Below, piece after piece: positions 1-64,000 of a DNA stretch of 64,000 nucleotides. Position numbers and translations under genes: made by a program. Source of the stretch: Spinacia oleracea (lineage: Eukaryota > Streptophyta > Magnoliopsida > Caryophyllales > Amaranthaceae); NCBI RefSeq assembly GCF_020520425.1, contig NC_079487.1, forward strand, positions 79,613,141-79,677,140, in the 5' to 3' direction. Under the pieces are notes generated by a model, which was not told where the DNA came from, ran no database searches, and saw only the letters and a program-made list of their open reading frames with translations. Position 1 is the stretch's first letter, and each line of letters opens with the position of its first letter.

Positions 1-1272
1 TCCCCGAGAAACGATTTTGAGAAGCCCCAAGTTGTAGCTTATGTTTCTAGGGGGTTTGGGAGCTGATTTGGGCTTCTTGAGACATAGAAACAATTTCTTT
101 AAAAACCCTTGTTCGGCCTAATTTCAGCTTCTTGAGGTGAGAAATACTTTGAGAAGTTTGGTCAAACATGCATTATAAAATAAAGTGATATTGTGTTTGT
201 ATAATTAGTAGTTATTCAACTACAACCAATAATAATTTTCTAACATAATAATACATTAAAGATCACATAAAAGAGAGAGAAAAACATATATTGTGTTTTG
301 AGTGATTATGATGATCATGAGGGGGTTAAGTTTATATAGTAAACAAATGCTACTAAATTTTGGTTCCTTGAGATGTGATTGACGCCAATTATGGGTTAAT
401 CGTTATTATTCCCAAATTTAGCTTAATCATAAATTATAATTGCAATAATTTTAAAGATGATTGAATTTATTTAATTTAGGCAATTAAGACATACTTTTTT
501 TTATTAAATTTAAGGCAATATTTGTTATTAATTAAATTATGAGTGATGGTATAATAAACTATTTTATAGGGGGACACCAAAAATGCAATTACTAAATTGG
601 ACTCATGAGTTCCCTAGAAGAATATAGATAAAAAGTAAAAATATGTATTGAGAATAATCTAAGAACATTTAAGTAATACGGAATAACATTTTATTTCATA
701 CAATGGTAAAAAGTTTAAGTCAAACTTAACATATAAAAGTGTCAAAGTCTTAGTGATGTATTTAAAAAAAATATATAGGAGTAGTAATATTTTTTCTTTC
801 TAAATTTATTTAAGGTTGTGTAGGGTTTAACCCGAGCGGAATTCCAGTCTAACAAAATATACTTTGTATCCCTCCCGTCCTCCACTAGTATATTCAGATA
901 GTCGTTTTGTTTACCTATATAAAGTATTCCCTTGATAGTCTTTTAATCAGGTTGACCAAATTTTGAAGTGTCGCTCTATTGGTTTGACTTTTCAAGGTTA
1001 TGTATTCTTTTTTATTGAAACCATTGCCCATATCAGACTATTTGCTCCATGTAATAATCAGTGGCATAACTACAGAGGGTCTTGGTGGGTCACGTGACCG
1101 AACGAAATTTTGAAAAAAAAAAGGTAAACCAGGGAACTGATACCGGGTCTACCATAGAGCTGGTCTCTTAGGTAATGCAGTAATAAAAAAAACATTTAAT
1201 TGCGAACCACTAAATTGTAACGGTCTAATACATCGAATACTTATTATACGGAGTATTACAAAAGGGGGTTTT
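1..1272. other. AT-rich intergenic sequence, no gene seen
   Basis: I see no coding exon with splice sites or any recognisable protein in either strand. The stretch around 1062-1150 begins CAGTGGCATAACTACAG, which resembles the ends of some hAT-type elements, but I find no matching second end, so I leave it unassigned. Confidence 0.5.
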
Positions 1273-2124
1273 TATTCGACGTCCTTTTTCGCTAAAAACG
1301 TCCACGTTTTAATGACAAAAGTACCATGTTACCCTTATAAAAATTAACCCCCCCTTTCCTTCACCTCTAACCTCTCACCCCACCATTCAAATCTGAAAAC
1401 CTCCAACCACCACTCATTCACGGCCCACCACCTCCAACCACCCCCACCATTAACGCCCAACACCTCCACCATTCACGTCGAAAAAAATAAATAAATAATT
1501 TTTAAAAAAAATAATTATAACAATTTATATTTTTAAGTAGCCTACAATTCCGAAAAAAATCAAAAAAAAAAATTTTGAATTTTTTGGACGCCTAGAGATG
1601 GCGGCCCAAACCATGTACGGGCCGCCCAGAGATGGCGGCCGGAACCATCTCTGGGCGGCCCGTACATGGTTTGGGCCGCCATCTCTGGGCGGCCCGTACA
1701 TGGTTTGGGCCGCCATCCCTGGGCGGCCCAAAAATTCAAAAAAAAAAAAATTAAATTTTCAAACCTTCGACGACGATGGTTCCATCATGAACGACGACTA
1801 CGACGTTGAAGGAGCGAAGTCGTCCATGAGGTGGTCAGCTCAAGTCGGTGGTAGGTGGCGGTGGACCGGTGGAGGGTGGCGGTGGTCGAGATGGTGGTTG
1901 GAGCAAAGAAGAATTAGGAATGCCAGAAACGTTTAGCAATTGGGGGCTGCCGGAAAAAATAAGTGGGCGGCCGGAAAATTTACCCGGGGTGGGGAGGGCT
2001 GCCGGAAAGTGGAGAGTGAAAACTTAAGGTGAAAAGTGAAGTGGGGTTCCCTGTTTTATAAGGGTAACATTGTACTTTCACCTTAAATATTGCGGGCGAT
2101 TTTAGCGTATGCGGACATCGAATA
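1273..2124. mobile_element. Non-autonomous TIR element, Mutator-like
   Basis: The two ends are related as inverted repeats about 70 bp long. The left arm (1273-1342) starts TATTCGACGTCC and ends ATGTTACCCTTATAAAA. The reverse complement of the right arm (about 2054-2124) starts TATTCGATGTCC and ends in the same block. Identity over the arms is roughly 70 percent by eye. The interior has no transposase; it is low-complexity CCACC/GGTGG-rich sequence and holds the long hairpin listed separately. Long divergent TIRs without coding capacity fit a non-autonomous Mutator-like element. I could not find a clear 9-bp target duplication, so family and exact ends are inferred. Confidence 0.6.
1594..1686. 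repeat. Perfect 42-bp inverted repeat (hairpin) with extra half unit
   Basis: Arm 1 (1594-1635) and arm 2 (1645-1686) are perfect reverse complements of 42 bp around a 9-nt GC-rich loop. A further direct copy of the arm-2 unit follows to about 1730. The unit contains GGGCGGCCCGTACATGG and is far more GC-rich than its surroundings. It sits inside the TIR element at 1273-2124. Confidence 0.9.
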
Positions 2125-2804
2125 GCGATACACTTACAAAATTAATAGATATATTTTGAATTCAAATATTTTTTGATTTTGGAAACTCGATTTTGTACGG
2201 AACTTATACCGTAGTATGTACTAAGAATAAAGTATCCACAATGCTAGTTTGACAAATTGTCCCACGTGGGAAAAGGAGAGGGATGATGAGTTGATGACTA
2301 ACGTATAAAATTGATGGACAAGTCCAACTACCATCAATGGATTTTAGGATGAAAAATTGCCAGACTTGTATGTAGTCAAATAATCCTCTAATTCTTAATC
2401 TATATGTGATTCCGTATCTATATATTCCATTTTTCTTAAATAAATTCTATTTTTTATTTTATTTTGATTGATGTTGGTTTTTCCTTTATTGATGTTTTTT
2501 TAATTTTCAACTTATTAGTTTGTTGTCTTTTTGGTAGAGTGGCCGAGAGGAAAGAAGTGGAGGTTTATAGGTCTCTCGTGCATTTCACTTTACTTTAATA
2601 ATATAGATTTTCAAATAAGAAATTATTTACTCTGAAACAGCTAAAAAAGGAAAGTATATCAACTATTCTAAAACGGCTAATATAATGAGTACTTGTTAAT
2701 AAAAAAAAGCAACCAAAACATATTACCACAATCTGCTCCATTTGTTAAATAAATAAAAAAGTAACCAAAACATATTACCACAACCCGCTCCATTTGTGAC
2801 AAAA
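2125..2804. other. Intergenic, with a 53-bp tandem duplication
   Basis: No gene is seen. Near the right end a block reading AACCAAAACATATTACCACAA then CCGCTCCATTTGT occurs twice in tandem, at about 2709-2750 and 2762-2799. The rest is plain AT-rich sequence. Confidence 0.55.
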
Positions 2805-3407
2805 TCTATACTATATATTAAAAGGCGTTTGTAAGAAAGTTTATCATGCCATGTGGTGCTCTCCTCTTCCAATTTGACACATGTCATTCCATGTCATCTA
2901 TATATATTCCAAAATCTCAAAATCAATTAGAAACACGTGTATAGTTTATACAAGATTTGAACCCATGACCACTTAGTTCAAATGCAAATGTCTTATCCAC
3001 TTGGCTATGTCATGCTACATGTTACTTTTTTGCAAATGAAATATAATAAGTGATGATAAAATCAATAACTTAACAAGAGTAGGAGTTAATTATGTTTTTT
3101 TTATTTGACACATGTCATTCCTTGTCATCTGTATAAATTCCAAAATCCCAAAATCAAATTAGTAACACACGTATAGTTTATACAAGATTCGAATCTATGA
3201 ACACTTGATTCAAATAATGCAAATGCCTTATTCACTTGGTTATGTCATGCTACATGTTAATTTTTGCAAATGAAATATAATAAGTCGTGATAAAATCAAT
3301 AACTTAATGAGAGTAGGAGTTGATTATTTTTTTTATTTTTTTGCAAAAAGGTATAGTTAAAGTTATCCAAGTAATGACTCGTGGCATCCCCCGAGCCAAA
3401 AAACTAG
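2805..3407 (+). mobile_element. Short non-autonomous Helitron
   Basis: The 5' end begins TCTATACTATATATTAAAAG right after A2804. The 3' end is CTAG (3404-3407) followed by host T3408. A small hairpin, CTCG at 3378-3381 pairing with CGAG at 3392-3395, lies 8 nt before the CTAG. TC start, subterminal hairpin, CTRR end and insertion between A and T are the textbook Helitron signals. It is 603 bp with no coding capacity, and most of it is an internal tandem duplication. Confidence 0.85.
2872..3335. repeat. About 231-bp tandem duplication inside the Helitron
   Basis: Copy 1 (about 2872-3102) and copy 2 (about 3103-3335) both start ATTTGACACATGTCATTCC and both run through TAGTTTATACAAGATT and GTCATGCTACATGTTA to GAGTAGGAGTT. 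They differ by scattered substitutions and small indels, so the duplication is not recent. Confidence 0.85.
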
Positions 3408-4154
3408 TTTATGATTATAAGAAGATGGTGAGATTTGTATAGTAAAAGTAACGAATTCTAAGCAAGTCTACATCATTATGACTAAGTTATATGTCAACTT
3501 TTTATTTTGGAGTAGAATAAATTATCAAACTCAACATGTCAACTCCATTTATACCTCTTCTTCTAATTAGAAGCTTCAACTAAAAGTCATACCTTAAAGT
3601 GCTCCTTAGTTTACCTTAATTAGAATTTTTTATTATTATTATAATAAATATAATCCTTAGTAAGATAAAGTACTTCAAACAAAACAAATCTCAATTAGAT
3701 TCTATGTTCTCCACTGTCTTCAAATATACGTTGATCCATGGAATATTATGATCTTGGCATAATTAGGAATAAACAATGTATAATGAACCCATAATTACTC
3801 CACGTATTCGTGTTAAATGATGAAATTTTAATTTAGGTTAATTATGATTCTTATGAGTTTATGAACGGGCAGATACTGAAGGGAAACGTGCTAAAGAGGA
3901 CAAGAATCTAACATGTTTTGTGTATGTAGCTAAATAGGAGTTGCTTTTTTTCTTTTTTCTTAGTGGGTGGGGGTTTGCTGTTACATTCTAGTCTCAGTAA
4001 TTATCATTGTTGTATGCTTTGAATTACTTTGATTTCAAGTAGTTTAGACTTTAGTGGCACCTCCTATGCCGCATGGATGGTGGAAAAAATGTCGTACGAA
4101 GTACTCGTGAATACATTCTAAAGTATTGCTAACGTCTTATTTTTTTGGACTTAA

Positions 4155-4265
4155 TTTCAGTTCTATTCACTTCAGTTCCTTTCAGTTCAGCGCAATTTCT
4201 TTCATTCAATTCAATTTAGTTCAATTCAATTCAACTCCATTCAGTTCAGTTCAGTTTATTCAGTC
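4155..4265. repeat. Degenerate TTCA(G/A)TTC simple-sequence tract
   Basis: The stretch is built from 5- and 8-base units such as TTCAG, TTCAA and TTCAGTTC. It reads through as a serine/phenylalanine/glutamine-rich frame only because of this periodicity, not because of a gene. Confidence 0.8.
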
Positions 4266-4498
4266 GGCCCGAAAAAGCTCAAAAGAACAATGTCAAAGAA
4301 AAGAAAAAAACCTAGTCGAACTGTTGCGAGTAGTTTAAAATACGATAAAAAAACATATTTATGAAAATTAGACATCAATTAGAAAATGAAAGAAATTTAT
4401 GGTAATATAGTAATTCATTTCTATTGACATTTTGTACATCCGAGAACACAAAATGACCCGATATTCTTATTTACAAGTAGTGTACAATAAATATATAT

Positions 4499-4985
4499 TG
4501 TCACCGAAGTAAAAGTTAACTCAAAATGCTTATAAGTTATCCTTTTATGTAAAAATTATCTATTTTTTAGTGATTATTTTTCATTTCAATAAAAATTATT
4601 TCTTCAAACTCACTAATAATATACTTCGTATAAAATTAATCATTTAACCTTCTAAAATGTTTATCTATTAATTTTTTTTAACAATATAAAAGCTAATCAA
4701 AACATATTAAAAATACAAAAAACTAAGTAAAAGTTACAAAAAAAATTTGGGTAAAAAAATACCCTAGTGTACAACCTTATGCGTAAAAGACCTTCACAAA
4801 TTCTTATTTATATGAGATATACGATAAATATTGTACACCGAAGTTAAAAGTTAACGTAAAATGCTTAAAAGTCATCTTTATATATGTAAAAGTTATTTTT
4901 TTTGTTAGTAATACATTTTTTTATTTTAATAAATTAATTATGTATAAAATTAATCATTTAACCATTTAAAATGGTTATCTATCAA
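4499..4985. repeat. Decayed direct duplication of about 170 bp
   Basis: Blocks starting at about 4499 and 4837 share CACCGAAGT(T)AAAAGTTAAC, a run with AAAATGCTTA, then TATAAAATTAATCATTTAACC and a final TTATCTAT. They are separated by about 160 bp and diverged by several indels. Confidence 0.65.
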
Positions 4986-4986
4986 C

Positions 4987-5327
4987 TTTGGTAATATTAA
5001 TCCAACCTTTGACCGATTTTCTTTTATTAAGCCCACCTACGACATATTTTTTAATAATCCCACATTTATTACCCAACAACTTTTATTGGGCCCAACATGT
5101 CATAAAACTGTTGTAAGCGGCATTATTTCTCTACATGGCAGTACTCTCTCTCGATATATTCAGTCATCATCATCAATTCATCACCATCTCGTTGGCTTTT
5201 TCACCGATTACCGGCCACTTAAGCCCAATAAAAGTCGTCGGGTAGTAAAGGTGGGATTATTAAAAAATATGTCGTAGGTGGGATTAATAAAAGAAAATCG
5301 GCCAAAGGTTGGATTAATATTACCAAA
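4987..5327. mobile_element. Foldback MITE with about 105-bp inverted repeats
   Basis: The left arm (4987 to about 5092) begins TTTGGTAATATTAATCC. The right arm (about 5220-5327) is its near-exact reverse complement, including TATGTCGTAGGTGGG and AATAAAAGAAAATCGG. Only a few mismatches are visible over about 105 bp, with a unique spacer of about 125 bp between the arms. There is no coding capacity. I do not see an unambiguous target duplication, so the superfamily is not assigned. Confidence 0.75.
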
Positions 5328-5721
5328 TTTTCCTTACTTAATAATATAAAAGTTAGAGAAAACTGGGTAAAAGTTGATATACAATAAATTTATTGTAAAA
5401 CTTGTGCAGGTAAGACCTTTTGAAAGACCTTTTGGTTTTAAATAGCCATAGTTATACTACGTACTACTTAGTATGGAACAGGGACTATGTGTTTATTGAC
5501 AAATAGTACCCGAGAATTCATAAAACCGTCATTTAAAACAGCCAAAAATAAATCCCAAGTTAAAATGAAATGGTACAGCCGTGTACAAATAATAATAGAG
5601 TCGAAACATAAAACTTCATACACTACATTGTTTCAAGACAGAACAGTGTCAAACAGGATCTACTTCCATAACTAAAGACCAAATCAATGTAATTGTTGTA
5701 AAAAAATCCATGTAAAATCTA
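5328..5721. other. Short intergenic stretch downstream of the cyclophilin gene
   Basis: It lies between the foldback element and the poly(A) region of the minus-strand gene. No coding signal is visible. Confidence 0.5.
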
Positions 5722-5727
5722 TTTATT
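5722..5727 (-). terminator. Poly(A) signal AATAAA of the CYP95-like gene
   Basis: Read on the minus strand, AATAAA lies about 117 nt downstream of the stop codon at 5844-5846, in a T-rich context. This is a suitable near-upstream element for a plant 3' end. No other gene ends here. Confidence 0.6.
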
Positions 5728-5843
5728 CAACATACACTTAACAAACAACCACCACTATCTCATAGCTCACGGAAATACTTTCCCCCAAATATATTCTCAA
5801 CCGAAAAGAGTAACCAAAATAATGCGAATCCAAAGCTACTTTT

Positions 5844-8800
5844 CTACCTAGGACTGGCCTCAGCAGAACCATCTCCATAAGACACCAGGCCCTTTTTCAC
5901 AGGTGGACTGTCAGATGATGACCTAGACCGAGACCGAGACCGAGACCTATCCTTGCTAACTCTTTTTGGAGGTGGAGATCCCCCCCTGGAGGACCCTGAG
6001 GCTGACAAACTCCTACTTTGACTTCGGCTAGATGACAACCGCTTTTCAGCACGAGGAGATGCACGGTATCTGGGAGGAGGATCACTTGGAGAACGAACAG
6101 GGCTTCGGGTAAAACGACGACGACGATAAGGAGGACTTCTTGAAACACTTGGACTTCTTGTCCTGCTTCTTCTTCTTCTATATCTGTAACAAAACCCGTA
6201 GAATCATAACATCAGTTGCAGAATCTGATTTAGTTATTACATATGAACCCACAGACTGCCCTTCCATGGTGTTTGTGTCACCAGAAAAACTAGTTGAATG
6301 ACTATCCTAAATGCACCGGTGACACTAGGAACCAATTTGGAGAAATAAGAAGCATGGCATGAGATAGGCGGCGGAACCGTTTCTAAATCCTAGTTAGAAA
6401 ATACTGCCTAAAGGACAACATCATGCATCGTTCAGACTCAATATATATTCTAACTTGGCAAGAATTAGGTTATATGAATAACAAAGTAATGACTACCCTT
6501 GCATACAAAAGATCTGCGAATGAAACAGCTCTAAACATTGCACCCACAAAATTAGGAAAAATAAAACACTAAATAACAACAAGCTTAATTGGTTTCGCTC
6601 TGCCACATAAAGTTTGGAATTTGAACAACCAAGGAAGTTTCAGCAACAAATATTTTTCCCACATAATGAGAAGATATTTAAATTGGAAAGTATAAAATGT
6701 AAAATAAGAGGAAAAAACTAACTATATTCTCCTTAGTTCTTGTGCCATATTCTAAAACACTATATACACATAAAAAAGAAAGAGGGAGTAATACTCTGTA
6801 GTCTGTCCTTTTGTAGTTTTTGTGTACTCTGTGTACCTTTAATTTTAACTTTGAGAAAAAATAAACAATCAACTCAGCTTGGATTCTAGGTCTTACTATC
6901 AGGTTCATTTTAGGCCAGGCCGCACTCAATTTGGATCACTTCTGGTACGGGTTGCCTTGGGTTTGGTTATAGTTTCGGGTCAGCTAGACTAAACTTCGGG
7001 TTTGGCTATTTTGGGTCAAAATCAATAGCCAGATCAGGTAATCAAGTGTGGGTCAGTGTTTCCATGTACAATGCCCTTGCTAGGTTCTGTTCCAACATCA
7101 GACACAGGCTTAGTTTACTGCAGGCATTTTCATCACTTTGGTTTGATTATGTTAAGATCCTAAAAATTAGTCTAGTTCACCATCACAGTAGAAAGATGAA
7201 CCCATTTTGACACTTCACCAATCCAAATTAGCAGATTGCAGAGACACGCAGATGTCATAAGAAGTTGCATAAACCCACACTGCTGATGAACGCAAAAGTT
7301 TGCAGGTTCTTCAGTCAGGGTCCTAAAAATACTCATGTATACCAAGAGTTTATGATCTTAAATTCTTAATACTTAAATTCCTCGAGGAATCTGTACCTCC
7401 AATGCAGACTAACTAGCTAAGAACCTGAACTTCACACAACAATGTAATAGAAAACATCCACTTCAGACTAGTAAAATTGCAAGGTAACAGCAATAATCAC
7501 AACATACCTTATTGGAGACCTTCTTGGGCTCCGGAAACGCCTTGGAGAACGGTCAGAAAATCTCCTGTAACTGGGATATCTAAAATGTGAACAAGTGTGG
7601 AATAATTGACACTTCACAATTTACAAGAAGGCCTCAAAAGTTACAGAATAATAGGAAGCAATACCTGTCACGACCACCATACCGATAACGGTCAGGAGTA
7701 GGGGTCCTATATTTTCGAGCATAAGAGAATCTGTCACTGAAACCTCTACCCCTTCTAATACGTTTTGGTGACGCATCGGGGGAAGCACTTCTTGACATAC
7801 TCCTATGGCGAATGGAAGGAGGGCTTCGACGGCCAGGACTTCTAGAATAGCTGCGACGATAGCTCCGCCTTGGAGACCTAACAGGACTACGGCTAACAAC
7901 TCTTCTTGATGGGGCCCGACCTGAGCTTCTACTTAAGCTTCTATGTGAAGATCTTATGGGGCTCACACTTCTACGAGAACGTACAGGGCTTGGACTGCTT
8001 CTCCTGCCGACTCGTCCTGGGCTTCTACCGATTGATTTTTGGGATGACCCTCCCCGGTAGCTCCCACTGGGACTTCTTCGAGGTGGGGATATGACAGGGC
8101 TTACACTGGCATTTCGTCGAGGACGAATTCTTGGTGGGCTTCCACTCGGGCTTCTAACTGGGCTTTTGCTGAGGCTTCTAGCTGGGCTTCTACTGAGACT
8201 TCTAGCAGGACTCCTGCTGGCATTCCTCAATGGACTTCTGCTAATGCTATGACTTCTTTGTACAGCTAGAGGGGGACTCTTGCTAACACTTGGACTTCTG
8301 CTCACACTCCTTCGCGGTGTTGCACTCCGGCTCCTGCTCATACTCCTGGGGCTGATACTCATACTCTTACTCATAGCCTTTTTGGGACTTGCACTCCGGC
8401 TCCTGCTCATCAACTTTCAATGAAATACCAGCAAGAATCTGTAAGCATAAAGACTAGAGGTGAAGAATTGAAAGGAGACCTAGATTTTCCTCGGTGGTCC
8501 TCTACCACATCAGGTTGTCTATCTTCATTTCTGCTACATCTTGCATCTTGTTTATAGCCATTGCTTCGTTGCTCTCCATTTTCCTTTGGAGATCTAAATT
8601 CTTCATCATCAAACTTATCAGATTCTTCACTTCTTTTGTGATTATTGACAGTGGTAGCACTCTCAACAACAGGAGGATGGTTCTCAGCTACAAATTCCAC
8701 AAACAGTGTCATACAAAAAAAACTGGCTTAACCCCAAAAAAGGATCTTAATGATTAAAAAATTTCCCAAAATGAAAGTTGTGCATGCTAAAAATAAAACA

Positions 8801-11800
8801 TTGTCCCACAGTTTGAACTTACAGAATCCGTAGAACCAATCAACAAGCACACATTTTAAAAATTTACAGTAAATCATATCCAAACATGTGCATTCAACCA
8901 AAAACCACAAGATAGAATCTCAATTTCTGTTCAATGCAGAATGGTTAATCAGATTGGTAAAAGCTGTTCAACATCCCCCCCCCTCCCTCCCCATGTTTGT
9001 TCTGGTTGCCTTTGGTAATACAAGTAATTGCTAATTTTGACCATCGCACAGTTTAGCATTTCAAAGTGCTAACGGCTAGTTTGCCATACTTAACATAGTT
9101 TCTTATTTTTAGTAGAAAAGAACTACGTCATTCATATTACCTCCGTTTCACAATACTTGGATCGTTTCTCATTTGGCACTACTTATCAACCAACTTTGAC
9201 AATCTTTCTTTCAACATTATGTAAGAAAAAACGTGATACTTGTTAAACTGTATCAATGCGAGGATTACAAATATCAACCTTTTATAATTTTAACTTTATA
9301 CGCAATTAGAGATATTAATATCCAACGATGCGTGTTGGAGTACATGAAAAAAGAAATGTTGCATGTATAGTGAACGGAGGTAGTATTAATTGAAAATATC
9401 ACTGGGATCTTGTAAAATTTTGTCCGATGTGTATAATAAAATTATTTTTCCCACTAATACATGACTTTGTGGACAAAGGGGTGTCTTAAAGACTTATATT
9501 TCAATTCATACGAAAGAAAGGGAGTATATATTACAAGAATTAATCGGTCAAAGTTGTTCCATAGAGACAGTGACGGGGCTTTTGGATTGACATGGAATAG
9601 GGAGAGAGATAAATAGGGATAAGGAATTTATCATAGAATACATGAGGAATTCATTACTTTAATTAATATCCCTTTGTTGGTATGAGTTGGGAATAAGATT
9701 GGGATAATTAGCAAATTTGTTAAAACCTTAGTAACTCTCTCATTCCCTCCACCTTTATTCCTTTTCATGAAGGGTACAATTGTCTTTTCATTCGTCTTTC
9801 GTATCCCTCCCAGTTATACCATCCCTTCCCTACGTATAGACTATAGAAATGGTGGACTAAAGTTTTTTCTTAGCCCATCCCTATCCCATCCCTCTTTATC
9901 TTTAGTTTACTTTATTGCGCTTTAAGCTTGATAACATGAAAACCAGATACTAAAGAAGTATTACATATTTACTATACTTACCAAGTTACTAACTCTTTTT
10001 TAAACATTCAATTAAATCCCCAACAAACTTGTAATTAGTGTATCACACAAGAAGAAACGTAACACTTAAGCTAAACAAGTAATCCACGCCAAGGAAACAT
10101 TACTATACCATTTTTCTGCAAATCATCCTTATGCTTCGGATCAGAATCCTTCACATTGCCCTCTTCTTCAGAGCTATCCTCGGTGCTCTCACTGTTGGTA
10201 TCACTCAGACTATCAGATGTCCTTCAATAACACAACAACAGAAAGACTCAACAAGACTTATTTACACTTCCAAAACATATAAAGGCCAAACATTCAATTC
10301 AAGTACATCTGCGCACTTTCGAGAAAAAAACATGCATCTCAAAACATATCAACAGAATATTTTGCATACTAAAATGATAAATCCCTGTTTTCTAGCCAAG
10401 GGAAGGCTGGGATGTCATTCTCCGGATGCATGGAAACATATGTGACAACAGAATACAATTGGCTTCTATCATTCTATGTGATCATCATAGAACCACAGCA
10501 GAAATAAATGAATCATAATACAAAAGAAACCTTTTGCACAACTACATAATCCAAAAAATAAAGAACTTGCCTCTTTCCCGCAAGCAAACTTACTTAACCA
10601 AGAATGCATATGCAGAAAATAAGCCTTCATACAAGAAAATGCTTCTATATATTAGCTTGCAAAAAACTAAAGTCAATTAAACGAGCATGTAGGATATGAC
10701 CTCGGAACGTTTAACTTAATTTCAATCAGCAATATGTAGGAGACATACTAAATTGTTTATCACCTTTTTGGCTTGCGTCTTGAACGCTTGTCATGCCTTT
10801 TGCGCTTTTTATCACGCCGCTTGTCTCTACGCTTCCCACGTTTGTATTTATCGCGCTTAGAAGATCTCTTTCTCTTCTTTCGCCTGTCATCACTAGAGGA
10901 ACTGACATCTGATGAAGATGCGTCGGTTTCAGAATCAGTATCAGATTCCGTACTATCAAAGTCACTATCAGAAGAATCATCCGATTCAGATGTATAATAT
11001 TTTCTTCTTCTCTTTCTTCTGTCTCTTGAAGATTTCTTATGCTTCCCCTTTCGTCGTGTTTCGTGACTCACATCCAAACTTGCCTCCTTTGCCACCTTCT
11101 TTCCCAGTTTCTTCTTTTCTGCATGTCACAGAGCAGCATTCCACATGGAATAATTAAATAAGATAACAAAATAAAGAAAAAAGTAATCATAATCAACATG
11201 TCAGCAAATCAACTTGAGATATCCAAACTGGAATTAAGAAACATAGGAATTCAGCGACTTTTCTGTTTTTCATTTACATAATAGATATAAAGTGGTGCTT
11301 ACCACTCTCACTCAATTCCCCAGAGTTGCAAATTTTGACAGTAACAGCTGGTCTTCCGTCTTCATGACCTGCATCCTCAACTTTCTTCAAAACTTCATGA
11401 CCGTGTACCAGCTTCCCGAACACTATATTCTTTCTGTCAGATAAAAAGTAAGCATTAAGGAATGTAATACTGAGGCAATTCCTAAAACGTAAGATCCCAG
11501 AAATCTTTCTAATACAAAGGATAACCACACAAAATGTACTCCCTTATTATATGTTAATCACAAAAGTCCCGAACATCCACAATGTATTCACAGTTAATCA
11601 TATGTTTGAAGGTGGAAAGTAACCTGTCAAGAGTTTGGTTAGCCTTGAAAATAAGACTAAAAATAGATCCACGATTATCTCGGTCAGCAACTGACATTGA
11701 TAAGAGACCAGGTTCGTCATGTTTTAGCTTTGGTGACTCATCTGAAACAACAGAGAAGATTTACTTAGTGCCCAAAAAACGAACCGAAATGCCAGGATAA

Positions 11801-14800
11801 TATACCGGCAAAATTCCAGTACTCGCATCCACATAAATACACATTCATGTGTTCAGTGTATGATAGCACACACCCCAAACTCGGCTCAATAAGCAAACAA
11901 GTCAAGACTTTCACTTCTAACATCTACTTTGATCGAACTAACATACGCAGAAGTCATCAAGTGGGTCATATTGCAACAGGATTCAGAGAGTTTCCTCATA
12001 GGAAAGCCATAAGGTTGCAGTGTCGCACTATAAGTCTGTAAAGGGAACACCAAACACTGCGACCTTATGGCTACAGCAGTACAGCCGGAAAAGTTCAGGG
12101 CGCACGAGCTAGTGATTACATTCTTCTTGGTGTGGTTCTTAAGACAACTTGGGAAGGCTCACACCAATAACAAATTTGGAGATTTATGAAAGTCCTTGAA
12201 CATCTGATATACAGGTGATATTTATTTAAAGACCTAACCTAACTTTAAAATCAAATTAGATTGGTTAAACACGTCAACCCACTAATTGAACGAGTTCAAA
12301 TCCTGAACTTAAAACACATTTTATATTAAGCACTTAAGGTAGTTTTTGCTGCCTCAAGTTCAGCAAAGCCTGAAAATAATCCAGTTCTCTGTCTCTAACT
12401 AATAAACATTTGAAGTTAGTGCTAAAACCTAAAAGCATACGGACTTGCTGCAATTTGTAGATAATATCATAAAGCAATATTTTATTGGATTATGGAATTG
12501 TAGTTTCTAGTTTCTTCTATGATCAAACTTGATCATTCCAGTAGAATAATTTGACTACAGAAGCCAAATGTGGCCAGGGACAGAGGACGTAAGTGTAGAT
12601 ATTAAAGCAAAACAACTCAAGTCTCAAGGTTGTTGCTCGGATAAAGAATAACACAAGTATAGATTACCTGGAAATCTGTCCCCATATATACTTTCTCCAG
12701 CTGAACCTGCACCAGGTATATCAAGCATGAGAGCAAAAAACAGAAATTGCATTTAAGTATATCCAAATGAGTAATCTCTTTCAATTATCCATACAGAAGA
12801 AACCAAGAGCCGAGAATTAGGTCACTCATACCAGCGTATAAAATAGCACAAAGCGCACTAAGCGATATGAGTCCTAGAGCCTAAGCGCGAAGCGCGCGCA
12901 TCGAAGTGAAGAACTTTAAGAATTAAAAGTTTTTTACTGTTAAGCATATATATGTTACAAAAATAATCACAAAAATATATAAAAATCAGATTTGATTCCA
13001 AAAATATATTACTCTTTGTTTTAACAAAAATAAAACATATAACATAGTGTTTCAAGAAGCTAGGCCGGCTGTTGTTACTGTTGTCTTTTTCTTTTCTTCT
13101 TTTTCCTTTTCTTTTGGACTCTTGGCCCACTTTCTATTGTTAAGGATTAATAGGGTGTGGTCCAAAACACAATAACAACATATAAAAAAGCTTTCAACGT
13201 AAAGTAATAAAAAACATCAATGAAGCGCCAAAGCGCGATTAAGCGCTTGATGTGCATGCGCTTAATTACAAACGCTTCGTTCAAATCTAATTAAGCACTT
13301 TTCCCTAGAGCTTCGCGCTTTTTTAAACACAGACTCATACCAATGGAAATCATCACGAAACCATTAATCATATTTCAACAACTCAAAAGGAGAGTATTGT
13401 TGGCAAGAATAAGTATCTATATGTTATTCGGTCAATAAAATGACAAGCCAGGTAATGCCAAAGATCTGAAAGCATTGAGGTTCAGCCTTTACAGCACAGG
13501 GTGCTACAACTTATAACCATTTCAAAAAAAAATACACGAGAATGTCTCAATGTATCTCCCGGACACTACCATGAACCCCCTATCAAAATTTTCTGGCCTC
13601 GTTCTGTAACACTTTGTTTGGATAAGAAGAAATGGAGAGAAAGGGAGGGAAAAGAACAAGCTCCCTTGTTTGGATAAAAGATTGGGAAAAGGAAGGGGAA
13701 AAAGGGAGGGATCCATTTCCCTCCAAACCTCTCCAGTTTTTGGGACTATTTCCTCCAAATTTGGAGGGAATAGTCCCAAAAATTCATTTAAGAAAAGCGT
13801 AATAGTTTAGTTGTGTTACAGACACATCAAGTGTGAAAAGAACAAATACCTTCTTGTCTGAGGAGATCACCACCCTGCAGAATAGAATAAAACATCAATC
13901 CATTATCAGAAAAGAATTTGTTTGAATATAATCAGGTGCAAAACAAATAACCTTTACTAAATCATGCTGGATAAACAACATAGCAAGTACAACCTTAAAA
14001 CTACATCATTAGAAAAGCAGGCGTGACCATCAGCCCTGTATCCTACAGCATAAACAACTCACCAATGAAAGAGGAAGACCACTCCTAACTTATGCCCGGA
14101 CAGAAAACCATATAAAGGGATAATCAGAGTACAGCTAAGACTAAAATGCAAAACTTGGAGATGAGAGGCATACCTGAGCCATGGAACCCTTCACAATCCG
14201 ATGGAAAAAGGTCCCTTTGTAGTGCAGGGGCTTCCTTAATTTCGGGCCAACTCCCTTCTCTCCTGGAAATTCAGAAAAATCTTTCGTAATTCAAAAGATT
14301 GGAGAGAATAAAAGCAGCCAAAAGTAGAAAAGAATAAAATAAAATAAAGAATATTAAAATACAAATAAAATATGTAAGCTTAATTCTGAAACAGAACCTA
14401 GCACAAAAGAGTATTCAGAGCCAACAAAACAGTACTTGTTACAAGAATGACTGCCATCAGTGCTCATCTCAACATAGATACAAAAATGTGCATGCAATAT
14501 ATTTATTTCTTGTTTTTAACTTCTGGATTTCTTCAGCCTCTTCATTTGGTTAATATCCCACTTCTTGAATTTCTATACAGCGATTAAACTAATTTCCTTC
14601 CCTCTATGCGGTAGATAATTGATACAAAAAAATTCCCTTTCAAATATAGGAATAAGCAGTGGGAGTTAAGACTGCACAATGCAAGATACACACCTTCCCC
14701 GGGAAAAATACTGTCACAAATTACGTTGTCTGTAAGAAATACACTATTATGGAAAATCATGTAGATATTCAACAAATTACCAAAGAAAAATACTTGAATT

Positions 14801-15568
14801 ACTATCATAACAACTGAGACCTCCCAATTTATAGTAAGAGCTCGAAAAAATAAATGGTATAACAGTGGGGAGGCTCACCGCTTTATTAAGTTGTATAAAC
14901 ACGCAACAGACCAACAACCGCAAGTTGAATCAACTTCCAATTTCCAGCAATAACTATCAAATAAAAATGGCATAATGGAAAAGCTCACTGCTTTATTTGG
15001 ATGCATAAGCATATAATAAACCATAGACCAGTAAAACAACCACCAACAAAGCACAAAAACAAAAAGAGCACAAAAAAAATGGGAAGCCACACCAGAATAC
15101 CATTAAATGTGCAAATTAATGGAATATTAGTTCTACAAAACCAATATCAAAGTTGGAATTGTCAGTCAACATAGACAAGGAAGCGATGGGGGGAAGTAAA
15201 TCCTCATCTACTGTAATTACCTGTACATAACGCACGAAAATTTTCGGCAGTCTTTGGAACTACGTCAGAAGAGAGCTGTGGAAACAAAGCACAAAGTTAA
15301 TAACATCTACTCCACATAAGTTTGTAAAGGAATTTGAAACAATACACTGGAAAGAACCATAAGTTAGAAATGCTTCTCCAAAGAATCACAGGGAAAAATA
15401 AAGTTGTGAGACACTAGGGACATTATCAGATATCAAGCCAAAAAAAACCAACCCAGTCAGCATTCAATTATGTAACAAGCAATGTAATACCTCAAAAACC
15501 ATCCTTTCATACGGATCTCCGTCAATTGACACATCCAAGAAAACAAACGGGTTTTTCTTCTTGGCCAT
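5844..15568 (-). CDS. CYP95: CYP95-class SR-cyclophilin (peptidyl-prolyl isomerase with RS domain), 13 coding exons
   Basis: Coding exons, minus strand: 15568-15491, 15275-15221, 14262-14174, 13874-13850, 12706-12668, 11741-11624, 11433-11303, 11118-10764, 10221-10109, 8687-8480, 8402-7665, 7579-7508 and 6183-5844. All introns are GT-AG, phases agree at every junction, and the sum is 2361 nt (786 residues plus stop), which strongly supports the model. Residues 1-175 are a cyclophilin domain starting [14 protein letters not shown], typical of plant CYP63/CYP95. Residues 180-300 are a Lys/Arg and Asp/Ser-rich linker. From about residue 395 to the end is an RS domain full of SRS, RSPSRS and SPPR motifs. 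Arabidopsis CYP95 is of similar length; CYP63 is clearly shorter. The family acts in nuclear speckles with SR splicing factors. Several catalytic positions differ from CypA: Ser71, Ser124, Thr132 and Asn137 replace Phe60, Phe113, Trp121 and His126, while Arg66, Met72 and Gln74 are kept. The start has purine at -3 and G at +4. Confidence 0.93.
9140..9380. mobile_element. Stowaway-type MITE in a CYP95 intron
   Basis: The element begins CCTCCGTTTCACAATAC and ends AGTGAACGGAGG, giving TIRs of the classic Stowaway CTCCGTT type. A TA dinucleotide flanks both sides (9138-9139 and 9381-9382), matching the Tc1/mariner TA duplication. It is 241 bp with no coding capacity, and lies in the intron between exons 9 and 10 of the cyclophilin gene. 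Confidence 0.85.
12845..13335. repeat. Candidate TIR insertion with AAGCGC-rich ends, in a CYP95 intron
   Basis: Both ends of this block carry clusters of AAGCGC/GCGCTT around a CTAGAGC core: CCTAGAGCCTAAGCGCGAAG near 12870, and in inverse orientation CTAGAGCTTCGCGCTTTTTT near 13305. The middle is AT-rich. The pattern suggests a small inserted element with inverted ends, but the arms align only in part and I see no target duplication. Confidence 0.4.
13610..13782. repeat. Foldback sequence ending in a 46-bp near-perfect palindrome
   Basis: Positions 13737-13759 and 13760-13782 are reverse complements with one mismatch and no loop (TTTTTGGGACTATT against AATAGTCCCAAAAA). The preceding purine-rich block repeats TTGTTTGGATAA twice. 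Together this looks like a small MITE or its remnant in the intron between exons 4 and 5. Confidence 0.5.
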
Positions 15569-15611
15569 CTCCCTCTTAGTGAGTTAGTATCGCAAATTCA
15601 AGCCAACTTCC

Positions 15612-17400
15612 CTGTTGTCTGTTGCAAAAGAAATGATAGCTTTTGTGAATTACAAAATTCAAGACAGAGATTTTGAGTAATTTGACAGCTTAAAGCATCT
15701 CTTTCACACGAAGAAGTGTGAAAAATTAAAAATAAATGAATAAGTAAAAACAGAAATCTCCACAGAATAAAACCAAGAGAGTCTAGGCGTCAATCCTTGT
15801 TCAACTTAAGGTGCATTATGATTTCCAAGTGACTCCAGCATCCTCAAACTATTTTAGCCTTCATTACTAACCTTAGCAGTCACTCATCACTAAGGAAACC
15901 ACACTTTCCTCACCCTCAAAGGCTCAAACATGATCCTGACAGAGCCCATGAAGACAATGAGAAGTAATTTGAAAAGAGACTACCTAACTGACAAATTTGT
16001 TTGAAACTTTATAGTTAATACCACTCCTCACCCAAAAAGGAATAGAATACAAGACGCAGTTGGTTGATTCTTTTGATTTGAAGCCCAAAAAAGGGAAATA
16101 AAACAATGTAGCACGTCAATTATACAGAGACATTCAGAAAATGTAAGATAGCATCCCTCCTATCATCCTATGAGTTATGACATATATAGTGCGCTTTCAA
16201 AGCTTACTAGCAGGGGATCAAGAATAACAACAGAAATGCAGAAAAAAATGCTGATCAAACAAGTTACAACTTACAACAGAGAATATACACAAAAATACTA
16301 GATAGGTACCCAAAAAAATGGCAAACAACAAAAATCCAGCTTTCAGTAAGTCTGCAGTTCTAATAATTATTTACCTGTTACATAAGTATCCTACCAAAAA
16401 AGCAACCAAGCACGAAGAAGTTGAGAACATTAGAAAATCGACATTCGACAGGCATTTAGCGAGTATAGCAACAAAAGAGTACTCGAATAGCTGGTGAAGT
16501 AGTGAACAACGCAACATCTAACCCTGGCACGATAAAATAAAATTTCCTTTGGACTGTTCAAATTATACAAGAAAATCAAATTTCTCAAAAATGGTTGAAT
16601 TACTCGATCAACCAACCCCTACCATGTTACACTCAGATAGACAAAATCTCAATGGAAAAGAAAACAATCTTCTACCTAACAGCATTTAGGGCAACCCTTC
16701 AAATACTAGCATGCATGCTACAAACAGTTGCAGTTTTCCAATGAGAAAATCAACTTCTAACACCAATTACCAAACTACGAACGTCATTTATCATTCCTGC
16801 ACTTTCATCAAAATAATGTATGCCCATGCATTCACCTTTTTCCCATAGGTAACTTCGATTCTCCCGACTAAAGCGATCTTATCTAACCATTACTCATATA
16901 CAAAATAATTCGCGAATACCGCAAATGAAACCAAGCACATCAGAGACATCACATAAACCCTAAAAACCCTCTAAAACAGATTCAAAGGACACACCCATAA
17001 TTCATCAAACCAGACGAACCCTAAACCTTAAACCCCAAATAAAATTATATAATTGTAGAAAAGTCCACATCAGTACAACTAAATCAGGCATAACTTAGCA
17101 CCAAAAAGTTGCGAAAAACAATAGATTAGCCACAGAAATCGGAGCAATTTGGCAAATGAAAATATAGCATCAATTATAAACCGATTAAACGAATTATATA
17201 ACCAAAATGGCTGGATATTGCTAAGCATATCGATCAAAGAAAAACAGAAAGAAGAGAATAGAGAGAAAAATTAGGGTTAACCTGGAAATGGGCGAAAGAG
17301 GAGAGCGCAGTGCAGCAATGGCAGCTGATCCACCGTTAGGAGAGAGAGAATCAATGCGTGAGTGATGGAGAAAGAGTGTGTGTGCAAGAGGAAAAACCTA
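15612..17400 (-). other. Leader intron and non-coding first exon of the CYP95-like gene
   Basis: Upstream of the ATG the minus strand shows an acceptor ACAACAG at 15618-15612. A matching donor CCAG|GTTAACC ends a CT-rich exon running from roughly 17400 to 17282. The leader intron is therefore about 1.67 kb. CT-rich leaders and long 5'UTR introns are common in highly expressed plant genes. The 5' end itself is estimated, not seen. Confidence 0.6.
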
Positions 17401-17737
17401 GTGTCCACCTAAGTTACTAATTTGTCCCCATTCACTTTTGTTGAGCTACTCGTATACAATTGTCTAAGCATAAGTGCGAGTGGAAAGTCGTACATGTTGT
17501 GGGGTAAGAGGCGTAAAATTGTAAATTTTCATGTTCAAAAATAGAATAAAGCATAATTTAAAGATCATTTTGAAACGGACTAAAAGAGAAAGCGTAAAGA
17601 TCATTTAGAAATGCAGGTAGTGCATAATTGAAGTTGAAAAGATGGGAAAATGACTAGTTTAGAAGACTTGAAATTGAAAGGAAAAGAGTGTTCAATTATA
17701 ACATCTTTTCCTTGAATGCTTCAAAACCTTGGATTAA
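17401..17737 (-). promoter_or_regulatory. Proximal promoter region of the CYP95-like gene (inferred)
   Basis: This is the only non-transposon sequence between the inferred first exon and the short Helitron upstream. I see no convincing TATA box; the assignment rests on position alone. Confidence 0.35.
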
Positions 17738-18197
17738 TCTATTACTATATACTAAAAGAGACACCAGGAATGACACATGTCACTCCCTGATGCAATTTTT
17801 TCCCGCCAAAAGCCTATTTCCTAAAATATATCTAATTTATTTATTTATTTAGTTTTTAACAATTTTATAAATGTTTTATGTATGGAAACAAAATATTGGC
17901 TTACTAAATAAGACAATAATAAATACCACATAATAACTTGCTTAACATTATATTGAAATATTTCTGTCAAATCGGTATATCAATAATAGAAAATACATTT
18001 AGTCAATATTTTAATCAAATTAGCATATTATGCATATAAATTATGTAATACGAAAAGTTTCACATCAGATGATTAAATATGAATATGTTCAAGATTTATT
18101 AATTATGCTTTATGTTTAAGAGAAGAAATACTTTATAAAAAAAATATGGTCAAACAATAATTTTAAAATATCCGTGCATGCACGGGACATAATCTAG
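17738..18197 (+). mobile_element. Short non-autonomous Helitron upstream of CYP95
   Basis: It begins TCTATTACTATATACTAAAAG after A17737 and ends CTAG (18194-18197) before T18198. A perfect 14-nt palindrome CCGTGCATGCACGG (18172-18185) forms the subterminal hairpin 8 nt before the end. These are the full set of Helitron terminal signals. It is 460 bp, non-coding, and about 340 bp from the presumed transcription start of the cyclophilin gene. Confidence 0.88.
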
Positions 18198-18814
18198 TCT
18201 AGCTTTAAACTGAGGTTGCTTACTTAAAGTATCATCAATTTTGAAATTAATTTTAGAAATTGAAGTTTGAACTTGAATTGAAAAATTAGGTGAATTAGCA
18301 CCAAAAGAGAAGATGTTTCAAGGATGAAAATCCGCACCTTATATGCTCCTAGCATTGAAATTTTCTAGTTTTAAAGAGCGGTTTCTCTCTTAAAATATTA
18401 TTGAATATGAACTTGAAATTGAATCAAGAAACTTGAAGCTCATGATTTTCTAGCTTGAAGAAGGATTTTGCCCATCTTCATACATCCTTGAACTTGTGAG
18501 AGGCCAAATTTTGAAATCGGAATTGCATGATGATTGTTGTAAAATAGAGTTTTCAAGAGTGCAATCTCTTATACTAATCATATTTTTTTAAAAGGTTTTT
18601 TGAAAATTTGGGACTTTGAATTTGTAAAAAGAGTATAGAAGATCATTTGGAGAAAACATTCAAGTGTGATGTTCTTCCAAATATTACTCTTAAAATTGCA
18701 TTTGCCCAGTTCATGTGTGTTATATAGTCACATGAACATCCTTGGAATTGAAATTAGTAAGTAAAGAATTGAAGTGCCAAGAAAGGTAAAAGATTAGAGC
18801 CTTGAAAATTGATA
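18198..18814. other. Intergenic sequence left of the transposon nest
   Basis: AT-rich sequence with recurring TTGAA(T/A)TTGAA-like words and no gene. It is contiguous with 59431 onward if the nest is removed. Confidence 0.5.
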
Positions 18815-19150
18815 CCTTCTGTAACACCCCGACAATTCTCCTTTTTCTAAAATAACCCTTTTTATAAATATAACTATAGAGAATTATCAAAGTATTATCG
18901 CCCGTGTGAAAACGTAACGGCTTATTCAGAATTTTGCAGCGGAAAACATAAAACTAACTTTAGGTTTATAAATAAACAATTACATAATTAATCCCAAAAA
19001 CCAATCAACGAAAATAAGGAAATGTAAATAGTACGACAAGTTTAAAGTCCAATTTAACAAACTCAAGTCACTTAGCAAAACAAAATAAATACAAGCTCTC
19101 TAATCCCGATCCCAATGATGCATCATCTTCAAACCTGTAGATGGGCAACG

Positions 19151-19204
19151 CTTATTGATCCTTAGAGACTGCTCACCAAAATGGGTCATCACAGGATCAA
19201 TAAG
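19151..19204. repeat. 11-bp stem hairpin inside solo LTR A
   Basis: CTTATTGATCC (19151-19161) and GGATCAATAAG (19194-19204) are exact reverse complements around a 32-nt loop. The homologous site in LTR B (about 21163-21216) has one stem base changed. Confidence 0.7.
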
Positions 19205-22200
19205 GCATAGCCATGATCAACACACACAAACAAAGTACGTAATCAGCAAAGCTGAGTACTACATACTAAATCAATAATAATCCTAACATGATTCTATTAA
19301 ACGAACAATCCTAACATGATACTAATAAAACATAAGTAAGGGCAAACAAAACATATTAATTTGAAGACCACACCTGACTAGACTAGGTTAGACTGGACTA
19401 GAACTTTTATAACAATAATATTATTTTAATTGAAATAGTCAATGGACCGAGTTGTCTAACTAGAAGCTTCACTAAGGAAGACGAGGTACAGGCGCGACTC
19501 TGTAACCTCAGTGACCTGCGATATCAAGGAACTTTTGAATAAAAATAGAACACGGTGATCAATCCGGTCCCAAAAAAGGCCATGGGCTACCACCATGAAC
19601 CCCAACTCCTGTTTGTCCGTCACTTCAGACGTGCACAGTCTAAAGCTATTGCTATTCAGTTTCACTTTACATGATTTACCAATTAATACTTTGTTATGAC
19701 TCGACAATCACATAAATCATAAAATCAACAAGTATTCACAACTGTTTTTATCTTGGAATTAGGTAAGCGATCACAAAGTTCTCAATGAACAACTCATTAC
19801 AATTAATTCAACCTTTCCTTTAACAATGATCAACCCCTCTATATGGGTATAAGGTTTCAACTTACTAAACAAGGTCCTCGGCCCTCATAAAGTAGTGAAA
19901 TGCTAAAAGGGAACAACGATCAATCGATCCAAACCAATATATGTAAAATAATCTAATGTTCCCAACCAACATGTTTGCATCAATCATCCATACTAACATG
20001 TTATAGTTCTCATAACGAAATATATGTTCAACATGTTCATCCAACAACATTAAACATGTAAATTTCAACATCACCAAGTTCATCGACAAATTCAACATGG
20101 TTTCAATAATAACACACATCCCCAAGCACACAGGTATGTAGGTACCTTGTGTAAACAAACTGATAGGCCACTTTAACACTTTCAAAAGTCGCCTAAAGAC
20201 AATTCTCCGCCTAAAACAACCAACAAATATTCCCAATCAATTTCTAATCATTCGCAACCATAATAAAGCATTCTAAATACATCCTAAACATATTTAGAAC
20301 CTTCCCCAATATCAAAACTTGAATATTTGATTTCCTAGCATCATAATTATTGAATTAGTGATTGAAATTCGTTGGAGACTCTTTGCAAACATCGTACTTT
20401 AAATTTTCAGCAATATAACTTATTTAAAAACTTCACCAAGGCCAATTTACGTTCCTAGTACATCGAGACAATAAATTTAATAATCCACAATCGTCCTACC
20501 ATGTTTAACAACCATTAAAACCTTGAAATTCATACTTTAAATAATCAAAAATCAATATTTCAATGCATTTATATAATCTGAAAATTAAATATATTATTTA
20601 AACATAATATATGAATCTTAAATTCTAATTAAATCATAAAAATCCTAAATTCAATTTAATTAAAATATAACATAAATTAATAACATAAAAATTAGAATAT
20701 TTAATTTAATTGCTTAGAGTTCAAGAAATAACCAAGAAATAAGAGGGTTTGGGCGGCCGACGGACTGAGTCACGGCGGCAGGTGGTTGGAAGGGTGGCGA
20801 CGGTTGCAAGCAAGGTGGAGTTGGTTGCGGGTCTGTAACACCCCGACAATTCTCTATTTTATAAAATACTCTTTTAATATAAAACGTAGAGAATTATCAA
20901 GGCATTATCGCCCGTGTGAAAACGTATCGGCTTATTCAGAATTTTGCAGCGGAAAACTTAAAAATAACTTTAGGTTTATAAATAATCAACTACAGAATTA
21001 ATCCCAAAACCAATCAACGAAAATAAAATCAATGTAGATAGTTCAACAAGTTTAAAGTCCAAATAAACAAACTCAAGTCAACTTAGCAAATCAAAATTAA
21101 ATACAAGCTCTCTAATCCCGATCCCAATGATGCATCATCTTTAAACCTGCAGATGGACAATGCTTATTGACCCTTAGAGACTGCTCACCAAAATGGGTCA
21201 TCACAGGATCAATAAGGCATAGCCATGATCAACACACACAAACAAAGCACGTAATCAACAAAGCTGAGTACTACATACTAAGACAATAGTAATCCTAACA
21301 TGATTCTATTAAACGAACAATCCTAACATGATACTAATAAAACATAAGTAAGGGCAAACAAGACATATTAATTTGAAGACTATATTTGACTGAACTAAAC
21401 CTTTGTATCATTAACATTATTTTAAGTGAAATAGTCAATGGACCGAGTTGCTACTAGAAGCCTTCACTAAGGAAGACGAGGTACGGGCGCAACTCCGTAA
21501 CCCCAATGACCTGCGATATCGAGGAACTTTTGACTGAAATAGAGCTGGTGATCAATCCGGTCCCAGAAAAAGCCATAGGCGACCTATGACCCCAACTCCT
21601 GATTGTCCGTCACTTTAGACATACACAGTCTAAAGCTACTGCTACTCAGTTTCACTTTACATGATTTACAGATTAAAACTCTGTTATGACTCAACAATCA
21701 CATAAGTCATACAATCAACAATTATTCACAACTGTGTTTATCTTGGAATTAAGTAAGTGATCACAAAGGTATCAATCAAGACTCATTCCAATTAATTCAA
21801 CCTTTCCTTTAACAATGATCAACCCCTCTATATGGGTATAAGGTTTCAACTTACTAAACAAGGTCCTCGGCCCTCATAAAGTAGTGAAAAGCTAAAAGGG
21901 AACTACGATCAATCAATCTAAACCAATATATATAAAATAATCTAATGTTCCCAACCAACATGTTTGCATCAATAATCCATACTAACACGTTATAATTCTC
22001 ATAACGAAATATATGTTCAACATGTTCATCCAACAACATTAAACATGTAAATTTCAACATAACCAAGTTCAACAACAAATTCAACATGGTTTCAATAATA
22101 ACACACATCCCCAGGCACACAGGTATGTACGTACCTTGTGTAAACAAACTGCGAGACCACTTTAATAATTCAAAAGTCGCCTACGGAGAATTCTCCACCT

Positions 22201-23538
22201 AACAACAACCAATATAGACTCATATCAATTCACATTGAATTTTCAGCAACATTAGGGAGCTTCAAACCCTTCCTAAACATAATTAGAACATTCTCCAATG
22301 TCAACACTTAGCTACTAAACCTCCTAGCATAGTGATTACTAATGACCTTAATTTATCATAAACCTCAATAAACATTCCTTTTTAAAATTTCCAGCAATAT
22401 AAACTATTTTAAAACTTCACCAACACCAAATTAACATGCTTAGAATCATAAAAATCATAACTTTGGTAATTCATAATCATCCTACCATGATTTAAAATCA
22501 TTAAAACTTTAAAAATTCATACTTTAATAATTAAAACCATTATTTCAATCAAATTGTATAATCTGAAAATTAATAATTTAATTATGCAAAACATGAAATA
22601 TGAAATTCATAACTTAATAATAAAACCATAATTTAATTCAATAAAAACACGAATTATATTAATAAAACGTAAGTAATCATTTAATTAGTTTAGGGTTTAA
22701 GAATTAACCAAAGGAGAAGAGAGGGAGGTGCTGGCCGGCGGGCAGGGCGGCGACAGAAGGGCAGGAGACCGGCTAGGCGCCGTGGCTGGGCGCAGAGAAG
22801 GTGGTCGTGTTCGGTGGTCGAACGGTGGTGGTTGTTGCTAGTGACGAGAGAGGAAGAAACGAGGAGTGCAGAAAACCGACGACTCTGCAGGTGGGCAGCA
22901 CAACGTGGAGGAGCACGACGAGTGTGGCTGGTGGTGCTCGATGGTTTTGCGGTGGCAACACGGTGGTGTGCTGGGAAAAACTAGAAACAGAGAAACAACG
23001 ATTAATGGGTTTGCAAGAAACCGAAACTAAAGAGTTCAGGAGAACGAAGGAGAGAGAGAAGGAGAAGAAGAATTATCGGCGGTGAAGGGTGGCAGAACGC
23101 CGGTGTCGTGCATGGATGGTGGCTGGTGGCGTCGTTTGAGAGTTCACGTGAAGGGGAAGCAAGGTTTGAGGGTTTTGGTGTTTTCGTTTCACGTGAAATT
23201 GAAGCAAGGAGAAGGAGTTGAGTTTCACGTAAAACAAAACAAGGGTGGGGAATTATGGTTTTGTTTAGTTTGGGCTTTACCCATTTGGGCTAGGATTAGG
23301 ATTGGGTTTTAATGTTTGAATACAAAGCCGATTAAGATTGTTTCCCCAAATTCAAACGTGTTTTCGTAATTCAAATTCTTTTCAAAATAAAATTCTAAAT
23401 TTATTTTTGATTGCATAAATTCTTAAAATTTTAAAATGCATTTGAATAAATAAATATACATTAAATATGTATATTTATTACTAAAATTCACCAATAAATA
23501 CCTAGTATTTAAAAAACACAACCACCCCCATTACAATG

Positions 23539-23546
23539 CCACGTGG
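23539..23546. promoter_or_regulatory. G-box CCACGTGG near the Helitron 5' end
   Basis: A palindromic G-box, the plant bZIP/bHLH binding core, lies about 40 bp inside the inferred Helitron start. A second ACGT-containing copy (GCCACGTCGCC) follows about 26 bp later within a repeated ATTACA(A/G)TGCCACGT block. A promoter role is inferred. Confidence 0.4.
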
Positions 23547-24063
23547 CCCATCCCTATTACAGTGCCACGTCGCCCGCCATGTGTCTTCAATCCAAAAAAA
23601 AAGGGAAATTACAAGGAAAGAGAAAAAGAAAAAGAAAAACAAAACAAAACAATAGGGAGCAATGGAACTTGGCATCACCGTTTCCCATGTCCCTTTCTCT
23701 TTCCTCCTTCTCCTTGCCATTAATTACCATCATTCATTCCGGATTTATTCGCCATCAATAACCAGAATCATGAGGGTTGAACAACCACCGTATTCATTTC
23801 CAACTTCAATCGAAATTGACTCCTCTTGAATCTTCATTACACTCCAAAGAAAACCCTTGCAAGAACCTTCAATTGGACCTCGAACTAGAATCAAAATCCA
23901 ATTTCACCTTCAATTCGATCCCACCATCTTCTCCCTAACTTTGATAACCTCCATTCTCAAATTAATTACGCTAGAAAACATTAACAAAATCTTAAACCAT
24001 GTCGGTTACGGTTTCGTTTCACAATTGGTTATTGAACTTCCACCTCACATCTCTTAATCCAAT

Positions 24064-24088
24064 CCTAACTCTATTTAACAGAGTTAGG
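24064..24088. repeat. Perfect 9-bp stem hairpin
   Basis: CCTAACTCT and AGAGTTAGG pair exactly around a 7-nt AT-rich loop. No U-run follows, and its role is unknown. Confidence 0.7.
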
Positions 24089-24368
24089 TATGCCATCAGT
24101 AATGATTTGACCGTGAGCTTACATCAGGTATGATTTTCTATGTTATTCGACCCTGTTCTTATTTGGCTTAGTTTACGCTTTTGAATAGTAGTATGGTTTT
24201 TTAATGGGTATTGATTCACCACTTTTGGGGTTTGTAATTGATGTGTAGTTTTGTTTTTCCATTCCCAAAATGTATTGTACTGAATGTTGATATTTTCCCC
24301 CAATTTTGTGAATTATGAGTTGATTGATTTTGTTTAGTAGCACACACCTTTGCTGGGACATTCAGAGT

Positions 24369-25088
24369 ATTAAGCTGTGAGGTTGTGAGATATTTGTGTC
24401 TTGGTTAAGTTGTGATAGCAGGTGGTGTTTAGTGTCCTGTCATATAGTTACCCCATTCCATTGAAAATGATATGTCAACTTAACTAAGTTACTGTCAAAA
24501 TTGTCTTCTGCCATGTCCTCATATTATGTTTTTGATGTGTTTGAATGAGGGATGTGAGCAGATAAGCCTGAATGGCTTGGTACAATCCCCCCCCTTAGTA
24601 TAGATGGGTTAAATAAGTTCGATAGTTATAAGGAAATTAAAACGTGGGCCTTTCTCGGTTTGAAATGGAACATTGTTACAAGTTTGGTTTGACAAATCAT
24701 CACGAAGCCTTTTTATTAGGCCTTCCCACACAAATGACAAATCTGTTGTAGAATGGACAAGAGGGTTCAGCTTCCTCTAAATGAATCCAAACGACTACAA
24801 CTCCCTTTGAACTTACTAAAGCTTATGTCGTACTCCTATGTCTTTTTAATGGTTCTACAAATTTAGCTACCTTATATTAAGCTGTGAGGTTGTGAGATAT
24901 TTGTGTCTTGGTTAAATTGTGATAGCAGGTGGTGTTTCGTATCCTGTCATATAGTTACCCCATTCCATAGAAAATGAGATGTCAACTTAACTAAGTTACT
25001 GTCAAAATTGTCTTCTGCCATGTCCTCATATTATGTTTTTTTGACGTGTTTGAATGAGGGATGTGAGCAGATAAGCCTGAATGGCTTG
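24369..25088. repeat. Direct duplication of about 210 bp with 300-bp spacer
   Basis: Copies at 24369-24579 and 24876-25088 both start ATTAAGCTGTGAGGTTGTG and end GATAAGCCTGAATGGCTTG. Only a handful of substitutions and one extra T separate them. The spacer is unrelated sequence. Confidence 0.9.
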
Positions 25089-26827
25089 CCATCTTACTGA
25101 GTTTTAGGACTAGGCCACAATAAGTAATGAATTGAGATTGTTTAGAAAGTGAGAAGTGATGATATAATAGAGTTCTCCGTTGTTTAATAGAACAGTCATA
25201 GGAACCATTTATTTTCAAGTTTGAAGACGTATGTTAACAAGAAATATGCTGCTTGATCTTGAAAGTTGGCATTATAACTCATGCAAACAACACCAAAAAC
25301 TGTTCGTCAGAATCAACTGAAAGTGTTATAGGTTTTGAGCAAGAGTATAATAAACAAGTTAAATTTATTGTGCTTTTTTTAGGTTTACAAATGTATGAAC
25401 ACAGGTTAAAGGAAGATTAACAACCAAAACCCAGAATAAAGTAGCTTGGTTTCCATAATTATATGATGCAAACAAAATTAGGCCTATTCAATTAAACAAA
25501 ACTTCTAAAAGCCTACCAACTTCCCACTAAGGATTATAGAGCCAACAAATCCAGTCTACATTAGTGCCCTTGGAGATTATTTTTTAAGCATCCATAGTTC
25601 CAAACATCTTTTACAATATGATCTTAAACTCTGTGATTTCCCCAATTCCATGTCTTAAGCCTGTTGGGGGTCCAACAATTAATGTGGGCATATCGTGCTT
25701 CCCAGGTCTACTGCCCAAGCACTAAGCCTCTACAGCCCTACCTGATCCAACCAAAAGTAAGTGTGTGCCAAAACCAGAGGCTACTAATTCCTGCAGGCCA
25801 GCATCAACTATGTCTGCAGTGAAGGAGTTAATTACAAGCCCATTAAACCTGGTGATGCAGCTTCAGACCAAATAAGTCTAGGCCCCATAATACTCTCACA
25901 ATCACCTATGCCATGAACACATTTACCAGACCATAGGTTTCCAGTCTTTCCGTTCAAAATATATGTTTCGCTCTGCATTTTAATAGTGGATAATTCTTGA
26001 TGGCATAAAATCATCACAAATCTATATGCTTTCAAGATCAATGAACACCTTACTGAATTAAGCCTTGTGTACAAAATCAGTAACTTTTTTGAATGTCATT
26101 TGAAATTAATTTCGTTAAATATAAATGGAACCCTGCACTTTAAGAATTAAGAGTTAGCTCCCTTGTGGATAGGAATTTGTGAATATAATAGAGTTGAGCT
26201 TGCATTTTAATAATGTCATTTGAATAAAAAAGAATGTAGTATTGCATTTACCTTTAATATTCTTAAGTCGTACCTTTCATTTAAAGTGTAGTATAACGAT
26301 GAAATATTATTTACCCACTGCCTGATTATGCTCCAGGAAACTATGTCCAACTTTTGAACTACCTAAAAGCGGTTTTGGAATTGTTTGTGGATACATGTTC
26401 CATTCTTTGGTTTGTTTCATGTAGCTGGTGTTCTGGAAGGTTCAAGACCCTACAAAGGTGATCCTTTATCTTACTTTATCTTACTTCCTTTCCTACATTC
26501 TCAAATGAATTATGTTTTCCCCCTAGGTTATGATTTGTCTTTAAAATGATTTTAGTATTTATAATGCAGAGGCATTAAGGCAATAGACCATCCACTTAAT
26601 AACCATATTGTTACAGAAAATTATTGTCAAAATGCAGAAGCAAAATAGACCATTCACTTAATAACAATGATAATTGTTACAGATAATGATTGTAAAAATC
26701 ATACTAATCTTTTATTATATTGGTTGCTACCTTTATTTAGATACCAAAAACATCATTTCTAGCCCGTATGTTATCTATAAACACGCAATATTCACCTTCT
26801 TTTCCCATTTCTTTTTAAAAAAAGAAA

Positions 26828-27271
26828 ATGAAGAATGGCAGGAAACTCTTCACTATTAGTTTCACAACGTTGCTTGGACATATTGTTCAATGGTATGGTC
26901 TACCTAGACCCCTGTATAGACAATACTACAAAGTTAAAAGAAACAAGTACAAGGTTGTTGTGAAGCTTACAATGAGAAAGGAAGACTTGCCAATCAAAGT
27001 TTATAGTAAGCTACACAAAGACATTGCACAAGCTTCTGAAGATGCAGCAAAACAATTAGTCAAAATTATACAACAAACACATAATTTTGATGTATAAGAT
27101 GTGAACTATGAAGTATGCATGCAACAAAGGAAAAAAAGACGTTTAGCTGAGATTAAACTAGCCACGGAAGAGATGAGCTTCAATGATCTTAAGCGAAGCT
27201 ACTTTGAAGTTTGTGATGAGAATAGAATTATCAGAAAACATCTACAGAATTTAGGGGTTTTACAGCAGTAG
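26828..27271 (+). pseudogene. Small dsRBM-like frame in the Helitron 5' half, one internal stop
   Basis: A single frame of 147 codons runs from ATG at 26828 to TAG at 27269 with one in-frame TAA at 27095-27097. The first part has the spacing of a double-stranded-RNA-binding motif: a GLPRPLYRQYY segment, then alternating beta-like KVVVKLTM, then a basic alpha-like part ending SEDAAKQLVKII. The second part (SFNDLKRSYFEVCDENRII) looks helical. The dsRBM reading is by pattern only. It could be a captured host exon set or a lineage-specific Helitron accessory. It precedes the Rep gene in the same orientation. Confidence 0.4.
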
Positions 27272-27559
27272 AAAATACTCTGTTAAGTCCAAATCCGTTC
27301 ATATCAATATATTTTAAAAATGTATGCTCAATTTATGTTTGCATTCCCAATAAATAATTGAGATTACAATCTTATCTTTACTCAAATGAGTCTTATCTTT
27401 GTCTATCTTTACTTACCATTTACATATATTTTGGTCACAGTAATATATTTCTGGACGTTCCTTTCGCTGACCAAATTCATGCGGTTTAAGTTATATTCGA
27501 AGACTATGCGTCAGTACCTCGTGCTAAATAAATTTTATTCACAACTATTGCAGATTGAA

Positions 27560-28225
27560 AATGAATGAGGAAAAAGAAAAAGATAAACATGCCCGACTGT
27601 TAAGAAAACATATACTTACCCAAAGAAGAAATCGGCGGGCATTGGCCTCTACTACATCCCCGAGAGTTGTGCAACAAAGGGTCGGGAATCAACACTCCGA
27701 ATCAACAAATGGTACAAATTAACATTGGATCTCATATCTAAAGTTGTTTGATTTAGTTGTTTACAAAAATTAATTTGATCTCATTTTGAACCACAGGTCT
27801 CCAGCAAACACAAAGTGTGGAACTCCATCAAACTGTCAGTTTGCAAATGGAATATGGTAAAGACAAAGCTAGACTTGCTAGATTGTACAGAAAACATATA
27901 CTTACCCAAAGGAGAAATCGACGCTCATCACCCTGTAGACCGTCCTCGAGAGATGTTAGAAGACTCATGAGTGATAGCATTGGTAAGGGTAAATTGTGTT
28001 GCAAAATATATGACTTACATTTGAAAAATGTAACGAATAGGCCCTAAATGTTATGTATTTGGTAATAGACATTGCATCCATCTCAACCGGTATACCACCT
28101 ACACCAAGCCGTGGTAGAAAACGGACCCATCTCAACGGCCAACTAACTACATCAGCGGGGGCACAACAAAGGATCGTAAATCAAAACTCCCAATCACCAA
28201 ATGGTAAAGATTAGTACTATATCTC
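27560..28225 (+). pseudogene. Decayed N-terminal exons of the Helitron Rep gene with duplicated basic module
   Basis: Two copies of a basic module containing RKHILTQRRNRR occur at about 27569-27712 and 27850-27985, each followed by a plausible donor (GGTACAAA, GGTAAGGG). A third, weaker segment lies at 28070-28210. Basic Arg/Lys-rich N-termini are normal for plant Helitron Rep proteins. Exon limits are uncertain, and no continuous frame links them to the Rep domain downstream. Confidence 0.45.
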
Positions 28226-28461
28226 ATGGTTCAAATTGGTTGTTGGTTTTCTAATTTTATTCTGACCATCCTTGCATTTTGAACCGCAGATATGGAGCAA
28301 ACACAAAGTGCAGAACTTCATGGCCATCAACAAATACCCAAAACTATGAGACATCCATGTGAGAATATATTCGTCTAGCATTAAAATTATAATGTGGGTA
28401 GATAAACAAATGAACCTAATGTGTTGTTCTAATTATACAAGAATATACACCGAACCATGAA

Positions 28462-30663
28462 CTTTCGGTAGGCCAACTGAAGTGTGTCCAAATTGTGAAG
28501 CTATTGTTTGGTATGAGGAACGGGCGAGGAAGGACAGAAATAGTGTTTCACCTGAATACAGTATATGTTGTCAAAAGGGCAAGGTCAGGTTACCTCTATT
28601 GAAAGGCCCCCCTGAATTTTTGAAGGATCTATTGGACAATAATGATAGTCGATCAAAGGATTTCAAAGTAAAAGGAAGGATGTACAACTCCATCAATGCT
28701 TTTACTTCAATGGGAGGGAAGGTAGATAGCAGCATCAATCGAGGAAATGCTCCATATGTGTTTAGATTAAATGGCCAGAACCACCACAAGATTGGATCAT
28801 TGCTTCCGCCAGAAGGCCAACAACCAAGATTCACGCAGCTTTATATTTACGACACACAAAATGAAGTAGCAAATCGGATAAACAGCCTTGGAAGTGGGGG
28901 AGAGAACCCAGAACTAGACCCTGAAATCGTAGCCGGATTATCAAGAATGTTTGATGAGCATAATGCACTAGCAAAAGTGTTTCGAATGGCAAGGGAAAGG
29001 TTTCATGAGTCTGATTTACAACCTGTGAAGATTCGATTGATTGAGCAAAAGATGGAAGACAATAAAACCTCCCTACTACCACAGAGATTGCTGCTTTGAT
29101 AGTGGGTACAGGCGATACAAAAAAAGGGCCTCGCGATGTCATTATCGAGGACAAACACTTTGGTCTCAAAAGGATATCCGAACTTCACCCCAGTTTCATG
29201 GCAATGCAATATCCACTACTTTTTCCCTATGGAGAAGATGGATACAGAACAGAAATCCCCCACAATGACGTGGAAGAAACGGGGAGAAGGGTAAGAACTG
29301 CAGTCACTATGAGAGAGTACTATGAATTTCGGTTTCAACAGAGAAAGAAGGAGGCAAAAACAAGATTCCAATTGGGAAGACTAAACCAACAACATCAAGT
29401 TGACGCCTTCACCTGCATGCAAGAAGGCAGACTAGAATGGGTTAGAGGCAACCAAAAACAACTTCGCAAAGATGTGCTACGTGGATAACTGATGCTGTTT
29501 CTAGAGGAGACATAACACCTGCATCTGTAGGCCAACGTGTTATACTACCGACATCTTTCACTGGAAGCCCGAGATTCATGATTCAAAACTATCACGCCGC
29601 CCTAGCTATTTGCAGATGGGATGGCCCTCCAGATTTGTTCATCACCATGACATGTAATCCAAGATGACCAGAGATTAGGGAATTCCTATCTTGATTCCCG
29701 GTCAAAAACCAGAAGATCGACCTGATATCATCGCTAGAGTGTTCAAGATAAAGTTGGATGAGGTGATGGTGGACCTCACCAAAAGAAATATTTGTGGTCG
29801 TACTAAAGAAGGTAAATAATTCATTTACTAACTAATCTATACATGTCTTATCATAAATTAAGCGCTATAAATGTTCAATACATGCATGCAGTTTCAAAAT
29901 TCACTGTTTTCGTTTGATGTGGGATATGTTATGATTTTATCTTAGAAGCCTAAAAAGTATTATGCCATGGGAAAATCAGTTTACACTGCCATGTATCTTC
30001 AATATTGGAAACGGGGTAGAATAAGTAAACCAATATTGTACAAGCCCTTTTCGTAGTTAAATTTAATTCTAATAAACAAACAATAATATTATAGGACAAT
30101 TTTGTTTCAATTTTTTTTAAGAGATTTCTGGATTGTATTACTTTGGAATGGTTATTGATAATAGATTTTGTACAATAAAAAACCTTGCATATTCTAACCT
30201 ACAGAGTCATCTTGCAGCAATATATACGATTGAGTTTCAAAAACGAGGCCTCCCACATGTGCATATGTTGTTGTTTTTGCATGAAGCGGACAAACTACGA
30301 ACTGCAGCAGACATTGACCGACTAATTTCAGCAGAACTACTAGAGCCGAAAAAAGACCCAGTCGCATTTGAAGCAGTAGTACAATACATGACTCATGGTT
30401 CGTGTGGTAGCTTGAACCCAAAATGTCCATGTATGCATGATGGTCGGTGTACAAAATACTATCCTAAAGACTTCAACAACGACACCGTCGTTGGTGAAGA
30501 CGGATATCCTGCATACAAGAGAAGAAACAATGGAAGGACATCAGAAAAAAATGGGCAGACAATTGATAATACCTTCATTGTGCCCTACAATGTGGACTTA
30601 CTGGTAAAGTATCAAGCACACATCAATGTGGAAGTGTGCAACAAATACACATGTACCAAATAC
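28462..30663 (+). pseudogene. Helitron Rep (HUH nuclease) half of RepHel, decayed
   Basis: The protein starts with GRPTEVCPNCEAIVWYEERA, the Cys-rich N-terminus usual in plant Helitron helicase-like proteins. It continues through the Helitron N-terminal domain (SELHPSFMAMQYPLLFPYGE) and the LTDAVSRG and TCNPR regions. A GT-AG intron spans 29812-30217. The HUH motif is HVH in RGLPHVHMLLF, with codons at 30256-30264. The frame is broken by a shift near 29070, another near 29485, a TGA in the NPR-PEI region near 29667 and another shift near 29690. The last codon before the copia insertion is the first Tyr of the YLFKY catalytic motif (30661-30663); the rest of the protein resumes at 51391. The gene would nick and rejoin DNA at the element ends in rolling-circle transposition. 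Confidence 0.85.
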
Positions 30664-32070
30664 TGAAGGAAATAATGCCCTTGGTCCAAGTAGGCATTTA
30701 ATGATAAGTCTAATAAATGAGGTTCAGTATTAATTATGCAAGTTAATAATTCAGTGAGATCAAGTGAACTGTATGGCTAGCTAGAGGCCGCTTCAGTTCA
30801 AGTGGATTAATGATATTAATCCACAGCTTACTCTTGACTGAACCCGTAGGGTCACACAAATAGTACGTAAACGGATCAAGCATTTAATGGCATTAAATAC
30901 TCTATCTAATCAATATTCGAAATCGACGGATCTTGGCTTCAGTGGGAGCTGAGATCGTCAAAGGCAAGTAAATGAATACTCCGGAAACGATGATATTACC
31001 GGAAACGGAAATATGGATCGTATCCAAAATATAAATATTATCCAAGTCGTAGATGTTGCTGGAAACGGAAACATGGTACGTATCGGAAAATATTATCGGA
31101 AATGGAAATATTGCCGGAATCGGAAATATTGCCGGAAACGGAAATATTTTCAGAATCGGAAATATTATCGGAATCAGAAAATAATTCCGGAAACGGAAAT
31201 ATTAAATATTTGTTCGAGACGGAAATTAATTCCGGAATCGGAAATGTTAAATATTGTTCGTATCGGAAATGAATTCCGGAATCGGGAAATTAATCGGAAG
31301 CGCATCGTACGAATTAGCATCGGACGAGCTTGCTAGACGAAGGCCCAGCACGAAGCCAGGCCCGCGTCTAGCAAGGCAATAGCGCGCCACACACGCCCAG
31401 CACAAGGCTGCACCAGTCCCACCGCAAGGCAGGCCTAGCGCGCGCCAAAGGGGCAGGCAGCTCGTGGGCTTCGTGGCCGAGTGGGCTGCGTTGCTAAGGC
31501 TTCGCGCGCGCGCGCATGGCGCCTTCGTGGGCTGCTGTACGTACGTGTGTGTTTGTGTTCACATACGAAACCTAAAGCATATAGGATTCGTTTGATGATT
31601 AAATTTCCTAATCCTAAAAGATAAATTAATTAATTAAAGAGTTCTGCTAGGATTCTAATTTAATTAATTCGTATCCTAGTAGGATTCACTTGCTTATTCC
31701 ATGGCCTATAAATATGAGATCTAGGCTCATAATTTACAACGAGTTTTGAAGTATTCAAAGGTAAGAATTTGAGCAAAAATTCAGTCATACACTTGCCCAT
31801 AATAGCCGAATATTTTAGTACCTTAAGGGCGATTCTAGTTGGTCAATCTTAAGGCGGATCCGGACGTGCTGTGGACTTTCTACGGAGGGACGACACTTGG
31901 AGTCCTAAAGACTTGTTCTTGTTCGGTTCGGGCGCAGTAAGGGAGGGCACGCTACAAAGAGTATGCATCCTAGTTATGCTAATTGTTATTTGGCAATTAA
32001 TTTGGAATCCTGGCGTTTATGGTTTTTTTCCGCATGATTTATATTCGTTTATATGTATCATAACCTAACA
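30664..32070 (+). repeat. 5' LTR of copia element 1
   Basis: TG...CA ends, 1407 bp. It contains the 18-bp CGGAAATATT-type array (about 30985-31300), a GC-rich block (31330-31560) and a TATA box TATAAATA at 31707-31714. These imply a U3 of about 1.05 kb. Confidence 0.93.
30985..31300. repeat. 18-bp (C)CGGAA(A/T)CGGAAATATT array in the LTR
   Basis: A dozen or more degenerate units built from two palindromic words, TTCCGGAA and AATATT, recur in U3. The same array is in all four LTRs here: 33285-33615, 42304-42640 and 50290-50625 are the others. Because 18 is divisible by 3, the array reads as a basic RKRKYC-like hexapeptide repeat; I regard this as a by-product. Confidence 0.9.
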
Positions 32071-32973
32071 ATGGTATCACGAGCCTTTAATTAATTCCAT
32101 AATAATTTCTTAACATGGTTAAATTTTACAAATTTGCAAAGAATTAAAAGGGTGATTAATTTTCGTAATTGGCAATTAATTGCAAATTGCGTTTATTTAA
32201 TTATATGTACGCAGTTTTTCGGCAGTTTCTTAGTTACTCAACGAAATCGAGTGATTTTTGTGTTAATTCCGCATGTAAAAGGCATTCTAAAATTTTGACA
32301 AAAAAATACTACTTTTCGGCCGAACCCAGAATTCCCAAATTCGAAGCCTAACTATGACTTTTCGGAGGTTTTAGTTTTTCGAACGCAAAAGTTTGTAATT
32401 TTAAGATGTTAAATTAAATATTCGCGATTCTTGTTGTTAAATCTTGAATTTTTGATTGACCTATTGTATATGTTTAACAAATTTGAATGCCTAAGCTTGT
32501 TAATTATACAACCTAATTTGTAACTGTAATTAATTTGTTGAAAATCGAATAATTTAGAATTGATTTGATTTTCATAATTAATTAACGATTTAATTAGGTA
32601 TCCATGATTAAAAACCACCATAAATTTTTTTAATTTATGATAAATTTTAGATTTTTATGACCTAGATTTGAATCCATGATAATCGGAAATTAATTGATTA
32701 ATAAATTTTCGATTTTTCGCCCTAAAATTATGAAATTAATATGATTTATTAATTTGTCATTAATTTTGAAATAAAATTTTTAATTTTTATGAAATTCGCT
32801 CATAAAACTTGCACGCACAAAGCAATGGACGCTACGTGTTACCCTTAAGGGGTGTTGTATAGTACGGGCATGCGACGACGAGCAAGGGAGCTCGTCGCCC
32901 ATGAGGTACAATTCAGCGAGCAAGGGCTATGCACACGAGCACAAGGTAGCACGCTGCCCTTGTATCGAGTGTT
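32071..32973 (+). other. Copia 1 PBS and first part of its untranslated leader
   Basis: It begins with TGGTATCACGAGC (32072-32084), similar to the initiator-Met-tRNA primer site TGGTATCAGAGC. It then runs as AT-rich leader into GC-rich AGCGAGCAAGGG-type sequence, where copia 2 is inserted. The leader resumes at 43440. Confidence 0.7.
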
Positions 32974-32978
32974 GTGTG

Positions 32979-34390
32979 TGAAGGAAATAATGCCCTTGGT
33001 CCAAGTATGCATTCTATGTTAAGTCTAATAAATGCGGTTCAGTATTAATTAACAAGTTAATAATTCAGTGAGATCAAGTGAGCTGAATGCCTAGCTAGAG
33101 GCCGCTTCAGTTCAAGTGGAATTAATGATATTAATCCACAGCTTACTCTTGACTGAACCCGTAGGGTCACACAAATAGTACGTAAACGGATCAAGTATTT
33201 AATAGCATTAAATACTCCATCTATGAATATTCGGAACCGACGGATCTTGGTTTCAGTGGGAGCTAAGATCGTCACAGGCAAGGAATGAATACTCCGGAAA
33301 CGATGATATTGCCGGAAACGGAAATATGGATCGTATCGGAAATATAAATATTATCCAAGTCGTAGATGTTGCCGGAAACGGAAACATGGTACGTGTCGGA
33401 AAATATTATCGGAAATGGAAATATTTCCAGAATCGGAAATATTGCCGGAAACGGAAATATTGTCAGAATCGGAAATATTACCGGAATCGGAAAATAATTC
33501 CGGAAACGGAAATATTAAATATTTGTTCGAAACGGAAATTAATTCCGGAATCGGAAATATTAAATATTGTTCGTATCGGAAATGAATTCCGGAATCGGAA
33601 AATTTAATCGGAAGCGCATCGTACGAATAAGCATCGGACGAGGCCTGCCGGACGAGGCCCAGCACGAAGCCAGGCCATCGCCCAGCAAGCCAAGCGCGCC
33701 GCACAAACAGCCACGCCAGGCCCAGCGCAAGGCCAGGCCCAGCAGGCTGCGCACAGCGCGCAGCGCGCACAGCGCGCACAGCACGCGCAGCGCGCGCGGG
33801 CGCTGAGTGGGCTGCTGCTCGCGCGCACGCATGGGGCCCATCGTGGCTGCCGTGCGTGTGTGTGCAAGTGTTTGTGTTCGTGCACGTTTCCTAAAACATG
33901 CAGAGTTCGGTTAATGATTAAATTCCTAATTCTATTTGATAAATTAATTAAATTAGAGTTCTTATAGGATTCTAGGTTTAATTAATTTGTATCTGAATAG
34001 GATTTCGATTCCCTTTCCATACCGCTATAAATATGAGGCTAGGGCTCACAATTTATAACACAAGTTTCAAAGTATTCAAAGTGAGTTTTTTTGAGAGAAA
34101 AATTCAGTCACACATTTGCCTATAAAGTGCCGAAAATAATAGTACCTTAAGGGCGATTCTAGTTGGTCAATCTTAAGGCGGATCCGGACGTGCTGTGGAC
34201 TATCTACGGAGGGACGACACTTGGAGTCCTAAAGACTTGTTCTTGTTCGGTTCGGGCGCAGCTAGGGAAGGCACGCAACAAAGAGTATGCATCTAATCTA
34301 TGCTAAATGATTATGTGTAAATAATATGTTTTCCTGGGTTTATGGTTTTTCGCATGATTTATGAATTGTCATATGTATCATAACCTAACA
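32979..34390 (+). repeat. 5' LTR of copia element 2
   Basis: TG...CA ends, 1412 bp, TATA box TATAAATA at 34026-34033, 18-bp array at about 33285-33615 and a (GC)GCACAGC repeat at about 33735-33805. Confidence 0.93.
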
Positions 34391-37250
34391 GTGGTATCAC
34401 GAGCCCCTTATTATTTTCATAATCTAAATTGCATGAACATGGTTAAATATTACAAATTTGCAAGAATTAAAAGGGGTGATTAATTTTCGTAATTGTTAAT
34501 TAATTGCAAATTGCGTTTATTTAATTATACGTACGCAGTTTTTCGGCAGTTTCTTCGTTACTCATCCGAATTGAGTGATTTTTGTGTCAATTCCGCATGT
34601 AAAAGGCATTCTAAAATTTTGACAAAAATAATATTTTTCTGCCGAACCCAGAATTCTCAAATTCGAAGCCTAACTATGACTTTTCGAAGGTTTTAGTTTT
34701 TCGAATGCAAAATTTCGTAAATTTAAGATGTTAAATTAAATATTTGCGATTCTTGTTGATAAATCTTGAATTTTTGATTGACCTACTGCATATGTTTAAC
34801 AAGTTTGAATGCCTAATCTTGTTAATTATGCAATCTAATTTGTAATTATGATTAATTTGTTGAAAATTAGAATAATTTAGAATTAATTTGATTTTCATAA
34901 TTAATTGTAATTTAATTAGAAACCTATGATTAAAAACCACCGTAAAAATTGTAAATTTACGATAAATTTTAAATTTTTATGACCTAGCCTTGAATCCATA
35001 ACAATCGGAAATCAATTGGATAATAAATTTTCGATTTTTTCGCCCTAAAATTATGAAATTAATATTATTTATTAATTTGTCATTAATTTTAAATATAAAT
35101 TTTAAATTTTTATGCGATTCGTTCATATAACTTGCACGCACGAAGCAATGGACGCTTCGTGTTACCCTTAAGGGGTGTTGTATAATGCGGGCATGCGACG
35201 ACGAGCAAGGGAGCTCGTCGCCCGTGCGGCACGAATGCAATGAGCAAGGGCGTAGTGCACGAGCACAAGGCAGCAGCCCTGCCTTGTGTCGTGGGCCACG
35301 AGCAATGGGCGAATGGGCATGGGCGAAGGGCGAGCCAAGGCAGTCGCGTGTGGGCAGCAAGCGAGCTGCGCCACGACGCGCACTGCCTCGCGCAAGAGCG
35401 CGCAGCCTCGCGCGCAGCGAGCGCAAGCTCGCGTGCCACGAGCGCTGCGCCCAGCGCTGCTCGCGCGCACAGCGAGCGATGTCGCGCGCCCAGCGAGCGA
35501 TGTCGCGCGCACAGCGAGCGAGGGCTCGCGCGCACAGCGAGCGGTGGAGCGCGCGCAGCGAGCGCTGGCGAGCGCGCACAGCGAGCGATGGCTCGCGTGC
35601 GACGAGCGCTGGCGCGCGCGCAGCAAGCACCACAGCGTGCGATAGGCTTGCGATGGGGATGCAGCAGCTATGCGACGAGCGCATGGGCTGCGCGCACATG
35701 GCCAGCAATGGCTGTGTGCGTGCGGCCCATGGGCGTGAAATGCGTAGGGTGTTTGCGTTACGATTAGATCGTTTTGAATGTTTAATTTGAAAATTTCAGT
35801 TCACGTAATTTTAATTAATTTTAAAATTAATAATTTAAATTATTTTCTTGGATTTTAATTTTGAATATTATAATTATAATAAATGTTATTTATTCTAATT
35901 ATTTTACTAAAATTAAAATCATGAATTAATTTAAATACGACTGAAATTAAATTAAACTTTTTGGATTCAATTATAAATTTATATGAGCTTTAAATTTTAA
36001 TTAAATTTGTATGTTTCCGGTTAAACTAGAAATACATTTTTATGTTTAAAATTGGTAAAGCATATGAATTTATTGGTTTAAGTGGGAGCGCTTTTTAGTC
36101 ATAAACTCTTGATTAGGTCTACAAATCCTTAAGGTTAAAACAACTTGATTAGAATTAATAAGGACTGAATAATTGGTAGATTATTGGTGCCCTTGATTAA
36201 TTGCTGCAAATATTTACGTGGTGCATAATGTGTTTTACTAACCAGCTATGTGGGCCATTCAAGATAATGAATGGGTGAATGGTATATATTGTATATGTAC
36301 TGTTTTGCAGGTTATGAAGTGACTAGTATGGCCCAAATAGGATAGAAAATATGGTCTGCGTACCATTAATTTGAATGTAATTGGTCTAAAGTACCAAAGT
36401 TATTTTTCAATTCAAATATGGTCTGCGTACCATCAAATAGTTGTAATTAGTTATAGCTTATCCTATTTGAAGAAAATGGTGCCTCCCACGGAGATTTTCA
36501 AGACGGACTTTGAAGTTAAAGCTTCAAGATGAAGTCGGGCCATACTAGATCACATTTATCTTATGCATGTTTTAAGTTATTTATTGCTTTAAATATGTCT
36601 TAAAATGCATGAGATTACGGCTTGATTATGTTGCATGATTAAGGATTTTAGTTCACTTAAAATCTAACCAACATAGTAAGAGCCTTAAGTTCCAAACTTA
36701 AAAATTGAGTTATAAGGTGCCATGCCAAAATATACACTTGCTTGGATATCCTTTACATCAATCTAGTAATAGTTTTCGCTCAGCGAGGTGTTACTTATTG
36801 GTCCTAAAGGGGCAAGGTACACAAATAATTGTGAGTACATGTTAGTTTTGGTGAAACTCAACGATATAAGTAAGGAGTCCTTTTATGTCGTGGCAAATTC
36901 GATAGGTTTACCTAATAAGTTCTTAGACGTACCTATCAACCAAGAATAGTTTCTAGACTATTAGCAAAAGGCTTTTGCTTACCTAAGATGTTTTAGGATT
37001 AAGTCGACAAACTGTGCTTAGTTCTTTAATGATTTTAGGGTCTTGGAATCATTTTATTCTCACCTGCCGGAACAATAAATTCGAATAAAATGCTAATAAC
37101 TTGTTGAAATTGCATGATTGCTTTAATTTTCAAGTTATTACTCATGATAAATGTTTAGACTTTGCATGCTTCAATGTATGTTTTAATTATTGTTTATAAT
37201 TAAATATCTTGCACTGCAATAAATCCTTTTAGAAAGGTAACAGTAAATTT
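34391..37250 (+). other. PBS and leader of copia element 2
   Basis: It starts with TGGTATCACGAGC (34392-34404). The region aligns with the leader of copia 1 (32071-32973 plus 43440-45080), including the GC-rich segment, the AAGTGGGAGC block near 36080 and the GAAGTCGGGCCATACTAG block near 36531. No protein is encoded. Confidence 0.8.
35180..35745. repeat. GC-rich AGCGAGCG/CGCGCGCACAGCG tandem tract
   Basis: About 560 bp of irregular repeats such as CGCGCGCACAGCGAGCGA in otherwise AT-rich DNA. Long frames exist in several phases on both strands here, which is an effect of GC content and periodicity rather than genes. A shorter homologous tract in copia 1 is split at the insertion point (32870-32973 and 43440-43700). 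Confidence 0.85.
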
Positions 37251-39433
37251 CCTCGATTGGTAGTGAATCCAAGAACGATTCACGGAAAAGAGAGAAAGTG
37301 AGCAATTTAAAATGTACGTTTCTTATAGCGACTTTTATGGTTGTTTTCGAATATCAAAATCGAATGGCAAACCAATTGGTGCTTGTGAATTCAAAATACA
37401 CTGTAGTTTTGAGATCATAAAGCATTGAGTTTAATACGCTCAGCTTTACCAATGGTTAACAACCTAATATCTTTGTCCATTTAATTCTCGAATGAGTCTA
37501 GTCCCTAGACATTCGAATAGATCGATGCTTAGAGAACTTTAAAGCTTCTGGTAAGATCATCTAGTTGAAACAAAAATATTCAACATAAATGGTAAAGAAC
37601 CTTGTTGGTGACATTGGACATGTCTAACAAAGTATAAAAGTCAACACTAAAGAATTCAATTCTTAAGACTATAAGAAAGGGTACAAGAAATAGGAAAACG
37701 AGGAACAATGAAAGGAATTTACGATTCCGTTTCTACCTATAAGTTTATGTTTAAAGAGAAGTGACCTAGCAATCAAACTTCCTTGGTATCATATACCGCT
37801 TGAGGTTCTTACTTTGGTAATAACTCAAACAATGGAAGCTAGGATACACTAATGACCTACAAGTGGGAAATGAAGCATGGCAATGCTACATTAATTGTAG
37901 GGTCATCTAAGTTTGTTTTAAGTCCTTTCAAAGGCTGGAACTTAATGGCTATTTTGTTCCATAATCAGCATACCTAAATTTCTGCTTCAAACACAGAAAG
38001 ACTCACATTCAAAGAAAAACAAAAACAATGTTCGTTTGTTTATTTGAATGAAATGGTCAATTACAGGTTGAGTCAATATGCTTGATTAAAACAAACAACT
38101 CTTTAAAGAACTTTACTAGGTTCAAATCAACCCCTTTATTTGAGTTCCACAAATCTTTGGCATTGTTGCTTAGACCATATCAACAAGTTAACATTCATAA
38201 GCTCTATTTTGATGGACTTCTGAAAGTTGATTGATTTCTAGATCATTTTAAGACTACTAGTCTTACTTGTTGAAAGTAACAAAAGATATGAACTATTGTT
38301 AGAACGCCTAGACAATGGAGTTCAAAGCTAAAGAAAGATTTTATGACTGTATTATTTCACATGGATTTAAGTGAATATAGGTTTATTTACTCAAATGTGA
38401 TATAAGTTGAATCTGTTTGGCTAGTTCAAAGATTCAGAAGTATAAAATCCACTTGGTAAGAAATCATAAAGATCTAGGTTAGATCATGTTAATGATTACT
38501 TGAAACCAAATATGATCATCAATGATTGTGTGTTGTAATTTAACAATCTAACTCCATAAGATATGGCATATCTTAGTTGGAATAATCGAAGTCAATTAGT
38601 ACTTGATTCGATTAATGATGAATCATAAAGACCTTTCCTATAATTTCTAAAACAAAATGCTCAACTACCACCAAACTAAACCAAATTCGTCAAAGCTATT
38701 GAAAAGTAATTTCAGAATAACTTTTCATAAAATATATCTAGAGAGTTGCAAAACTCAGTGGGAGCTTAGTGTTTGTCATTCGACAAACTAAGGCCCAAGT
38801 ATAGATATATGTTTCATTGTGATTTATTCAAATGAGACACAAGGGTATTGTTTCTACCACGAATTTTTGAGAACATAATGTTTGTTTGCTCGAAATAATG
38901 TCCTTTTGGAGATTCGTTTCCAAAATGACAAGTGGGAGAAAATAGGCCTCGAAAGTCTTCGAGACGAACAACAAACATAAACGGACATTCCGGAGGCTTT
39001 TCGAAGTGCTTCAGAAAATCCGAACTTATTCTTTAAGGACTTTAGAAGTGGCTTTAAAGAATAGACATCTCTTAGAAGACTTTACAAGTGCTTCAAGGAG
39101 AACAGAATATTCAAAGGACTTTCAAGTGGCTATTGATATTCTATTGTTTGATGTTCTATACCCAAGTAGGCATAGAATTCAAGTCACTGAAACTATGAGA
39201 TTCTTCTATTAGATAGTGAAGAAACATAGAGATCAGGTCAATGAAACTATGAGATTCTTCTATTAAATAGTGAAGAAACCTACAACTTGCAGTCAAACTA
39301 TTATCATATAGATTAATGAGTTTGTGACTTGTAAGAAAGCTATGACGAAACCCAGATTCCCTAAAATGGTTAGAGGCCATATATAGACTCAAATGTTTTA
39401 AATGGTTAGAGGCCATAAAACATACTCAATGTT
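37251..39433 (+). other. Unreadable degenerate gag-pol equivalent of copia 2, first part
   Basis: No frame is open for long, but short blocks match copia 1 gag-pol DNA in the right order. One example is CCTACAAGTGGGAAATG near 37857, matching CCTACGAGTGGGAAATG of the copia 1 protease region. Another is CCAAAATGACAAGTGGGAG near 38919, matching the region after integrase. Local tandem duplications of 30-55 bp are present near 39180-39290 and 39360-39425. Confidence 0.6.
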
Positions 39434-39702
39434 TTGATGACAAAATTGAAATTTTGTTGATTTGCAAGAATAGTTTCACACCTATTGGTTGCAAGTTTGT
39501 TTTAAGGATAAAAACCATCAAACATGGAATTGTGTTCACACACAAAGCTAGATTAGTTGCTAAAGGTTACAAGCAAATTCATGGCATGGATTGTGTTGAA
39601 ACCTCATGCAAAATCGTAATGCTTAAGTCTATAATTCAAGCAATGATTGCATATTGGTACATATGGCAATTGGATGACAAAACGTATTCCTCAATCAAAT
39701 GA
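39434..39702 (+). pseudogene. Reverse-transcriptase relic of copia element 2
   Basis: The frame contains KARLVAKGYKQIHGMD and MLKSI, clearly the start of the copia RT domain. The equivalent in copia 1 is KARLVAKGYRKVHGVD at about 47800. The catalytic-Asp segment reads QLDDKTYSS and the frame ends at TGA soon after. It is a fragment without function. Confidence 0.8.
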
Positions 39703-41997
39703 TGGAATACAATATGTACATGGTATGTCATAGAATTTGTGGATCCAAATAAATGCTTGAAAAGAAAGCTAGCTTACGAAATCTAAGTACAGATTTAAGC
39801 AAGCAATTGGGAGTTGGAACTGTATTTTAGTGAAGCTAATAAGTATTTTAGTTTCATAAAATGTACATGATTCTTATAGATGTATAAGAAGTTTAGTGGG
39901 AGTACATAAAACTTAATTGGTCCTATGTGTATCACACACATATCTCTCTATTGTGAAATAACATTCAAATGCTAATGACTTAGATTTGAAATTATTCATC
40001 AATGATGGACCATGGCGAAACTTAGTACATACTGGGTATTAAGATCTATTTACAAAGATCTTATGATATTGTTTTGGATTAAGTAATGGCATTTACTAAA
40101 TCAAACACGAAAGACTCCATTGGAGATATTCGACCCATATGAATAAATCTAAGTAAAGAATGTTTGAACTATGTATAAGCATTTACTAAGTTAAACATCA
40201 AAGAGTCTAAATGAGATTCTTAACCTATATTATATGTCAAAGAATTTAGCTGGATTCAGTATCTACTAAAATTGAATGAGCTAAAGTTACATGAATAGAA
40301 TTCAATTGGGAATTATTCTGCAAAAGAATTTATCATGTATGATATAATATGAGGATCGCCAAAAACGTATCGTATGACTTTAGGCATGACGAACATATAC
40401 CAATCTCTATTGATCTAAGTGAAGATCAACTAGATTGAGATCAAGAATACTTATGGTACTTGAAAAGGTACATAGGAATAGTTCTTGATTCAAGGAAATA
40501 AAGATACGCTAAATATTGATGCTACACGCATAAACACTGGCAAAGGATCAAGCAAGACCCTTTGGAGTTAACCATTGATAAAGACGAGCTATAGAGCATC
40601 GTGTTTTGAAATGGCAACATGGATTGGAGACCATGAGTTGTTGCGTGGGAAATTAAAATATTAATTTCTATGTTCTAAGATATAGTTGGAGAGTCTACCA
40701 CATATCTATGAACTGCTTGGATAGGTAAATCCAAACAAAGCATCACTAGCAACCTATACAGTTGAAGTAAAAGTAATTATTGCCTAAGAAGCAATAAAAC
40801 AGGGTTGTTTAAAGTTCTTCACTGAACTTGGGTAGATCACCTATCTGCTGGCTTGATGGTTCTTCATTGAAAAATGCGTGGAACCACTCTTGAAGCAAGA
40901 AAAACGCCTGCTAACTTAATGGTTCTTCATTGCAAAATGCGTAGAACCACTAATGTAGTAAGAAAGACTAGATCACATAATAAACAAACTCGAAAAGATC
41001 TTATCATCATATCTCAAAGAACATTCGATGAAAAGGATGTTAAGATTGGCAAAGCATGATGACTAAACCTATGCAACAAGTGAGAAGCAACACTCACATT
41101 GTCGCACTGGAAATCAAGCATAGCTTTGAATTCCATGAATTGTTTTAGAAAATGGGTTTGAGGCCCATGGTTGTAAAACATTGGGGTTGAACATTTATCA
41201 TATATGAAATGTATTTTCATATTCCATTTAATCTTGGTTTAGTATTAAATGATGAGTCCCTTCAAATTTGACGAAATATTCAAGATAGGCTGTCAGGACC
41301 AGTCCTGTGACTAAGAAATGTCTATCAAGTGAACTTGAATGTCAAAGGTTGGAAATGGTCCCTAGTCGGAGTTTTCTATAAAATTGGACGCATAGAAAAC
41401 GTTAGACGACTAGAATGCAAGATGACTAGTAGTTCTGTTTCTTGAACTATGTGGACATGGCAATGTCATAATCATTTGCATAGATACTTACTTTGGGAAG
41501 ACTAGTATCGGACGAGACCTATGAAACTTTACTGTAAGAGATGAAAGTCTGTCATAAGTAAATTTCATTAAATTATTAGACACTAAATCCTCAATACCTG
41601 AGTGATTTGAGATTACTTGTTTGAGAACTGGTTGCTTTGACGTTGACCAACCGTCGCACCGTAAAAGGAGGCTATAAAGGCAACGCTCAGGTAATCACCT
41701 ATCAAACGAAGTCTAATCTCAAGATCGCAAGATTGGGATTGTCCTCCCATAAATCGGGATGAGATGCTTAAAAGTTGTACAAGGCCACTCGGAGAGCTAG
41801 AAACTGTGAAATGCATGGCCGTGCTCGGATGAATCATAGGCTATGATTATCTGTTTATTTGATCAGTTGAACTCTGAAACCGAGGAACACCTCTGGACAT
41901 AATAAGGATGACAACTCTTACCTTATGTTCAAGAGCAAGCATCGAGTGACAAAGGAATTAGGAAATGCACACTTGTCCCTAAGGACAAGTGGGAGAC
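39703..41997 (+). other. Copia 2 RNase H relics and conserved 3' non-coding region
   Basis: Traces of the RT end (TTAGTACATACTGGGTATTAAG near 40021) and a TACTTGAAAAGGTACATAGG block near 40455 follow copia 1 order. A roughly 60-bp tandem duplication lies at about 40850-40970. From about 41215 to 41997 the sequence aligns closely with copia 1 49200-49980, including GTCAGGACCAGTCCTGTGAC, and ends in the polypurine tract. Confidence 0.6.
41970..41997 (+). promoter_or_regulatory. Hairpin and polypurine tract of copia element 2
   Basis: CACTTGTCC (41970-41978) and GGACAAGTG (41983-41991) form a perfect 9-bp stem with a CTAA loop. The 3' arm runs into AAGTGGGAGAC directly before the 3' LTR, so the plus-strand primer tract is partly in the stem. 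The same structure is at 49953-49980 in copia 1. Confidence 0.7.
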
Positions 41998-43434
41998 TGA
42001 AGGAAATAATGCCCTTGGTCCAAGTATGCATTCTATGTTAAGTCTAATAAATGCGGTTCAGTATTAATTAACAAGTTAATAATTCAGTGAGATCAAGTGA
42101 GCTCAATGCCTAGCTAGAGGCCGCTTCAGTTCAAGTGGAATTAATGATATTAATCCACAGCTTACTCTTGACTGAACCCGTAGGGTCACACAAATAGTAC
42201 GTAAACGGATCAAGTATTTAATAGCATTAAATACTCCATCTATGAATATTCGGAACCGACGGATCTTGGTTTCAGTGGGAGCTAAGATCGTCACAGGCAA
42301 GGAATGAATACTCCGGAAACGATGATATTGCCGGAAACGGAAATATGGATCGTATCGGAAATATAAATATTATCCAAGTCGTAGATGTTGCCGGAAACGG
42401 AAACATGGTACGTGTCGGAAAATATTATCGGAAATGGAAATATTTCCAGAATCGGAAATATTGCCGGAAACGGAAATATTGTCAGAATCGGAAATATTAC
42501 CGGAATCGGAAAATAATTCCGGAAACGGAAATATTAAATATTTGTTCGAAACGGAAATTAATTCCGGAATCGGAAATATTAAATATTGTTCGTATCGGAA
42601 ATGAATTCCGGAATCGGAAAATTTAATCGGAAGCGCATCGTACGAATAAGCATCGGACGAGGCCTGCCGGACGAGGCCCAGCACGAAGCCAGGCCATCGC
42701 CCAGCAAGCCAAGCGCGCCGCACAAACAGCCACGCCAGGCCCAGCGCAAGGCCAGGCCCAGCAGGCTGCGCACAGCGCGCACAGCACGCGCAGCGCACAG
42801 CGCGCACAGCGCGCACAGCACGCGCAGCGCGCAGCGCGCGCGGGCGCTGAGTGGGCTGCTGCTCGCGCGCACGCATGGGGCCCATCGTGGCTGCCGTGCT
42901 TGTGTGTGCAAGTGTTTGTGTTCGTGCACGTTTCCTAAAACATGCAGAGTTCGGTTAATGATTAAATTCCTAATTCTATTTGATAAATTAATTAAATTAG
43001 AGTTCTTATAGGATTCTAGGTTTAATTAATTTGTATCTGAATAGGATTTCGATTCCCTTTCCATACCGCTATAAATATGAGGCTAGGGCTCACAATTTAT
43101 AACACAAGTTTCAAAGTATTCAAAGTGAGTTTTTTTGAGAGAAAAATTCAGTCACACATTTGCCTATAAAGTGCCGAAAATAATAGTACCTTAAGGGCGA
43201 TTCTAGTTGGTCAATCTTAAGGCGGATCCGGACGTGCTGTGGACTATCTACGGAGGGACGACACTTGGAGTCCTAAAGACTTGTTCTTGTTCGGTTCGGG
43301 CGCAGCTAGGGAAGGCACGCAACAAAGAGTATGCATCTAATCTATGCTAAATGATTATGTGTAAATAATATGTTTTCCTGGGTTTATGGTTTTTCGCATG
43401 ATTTATGAATTGTCATATGTATCATAACCTAACA
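41998..43434 (+). repeat. 3' LTR of copia element 2
   Basis: 1437 bp, TATA box at 43070-43077. It is nearly identical to the 5' LTR except for an expansion of the GCGCACAGC repeat at about 42770-42840 and about two point changes (near 42104 and 42900). Confidence 0.93.
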
Positions 43435-43439
43435 GTGTG

Positions 43440-45186
43440 CAGCGTGGGCGAGTGGGCGATGGGTATTGGCGTGAGCCAGGCGAGCAGTCGCATGTGGGCA
43501 GCGAGCGTGCTGCGCCACAGCGCGCGCTGCCGCGCCCAGCGAAGCAACCAGTCGCGTCGAGTGAGGCAGGTTGCGCGCAGCGTGGCCAGGGCTTGATGCG
43601 TTGCGTGTGGCCTGCTCGTGTGATGCCATACGACCAGTCGAGGGGCGCTGCTGCCTCGTGCACTCGACGGGGCTTGGGGGCAAGCCCAAGTGCCTCGTCT
43701 TGTTACGATTGATGCGTTTTGATTTTAATTTTAAATTTTCAGTTCCGAAACGATTTTAATTAATTTTAAAATTCGTAATTTAAATTGTTTTCTCGGAATT
43801 TAATTTTGAATAATCTAATTATTATAAATTTTATTTATACTAATTATTTTACTAAAATTAAAACCTTGAATTAATTTAAATTCAATTAATTCAACTGAAA
43901 ATAAATTAAATGGATTCAATTATAAATTTATATGAGCTTTAAATTTTAATTAAAATTGTATGTTTCCGGTTAGACTAGGAAATACATTTTTATGTTTAAA
44001 AGTAGTAAAGCATGTAAATTTATTGGTTTAAGTGGGAGCATTTTAGTCATAAACTCTTGATTAGGTCTACATTCCTTTAAGGTTAAACAACTTGATTAGA
44101 ATTAATAAGGACTGAATAATTGGTAGATTATTGGTGCCCTTGATTAATTGCTGCAAATATTTATGTGATGCATAACATGTTCTACTAACCAGCTATGTGG
44201 GTCATTCATGATAATGAATGGGTGAATGGTATATATTGTATATGCACTGTTTTGCAGGTTATTGAAAAGTGACTAGTATGGCCCAAATAGGATAGTAAAT
44301 ATGGTCAGCGTACCATTAATTTGAATGTAATATTGGTCTAAAGTACCAAATTTTATTTCTTTTAAATATGGTCGCGTACCATCAAATAGTTGTAATTAGT
44401 TTAATTATAGCTTATCCTATTTGAAGAAAATGGCGCTTCCCATGTTGAAATTCAAGACGGAGTTTCCAATCCATTTTCCAAGACGGACTTTGAAGTTGAA
44501 GCTTCAAGATGAAGTCGGGCCATACTAGATCACATTTATATCTTATGCATGTTTTAAGTTATTTATTGCTTTAAATATGTCTTAATTATGCATGAGATTA
44601 TGGCTTGATTATGTTGCATGATTAAGGATTTTAGTTCACTTAAAATCTAACCAACATAGTAAGAGCCTTAAGTTCCAAACTTAAAAATTGAGTTAAAAGG
44701 TGCCATGCCAAAATAACACTTACTTGGATAACCTTTACATCAATCTTAGTAACAGTTTTCCGCCATAGCGAGGTGTTACTTATTGATTCTAAAGGGGTAA
44801 GGTACACAAATAATTGTGAGTACATGTTAGTTTTGGTGAAACTCAACGATATAAGTAATGAGTCCTTTTATGTCGTGGCAAATGCGATAGGTTTACCTAA
44901 TAAGTTCTTAGACGTACCTATCAACCAAGAGTAGTTTCTAGACTATTAGCAAAGGCTTTGCTTGCCTAAAATATTTTAGAATTGAGTCTAAATACATAAT
45001 GTGCTTAATTCTTCAATGATTTAAGGATCTTGGAATCATTTTATTCACACCTGCCGGAACACATAACTTGAATAAAATGCTTAATAAATGATAAATTATG
45101 CGTGTATGCTAGAATTTAAAGTTTATTAAGAGAAACTGTGAATGGTTATTTATTTGTTTATTCTTTTTTCAATTGTAGTTTTAACT
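43440..45186 (+). other. Second part of the copia 1 untranslated leader
   Basis: It continues the GC-rich leader block interrupted at 32973, then AT-rich leader to the gag ATG at 45187. Together with 32071-32973 the leader is about 2.65 kb, long for a copia element. No conserved protein is encoded. Confidence 0.7.
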
Positions 45187-48100
45187 ATGGAGAACAACAA
45201 TCAAAACATCATCATGGGTTCTGAGCTTATGGTCAAGCCGAACCTAACAAATTTTCTTGAATGGAAAGCTAAGCTAGTTGAAGTAGTCAGACTCAATGGA
45301 CTTGAGTATGTACTGTTACATCCCATGCCAAGCTACTATGCCAGAGATATGACCCTTGAAAGATTTTCCGCCTGGGATGCGGATCTCAAAAAGGTTATGA
45401 GTCTCATGCTGAACAATATCCCTGATGAATGGGCTAGAAGGTTTGTAGCTTACGAACCTTTTACGCTCATCAAGAATCTGAGGGATATCTGTCGTGGAAA
45501 CACAGAGGACAGGGACCTAAACGTCCATGAGTTGATTGAATCATTGTCTGGTCTAAAGGTTGGTTCTCCGAACAGGTGTTTTAGGATGGAGGTCCAAGAA
45601 ACACATGTTCAGCTCATTCTCACTAAACAAAGGGTAGGCGTCCCACTAAGGTTCCATGTGGAGCTTATGCTTTCATATTTTGATCGCCTAAGTCTGCTAG
45701 GAACACCAATAAGCGAAAGGATGACAGTCTCTATCTTGCTCAATTCACTGCACAGTGGGTTTGGTCGCTTCAAGCAACTATACCTAAGTGAACCAAGAGA
45801 AGAAACAGTTGCAGATTTTGTTCACCTTGTCAGAAAGGCTGAGATAATACTCGACTGTGAAGCCAAAGATTTACTCAAGGCTAAAGGGAGACCTTTCAAG
45901 AAAGGTGGCAAGTCCAAGGGCAATGCTGAGTCAAGAAAGAAGATAAAGCAGGACAAGTCCACATCAAGCTGTCTTTATTGTGATGGAATAGGCCATTACA
46001 AGAGAGAAAGTCCAAAGCTTAAGGAAGATCAGAAGGGAACAGTCGTTCCATCTTCAGGTATTTTCGTTATAGACTGTATACTTGCTAATTCAACTTCTTG
46101 GGTATTAGATACAGGTTGTGGCTCACACTTATGTTCCAATTCGCAGGGACTAAGAAGAAGTAGAAGGTTAACCAAGGGTGAAGTCGACCTACGAGTGGGA
46201 AATGGAGCAAGGATTGTTGCATTAGCTGTAGGAACTTATTATTTGTCGTTTCCCTCTGGGCTAGTTTCGGAACTGGAAGACTGTTTCCATGTTCCAAGTC
46301 TTACTTAAAACATCATTTCTATTTCTTGCTTAGATGCTAAGGGATTTTCCTTTTTAATAAAAGACAATAGTTGTTCGTTTTATTTTAAAGAGATGTTTTA
46401 TGGATCTGCTAGATTAGTCAATGGACTTTATTTATTAGATCACGACAAACAAGTTTATAACATAAATACCAAAAAGGCCAAAAAGGATGATTCAGATCTC
46501 ACCTATATGTGGCATTGTCGATTAGGCCATATTAACTTGAAACGCATAGAAAGACTTCAAAAGGAAGGAATTCTAGAACCATTTAACTTAGAGGATTATG
46601 GTAAGTGCGAATCATGTTTACTTGACAAAATGACAAAGCAACCTTTCTCTAAAGTTGGAGAAAGAGCAACTGAACTATTGGGTTTAATCCATACAGATGT
46701 ATGTGGACCAATGAGTACAAATGCTAGGGGTGGTTTCAGCTACTTTATCACTTTCACTGATGACTTCAGTAGATATGGTTATGTCTACCTAATGAAGCAT
46801 AAGTCTGAATCCTTTGACAAATTCAAGGAATTTCAGAGTGAAGTAGAGAATAAATTAGGCAAGAAGATTAAGGCACTGCGGTCTGACAGAGGCGGTGAAT
46901 ATCTGAACTATGAATTTGATGACCATCTGAAAGAATGTGGAATTCTATCAGAATTGACTCCTCCTGGAACACCACAATGGAACGGTGTGTCGGAACGGAG
47001 GAATAGAACCTTGCTAGACATGGTTAGATCAATGATGGGTCAGGCCGAACTTCCAATAGAATTTTGGGGACATGCACTAAATACAGCTGCACTCACTATA
47101 AATAGAGCTCCGTCTAAAGCTATTGAAAAGACTCTATATGAGTTATGGTTTGGAAAGCCTCCAAAAGTGTCTTTTCTTAAGATTTGGGGATGTGAAGTAT
47201 GCGTCAAACGATTAATTTCAGACAAACTTCATCCAAAATCTAACAAATGTAACCTTGTGGGCTATCCAAAGGAAACAAAGGGGTATTACTTCTACAATAC
47301 ATCTGAGAACAAGGTGTTTGTTGCTCGAGATGGTATCTTTTTCGAAAGAGATCACATTTCCAAAATGACAAGTGGGAGAAAAGTAGACCTCGAAGAAATT
47401 CGAGTCGAACAACAAACTCTAGAGAATGCTCAAGATGACATTCAGGATGAAACTCAGAGATCTTTAGAAGTATCTGGTGAGAATCAAGGACCATCTAGAA
47501 ATGTAACCCCGCGTAGATCGCTGAGATATAGATCTCAACCGGAAAGGTACTTAGGTATTTTGACGAACGAGAGCTATGACGTTCTATTACTTGAAAGTGA
47601 TGAACCTGCGACTTACAAACAAGCTATGACGAGCCCTAGCTCCCAGCAATGGCAAGATGCCATGCAATCTGAATTAGACTCCATGTCTGAGAACCAAGTT
47701 TGGGATTTGGTCGATTTGCGAGATGACTACCAAGCCATAGGAAGCAAATGGGTTTTCAAACTGAAAAAGGACAAGGATGGGAAACTTGAAGTTTTCAAAG
47801 CTAGATTGGTTGCAAAAGGTTACAGGAAAGTCCACGGTGTGGATTACGATGAAACCTTTTCACCAGTTGCAATGCTAAAATCTATTCGGATAATGTTAGC
47901 AATCGCTGCATATTACGATTACGAAATATGGCAGATGAATGTCAAAACCGCTTTCTTAAACGACGTTTTAAGAGAAACTGTGTTTATGACACAGCCTAAG
48001 GGTTTTGAGGATCCAAAGAATGCTAAAAAGGTATGCAAGCTTAAGAAATCAATCTACGGATTGAAGCAGGCATCAAGGAGCTGGAATATACGTTTTGATG

Positions 48101-49142
48101 AAGCAGTCAGTGACTTTGGTTTCATCAAGAACGCAGACGAATCTTGTGTATACAAGAAGGACAGTGGAAGCAAAATCGCTTTTCTAGTATTATATGTCAA
48201 CGACATATTAATTATCGGAAATGACATTCCTATGTTGAACTCTGTCAAGAAGCACAGTACATACTGGGCATCAAGATTTATAGAGATAGATCTAAGAAGA
48301 TGATTGGACTCGGTCAAAGCACTTATATCAATAAGGTGCTTGAAAGGTTCAAAATGGCAGACTCCAAGCGAGGCTACCTACCCATGTCTCATGAAATGAC
48401 TCTAAGCAAGATTCAGTGCCCAAAAACACTAGATGAGCATAGACGAATGAATGGGATTCCATATGCATCATTGATTGGTTCAATAATGTATGATATGATA
48501 TGTACACGGCCGGATGTTGTGTATGCAATCAGTGCTACGAGCAGATACCAGTCAGACCCAGGAGAGGCACATTGGACTGCTGCCAAGAACATTCTGAAGT
48601 ACCTGAAAAGGCACAAAGATGATTTCCTGGTCTATGGTGGAGATGATGAATTAATTGTTAAAGGCTATACGGACGCAAGTTTCCAAACCGACAAAGATGA
48701 TTTCTGATCACAGTCTGGGTTTGTCTTCTGCCTCAACGGAGGTGCAGTAAGCTGGAAAAGTGCTAAGCAAAGCACCATTGCGGATTCTACAACTGAAGCG
48801 GAGTACATTGCTGCACATGAAGCAGCAAAGGAAGCTATATGGCTAAAGAAGTTCATAGGTGAACTTGGTGTAGTCCCCTCCATTAAAGGACCAATAGATC
48901 TGTATTGTGATAATAATGGAGCTATTGCACAGGCAAAGGAGCCTAGACACCACCAGAGAGTCAAGCATGTACTTCGTAGATTTCACCTTCTACGAGAGTT
49001 CGTTGAAAAAAAAGAAGTCGAGATAAGCAAGATTGGAACTGATGACAACATCTCAGATCCATTAACTAAACCTCTGCCGCAGGCGAAGCACAACTCGCAC
49101 ACTGCAACTATGGGAATCAAGCATGTTGGAGAATGGCTTTGA
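45187..49142 (+). pseudogene. Copia 1 gag-pol polyprotein, broken by two stops and a deletion frameshift
   Basis: I chose ATG 45187 (MENNNQN); an in-frame ATG at 45142 adds 15 hydrophobic residues and seems part of the leader. Gag is followed by a zinc knuckle CLYCDGIGHYKRES in which the final Cys is Ser (46008-46010). The protease motif is LDTGCGSH. Integrase has its zinc-binding HHCC part and the D, D and E residues in HTDVCG, RSDRGGEY and NGVSERRNRT. RT begins KARLVAKGYRKVHG, and RNase H follows with YTDASF and TTEAEYIAA. The frame is cut by TAA at 46306-46308, a small out-of-frame deletion near 48250 and TGA at 48705-48707. RT motif A reads QMNVKTAFL and the active-site box YVND, so both catalytic Asp positions are Asn (47938-47940 and 48199-48201). 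The element cannot make an active polymerase. Confidence 0.92.
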
Positions 49143-49980
49143 TGTCCTTATTTAATGTTTTAAAGTTTTAGAGTTTAAATCTTTGTAAAACATTATTGGT
49201 TAATCGTTCACAATAAATGAATATAATTCATTTAAATGATGAGTTCCTTCAATTTGTCGATATATTCAAGATAGACTGTCAGGACCAGTCCTGTGACTAA
49301 GAAATGTCTATCAAGTGAACTTGAATGTCAAAAGTTGAAAATGGTCCCTGGTCGGAGTTTTCTATAAAGATGGACGCATAGAAAACGTTAGACGATTAGA
49401 ATTCAAGATGACTAGTAGTTCTGTTTCTTGAACTATGTGGACATGGCAATGTCGTAATCATTTGCATAGATACTTACTTTGGGAAGACTAGTATTGGACA
49501 GACCTATGAAACTTTACTGTAAGAGATGAAAATCAGTCATAAGTAAATTTCATTAAAATTATTAGACACTAATCCTCAATACCTGAGTGATTTGAGATTA
49601 CTTGTTTGAGAACTGCTTACTTTGACGTTGTCAACCGTCGCACCGTAAAAGGAGGCTATAAAGGCAACTCTCAGGTAATCACCTATCAAACGAAGTCTAA
49701 TTTCAAGATCGCAAGATTGGGATTGTCCTCCCATAATTCGGGATGAGACGCTAAAAGTTGTACAAGGCCACTCGGAGAGCTAGAAACTGTAAAATGCATG
49801 GCCGTGCTCAGATGAATCATGGGCTATGATTATCTGTTTATTTGATCAGTTGAACTCTGAAACCGAGAAACACCTCTGGACATAATAAGGATGACAACTC
49901 TTACCTTATGTTCAAGAGCAAGCATCGAGTGACAAAGGAATTAGGAAATGCACACTTGTCCCTAAGGACAAGTGGGAGAC
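49143..49980 (+). other. Copia 1 3' non-coding region and polypurine tract
   Basis: About 840 bp between RNase H and the 3' LTR, highly similar to copia 2 41215-41997. It ends with the PPT hairpin at 49953-49974 and purine-rich GTGGGAGAC. This is long for a copia 3' region and conserved between copies, suggesting a cis-acting role. Confidence 0.7.
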
Positions 49981-51385
49981 TTAAGGAAATAATGCCCTTG
50001 GTCCAAGTATGCATTTAATGATAAGTCTAATAAATGAGGTTCAGTATTAATTATGCAAGTTAATAATTCAGTGAGATCAAGTGAACTGTATGCCTAGCTA
50101 GAGGCCGCTTCAGTTCAAGTGGATTAATGATATTAATCCACAGCTTACTCTTGACTGAACCCGTAGGGTCACACAAATAGTACGTAAACGGATCAAGTAT
50201 TTAATGGCATTAAATACTCTATCTAATGAATATTCAGAATCGACGAATCTTGGCTTCAGTGGGAGCTGAGATCGTCAAAGGCAAGTAAATGAATAATCCG
50301 GAAACGATGATATTGCCGGAAACGGAAATATGGATCGTATCGGAAATATAAATATTATCCAAGTCGTAGATGTTGCCGGAAACGGAAACATGGTACGTAT
50401 CGGAAAATATTATCGGAAATAGAAATATTGCCGGAATCGGAAATATTGCCGGAAACGGAAATATTGTCAGAATCGGAAATATTATCGGAATCGGAAAATA
50501 ATTCCGGAAACGGAAATATTAAATATTTGTTCGAGACGGAAATTAATTTCGGAATCGGAAATGTTAAATATTGTTCGTTTCGGAAATGAATTCCGGAATC
50601 GAGAAATTAATCGGAAGCGCATCGTACGAATTAGCATCGGACGAGCTTGCTAGACGAAGGCCCAACACGAAGCCAGGACCGCGTCCAGCAAGGCAATAGC
50701 GCGCCACACACGCCCAGCCCAAGGCTACGCTAGGCCCACCGCAAGGCAGGCCTAGCGCGCGCCAAAGGGGCAGGCAGCTCGTGGGCTTCGTGGCCGAGTG
50801 GGCTGCGTCGCTCGGGCTTCGCGCGCGCGCGCATGGCGCCTTCGTGGGCTGCTGTGCGTACGTGTGTGTTTGTGTTCACATACGAAACCTAAAGCATATA
50901 GGATTCATTTGATGATTAAATTTCCTAATCCTAAAAGATAAATTAATTAATTAAAGAGTTATGCTAGGATTCTAATTTAATTAATTCGTATCCTAGTAGG
51001 ATTCGATTGCTTATTCCATGGCCTATAAATATGAGATCTAGGCTCATAATTTACAACGAGTTTTGAAGTATTCAAAGGTAAGAATTTGAGCAAAAATTCA
51101 GTCATACACTTGCCCATAACAACCGAATAATTTAGTACCTTAAGGGCGATTCTAGTTGGTCAATCTTAAGGCGGATCCGGACGTGCTGTGGACTTTCTAC
51201 GGAGGGACGACACTTGGAGTCCTAAAGACTTGTTCTTGTTCGGTTCGGGCGCAGCAAGGGAGGGCACGCTACAAAGAGTATGCATCCTAATTATGCTAAT
51301 TGTTATGTGGCAATTAATTTGGAATCCTGGCGTTTATGGTTTTTCCGCATGATTTATATTCTTTTATATGTATCATAACCTAACA
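49981..51385 (+). repeat. 3' LTR of copia element 1
   Basis: 1405 bp with the same array, GC block and TATA box (51024-51031) as the 5' LTR. Its first two bases are TT rather than TG, a post-insertion change. Confidence 0.93.
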
Positions 51386-51390
51386 AATAC

Positions 51391-53868
51391 CTGTTCAAGT
51401 ACATGAACAAGGGTCCAGATATGGCACTGGCAACAGTATAAGAAGCTACAGAAAATGAAATGCACGGAGGACATCAAGCCAATCGTGAACCACAAAGAGA
51501 TGAGATTAAATCTTATTTGCAATGCAGATACGTATCTGCTGCAGAAGCGTGTTGGAGAGTTTTTGGCTTCCCAATACAATATAAGTACCCCCGGTTCAAC
51601 GCTTAAGTTGTCACCTCGAGCAAGAGAAAACTGTAATGTTTGAAGATCACGAGTCCCTGGATCAAGTCCTAGAAGGAGTAGGACATGCAAACACTCCTCT
51701 CACCGGGTGGCTGGAAGCAAATAGGAAGTACCCAAATGCAAGAAAACTAACATACCATGAATTCCCAACTGATTGGGTATGGCAAAGGAAGGAAAAGAAA
51801 TGGAAAGGAAGAGACGAAGGGTTCAAAATAGGGAGGATATACTTTGTGCACCCAGCATCAGAGGAGCTTTACTACTTGCGTATGCTCCTTAATATAGTCA
51901 GAGGTTCAACAACCTTTGCGGAAATAAGAACGGTGAATGGCATAGAATTTGCCACATTCAAGGAAGCTTGCAATGCTTTGGGTCTTCTAGAAGGAGATAA
52001 TGAATGGCATCAAGCTTTACAAGATGCATCATCTTGGGCCCATGCCCCACAACTTAGAGAGTTATTCGTCACAATGTCAATTTTCTGTGAAGTATCAAAT
52101 CCCACTGACCTATGGGAGAAAAACTGGGAGCTCCTATCAGATGTTGTCCTATACCGGCAACGCAAAAGGTTTAATTCGCCCAACATTGTCCTGACGACTA
52201 ACCAGGTGCAAAACTATGCATTATATGAGATATAATTGATCCTTAACCGGAATAACAGGAGCCTCACAAACTACGCAAATATGCCATTCCCAGACATGTC
52301 TCTAGTGCAACAAACTTCAAACAGAATGATATTGGAAGAGCAAATGTTTGATATGGCCACGTTAGCAGAAGAAGCATCTAATCTAGAAGCAGGCCTAAAT
52401 CCAGAACAAAGCTCTGTGTACCGTCAGATACTCGACAATGTTGAGAACAGAACAGGGGGAGTATTCTTCATTTACGGCAGCGGAGGTACAGGGAAGACAT
52501 ATTTGTGGAGCACCTTAATTTCAAGGATTAGATCTCAAGGAGGTATAGTCATCGCAGTCGCCTCATCTGGAATTGCAGCACTATTACTTCACTGTGGAAG
52601 GACGGCACATTCACGCTTTAGCATCCCAATTAATTTGAATGAGAACTCATGTTGCAGAATAAGCTAAGGAGCTGACTTGGCATTTCTCCTCCAAAAAGCA
52701 ACACTCATAATATGGGATGAAGCTCCCATGGTCCACAGACATGCCTTTGAGGCAGTACGTGGACCGCTCTTTACGTGATATTATGCAAACAATTAACCAG
52801 GGCGCTGAAGACAAACCCTTTGGAGGAAAGACAGTGGTATTAGGAGGTGACTTCAGGAAAATATTACCAGTAGTTCCACGAAAAGGAAGACCAGATATAG
52901 TAGACGCATCTGTCAGTAGGTCGCCAACAATTTGGCCTCATTGCACCGTGTTCAAACTCACTACGAACATGAGACTGAGGGGAAGCACAACCACAATCGG
53001 AAAAGAACAAATGCAGGCTTTCAGCAAATGGGTACTAGATGTGGGCGATGGAAACATATCTTCCAGTGCTAAAAGCGGGGAAGATGAGGCTACTTGGATC
53101 CAAATACCAACTGACTTACTGGTAAAGGACCATGACGATAAAAAGGTCGCCCTTGTGGAAGAAATATACCCTGACCTTCTTCACAGGTACAAAGACATCA
53201 ACTACCTTTCTGAAAGGGCTATATTAGCGCCTAAAAACGAATGTGTGGATGAAATAAATAACTACATACTCTCGATGATCCCCGGCGAAGAAAGAGTATA
53301 TACAAGTGCTGATAGAGTAAGTCCCCTCACAAATAGAACCTCCATCGAAGAAGATCTATACCCAACAGAGTTCCTCAACACACTGCAGTTCCCTGGCATC
53401 CCAAATCATGAGATGCGACTAAAGGTAGATTGTCCAATAATCCTACTTAGAAACATCAATCAAGTTGAGGGATTATGCAATGGAACAAGGCTCATCATAA
53501 CGCGGCTGGAAGCAATTGTAATTGAAGCACAAGTGGTAACCGGAAAAAATGTAGGTCGCAGAGTCTCCATTCCGCGGGTAGAGATGACACCATCTAATCA
53601 CACACTGCCATTCACTATGAAGCGCAGACAATTCCCTGTCAAGGTATGTTTTGCAATGACAATAAATAAAAGTCAGGGTCAAACGTTCAACCGCGTAGGT
53701 GTGTATTTGCCAGAGCCTGTCTTTAGCCACGGACAACTCTATGTGGCCGTCTCCAGAGTCACATGTCGGTCTGGTCTCAAAATTTGTATAGGACGCCATG
53801 GAAACAACGTGGAAAATTGTTTAGAGACAAAGAATGAAGTGTATAGAGAAACTTTTAACAATGTTTAA
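51391..53868 (+). pseudogene. Helitron RepHel continued: second Rep tyrosine and PIF1-like helicase, decayed
   Basis: Directly after the TSD the Rep motif continues LFKYMNKGPDMALATV, with the second catalytic Tyr codon at 51400-51402. A stop follows at about 51439 and a shift near 51607. The linker region (RGSTTFAEIRTVNG, TFKEACNALGL) is typical of Helitron RepHel. The superfamily-1 helicase has Walker A GSGGTGKT (52476-52499), Walker B IIWDEAPM (about 52706), [10 protein letters not shown] and a C-terminal [11 protein letters not shown] and YVAVSRV (53741-53760). Stops at 52233 and 52665 and a +1 shift near 52755 break the frame. The last 383 codons (52717-53868) are open. The helicase would unwind DNA during rolling-circle transposition. 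Confidence 0.88.
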
Positions 53869-55460
53869 AATTAAAAACATAGGAAAGAACATATCCAGTG
53901 TTACCAAATAAAGACCATATCGGGCTGGAATTTTCATAAATATGTACATGGCCTATTGCTCATACATTGTGTAATGTTCTTTGACATCTATTCATTACTA
54001 TGATATTTGCATCCCATTACTTTTCACTGTGATTTTGAACCATTTTTAGGAAAACATCTTGCATCTGATTATAAAATTCAATGCTACAAACATTTTTCCT
54101 AATGCTTTCCTTTGGACATTTTTGCATTTTATACCGTAACAACTGTCAGTAGATCACTGTCATATGAGTTACTGAATTATTTACTTTGGTGATGAAAAAA
54201 AAAACAACTTCCTATATTTGCTATGTCCTGCATTTCATTTTCAACCCACTAAAACCATTACTTACCTCTGCAAGACAACAACTACTAACCCATTATACAA
54301 TGCATTTTCAGGAATACAAGGCCTGCAAGCAGAGGAAGACCCATCTTTTAAGTTCTGTGAACACTAACAAAAAACCAACGAGCAAAAACAGACCCCAAAG
54401 GTAAGCATACAACTCCTGGTATCCATAAGAGTATTTTACTATAATCACCTATTCTCACAAGTAAAACCAGTTGACTAAGAATCGGGTAAATATCACTTGT
54501 GTCCCCTTTACAAAATATTGGTACAACATACGTAATGCCATTAAGGAATTTAATCAATCTAAACAAAAATGCTTAGCGATACCGACAAATCGACGATGTG
54601 AGGAATTCATAATATTGTACACTGAAACGTGATCACAATGTAGCATAGTTTTGTAAATTGTGCAAAAGTGTGAATAGTTCCTTAATACAAAAATTAATGA
54701 TGGAAATTTTGCAGGTATCTGCGGTTGCATCTTCAGGAGCATTGCATATCTTTCATTGGTCCCAAGTATCCTACGCGTATAGACTGCTGCCTTTCCCAAG
54801 TTCCCTTTCCGTATCCTTTGATCACATCCTTCACTTGTGAATGATCTGTGCCATACAAATGCGGTTGCCGGCTACCCCAAGTTACATACATGTATTCTTT
54901 GCCCACATCTTTCACACTGTGGGTGATCGTTGGCATAGAGATGTGACTGAAGCTCTTCAGAAAATCAACGACCTTCACAATCAGGTATGTTTTGTACTGC
55001 ATTTAACAGATTGTAAAACACTGATGGTTTTCGTGTTAAGTCCTCCTTTCAGATAATAAAATGGACTATATATTAAATGACAAATTAACTACCTTAAATC
55101 AAATCACAAATAAAACAGCTAAGAAAACCAAAAAAACAGGCAGTAATGAAATACAAGCAATAAATAATGAAACTGAAAAAAAAAACAAACAAATGATATA
55201 GGTAACAAAATACAAAATAAATGGGTCAGTTACAATATTAAAAGGTAACATAAAATTCAAGGCTCAACAGTTAGAATTAACACCACCACAACTACAGTTA
55301 CAAACCGTCAAACCAGAAACCCAAATAATACACAAAATTAAAAATCACCTTGAATGACAAATTTAATACCCACTAGAATAAAACAACTATATAAAACCCA
55401 CCAAAACATCACTAAGAAACAGGAAGTCCAACAAACTCTTAAAATAGACGCTTTCCAGCC
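53869..55460 (+). other. Spacer between helicase and RPA genes of the Helitron
   Basis: Mostly AT-rich and non-coding. A short coding-like exon with donor GGTAAGC lies at about 54311-54400. A related pair of sequences with TTTGATCACATCCTTCAC and TTTGCCCACATCTTTCAC lies at about 54817 and 54898. I recognise no protein. Confidence 0.5.
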
Positions 55461-58002
55461 ATGTCAGGAGGAATCGCACCGCAAGACACACAGGTAAAAC
55501 AACTACACTACTCCATTTACTACAATGTACAATTATAATGTAATACTATCAAACAATGATGTTGTAGGATATGGAGGCCGCAAAGAACTACATTGCTGAA
55601 TTGGATACAACAAAAAGAGACCGGAGAATAACTGCACGAATAACCCGCATGTGGGAAGTGCGATACCAACCAACAAATCCAAACCCCGATACCATAGACA
55701 TGGTGCTCCTCGACGAACAGGTACATAACTGACTAAATTAGCTTTTCTTTAACAAAAATAAAAACTAACACATGAAAGTTGTAGGGTACACAAATACAAG
55801 CATTGATAAAGAAGGCATTAATCAATCACTTCAAGGAGAAGGTAACAGAAGGAAAGATATATACTCTCACTCATTTCAGTGTTGGAAAAAACACCCGATC
55901 ACGACTACAAGTAGAGAATGACTACATCACATGGTTCAATTCATTCACCTCGGTAACATTAGAAGAAGAAACTGTTGCCGCAATCCCGTTTCACAAATTC
56001 AACTTGTGTCCCATCGACCAACTAGCTAAACAATAAAGTTGACATACTCACAGGTAATATCAAAACACCCAAACTTACCTAAGTCGATTTGGTGGCTTAC
56101 TAAGTCAATTCACTAGAGTTAGATAACTCCCAATGGGTGCATGCTTTCAAGGGTTAAAGTACGAACAATAATAGTAGTAACTAATATAAATTTTTATTTA
56201 CTAATATGAATATTTTGGGATTCAGACAATATATTTCACCAACACACAGTTAAGCCGCGCAAACAAAAAAACAACAACATTAAATGAAAAAAAAAAACAG
56301 AAACCAACAGCTTCTTTGATTAACTTCCTACCACTGATGCAGAATTAATTGGACAACTTATTGGAGTAGAGAACAAAATCCACACATCAGATCATCGCCG
56401 AACGATCCACATGCAAGATGAAAGGTAAGGACTAAACAGAGGAAGCATACATACACAACAAACATAATAACAATATATGCAATGCCTTTACAATATATGC
56501 AATGCCTTGCTACAGGAAAAACAGTATTGCGGTAACGTTGTGGGGACCCCAAGCTGATCTGGTCCCAGATGACATACCAGACAATGGAGCACAACCACAG
56601 ATAGTAATAATCACAGCTACACGCTTAACAATGTTCAAAGGTAAACCCCTAGACAAACATATGACAACATCTAATTCAAACATGTACTCATAGCTAAACA
56701 TGTTGTTGCAGGGAACTATCAACTCAATTCCACAGGAGGAACTAAGATCTACATCAATCTAAACATCCTAGAAGTGGAACATTTCAAGAGAGAGTAAGAT
56801 ACCTTAAACACTACGCAATAGAAAAACAACAAAAACTACTCACGTTACTAATTATCACTTGTACCCTTTTAAAAAGCATGGTAGATGTCCCGCTACAAGA
56901 AATAGGTCGAATACAGGTCACCCAGCCAGAGAGCTTAGAGGAGGCGATGACCAAGAACCGAAAAACAATAACAGAACTACAACAACTATACATGGAGAGA
57001 GAAGAAAATGAGGTACGAACCTTCTTACTACATTACAAAAACTCACAAAACGGGAAAAAAAAACCACCATAACTTAACTTCACTACGCAAAACAACATGC
57101 AGGATTTGAAAAAAAACACCAAACAAAATTGAATAATCAATTTACACATGCAGGATTTGAAAACCACTTACACTTGCGTGGCAAAAATTTCATTCATCCA
57201 TGACGAAGAGTGTGGCTGGATGTACACTTCATGTAACAATTGCAAATCAAGGGTGGATGAGAACCAATACTGCAACAAATGTCAAGTAGTCCCAGAATTC
57301 CCCATCGATAGGTGGAGTATACAAACACAATGCCATTTTGCTATATTGTACCACAATCAAATCAAAATAACACATTTCAATTATTATAGGTACCGATTAA
57401 TTGCGACAATTGATGACGGGAACGCAACAATGACTGTGGGGATTTTTGACAAAGACGTGGAGAATCTAATTGGCAAACCAATAACATCAATGATGAAGAT
57501 TTATGAGCAGGTAACTCAACTCAACTAACCAAAACTCACTGCCTACCAAACTAAAATGAACAAAACAATAACTACAATGCAAAAACAGGAAAAGGGAGCG
57601 GAAAAGGTCTCAAAAGAGCTACAACAATGCATCGGGAAAAAATGTACACTCAAGCTCAAAGTTAACACCAAGGGATACATTCAAGAGCTAACTGCTATTA
57701 AGATCTTCCATGTGGAAACGGATGACAAAATAGTTGCAAAACGACAAGGGAAGGAGGTCCTAAAACAAATAAAAAAGGAAGGCGAGCCAAACAAGAAAGC
57801 CAAAATGATTGGGTAAGGAGCTTATCACAACAAATCCAAACTTATTTGTATACATGTAGGAAATATTCATATAATGTTTTACTAACATGTTACTAAAAAA
57901 AACAGGAACACTACAACAACAAAGGAGATAGCTACAACAAGCACAACCCCAACTACAAACCAAGAACCAATCAAGCTCACGGACGACGGACCAAAAACAT
58001 GA
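55461..58002 (+). pseudogene. Helitron RPA70-like single-strand-DNA-binding gene, multi-exon, decayed
   Basis: Exons with GT-AG borders can be followed: 55461-55493 (MSGGIAPQDTQ), 55568-55719, from 55785, about 56330-56424, about 56518-56640, from 56878, 57147-57311, 57390-57510, 57588-57812 and 57906-58002. Exon 2 holds DRRITARITRMWEVRYQP and the next exon HFSVGKNTRSRLQVENDY, the first OB fold. Exons near 56520-56690 give the second OB fold (NSIAVTLWGPQADLV). The zinc ribbon CNNC...CNKC (about 57235-57285) marks the RPA70 DNA-binding domain C. Plant Helitrons often carry such genes, probably to bind single-strand intermediates. One base is missing in exon 2 near 55680 and a shift lies near 56030, so it is probably not functional. 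The intron between IDR and YRLIATIDD (57312-57389) has no stop, so an unspliced reading looks open. Confidence 0.8.
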
Positions 58003-58563
58003 ATAATGACCCAAAGGAAAAAGGACAAACACAAATAAAAACATATTTCGTCTAACTAGAACAACTACACTTCTTACAACAACCAATGTCAGGATAATCA
58101 TGGACTTAATACAACTACTCCTGATTTCTAGAGAATTATTTGTTGTAGTTGGTTGATTAGTTGCCTTCATAAAATAAGTCCGGCGTCAATTCTGTTAGCC
58201 ATACAAATTGTACTATCATAAGGAAATTTTAAATCTGTCTATTGCATTACACTATCCATGTACTAATGACGAAAAAATTAAAAACACAAAATAATAGTAG
58301 CCTGACAAACACCTAAACCACAACCTTTGAATACAATACGCTTTCTAATCGCATAATGAAACACAACACCAAAGGCAAACAAAAAGATTAAACAAACCCC
58401 ACAACAACACCAAAAACAAAAACAATAAAAAAACAAACTCCAAACAACATATCAACAAACCAACAAAACCGTTCTCACGAGAATGAACCATCTACGGAGA
58501 AACAAACTAACAACAAAAATGAACAACCCATAGAACAAATCAAGAAAAACCCACATATAACAA
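58003..58563 (+). other. Helitron 3' non-coding tail
   Basis: Between the RPA-like stop and the terminal hairpin the sequence is A- and C-rich with no gene seen. It probably holds the RPA 3'UTR. Confidence 0.5.
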
Positions 58564-58593
58564 GCCCGTTCTTTGAGCGGGCCCAAAGACTAG
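58564..58593 (+). repeat. Helitron 3' terminus: hairpin plus CTAG
   Basis: GCCCG pairs with CGGGC around a 9-nt loop, then CCAAAGA and the terminal CTAG. This is the rolling-circle termination structure of Helitrons. T58594 is the host base. Confidence 0.88.
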
Positions 58594-59430
58594 TATAATT
58601 TAAATATAATTAATTATACGTAAAACTATATTAATAAACTTTATAAATATACGGGGGATTACAGGGTCGCGGTGCTTGCGGTGGTGGCTGACAAAAAAAA
58701 ACAACTACAATTAAGGAGGGCTAAACGAAGGGAGGAACGCAGACGAAAGAGAAAGAAAAGGAGAAGAGGAAGGAGAGAAGTTACTGGCGACGGTGAGTGA
58801 GAGAAATTGGTGACGTGCCGGCTGGGGGTGGCGGCGACGACAACTTGCGGTGGTTGCTGCAATTCAATGGCAGTGCTTAAGGAGAAAGAACGAAGCAAAG
58901 AGAGAGAAGAGAAAGGAGAACGAAAGGGAGGAGGGAGTTACCGGCGGTAAGGCTCGCCGGTGGTTGTGGCGGCGACGGCTGGGCAGCAGCAAGGGGCAGC
59001 GTCGAAGAGTGAGGGAGGCAAAGTTTTGAGGGTTCCTTGTTCCTTGTTACGTGAATAGTGAAGGGAGGGTTTGCTGAATTCTTTTGTTTCACGTGAAATA
59101 GAAAAGGGGAGGGAGGATTGTGTTTTGGGTTTTATTGTTTGGGCTTTGCAAAATGGGCTAGAATCAGGATTTAGTTTTAGGATTTCAATCCAAAATCGAT
59201 TAGGATCGTTTTCTAAATTCAATCGGTTTTCGTAATTCGATTTCTTTTCAACGTAAAATTCTAAAATTAATTTTGATTTCATTAATCATTAAAAAATTTC
59301 AAAATAATAAAATAAATATACGTTAATTATGTATTTATTTCTAAAATCCGTAAATTCTTATTTAAATATCATTAACTATACGTTAAAATATATAAATAAT
59401 GTTTCTAAATTTACGGGGGATTACACCTTC

Positions 59431-61000
59431 TAGGTAAGGATCTTTTTGCTTGGACTCCAATTGCTTTGGACTTTGAACATGCAATTACTACTTGAGTTAG
59501 AAGAGTTTTGATCGTATAAAAGTTCTTCAAAATAATCATACATAAAACTATGAGAAAGAGAAAATAATAGGAATAATAAATGTTGTGCTTTTTTTTTTGT
59601 GGTTAATCAATTGTGTTTTTTTTCCTCCTAAATGTATATCAAATTTTTAACTCATTATACAAGTGTAACTTAAAAAGTTCTTATAAGTAATAAGTGAACT
59701 GGTATACAAAGAAAATAGAGTTTTACACAAATCACGTAAACTACTTAAAGATTTAGTTCACCGATTGTTTGTCATCCAATTTTATTCAAACTATATATAA
59801 TCAAATTCATTAGTGAATTTGAATTGGAAAAAATAAACTCATATTATATGCAACATTCCAGACATCGTCCGAACCAGTGACTAGTTTAAAATATAAAAAC
59901 GTCATAGACACATCGCGTGCATAGACACTAATACACACCATAGTAGAGGAAGCATGAGGGAATATAATTGAAATGATTAATTTTCTCTTGAAGTCTATGG
60001 ATTTTAAAATTCGATGAAAATAATTGATTAAGTTTGTGAGTTTATGAGAAGAACTCTATAAAACTTGAGTTAGGCTCATTAATTATTTGTATTTGAGCTC
60101 AAACTCAAATTTTATAGAATTCATCTCGTAAACTAGCGAACTTAAGTGATTCACGACCATAAGAAATAAAGAGGTTAAAGATATGTTTGGTTCACCTAAA
60201 TTTGACTAAAACTAAGTTTGATCTAGAATTTTCTAAACTTTCTGGACTTATTTTGCTAAAAATAATTTATTTGTGTGTTAATTAAATTCCTAAAAGAAAC
60301 TTATTTTTGCTAAATTGAATGCGGAACTAATTTTTTCTGAAATGTTTGGTGTGAAGGTTAATAATTGAAACATAAGTTGAATACATTACAAGATGCTCAA
60401 GAGACTGATTGAGGGTAAAGCATCCACAAGACAGCAGGAATGAGCTACTAGTATGGAATTTGGCTGTTTGAAATCTGATTGAACCTGAGATCGCAATTAT
60501 TTTTATAACAAAGCTAAGCGTAGCACAAAGTTCTCTCAAATGCATTTCAATGTGTGGTTAACTTGCGATTATCAGAATCTGTTTGCATAAGATGATAAAT
60601 GCAAGCAGGGGGCGAGTACTCGTATTATGTATAGATAAGAGTATATATGTGTTGGTGTAGAAAAATATAAATCGAGATGTGTCTACACTCAACAGGAAAC
60701 AAGGTAACAGAATGCACCCCAATTATCGCTCTCAAACAACAAAGTATTGGCACACAATCCCCCTTTCATGAAGATCTTTTGCGATGACCAGATAATCCAC
60801 TGAGAGCTCGAACATACAGATACAACCCAGAAAAGGAGAGGAAAAAAAAACCTTTCACGTTCACCAAACTTTTCTTTGATTAAAATATTTCATTCTCCTA
60901 TCAAAATTTAATGCACCAAAACTCCACGAGTACAGATTTTCTAGATACGATTACGCAACTCAATAGCTATTAGTTCATAAAACAAGCAAGCAAAATTCTA
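59431..61000. other. Intergenic sequence right of the nest and 3' flank of UTP25
   Basis: AT-rich, with no gene or clear element recognised. The last few hundred bases before 61001 would hold the 3'UTR of the minus-strand UTP25 gene; I see no canonical AATAAA at a convincing distance. Confidence 0.45.
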
Positions 61001-63560
61001 TCATTTAAAGATAAAGAGGCCCTTCTCCGATGATGTCATCTTCTTTGCTGCAGCGCTTCCAACAATCCTCTCGAGCTAAGAAATAAAATACATAAAATAA
61101 AATCAGATTATGAACAGGCAGCAGCAATAGAATTAAGAACAAGAATATTAGTGTGTAGCCTTATAAAGTCGCGACTAGTAAGCATAAAAAAGCGCGCCTA
61201 GGCTCAAGGCGATCAATGTCTGACATCCTCCAAAAGGCGCACACCTCTGCACCTTTCCCCAAGCTCAAGGCACAATGCAACTTATGGTATAAGACTCCAA
61301 TTTTTTACAAGAAATATTTTTATTTTTTTGAAAAAATCCAGAACCACATGACTTTAATGGCATCCTAACAATTAGAGTTTACTGTATTGAATAGAGGACA
61401 GAGAAAACCCCCAATTTTTTCATTTTTTCCTTCTCTTTCAGCAGCTGGTCATGCAAACTCCTTTTTTTTTTTTGAAGTAACTGTTTATGTATGAAGTGGT
61501 GCACTTCTTTAAAGAATCTAAACGAATAGTCATTGACTAAAAAGTTACGTGAACCTTCCTTAGTCCTTTTTGTTGGTTTTTTGTTCCCCAAAAAGCCTTT
61601 TAATTTTACTATAATTACTAGTTTACCCCTTTGCGACAACTAGTAATACTATTTTGGGCGTGCGCCTTCGCCTTGTGACTAGGCTCCAAGGACTTTTAGC
61701 CTTGGTGGCCTTTTAAAACCAAAGGTTTGATTAGAAAAATATGGGCTCATGCATGCAGGGAGGCAATTTTTTTGTTTTTTGCTCATTTAGAAGGAAAATG
61801 ACTAAATGAACACAAAAAAAGTCTTAGTCGTATACTAAAAATTGCCAGATACTATGTATAGAGGGGTCATTTTATAAATCGTGTCAGATTTGCTCAAATG
61901 AATTAGACCTTGTGGAACATTGTTGATTAAAATCTTCTTGTAAAGTGAAACTTCTCAAACTTGCGGTTATGAATTCAAACTTGGTGAATGGAAGAAAACT
62001 TGAATTTTAATAAATGTAAAACGTGGGAGAAGAATGCAACAAAGATATGAAATATGTGCATGAGAGGGATGCCACAAGTCCACATGGAAAATATAGATAT
62101 AGATTACTAGGCCAAAAAATATACATACTATGAGCCAACAAAGATCACTAAAAACAAAGGATCCATAGCTAAAGATTCTTCTGTTAATAAAAGCCAATCC
62201 ACCGTGAAACTGCCTTTAAAAACTTATATCTTCCTTTATTTTCAATAAATGTCTTTTAAGATTATGAACATATTACAAAATCGATATGTATTGTATTGGT
62301 ACTCTAAAGTAAAAACTGAGAAGTAATTTTGCATTGGCATTCTGAATGAACAGTAATATACAAATGATTAAAAGCTAGTCAAGTGAACGGATATGTTACT
62401 CAACAATCTGAAAATTGCTGAACACATCCATACAACAGGAGTGAACATTTCACACACTAACTTATCATTGCATACCCACGACATATAATGTTGGATGAGG
62501 CATAAAAGTAAAGTCATCTGCATAATATGGCTACAAGGATGCGGCAAGATGCTTACCCTCAGCTGATCAAATCTCGAAAAGAGTACAGTAGAAGTCATGT
62601 CACGAGATCCTTCAAGCATATTGAGAACCTAAAAGACATACCAGATAAAAACCATGATGGACTTTCGTTTCTTAGTTGAGGATTGGGGTAATAAGGACAT
62701 AATATACAAACCACAGTTTATCCGTAACGTAACCCCTAAAATCGAAAGGAAACAAAAGGAAGAAAACTCAAGTGAATTGAAGATATAAGATATACTGACC
62801 TCAGGGTAAAATTCTTTCCTCTTAGGTAGAGAATAAATAATTAGATTCTGGATGCCACAGATCTACCTAACAAAGGTTCAACAGTGAATTTAGTATGGGA
62901 AAACTAAGGAAACTTTTGCATAAAAAACCTTTTTGGACACCATACAGAAAACAATGTATATGAGCCTCCTATTATCTTCTGTCCCTTTTCTTAGTGTTTT
63001 CTTGCGGCAATTTGAGCAGGTGGTAAAGATCGTTTTAAAAGTGTATCCTGGAAAATCCAGTATTGCGCAATCAATCCCAACAAAAACTACCTTGTAGCGA
63101 TTGTAAAAGTGAGCTCTCTCAGTGTAGAGCATGATCTTTCGCTCCCCCTTGATGAACCATTTTCTTGCACGAGATATATCACTTTGTTTTGTATACCTAA
63201 CCACCACTCAAAAATATTGTTAACAAAACTCTCAATGCATATCGGTATCATGTAATTGACATATGAAGACAGTTGTATGATATAGACAAATATATAGAAC
63301 TTACTCGCACAACAGGCAGAAAGATGCATTTTGCGACTTTAAGAAATTCCTGATGCGGACAAATTCAAAGTAGGAACTTATAAACAACATAATTCCACCC
63401 TTCAAAATATTTGTGAAAGAAGGATTTAAGACAAGCTAACCAGTCACTTGCGCAATCACATGTATAGAACAAAAAATTTATTTGATCAACATACAAAAAA
63501 AAAGCGTTATTAAGGACGGGATCATTATACCTGGATGGTATCTTTTATCTTTGGGAATAC
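61001..63560 (-). CDS. UTP25: UTP25/NOF1 (DEF family) C-terminal part, six exons, 5' end outside the window
   Basis: Exons on the minus strand: 63560-63531, 63399-63305, 63196-63091, 62862-62800, 62628-62557 and 61075-61001. All have GT-AG borders and consistent phases, giving 146 residues and a TGA stop. The peptide begins VFPKIKDTIQ and then has GGIMLFISSYFEFVRIRNF, KIMLYTERAHFYNRYK, YSLPKRKEFYPE, TVLFSRFDQLR and LERIVGSAAAKKM. These are the successive conserved blocks of the Utp25/digestive-organ-expansion-factor C-terminus. The family is a DEAD-helicase-like subunit of the SSU processome in the nucleolus, needed for early 18S rRNA processing; Arabidopsis NOF1 is the plant member. The last intron (1.48 kb) holds a possible small insertion. 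The coding start and N-terminal domains lie to the right of 64000. Confidence 0.93.
61185..61720. repeat. Candidate small insertion with GGCGC/CCTAGGC-rich ends in a UTP25 intron
   Basis: GCGCGCCTAGGCTCAAGGCG near 61191 and, in inverse sense, CGCCTTGTGACTAGGCTCC near 61669 bracket a block that differs in composition from the rest of the intron. It may be a TIR element related in style to the 12845-13335 block. No target duplication was found. Confidence 0.35.
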
Positions 63561-64000
63561 CTGCAAGAAGAAGATGAACTCGCATTACACGCATATTGTA
63601 CCATACATATATCAAAAAGACTGAGAGCTGCCTAATTAAATTATTTAACAATTTATTCAATAATTAATAAAGAGTAATCAATGATTAACCATGCATTAAC
63701 AATGATTAATTAATAACTCATAATTTTTAATTAATACTAATTAATAAATATTTAAGTTAATGATTCTTTGAACTAGAGTAAGTAATAGTTATTTTTTATT
63801 ATTCATTTATTTTATTACTAATTTTATTATTTATTAATTAAATTATGTAATAATTTATTAAAATAATTAATTTAAATACTAGCTAATTAATTTGGTTAAT
63901 TAATTAATTACTAAGAATATAATAAATGGATAATAAAACATCATAATGTCGATAAATTTCATTTTACATAGTCACAGCTAACCATCAATAAATGAGTTTA
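63561..64000 (-). other. AT-rich intron sequence of UTP25, running off the window
   Basis: Very AT-rich (ATTAATTAATT words) with no exon recognised. The next upstream UTP25 exon must lie beyond the right edge. Confidence 0.5.

Follow-up and report, generated by a model that had tools for sequence, protein, structure and literature searches.

Non-autonomous LTR retrotransposons are mobilised in trans, as with BARE-2, Dasheng with RIRE2, and the LARDs. LTR retrotransposons of maize and wheat form stacks by mutual insertion with the oldest element at the base, according to an excerpt of one account (PMC2773423), and an excerpt of a second describes wheat 3B nests of up to 8 layers (PMC4290129). 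In the searched passages of a spinach repeat survey, 'nested' is used 2 times and 'solo' was not found (PMC6337768). One narrow literature search on insertions into a Helitron gave no match, a result with no bearing on novelty.

A preliminary description of a 64,000-nucleotide stretch of Spinacia oleracea DNA (the window) claimed a five-level nest of transposons at 18815-59430. From the outside in, the levels are LTR A, LTR B, a Helitron, copia 1 and copia 2. As in the maize and wheat stacks, the spinach elements are inserted one inside another; unlike those stacks, the nest has a large Rep/helicase Helitron at mid-level and two same-family steps. Target site duplications (TSDs), termini, and inner joints compared with uninterrupted relatives bear the claim out, and the nest is almost certainly a stack built up by five separate transpositions. 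Its parts are as follows.

18815-18819 (left) and 59426-59430 (right), unstranded: TSD of LTR A, CCTTC.
18820-20833, minus strand (probable sense strand): LTR A, left piece, containing the left GGGTC copy.
20829-20833 (left) and 58664-58668 (right), unstranded: TSD of LTR B, GGGTC.
20834-23494, minus strand: LTR B, left piece.
23495-30663, plus strand: Helitron, left part, including the initial portion of the Rep domain.
30659-30663 (left) and 51386-51390 (right), unstranded: TSD of copia 1, AATAC, within the Helitron Rep gene.
30664-32068, plus strand: copia 1 5' LTR, 1,405 bp.
32069-32978, plus strand: part of the copia 1 leader that precedes copia 2, opening with PBS-like TGGTATCACGAGCC.
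32974-32978 (left) and 43435-43439 (right), unstranded: TSD of copia 2, GTGTG.
32979-34390, plus strand: copia 2 5' LTR, 1,412 bp.
34391-41997, plus strand: copia 2 interior, 7,607 bp, relic pol with stops.
41998-43434, plus strand: copia 2 3' LTR, 1,437 bp.
43440-49980, plus strand: remainder of the copia 1 interior, beyond copia 2, with broken frames and a copia-type order of domains.
49981-51385, plus strand: copia 1 3' LTR, 1,405 bp.
51391-58593, plus strand: Helitron, right part, with PIF1-type helicase pieces, DUF223, RPA-like pieces, 3' hairpin and CTAG.
58594-58663, minus strand: LTR B, right piece, which matches locus L034 in all its 70 bp.
58669-59425, minus strand: LTR A, right piece.

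All four 5-bp TSDs lie at the positions claimed, and the Helitron hairpin-CTAG end and A|T site are likewise present in the sequence. The chance of four exact 5-bp TSDs at predicted termini is ~1e-12, assuming independent sites and equal base frequencies. Five steps account for the nest. The first would be the arrival of a Ty3-type retrotransposon, of which only solo LTR A was eventually left; a relative entered that LTR and was in turn reduced to solo LTR B. A Rep/helicase Helitron of 14.4 kb then entered LTR B 70 bp short of its right-hand end, between the bases A and T and presumably in rolling-circle mode. Copia 1 next entered the Rep gene of the Helitron, and finally copia 2, which has the same LTR family, entered the untranslated leader of copia 1. 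The order of events had been called unambiguous. This holds for the insertions, but the loss of the A and B interiors has no fixed place relative to the inner insertions.

LTR-pair dating had been proposed as a check, and the divergence fits the nest order. The LTRs of copia 1 differ by 42/1,403 substitutions (K 0.031), while those of copia 2 differ by 2/1,412 substitutions plus 2 gaps (25 columns; K 0.0014). Absolute ages of the insertions would be estimates, 0.007-0.37 My in the case of copia 2. Two steps were described as same-family insertions, in agreement with copia LTRs that are 84.4% identical and with left parts of A and B that share 84.8% identity over 1,933 columns.

Copia 1 (whole span 30664-51385) has the features of a Ty1/copia element, namely a TG...CA LTR pair, a 5-bp TSD, and a presumed PBS and PPT, both recognised by eye. 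Its 664-aa frame contains rve (125-222) followed by RVT_2 (462-649), placing integrase upstream of reverse transcriptase. The 3' LTR opens with TTAAGG, not TGAAGG. Copia 2 (whole span 32979-43434) has an LTR pair, a TSD, and a presumed PBS and PPT, also recognised by eye. Both elements presumably belong to the Angela lineage.

Copia 2, with no intact pol of its own, is not equivalent to copia 1. The pol region has no sense frame longer than 118 aa, and its best piece, RVT_2 at 39346-39699, falls just under the curated cut-off. Three relic pol pieces contain 12 stops and are 28-45% identical in protein to copia 1; in DNA, the two pol regions are 59-64% identical. Because copia 2 is a young insertion yet carries relic pol with stops, it was probably mobilised in trans. 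It looks like a young copy of an element that lost its copying genes long ago. Alternatively, copia 2 might have arrived as a normal coding copy and lost its pol to later decay, its LTRs perhaps being homogenised by gene conversion; the frames of copia 1 are indeed broken too. We consider such decay very unlikely, since by LTR divergence the three relic pieces should have gained only ~0.7 substitutions (upper 2.7) after the insertion, to be set against the 12 stops and the low protein identity. Copia 2 also lies within copia 1 and is no older than it, and the K of copia 1 is far too low for the DNA identity of the pol regions. We favour as likely a lineage in which pol was lost long ago through unconstrained mutation while LTR, leader and PPT stayed functional, with a very recent insertion in trans. 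Its LTRs would be shared with copies that do encode proteins, among them copia 1, its target.

Two other genomic loci lend partial support to a putative copia 2 subfamily. L055 is 92.2% identical to copia 2 over 40453-41997, and it matches the LTR of copia 2 at 93.4% but that of copia 1 at 85.2%. L048 matches copia 2 over 41419-41997 at 98.8%, versus 95.9% for copia 1. Like BARE-2, Dasheng and the LARDs, copia 2 retains LTRs and PBS-like and PPT-like sites, has lost its own enzymes, and inserted recently. It differs in having a recognisable ruined pol, where those elements have a deletion or unrelated filler.

The Helitron spans exactly 23495-58593, between A and T, and is 14,372 bp long once the copias are removed. 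Its 3' end consists of the hairpin GCCCG...CGGGC followed by CTAG and then T. The 5' end is TAAATACC, versus TCAATACC in most relatives. It was assigned to 23495 because genomic relatives fix it there; within the window alone it is undecidable, and three trial 5' cuts against LTR A alone allowed no decision. For this comparison 20 loci were fetched, one of which was the window itself, and 18/19 of the others could be scored (all but L027). The window copy starts with TA, preceded by A, while 18/18 scored relatives start with TC. The preceding base is A in 16/18 relatives, G in L015 and C in L026. Among nine relatives examined, 2/9 align to both Helitron ends, each lying between a left-hand A and a right-hand T. 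A start at TCACC (23488) was rejected, as no scored relative begins there and an exact LTR match runs on through CACCAA.

Helitron_like_N (Rep) was found above cut-off in two pieces, with broken frames in the window copy, and PIF1-type helicase pieces lie at 52236-53868. The element thus combines Rep (HUH) with a PIF1-type helicase, and its family has the TC...CTRR ends and hairpin of Helitrons, with the 5' TC altered in the window copy. A DUF223 piece at 55785-56033 scored above cut-off, while replication protein A-like pieces at 56436-56690 and 57133-57525 both scored below Pfam cut-offs. Plant Rep/helicase Helitrons share the family's TC...CTAG ends, the hairpin, the A/T site, Rep, PIF1 helicase and DUF223 piece. 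The window copy departs from them in its 5' TA, its broken frames, and two RPA-like pieces found only below cut-off.

The sense strand of LTRs A and B is the minus strand, and their type appears to be Ty3; their ends would suggest the Tekay lineage. LTR A begins with TG at 18820 and ends with CA at 59425, for a total of 2,771 bp, and the two pieces of LTR B total 2,731 bp. In their right part A and B are 76.6% identical over 274 columns and 86.4% over 66 columns, and their GC-rich middle aligns poorly. LTR B itself also aligns poorly to A around the B-in-A site.

Both have LTR-like termini and a 5-bp TSD, and both are best read as solo LTRs, presumably derived by LTR-LTR recombination. Neither has an interior in the window, and no element with two matching LTRs was traced over its full length, as might be expected if A and B were a short non-autonomous element with LTR-like ends. 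That alternative is very improbable in view of the family's copies elsewhere. A shared and presumably PPT-like flank follows the LTR unit in L029 and L037, and another shared flank, presumably PBS-like, precedes it in L030, L036, L038 and L043. A search of four minus-strand frames of L029 gave a Retrotrans_gag match in 1/4 (6.6e-11) and no match in 3/4, with Ty3_capsid marginally under cut-off. Three solo copies with 5-bp TSDs also occur elsewhere (L034, L039 and L045).

Failure of rejoined flanks to align with uninterrupted copies had been named as grounds for refutation, and it occurred at none of the four inner joints. The references were genomic LTR copies for two joints, one genomic leader for copia 2 and the Helraiser protein for copia 1. 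The solo LTR at L034, which has no insert and is flanked by a TSD of its own (TCTGG), runs unbroken through the B-in-A site as well as the Helitron-in-B site. At the B-in-A site L034 was the only contiguous copy among those fetched (1/20). With the Helitron excised, LTR B rejoins to L034 to the base, which indicates A/T insertion without duplication; the same uninterrupted bases occur in L037 and L043, and in 8/8 copies reaching the LTR end this region aligned without an insert. Once copia 1 is removed, the rejoined Rep peptide aligns gap-free to Helraiser, a Helitron transposase from bat (E 1.3e-12), a comparison made with that protein and not with a genomic Helitron copy. One other genomic copia leader reads through the site of copia 2 as one continuous match, at 81.7% identity with gaps on either side of the joint. 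For the outermost level, the insertion of A into its host site, placement comes from the TSD and termini only. The LTR of A and B is highly repeated, a class prone to misassembly (3,242 first-look candidates, 40 scored), but a chimera or rearrangement of repeat pieces with no true insertion stack is scarcely credible, as misjoining would not be expected to yield four exact TSDs at element termini or joints that agree with uninterrupted relatives.

While the nest is real, the interest claimed for it was overstated, as such depth is routine in large plant genomes and the nest is ordinary among them. It leaves views on transposon mechanism unchanged. As a clean series of insertions with two datable levels, it is usable as a benchmark for annotation programs that resolve nests. 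Copia 2 provides a clear-cut example of a pol ruined long ago in an element that inserted very recently. If mobilisation in trans is correct, the copia pair would be a natural case in which to measure how long a ruined retrotransposon persists on the enzymes of a relative.

The preliminary description had proposed five transposable elements nested one inside another within 18815-59430. When the window was compared with itself and the joints were read, every signature it gave was found in its place. The elements, listed from the outside in, and the other repeats of the window are as follows.

18815-59430, the nest
within it, solo LTR A, target duplication (TSD) CCTTC, presumed minus strand
within A, solo LTR B, TSD GGGTC, presumed minus strand
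23495-58593, Helitron within B, 3' side ending in a hairpin and CTAG, then T
30664-51385, copia 1 within the Helitron, TSD AATAC
32979-43434, copia 2 within copia 1, TSD GTGTG
34391-41997, interior of copia 2
24368-24579 and 24875-25088, direct repeat of ~213 bp within the Helitron, 96% identical, 507 bp apart; inspection by eye revealed neither TG..CA ends nor a TSD
2872-3338, a 234-bp unit duplicated in tandem, with ~88% identity between the copies
4984-5330, possible MITE of 347 bp, its inverted ends 108 bp long and 93.5% alike

The element lengths sum to 40,591 (2,771 + 2,731 + 14,372 + 10,261 + 10,456) and the observed span is 40,606. The 15-base excess comes from B, copia 1 and copia 2, each of which adds a second TSD copy. 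As an observation the nest is exact, and the main interpretation, five nested levels, is right.

Relatives were sought in the genome (894,210,420 bases, 242 contigs), where the window lies at G000:C1:79613141-79677140. The LTR search gave 40 scored hits, 21 of them on the plus strand. One was the window, and the remaining 20 copies were fetched (L029-L048). One of these, L034, a solo LTR whose TSD is TCTGG, runs through both LTR joints. Against A, it matches as far as the point where B inserted (locus 2181) and again from locus 2183 on the far side; against B, it matches as far as 23494 (locus 2880) and again from 58594 (locus 2881). It is the only copy of the 20 that is contiguous across the B-in-A site. 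The uninterrupted bases at the Helitron site are also carried by L037 and L043, and in the remaining five copies that extend to the LTR end the alignment shows no insert at this site. L034 (189-2950) is nearer A (90.5%) than B (86.1%) over its left part, yet its final 70 bases are identical to B, which suggests exchange between subfamilies.

Identity between A and B is 84.8% across 1,933 columns, 76.6% across 274 and 86.4% across 66, and their GC-rich middles align poorly. Four copies of the family (L030, L036, L038, L043) are preceded by a shared flank, and two (L029, L037) are followed by another; these flanks resemble the reverse complements of a PBS and a PPT, respectively. On this basis the sense strand of A and B was put on the minus strand. 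One of the four minus-strand frames tested in L029 matched Retrotrans_gag (6.6e-11) and Ty3_capsid (1e-6, just under the cut-off), and the other three gave no match. The matches, from this single frame of L029, suggest a Ty3-type family. Three of the 20 fetched copies (L034, L039, L045) are themselves solo LTRs, each between matching TSDs.

The 5' end of the Helitron was ambiguous from the window alone. Bases 23476-23700 were searched against the genome, and scoring 40 of 143 candidates gave 20 loci, one being the window. The terminal motif was present in 18/19 non-window loci, L027 being the exception. All 18 start with TC, and 16/18 are preceded by A; the window copy begins TA, preceded by A. 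Of nine relatives fetched further, two (C6:84430000 and C3:122002700) match the window copy at its 5' and 3' termini alike, and both have A on the left flank and T on the right.

The copia joints also closed. Copia 1 lies within the Helitron Rep gene, and the rejoined Rep frame (CNKYTCTKY-LFKYMNKG) aligns ungapped to Helraiser (7lcc; E 1.3e-12). Copia 2 lies within the copia 1 leader, with the joint at 319 of the rejoined leader. This leader matches a genomic copy, L061, in a single stretch (1-619, 81.7%, gaps on either side of the joint); its match to the leader of copia 2 itself is also one stretch (1-418, 84.1%).

The LTRs of copia 1 differ at 42/1,403 sites (K 0.0306, 2 gaps) and those of copia 2 at 2/1,412 (K 0.0014, 2 gaps). 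If 7e-9 or 1.3e-8 substitutions accrue per site and year, copia 1 would be 2.2 or 1.2 My old and copia 2 0.10 or 0.05 My (interval 0.007-0.37 My across both rates). Copia 2 is thus the younger, in line with the nesting. Of the order of events proposed earlier, the sequence of insertions holds; the recombination that would have turned A and B into solo LTRs could be earlier or later than the inner insertions.

The LTR end was reached inside the fetched stretch in 8/20 LTR copies. Among the 12 falling short, three had the nest's copia family at the break, directly in L040 (1653) and L048 (843) and ~115-130 bases past the last LTR match in L033 (2250). Copia insertions into this LTR family therefore recur in the genome, in a small sample of 20 copies. 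One account of wheat 3B gives 30,199 nested insertions in up to eight layers (PMC4290129), deeper than the present five; in another, nested arrangements hold most LTR elements of a 22-Mb maize region (PMC2773423), and software resolving nesting order has been described (PMC2672092). The nest is an ordinary example of a known phenomenon.

The broken frames of copia 1 carry the domains Pol_BBD, gag_pre-integrase, integrase, SH3-like and RVT_2. The pol region of copia 2 has no sense frame longer than 118 aa, longer frames being confined to the GC-rich leader repeat, and its best frame scored 2.9e-7 against RVT_2, slightly under the curated cut-off. Three pieces align to the main copia 1 pol frame at 28-45% and together contain 12 stops; a fourth, of 25 aa, aligns at 40% and has none. 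Since insertion the three pieces should have gained only ~0.7 substitutions (upper 2.7), against those 12 stops and that identity. Even the age of the enclosing copia 1 is too small for the 59-64% DNA identity between the two pol regions. These comparisons indicate that pol decayed before copia 2 inserted, so that copia 2 would have moved on a relative's enzymes. With a decayed pol between nearly identical LTRs, it probably belongs to a trans-mobilised non-autonomous lineage, and L055, another genomic locus, resembles a second member of it in the portion compared. The most interesting part of the nest is this history of its innermost element.
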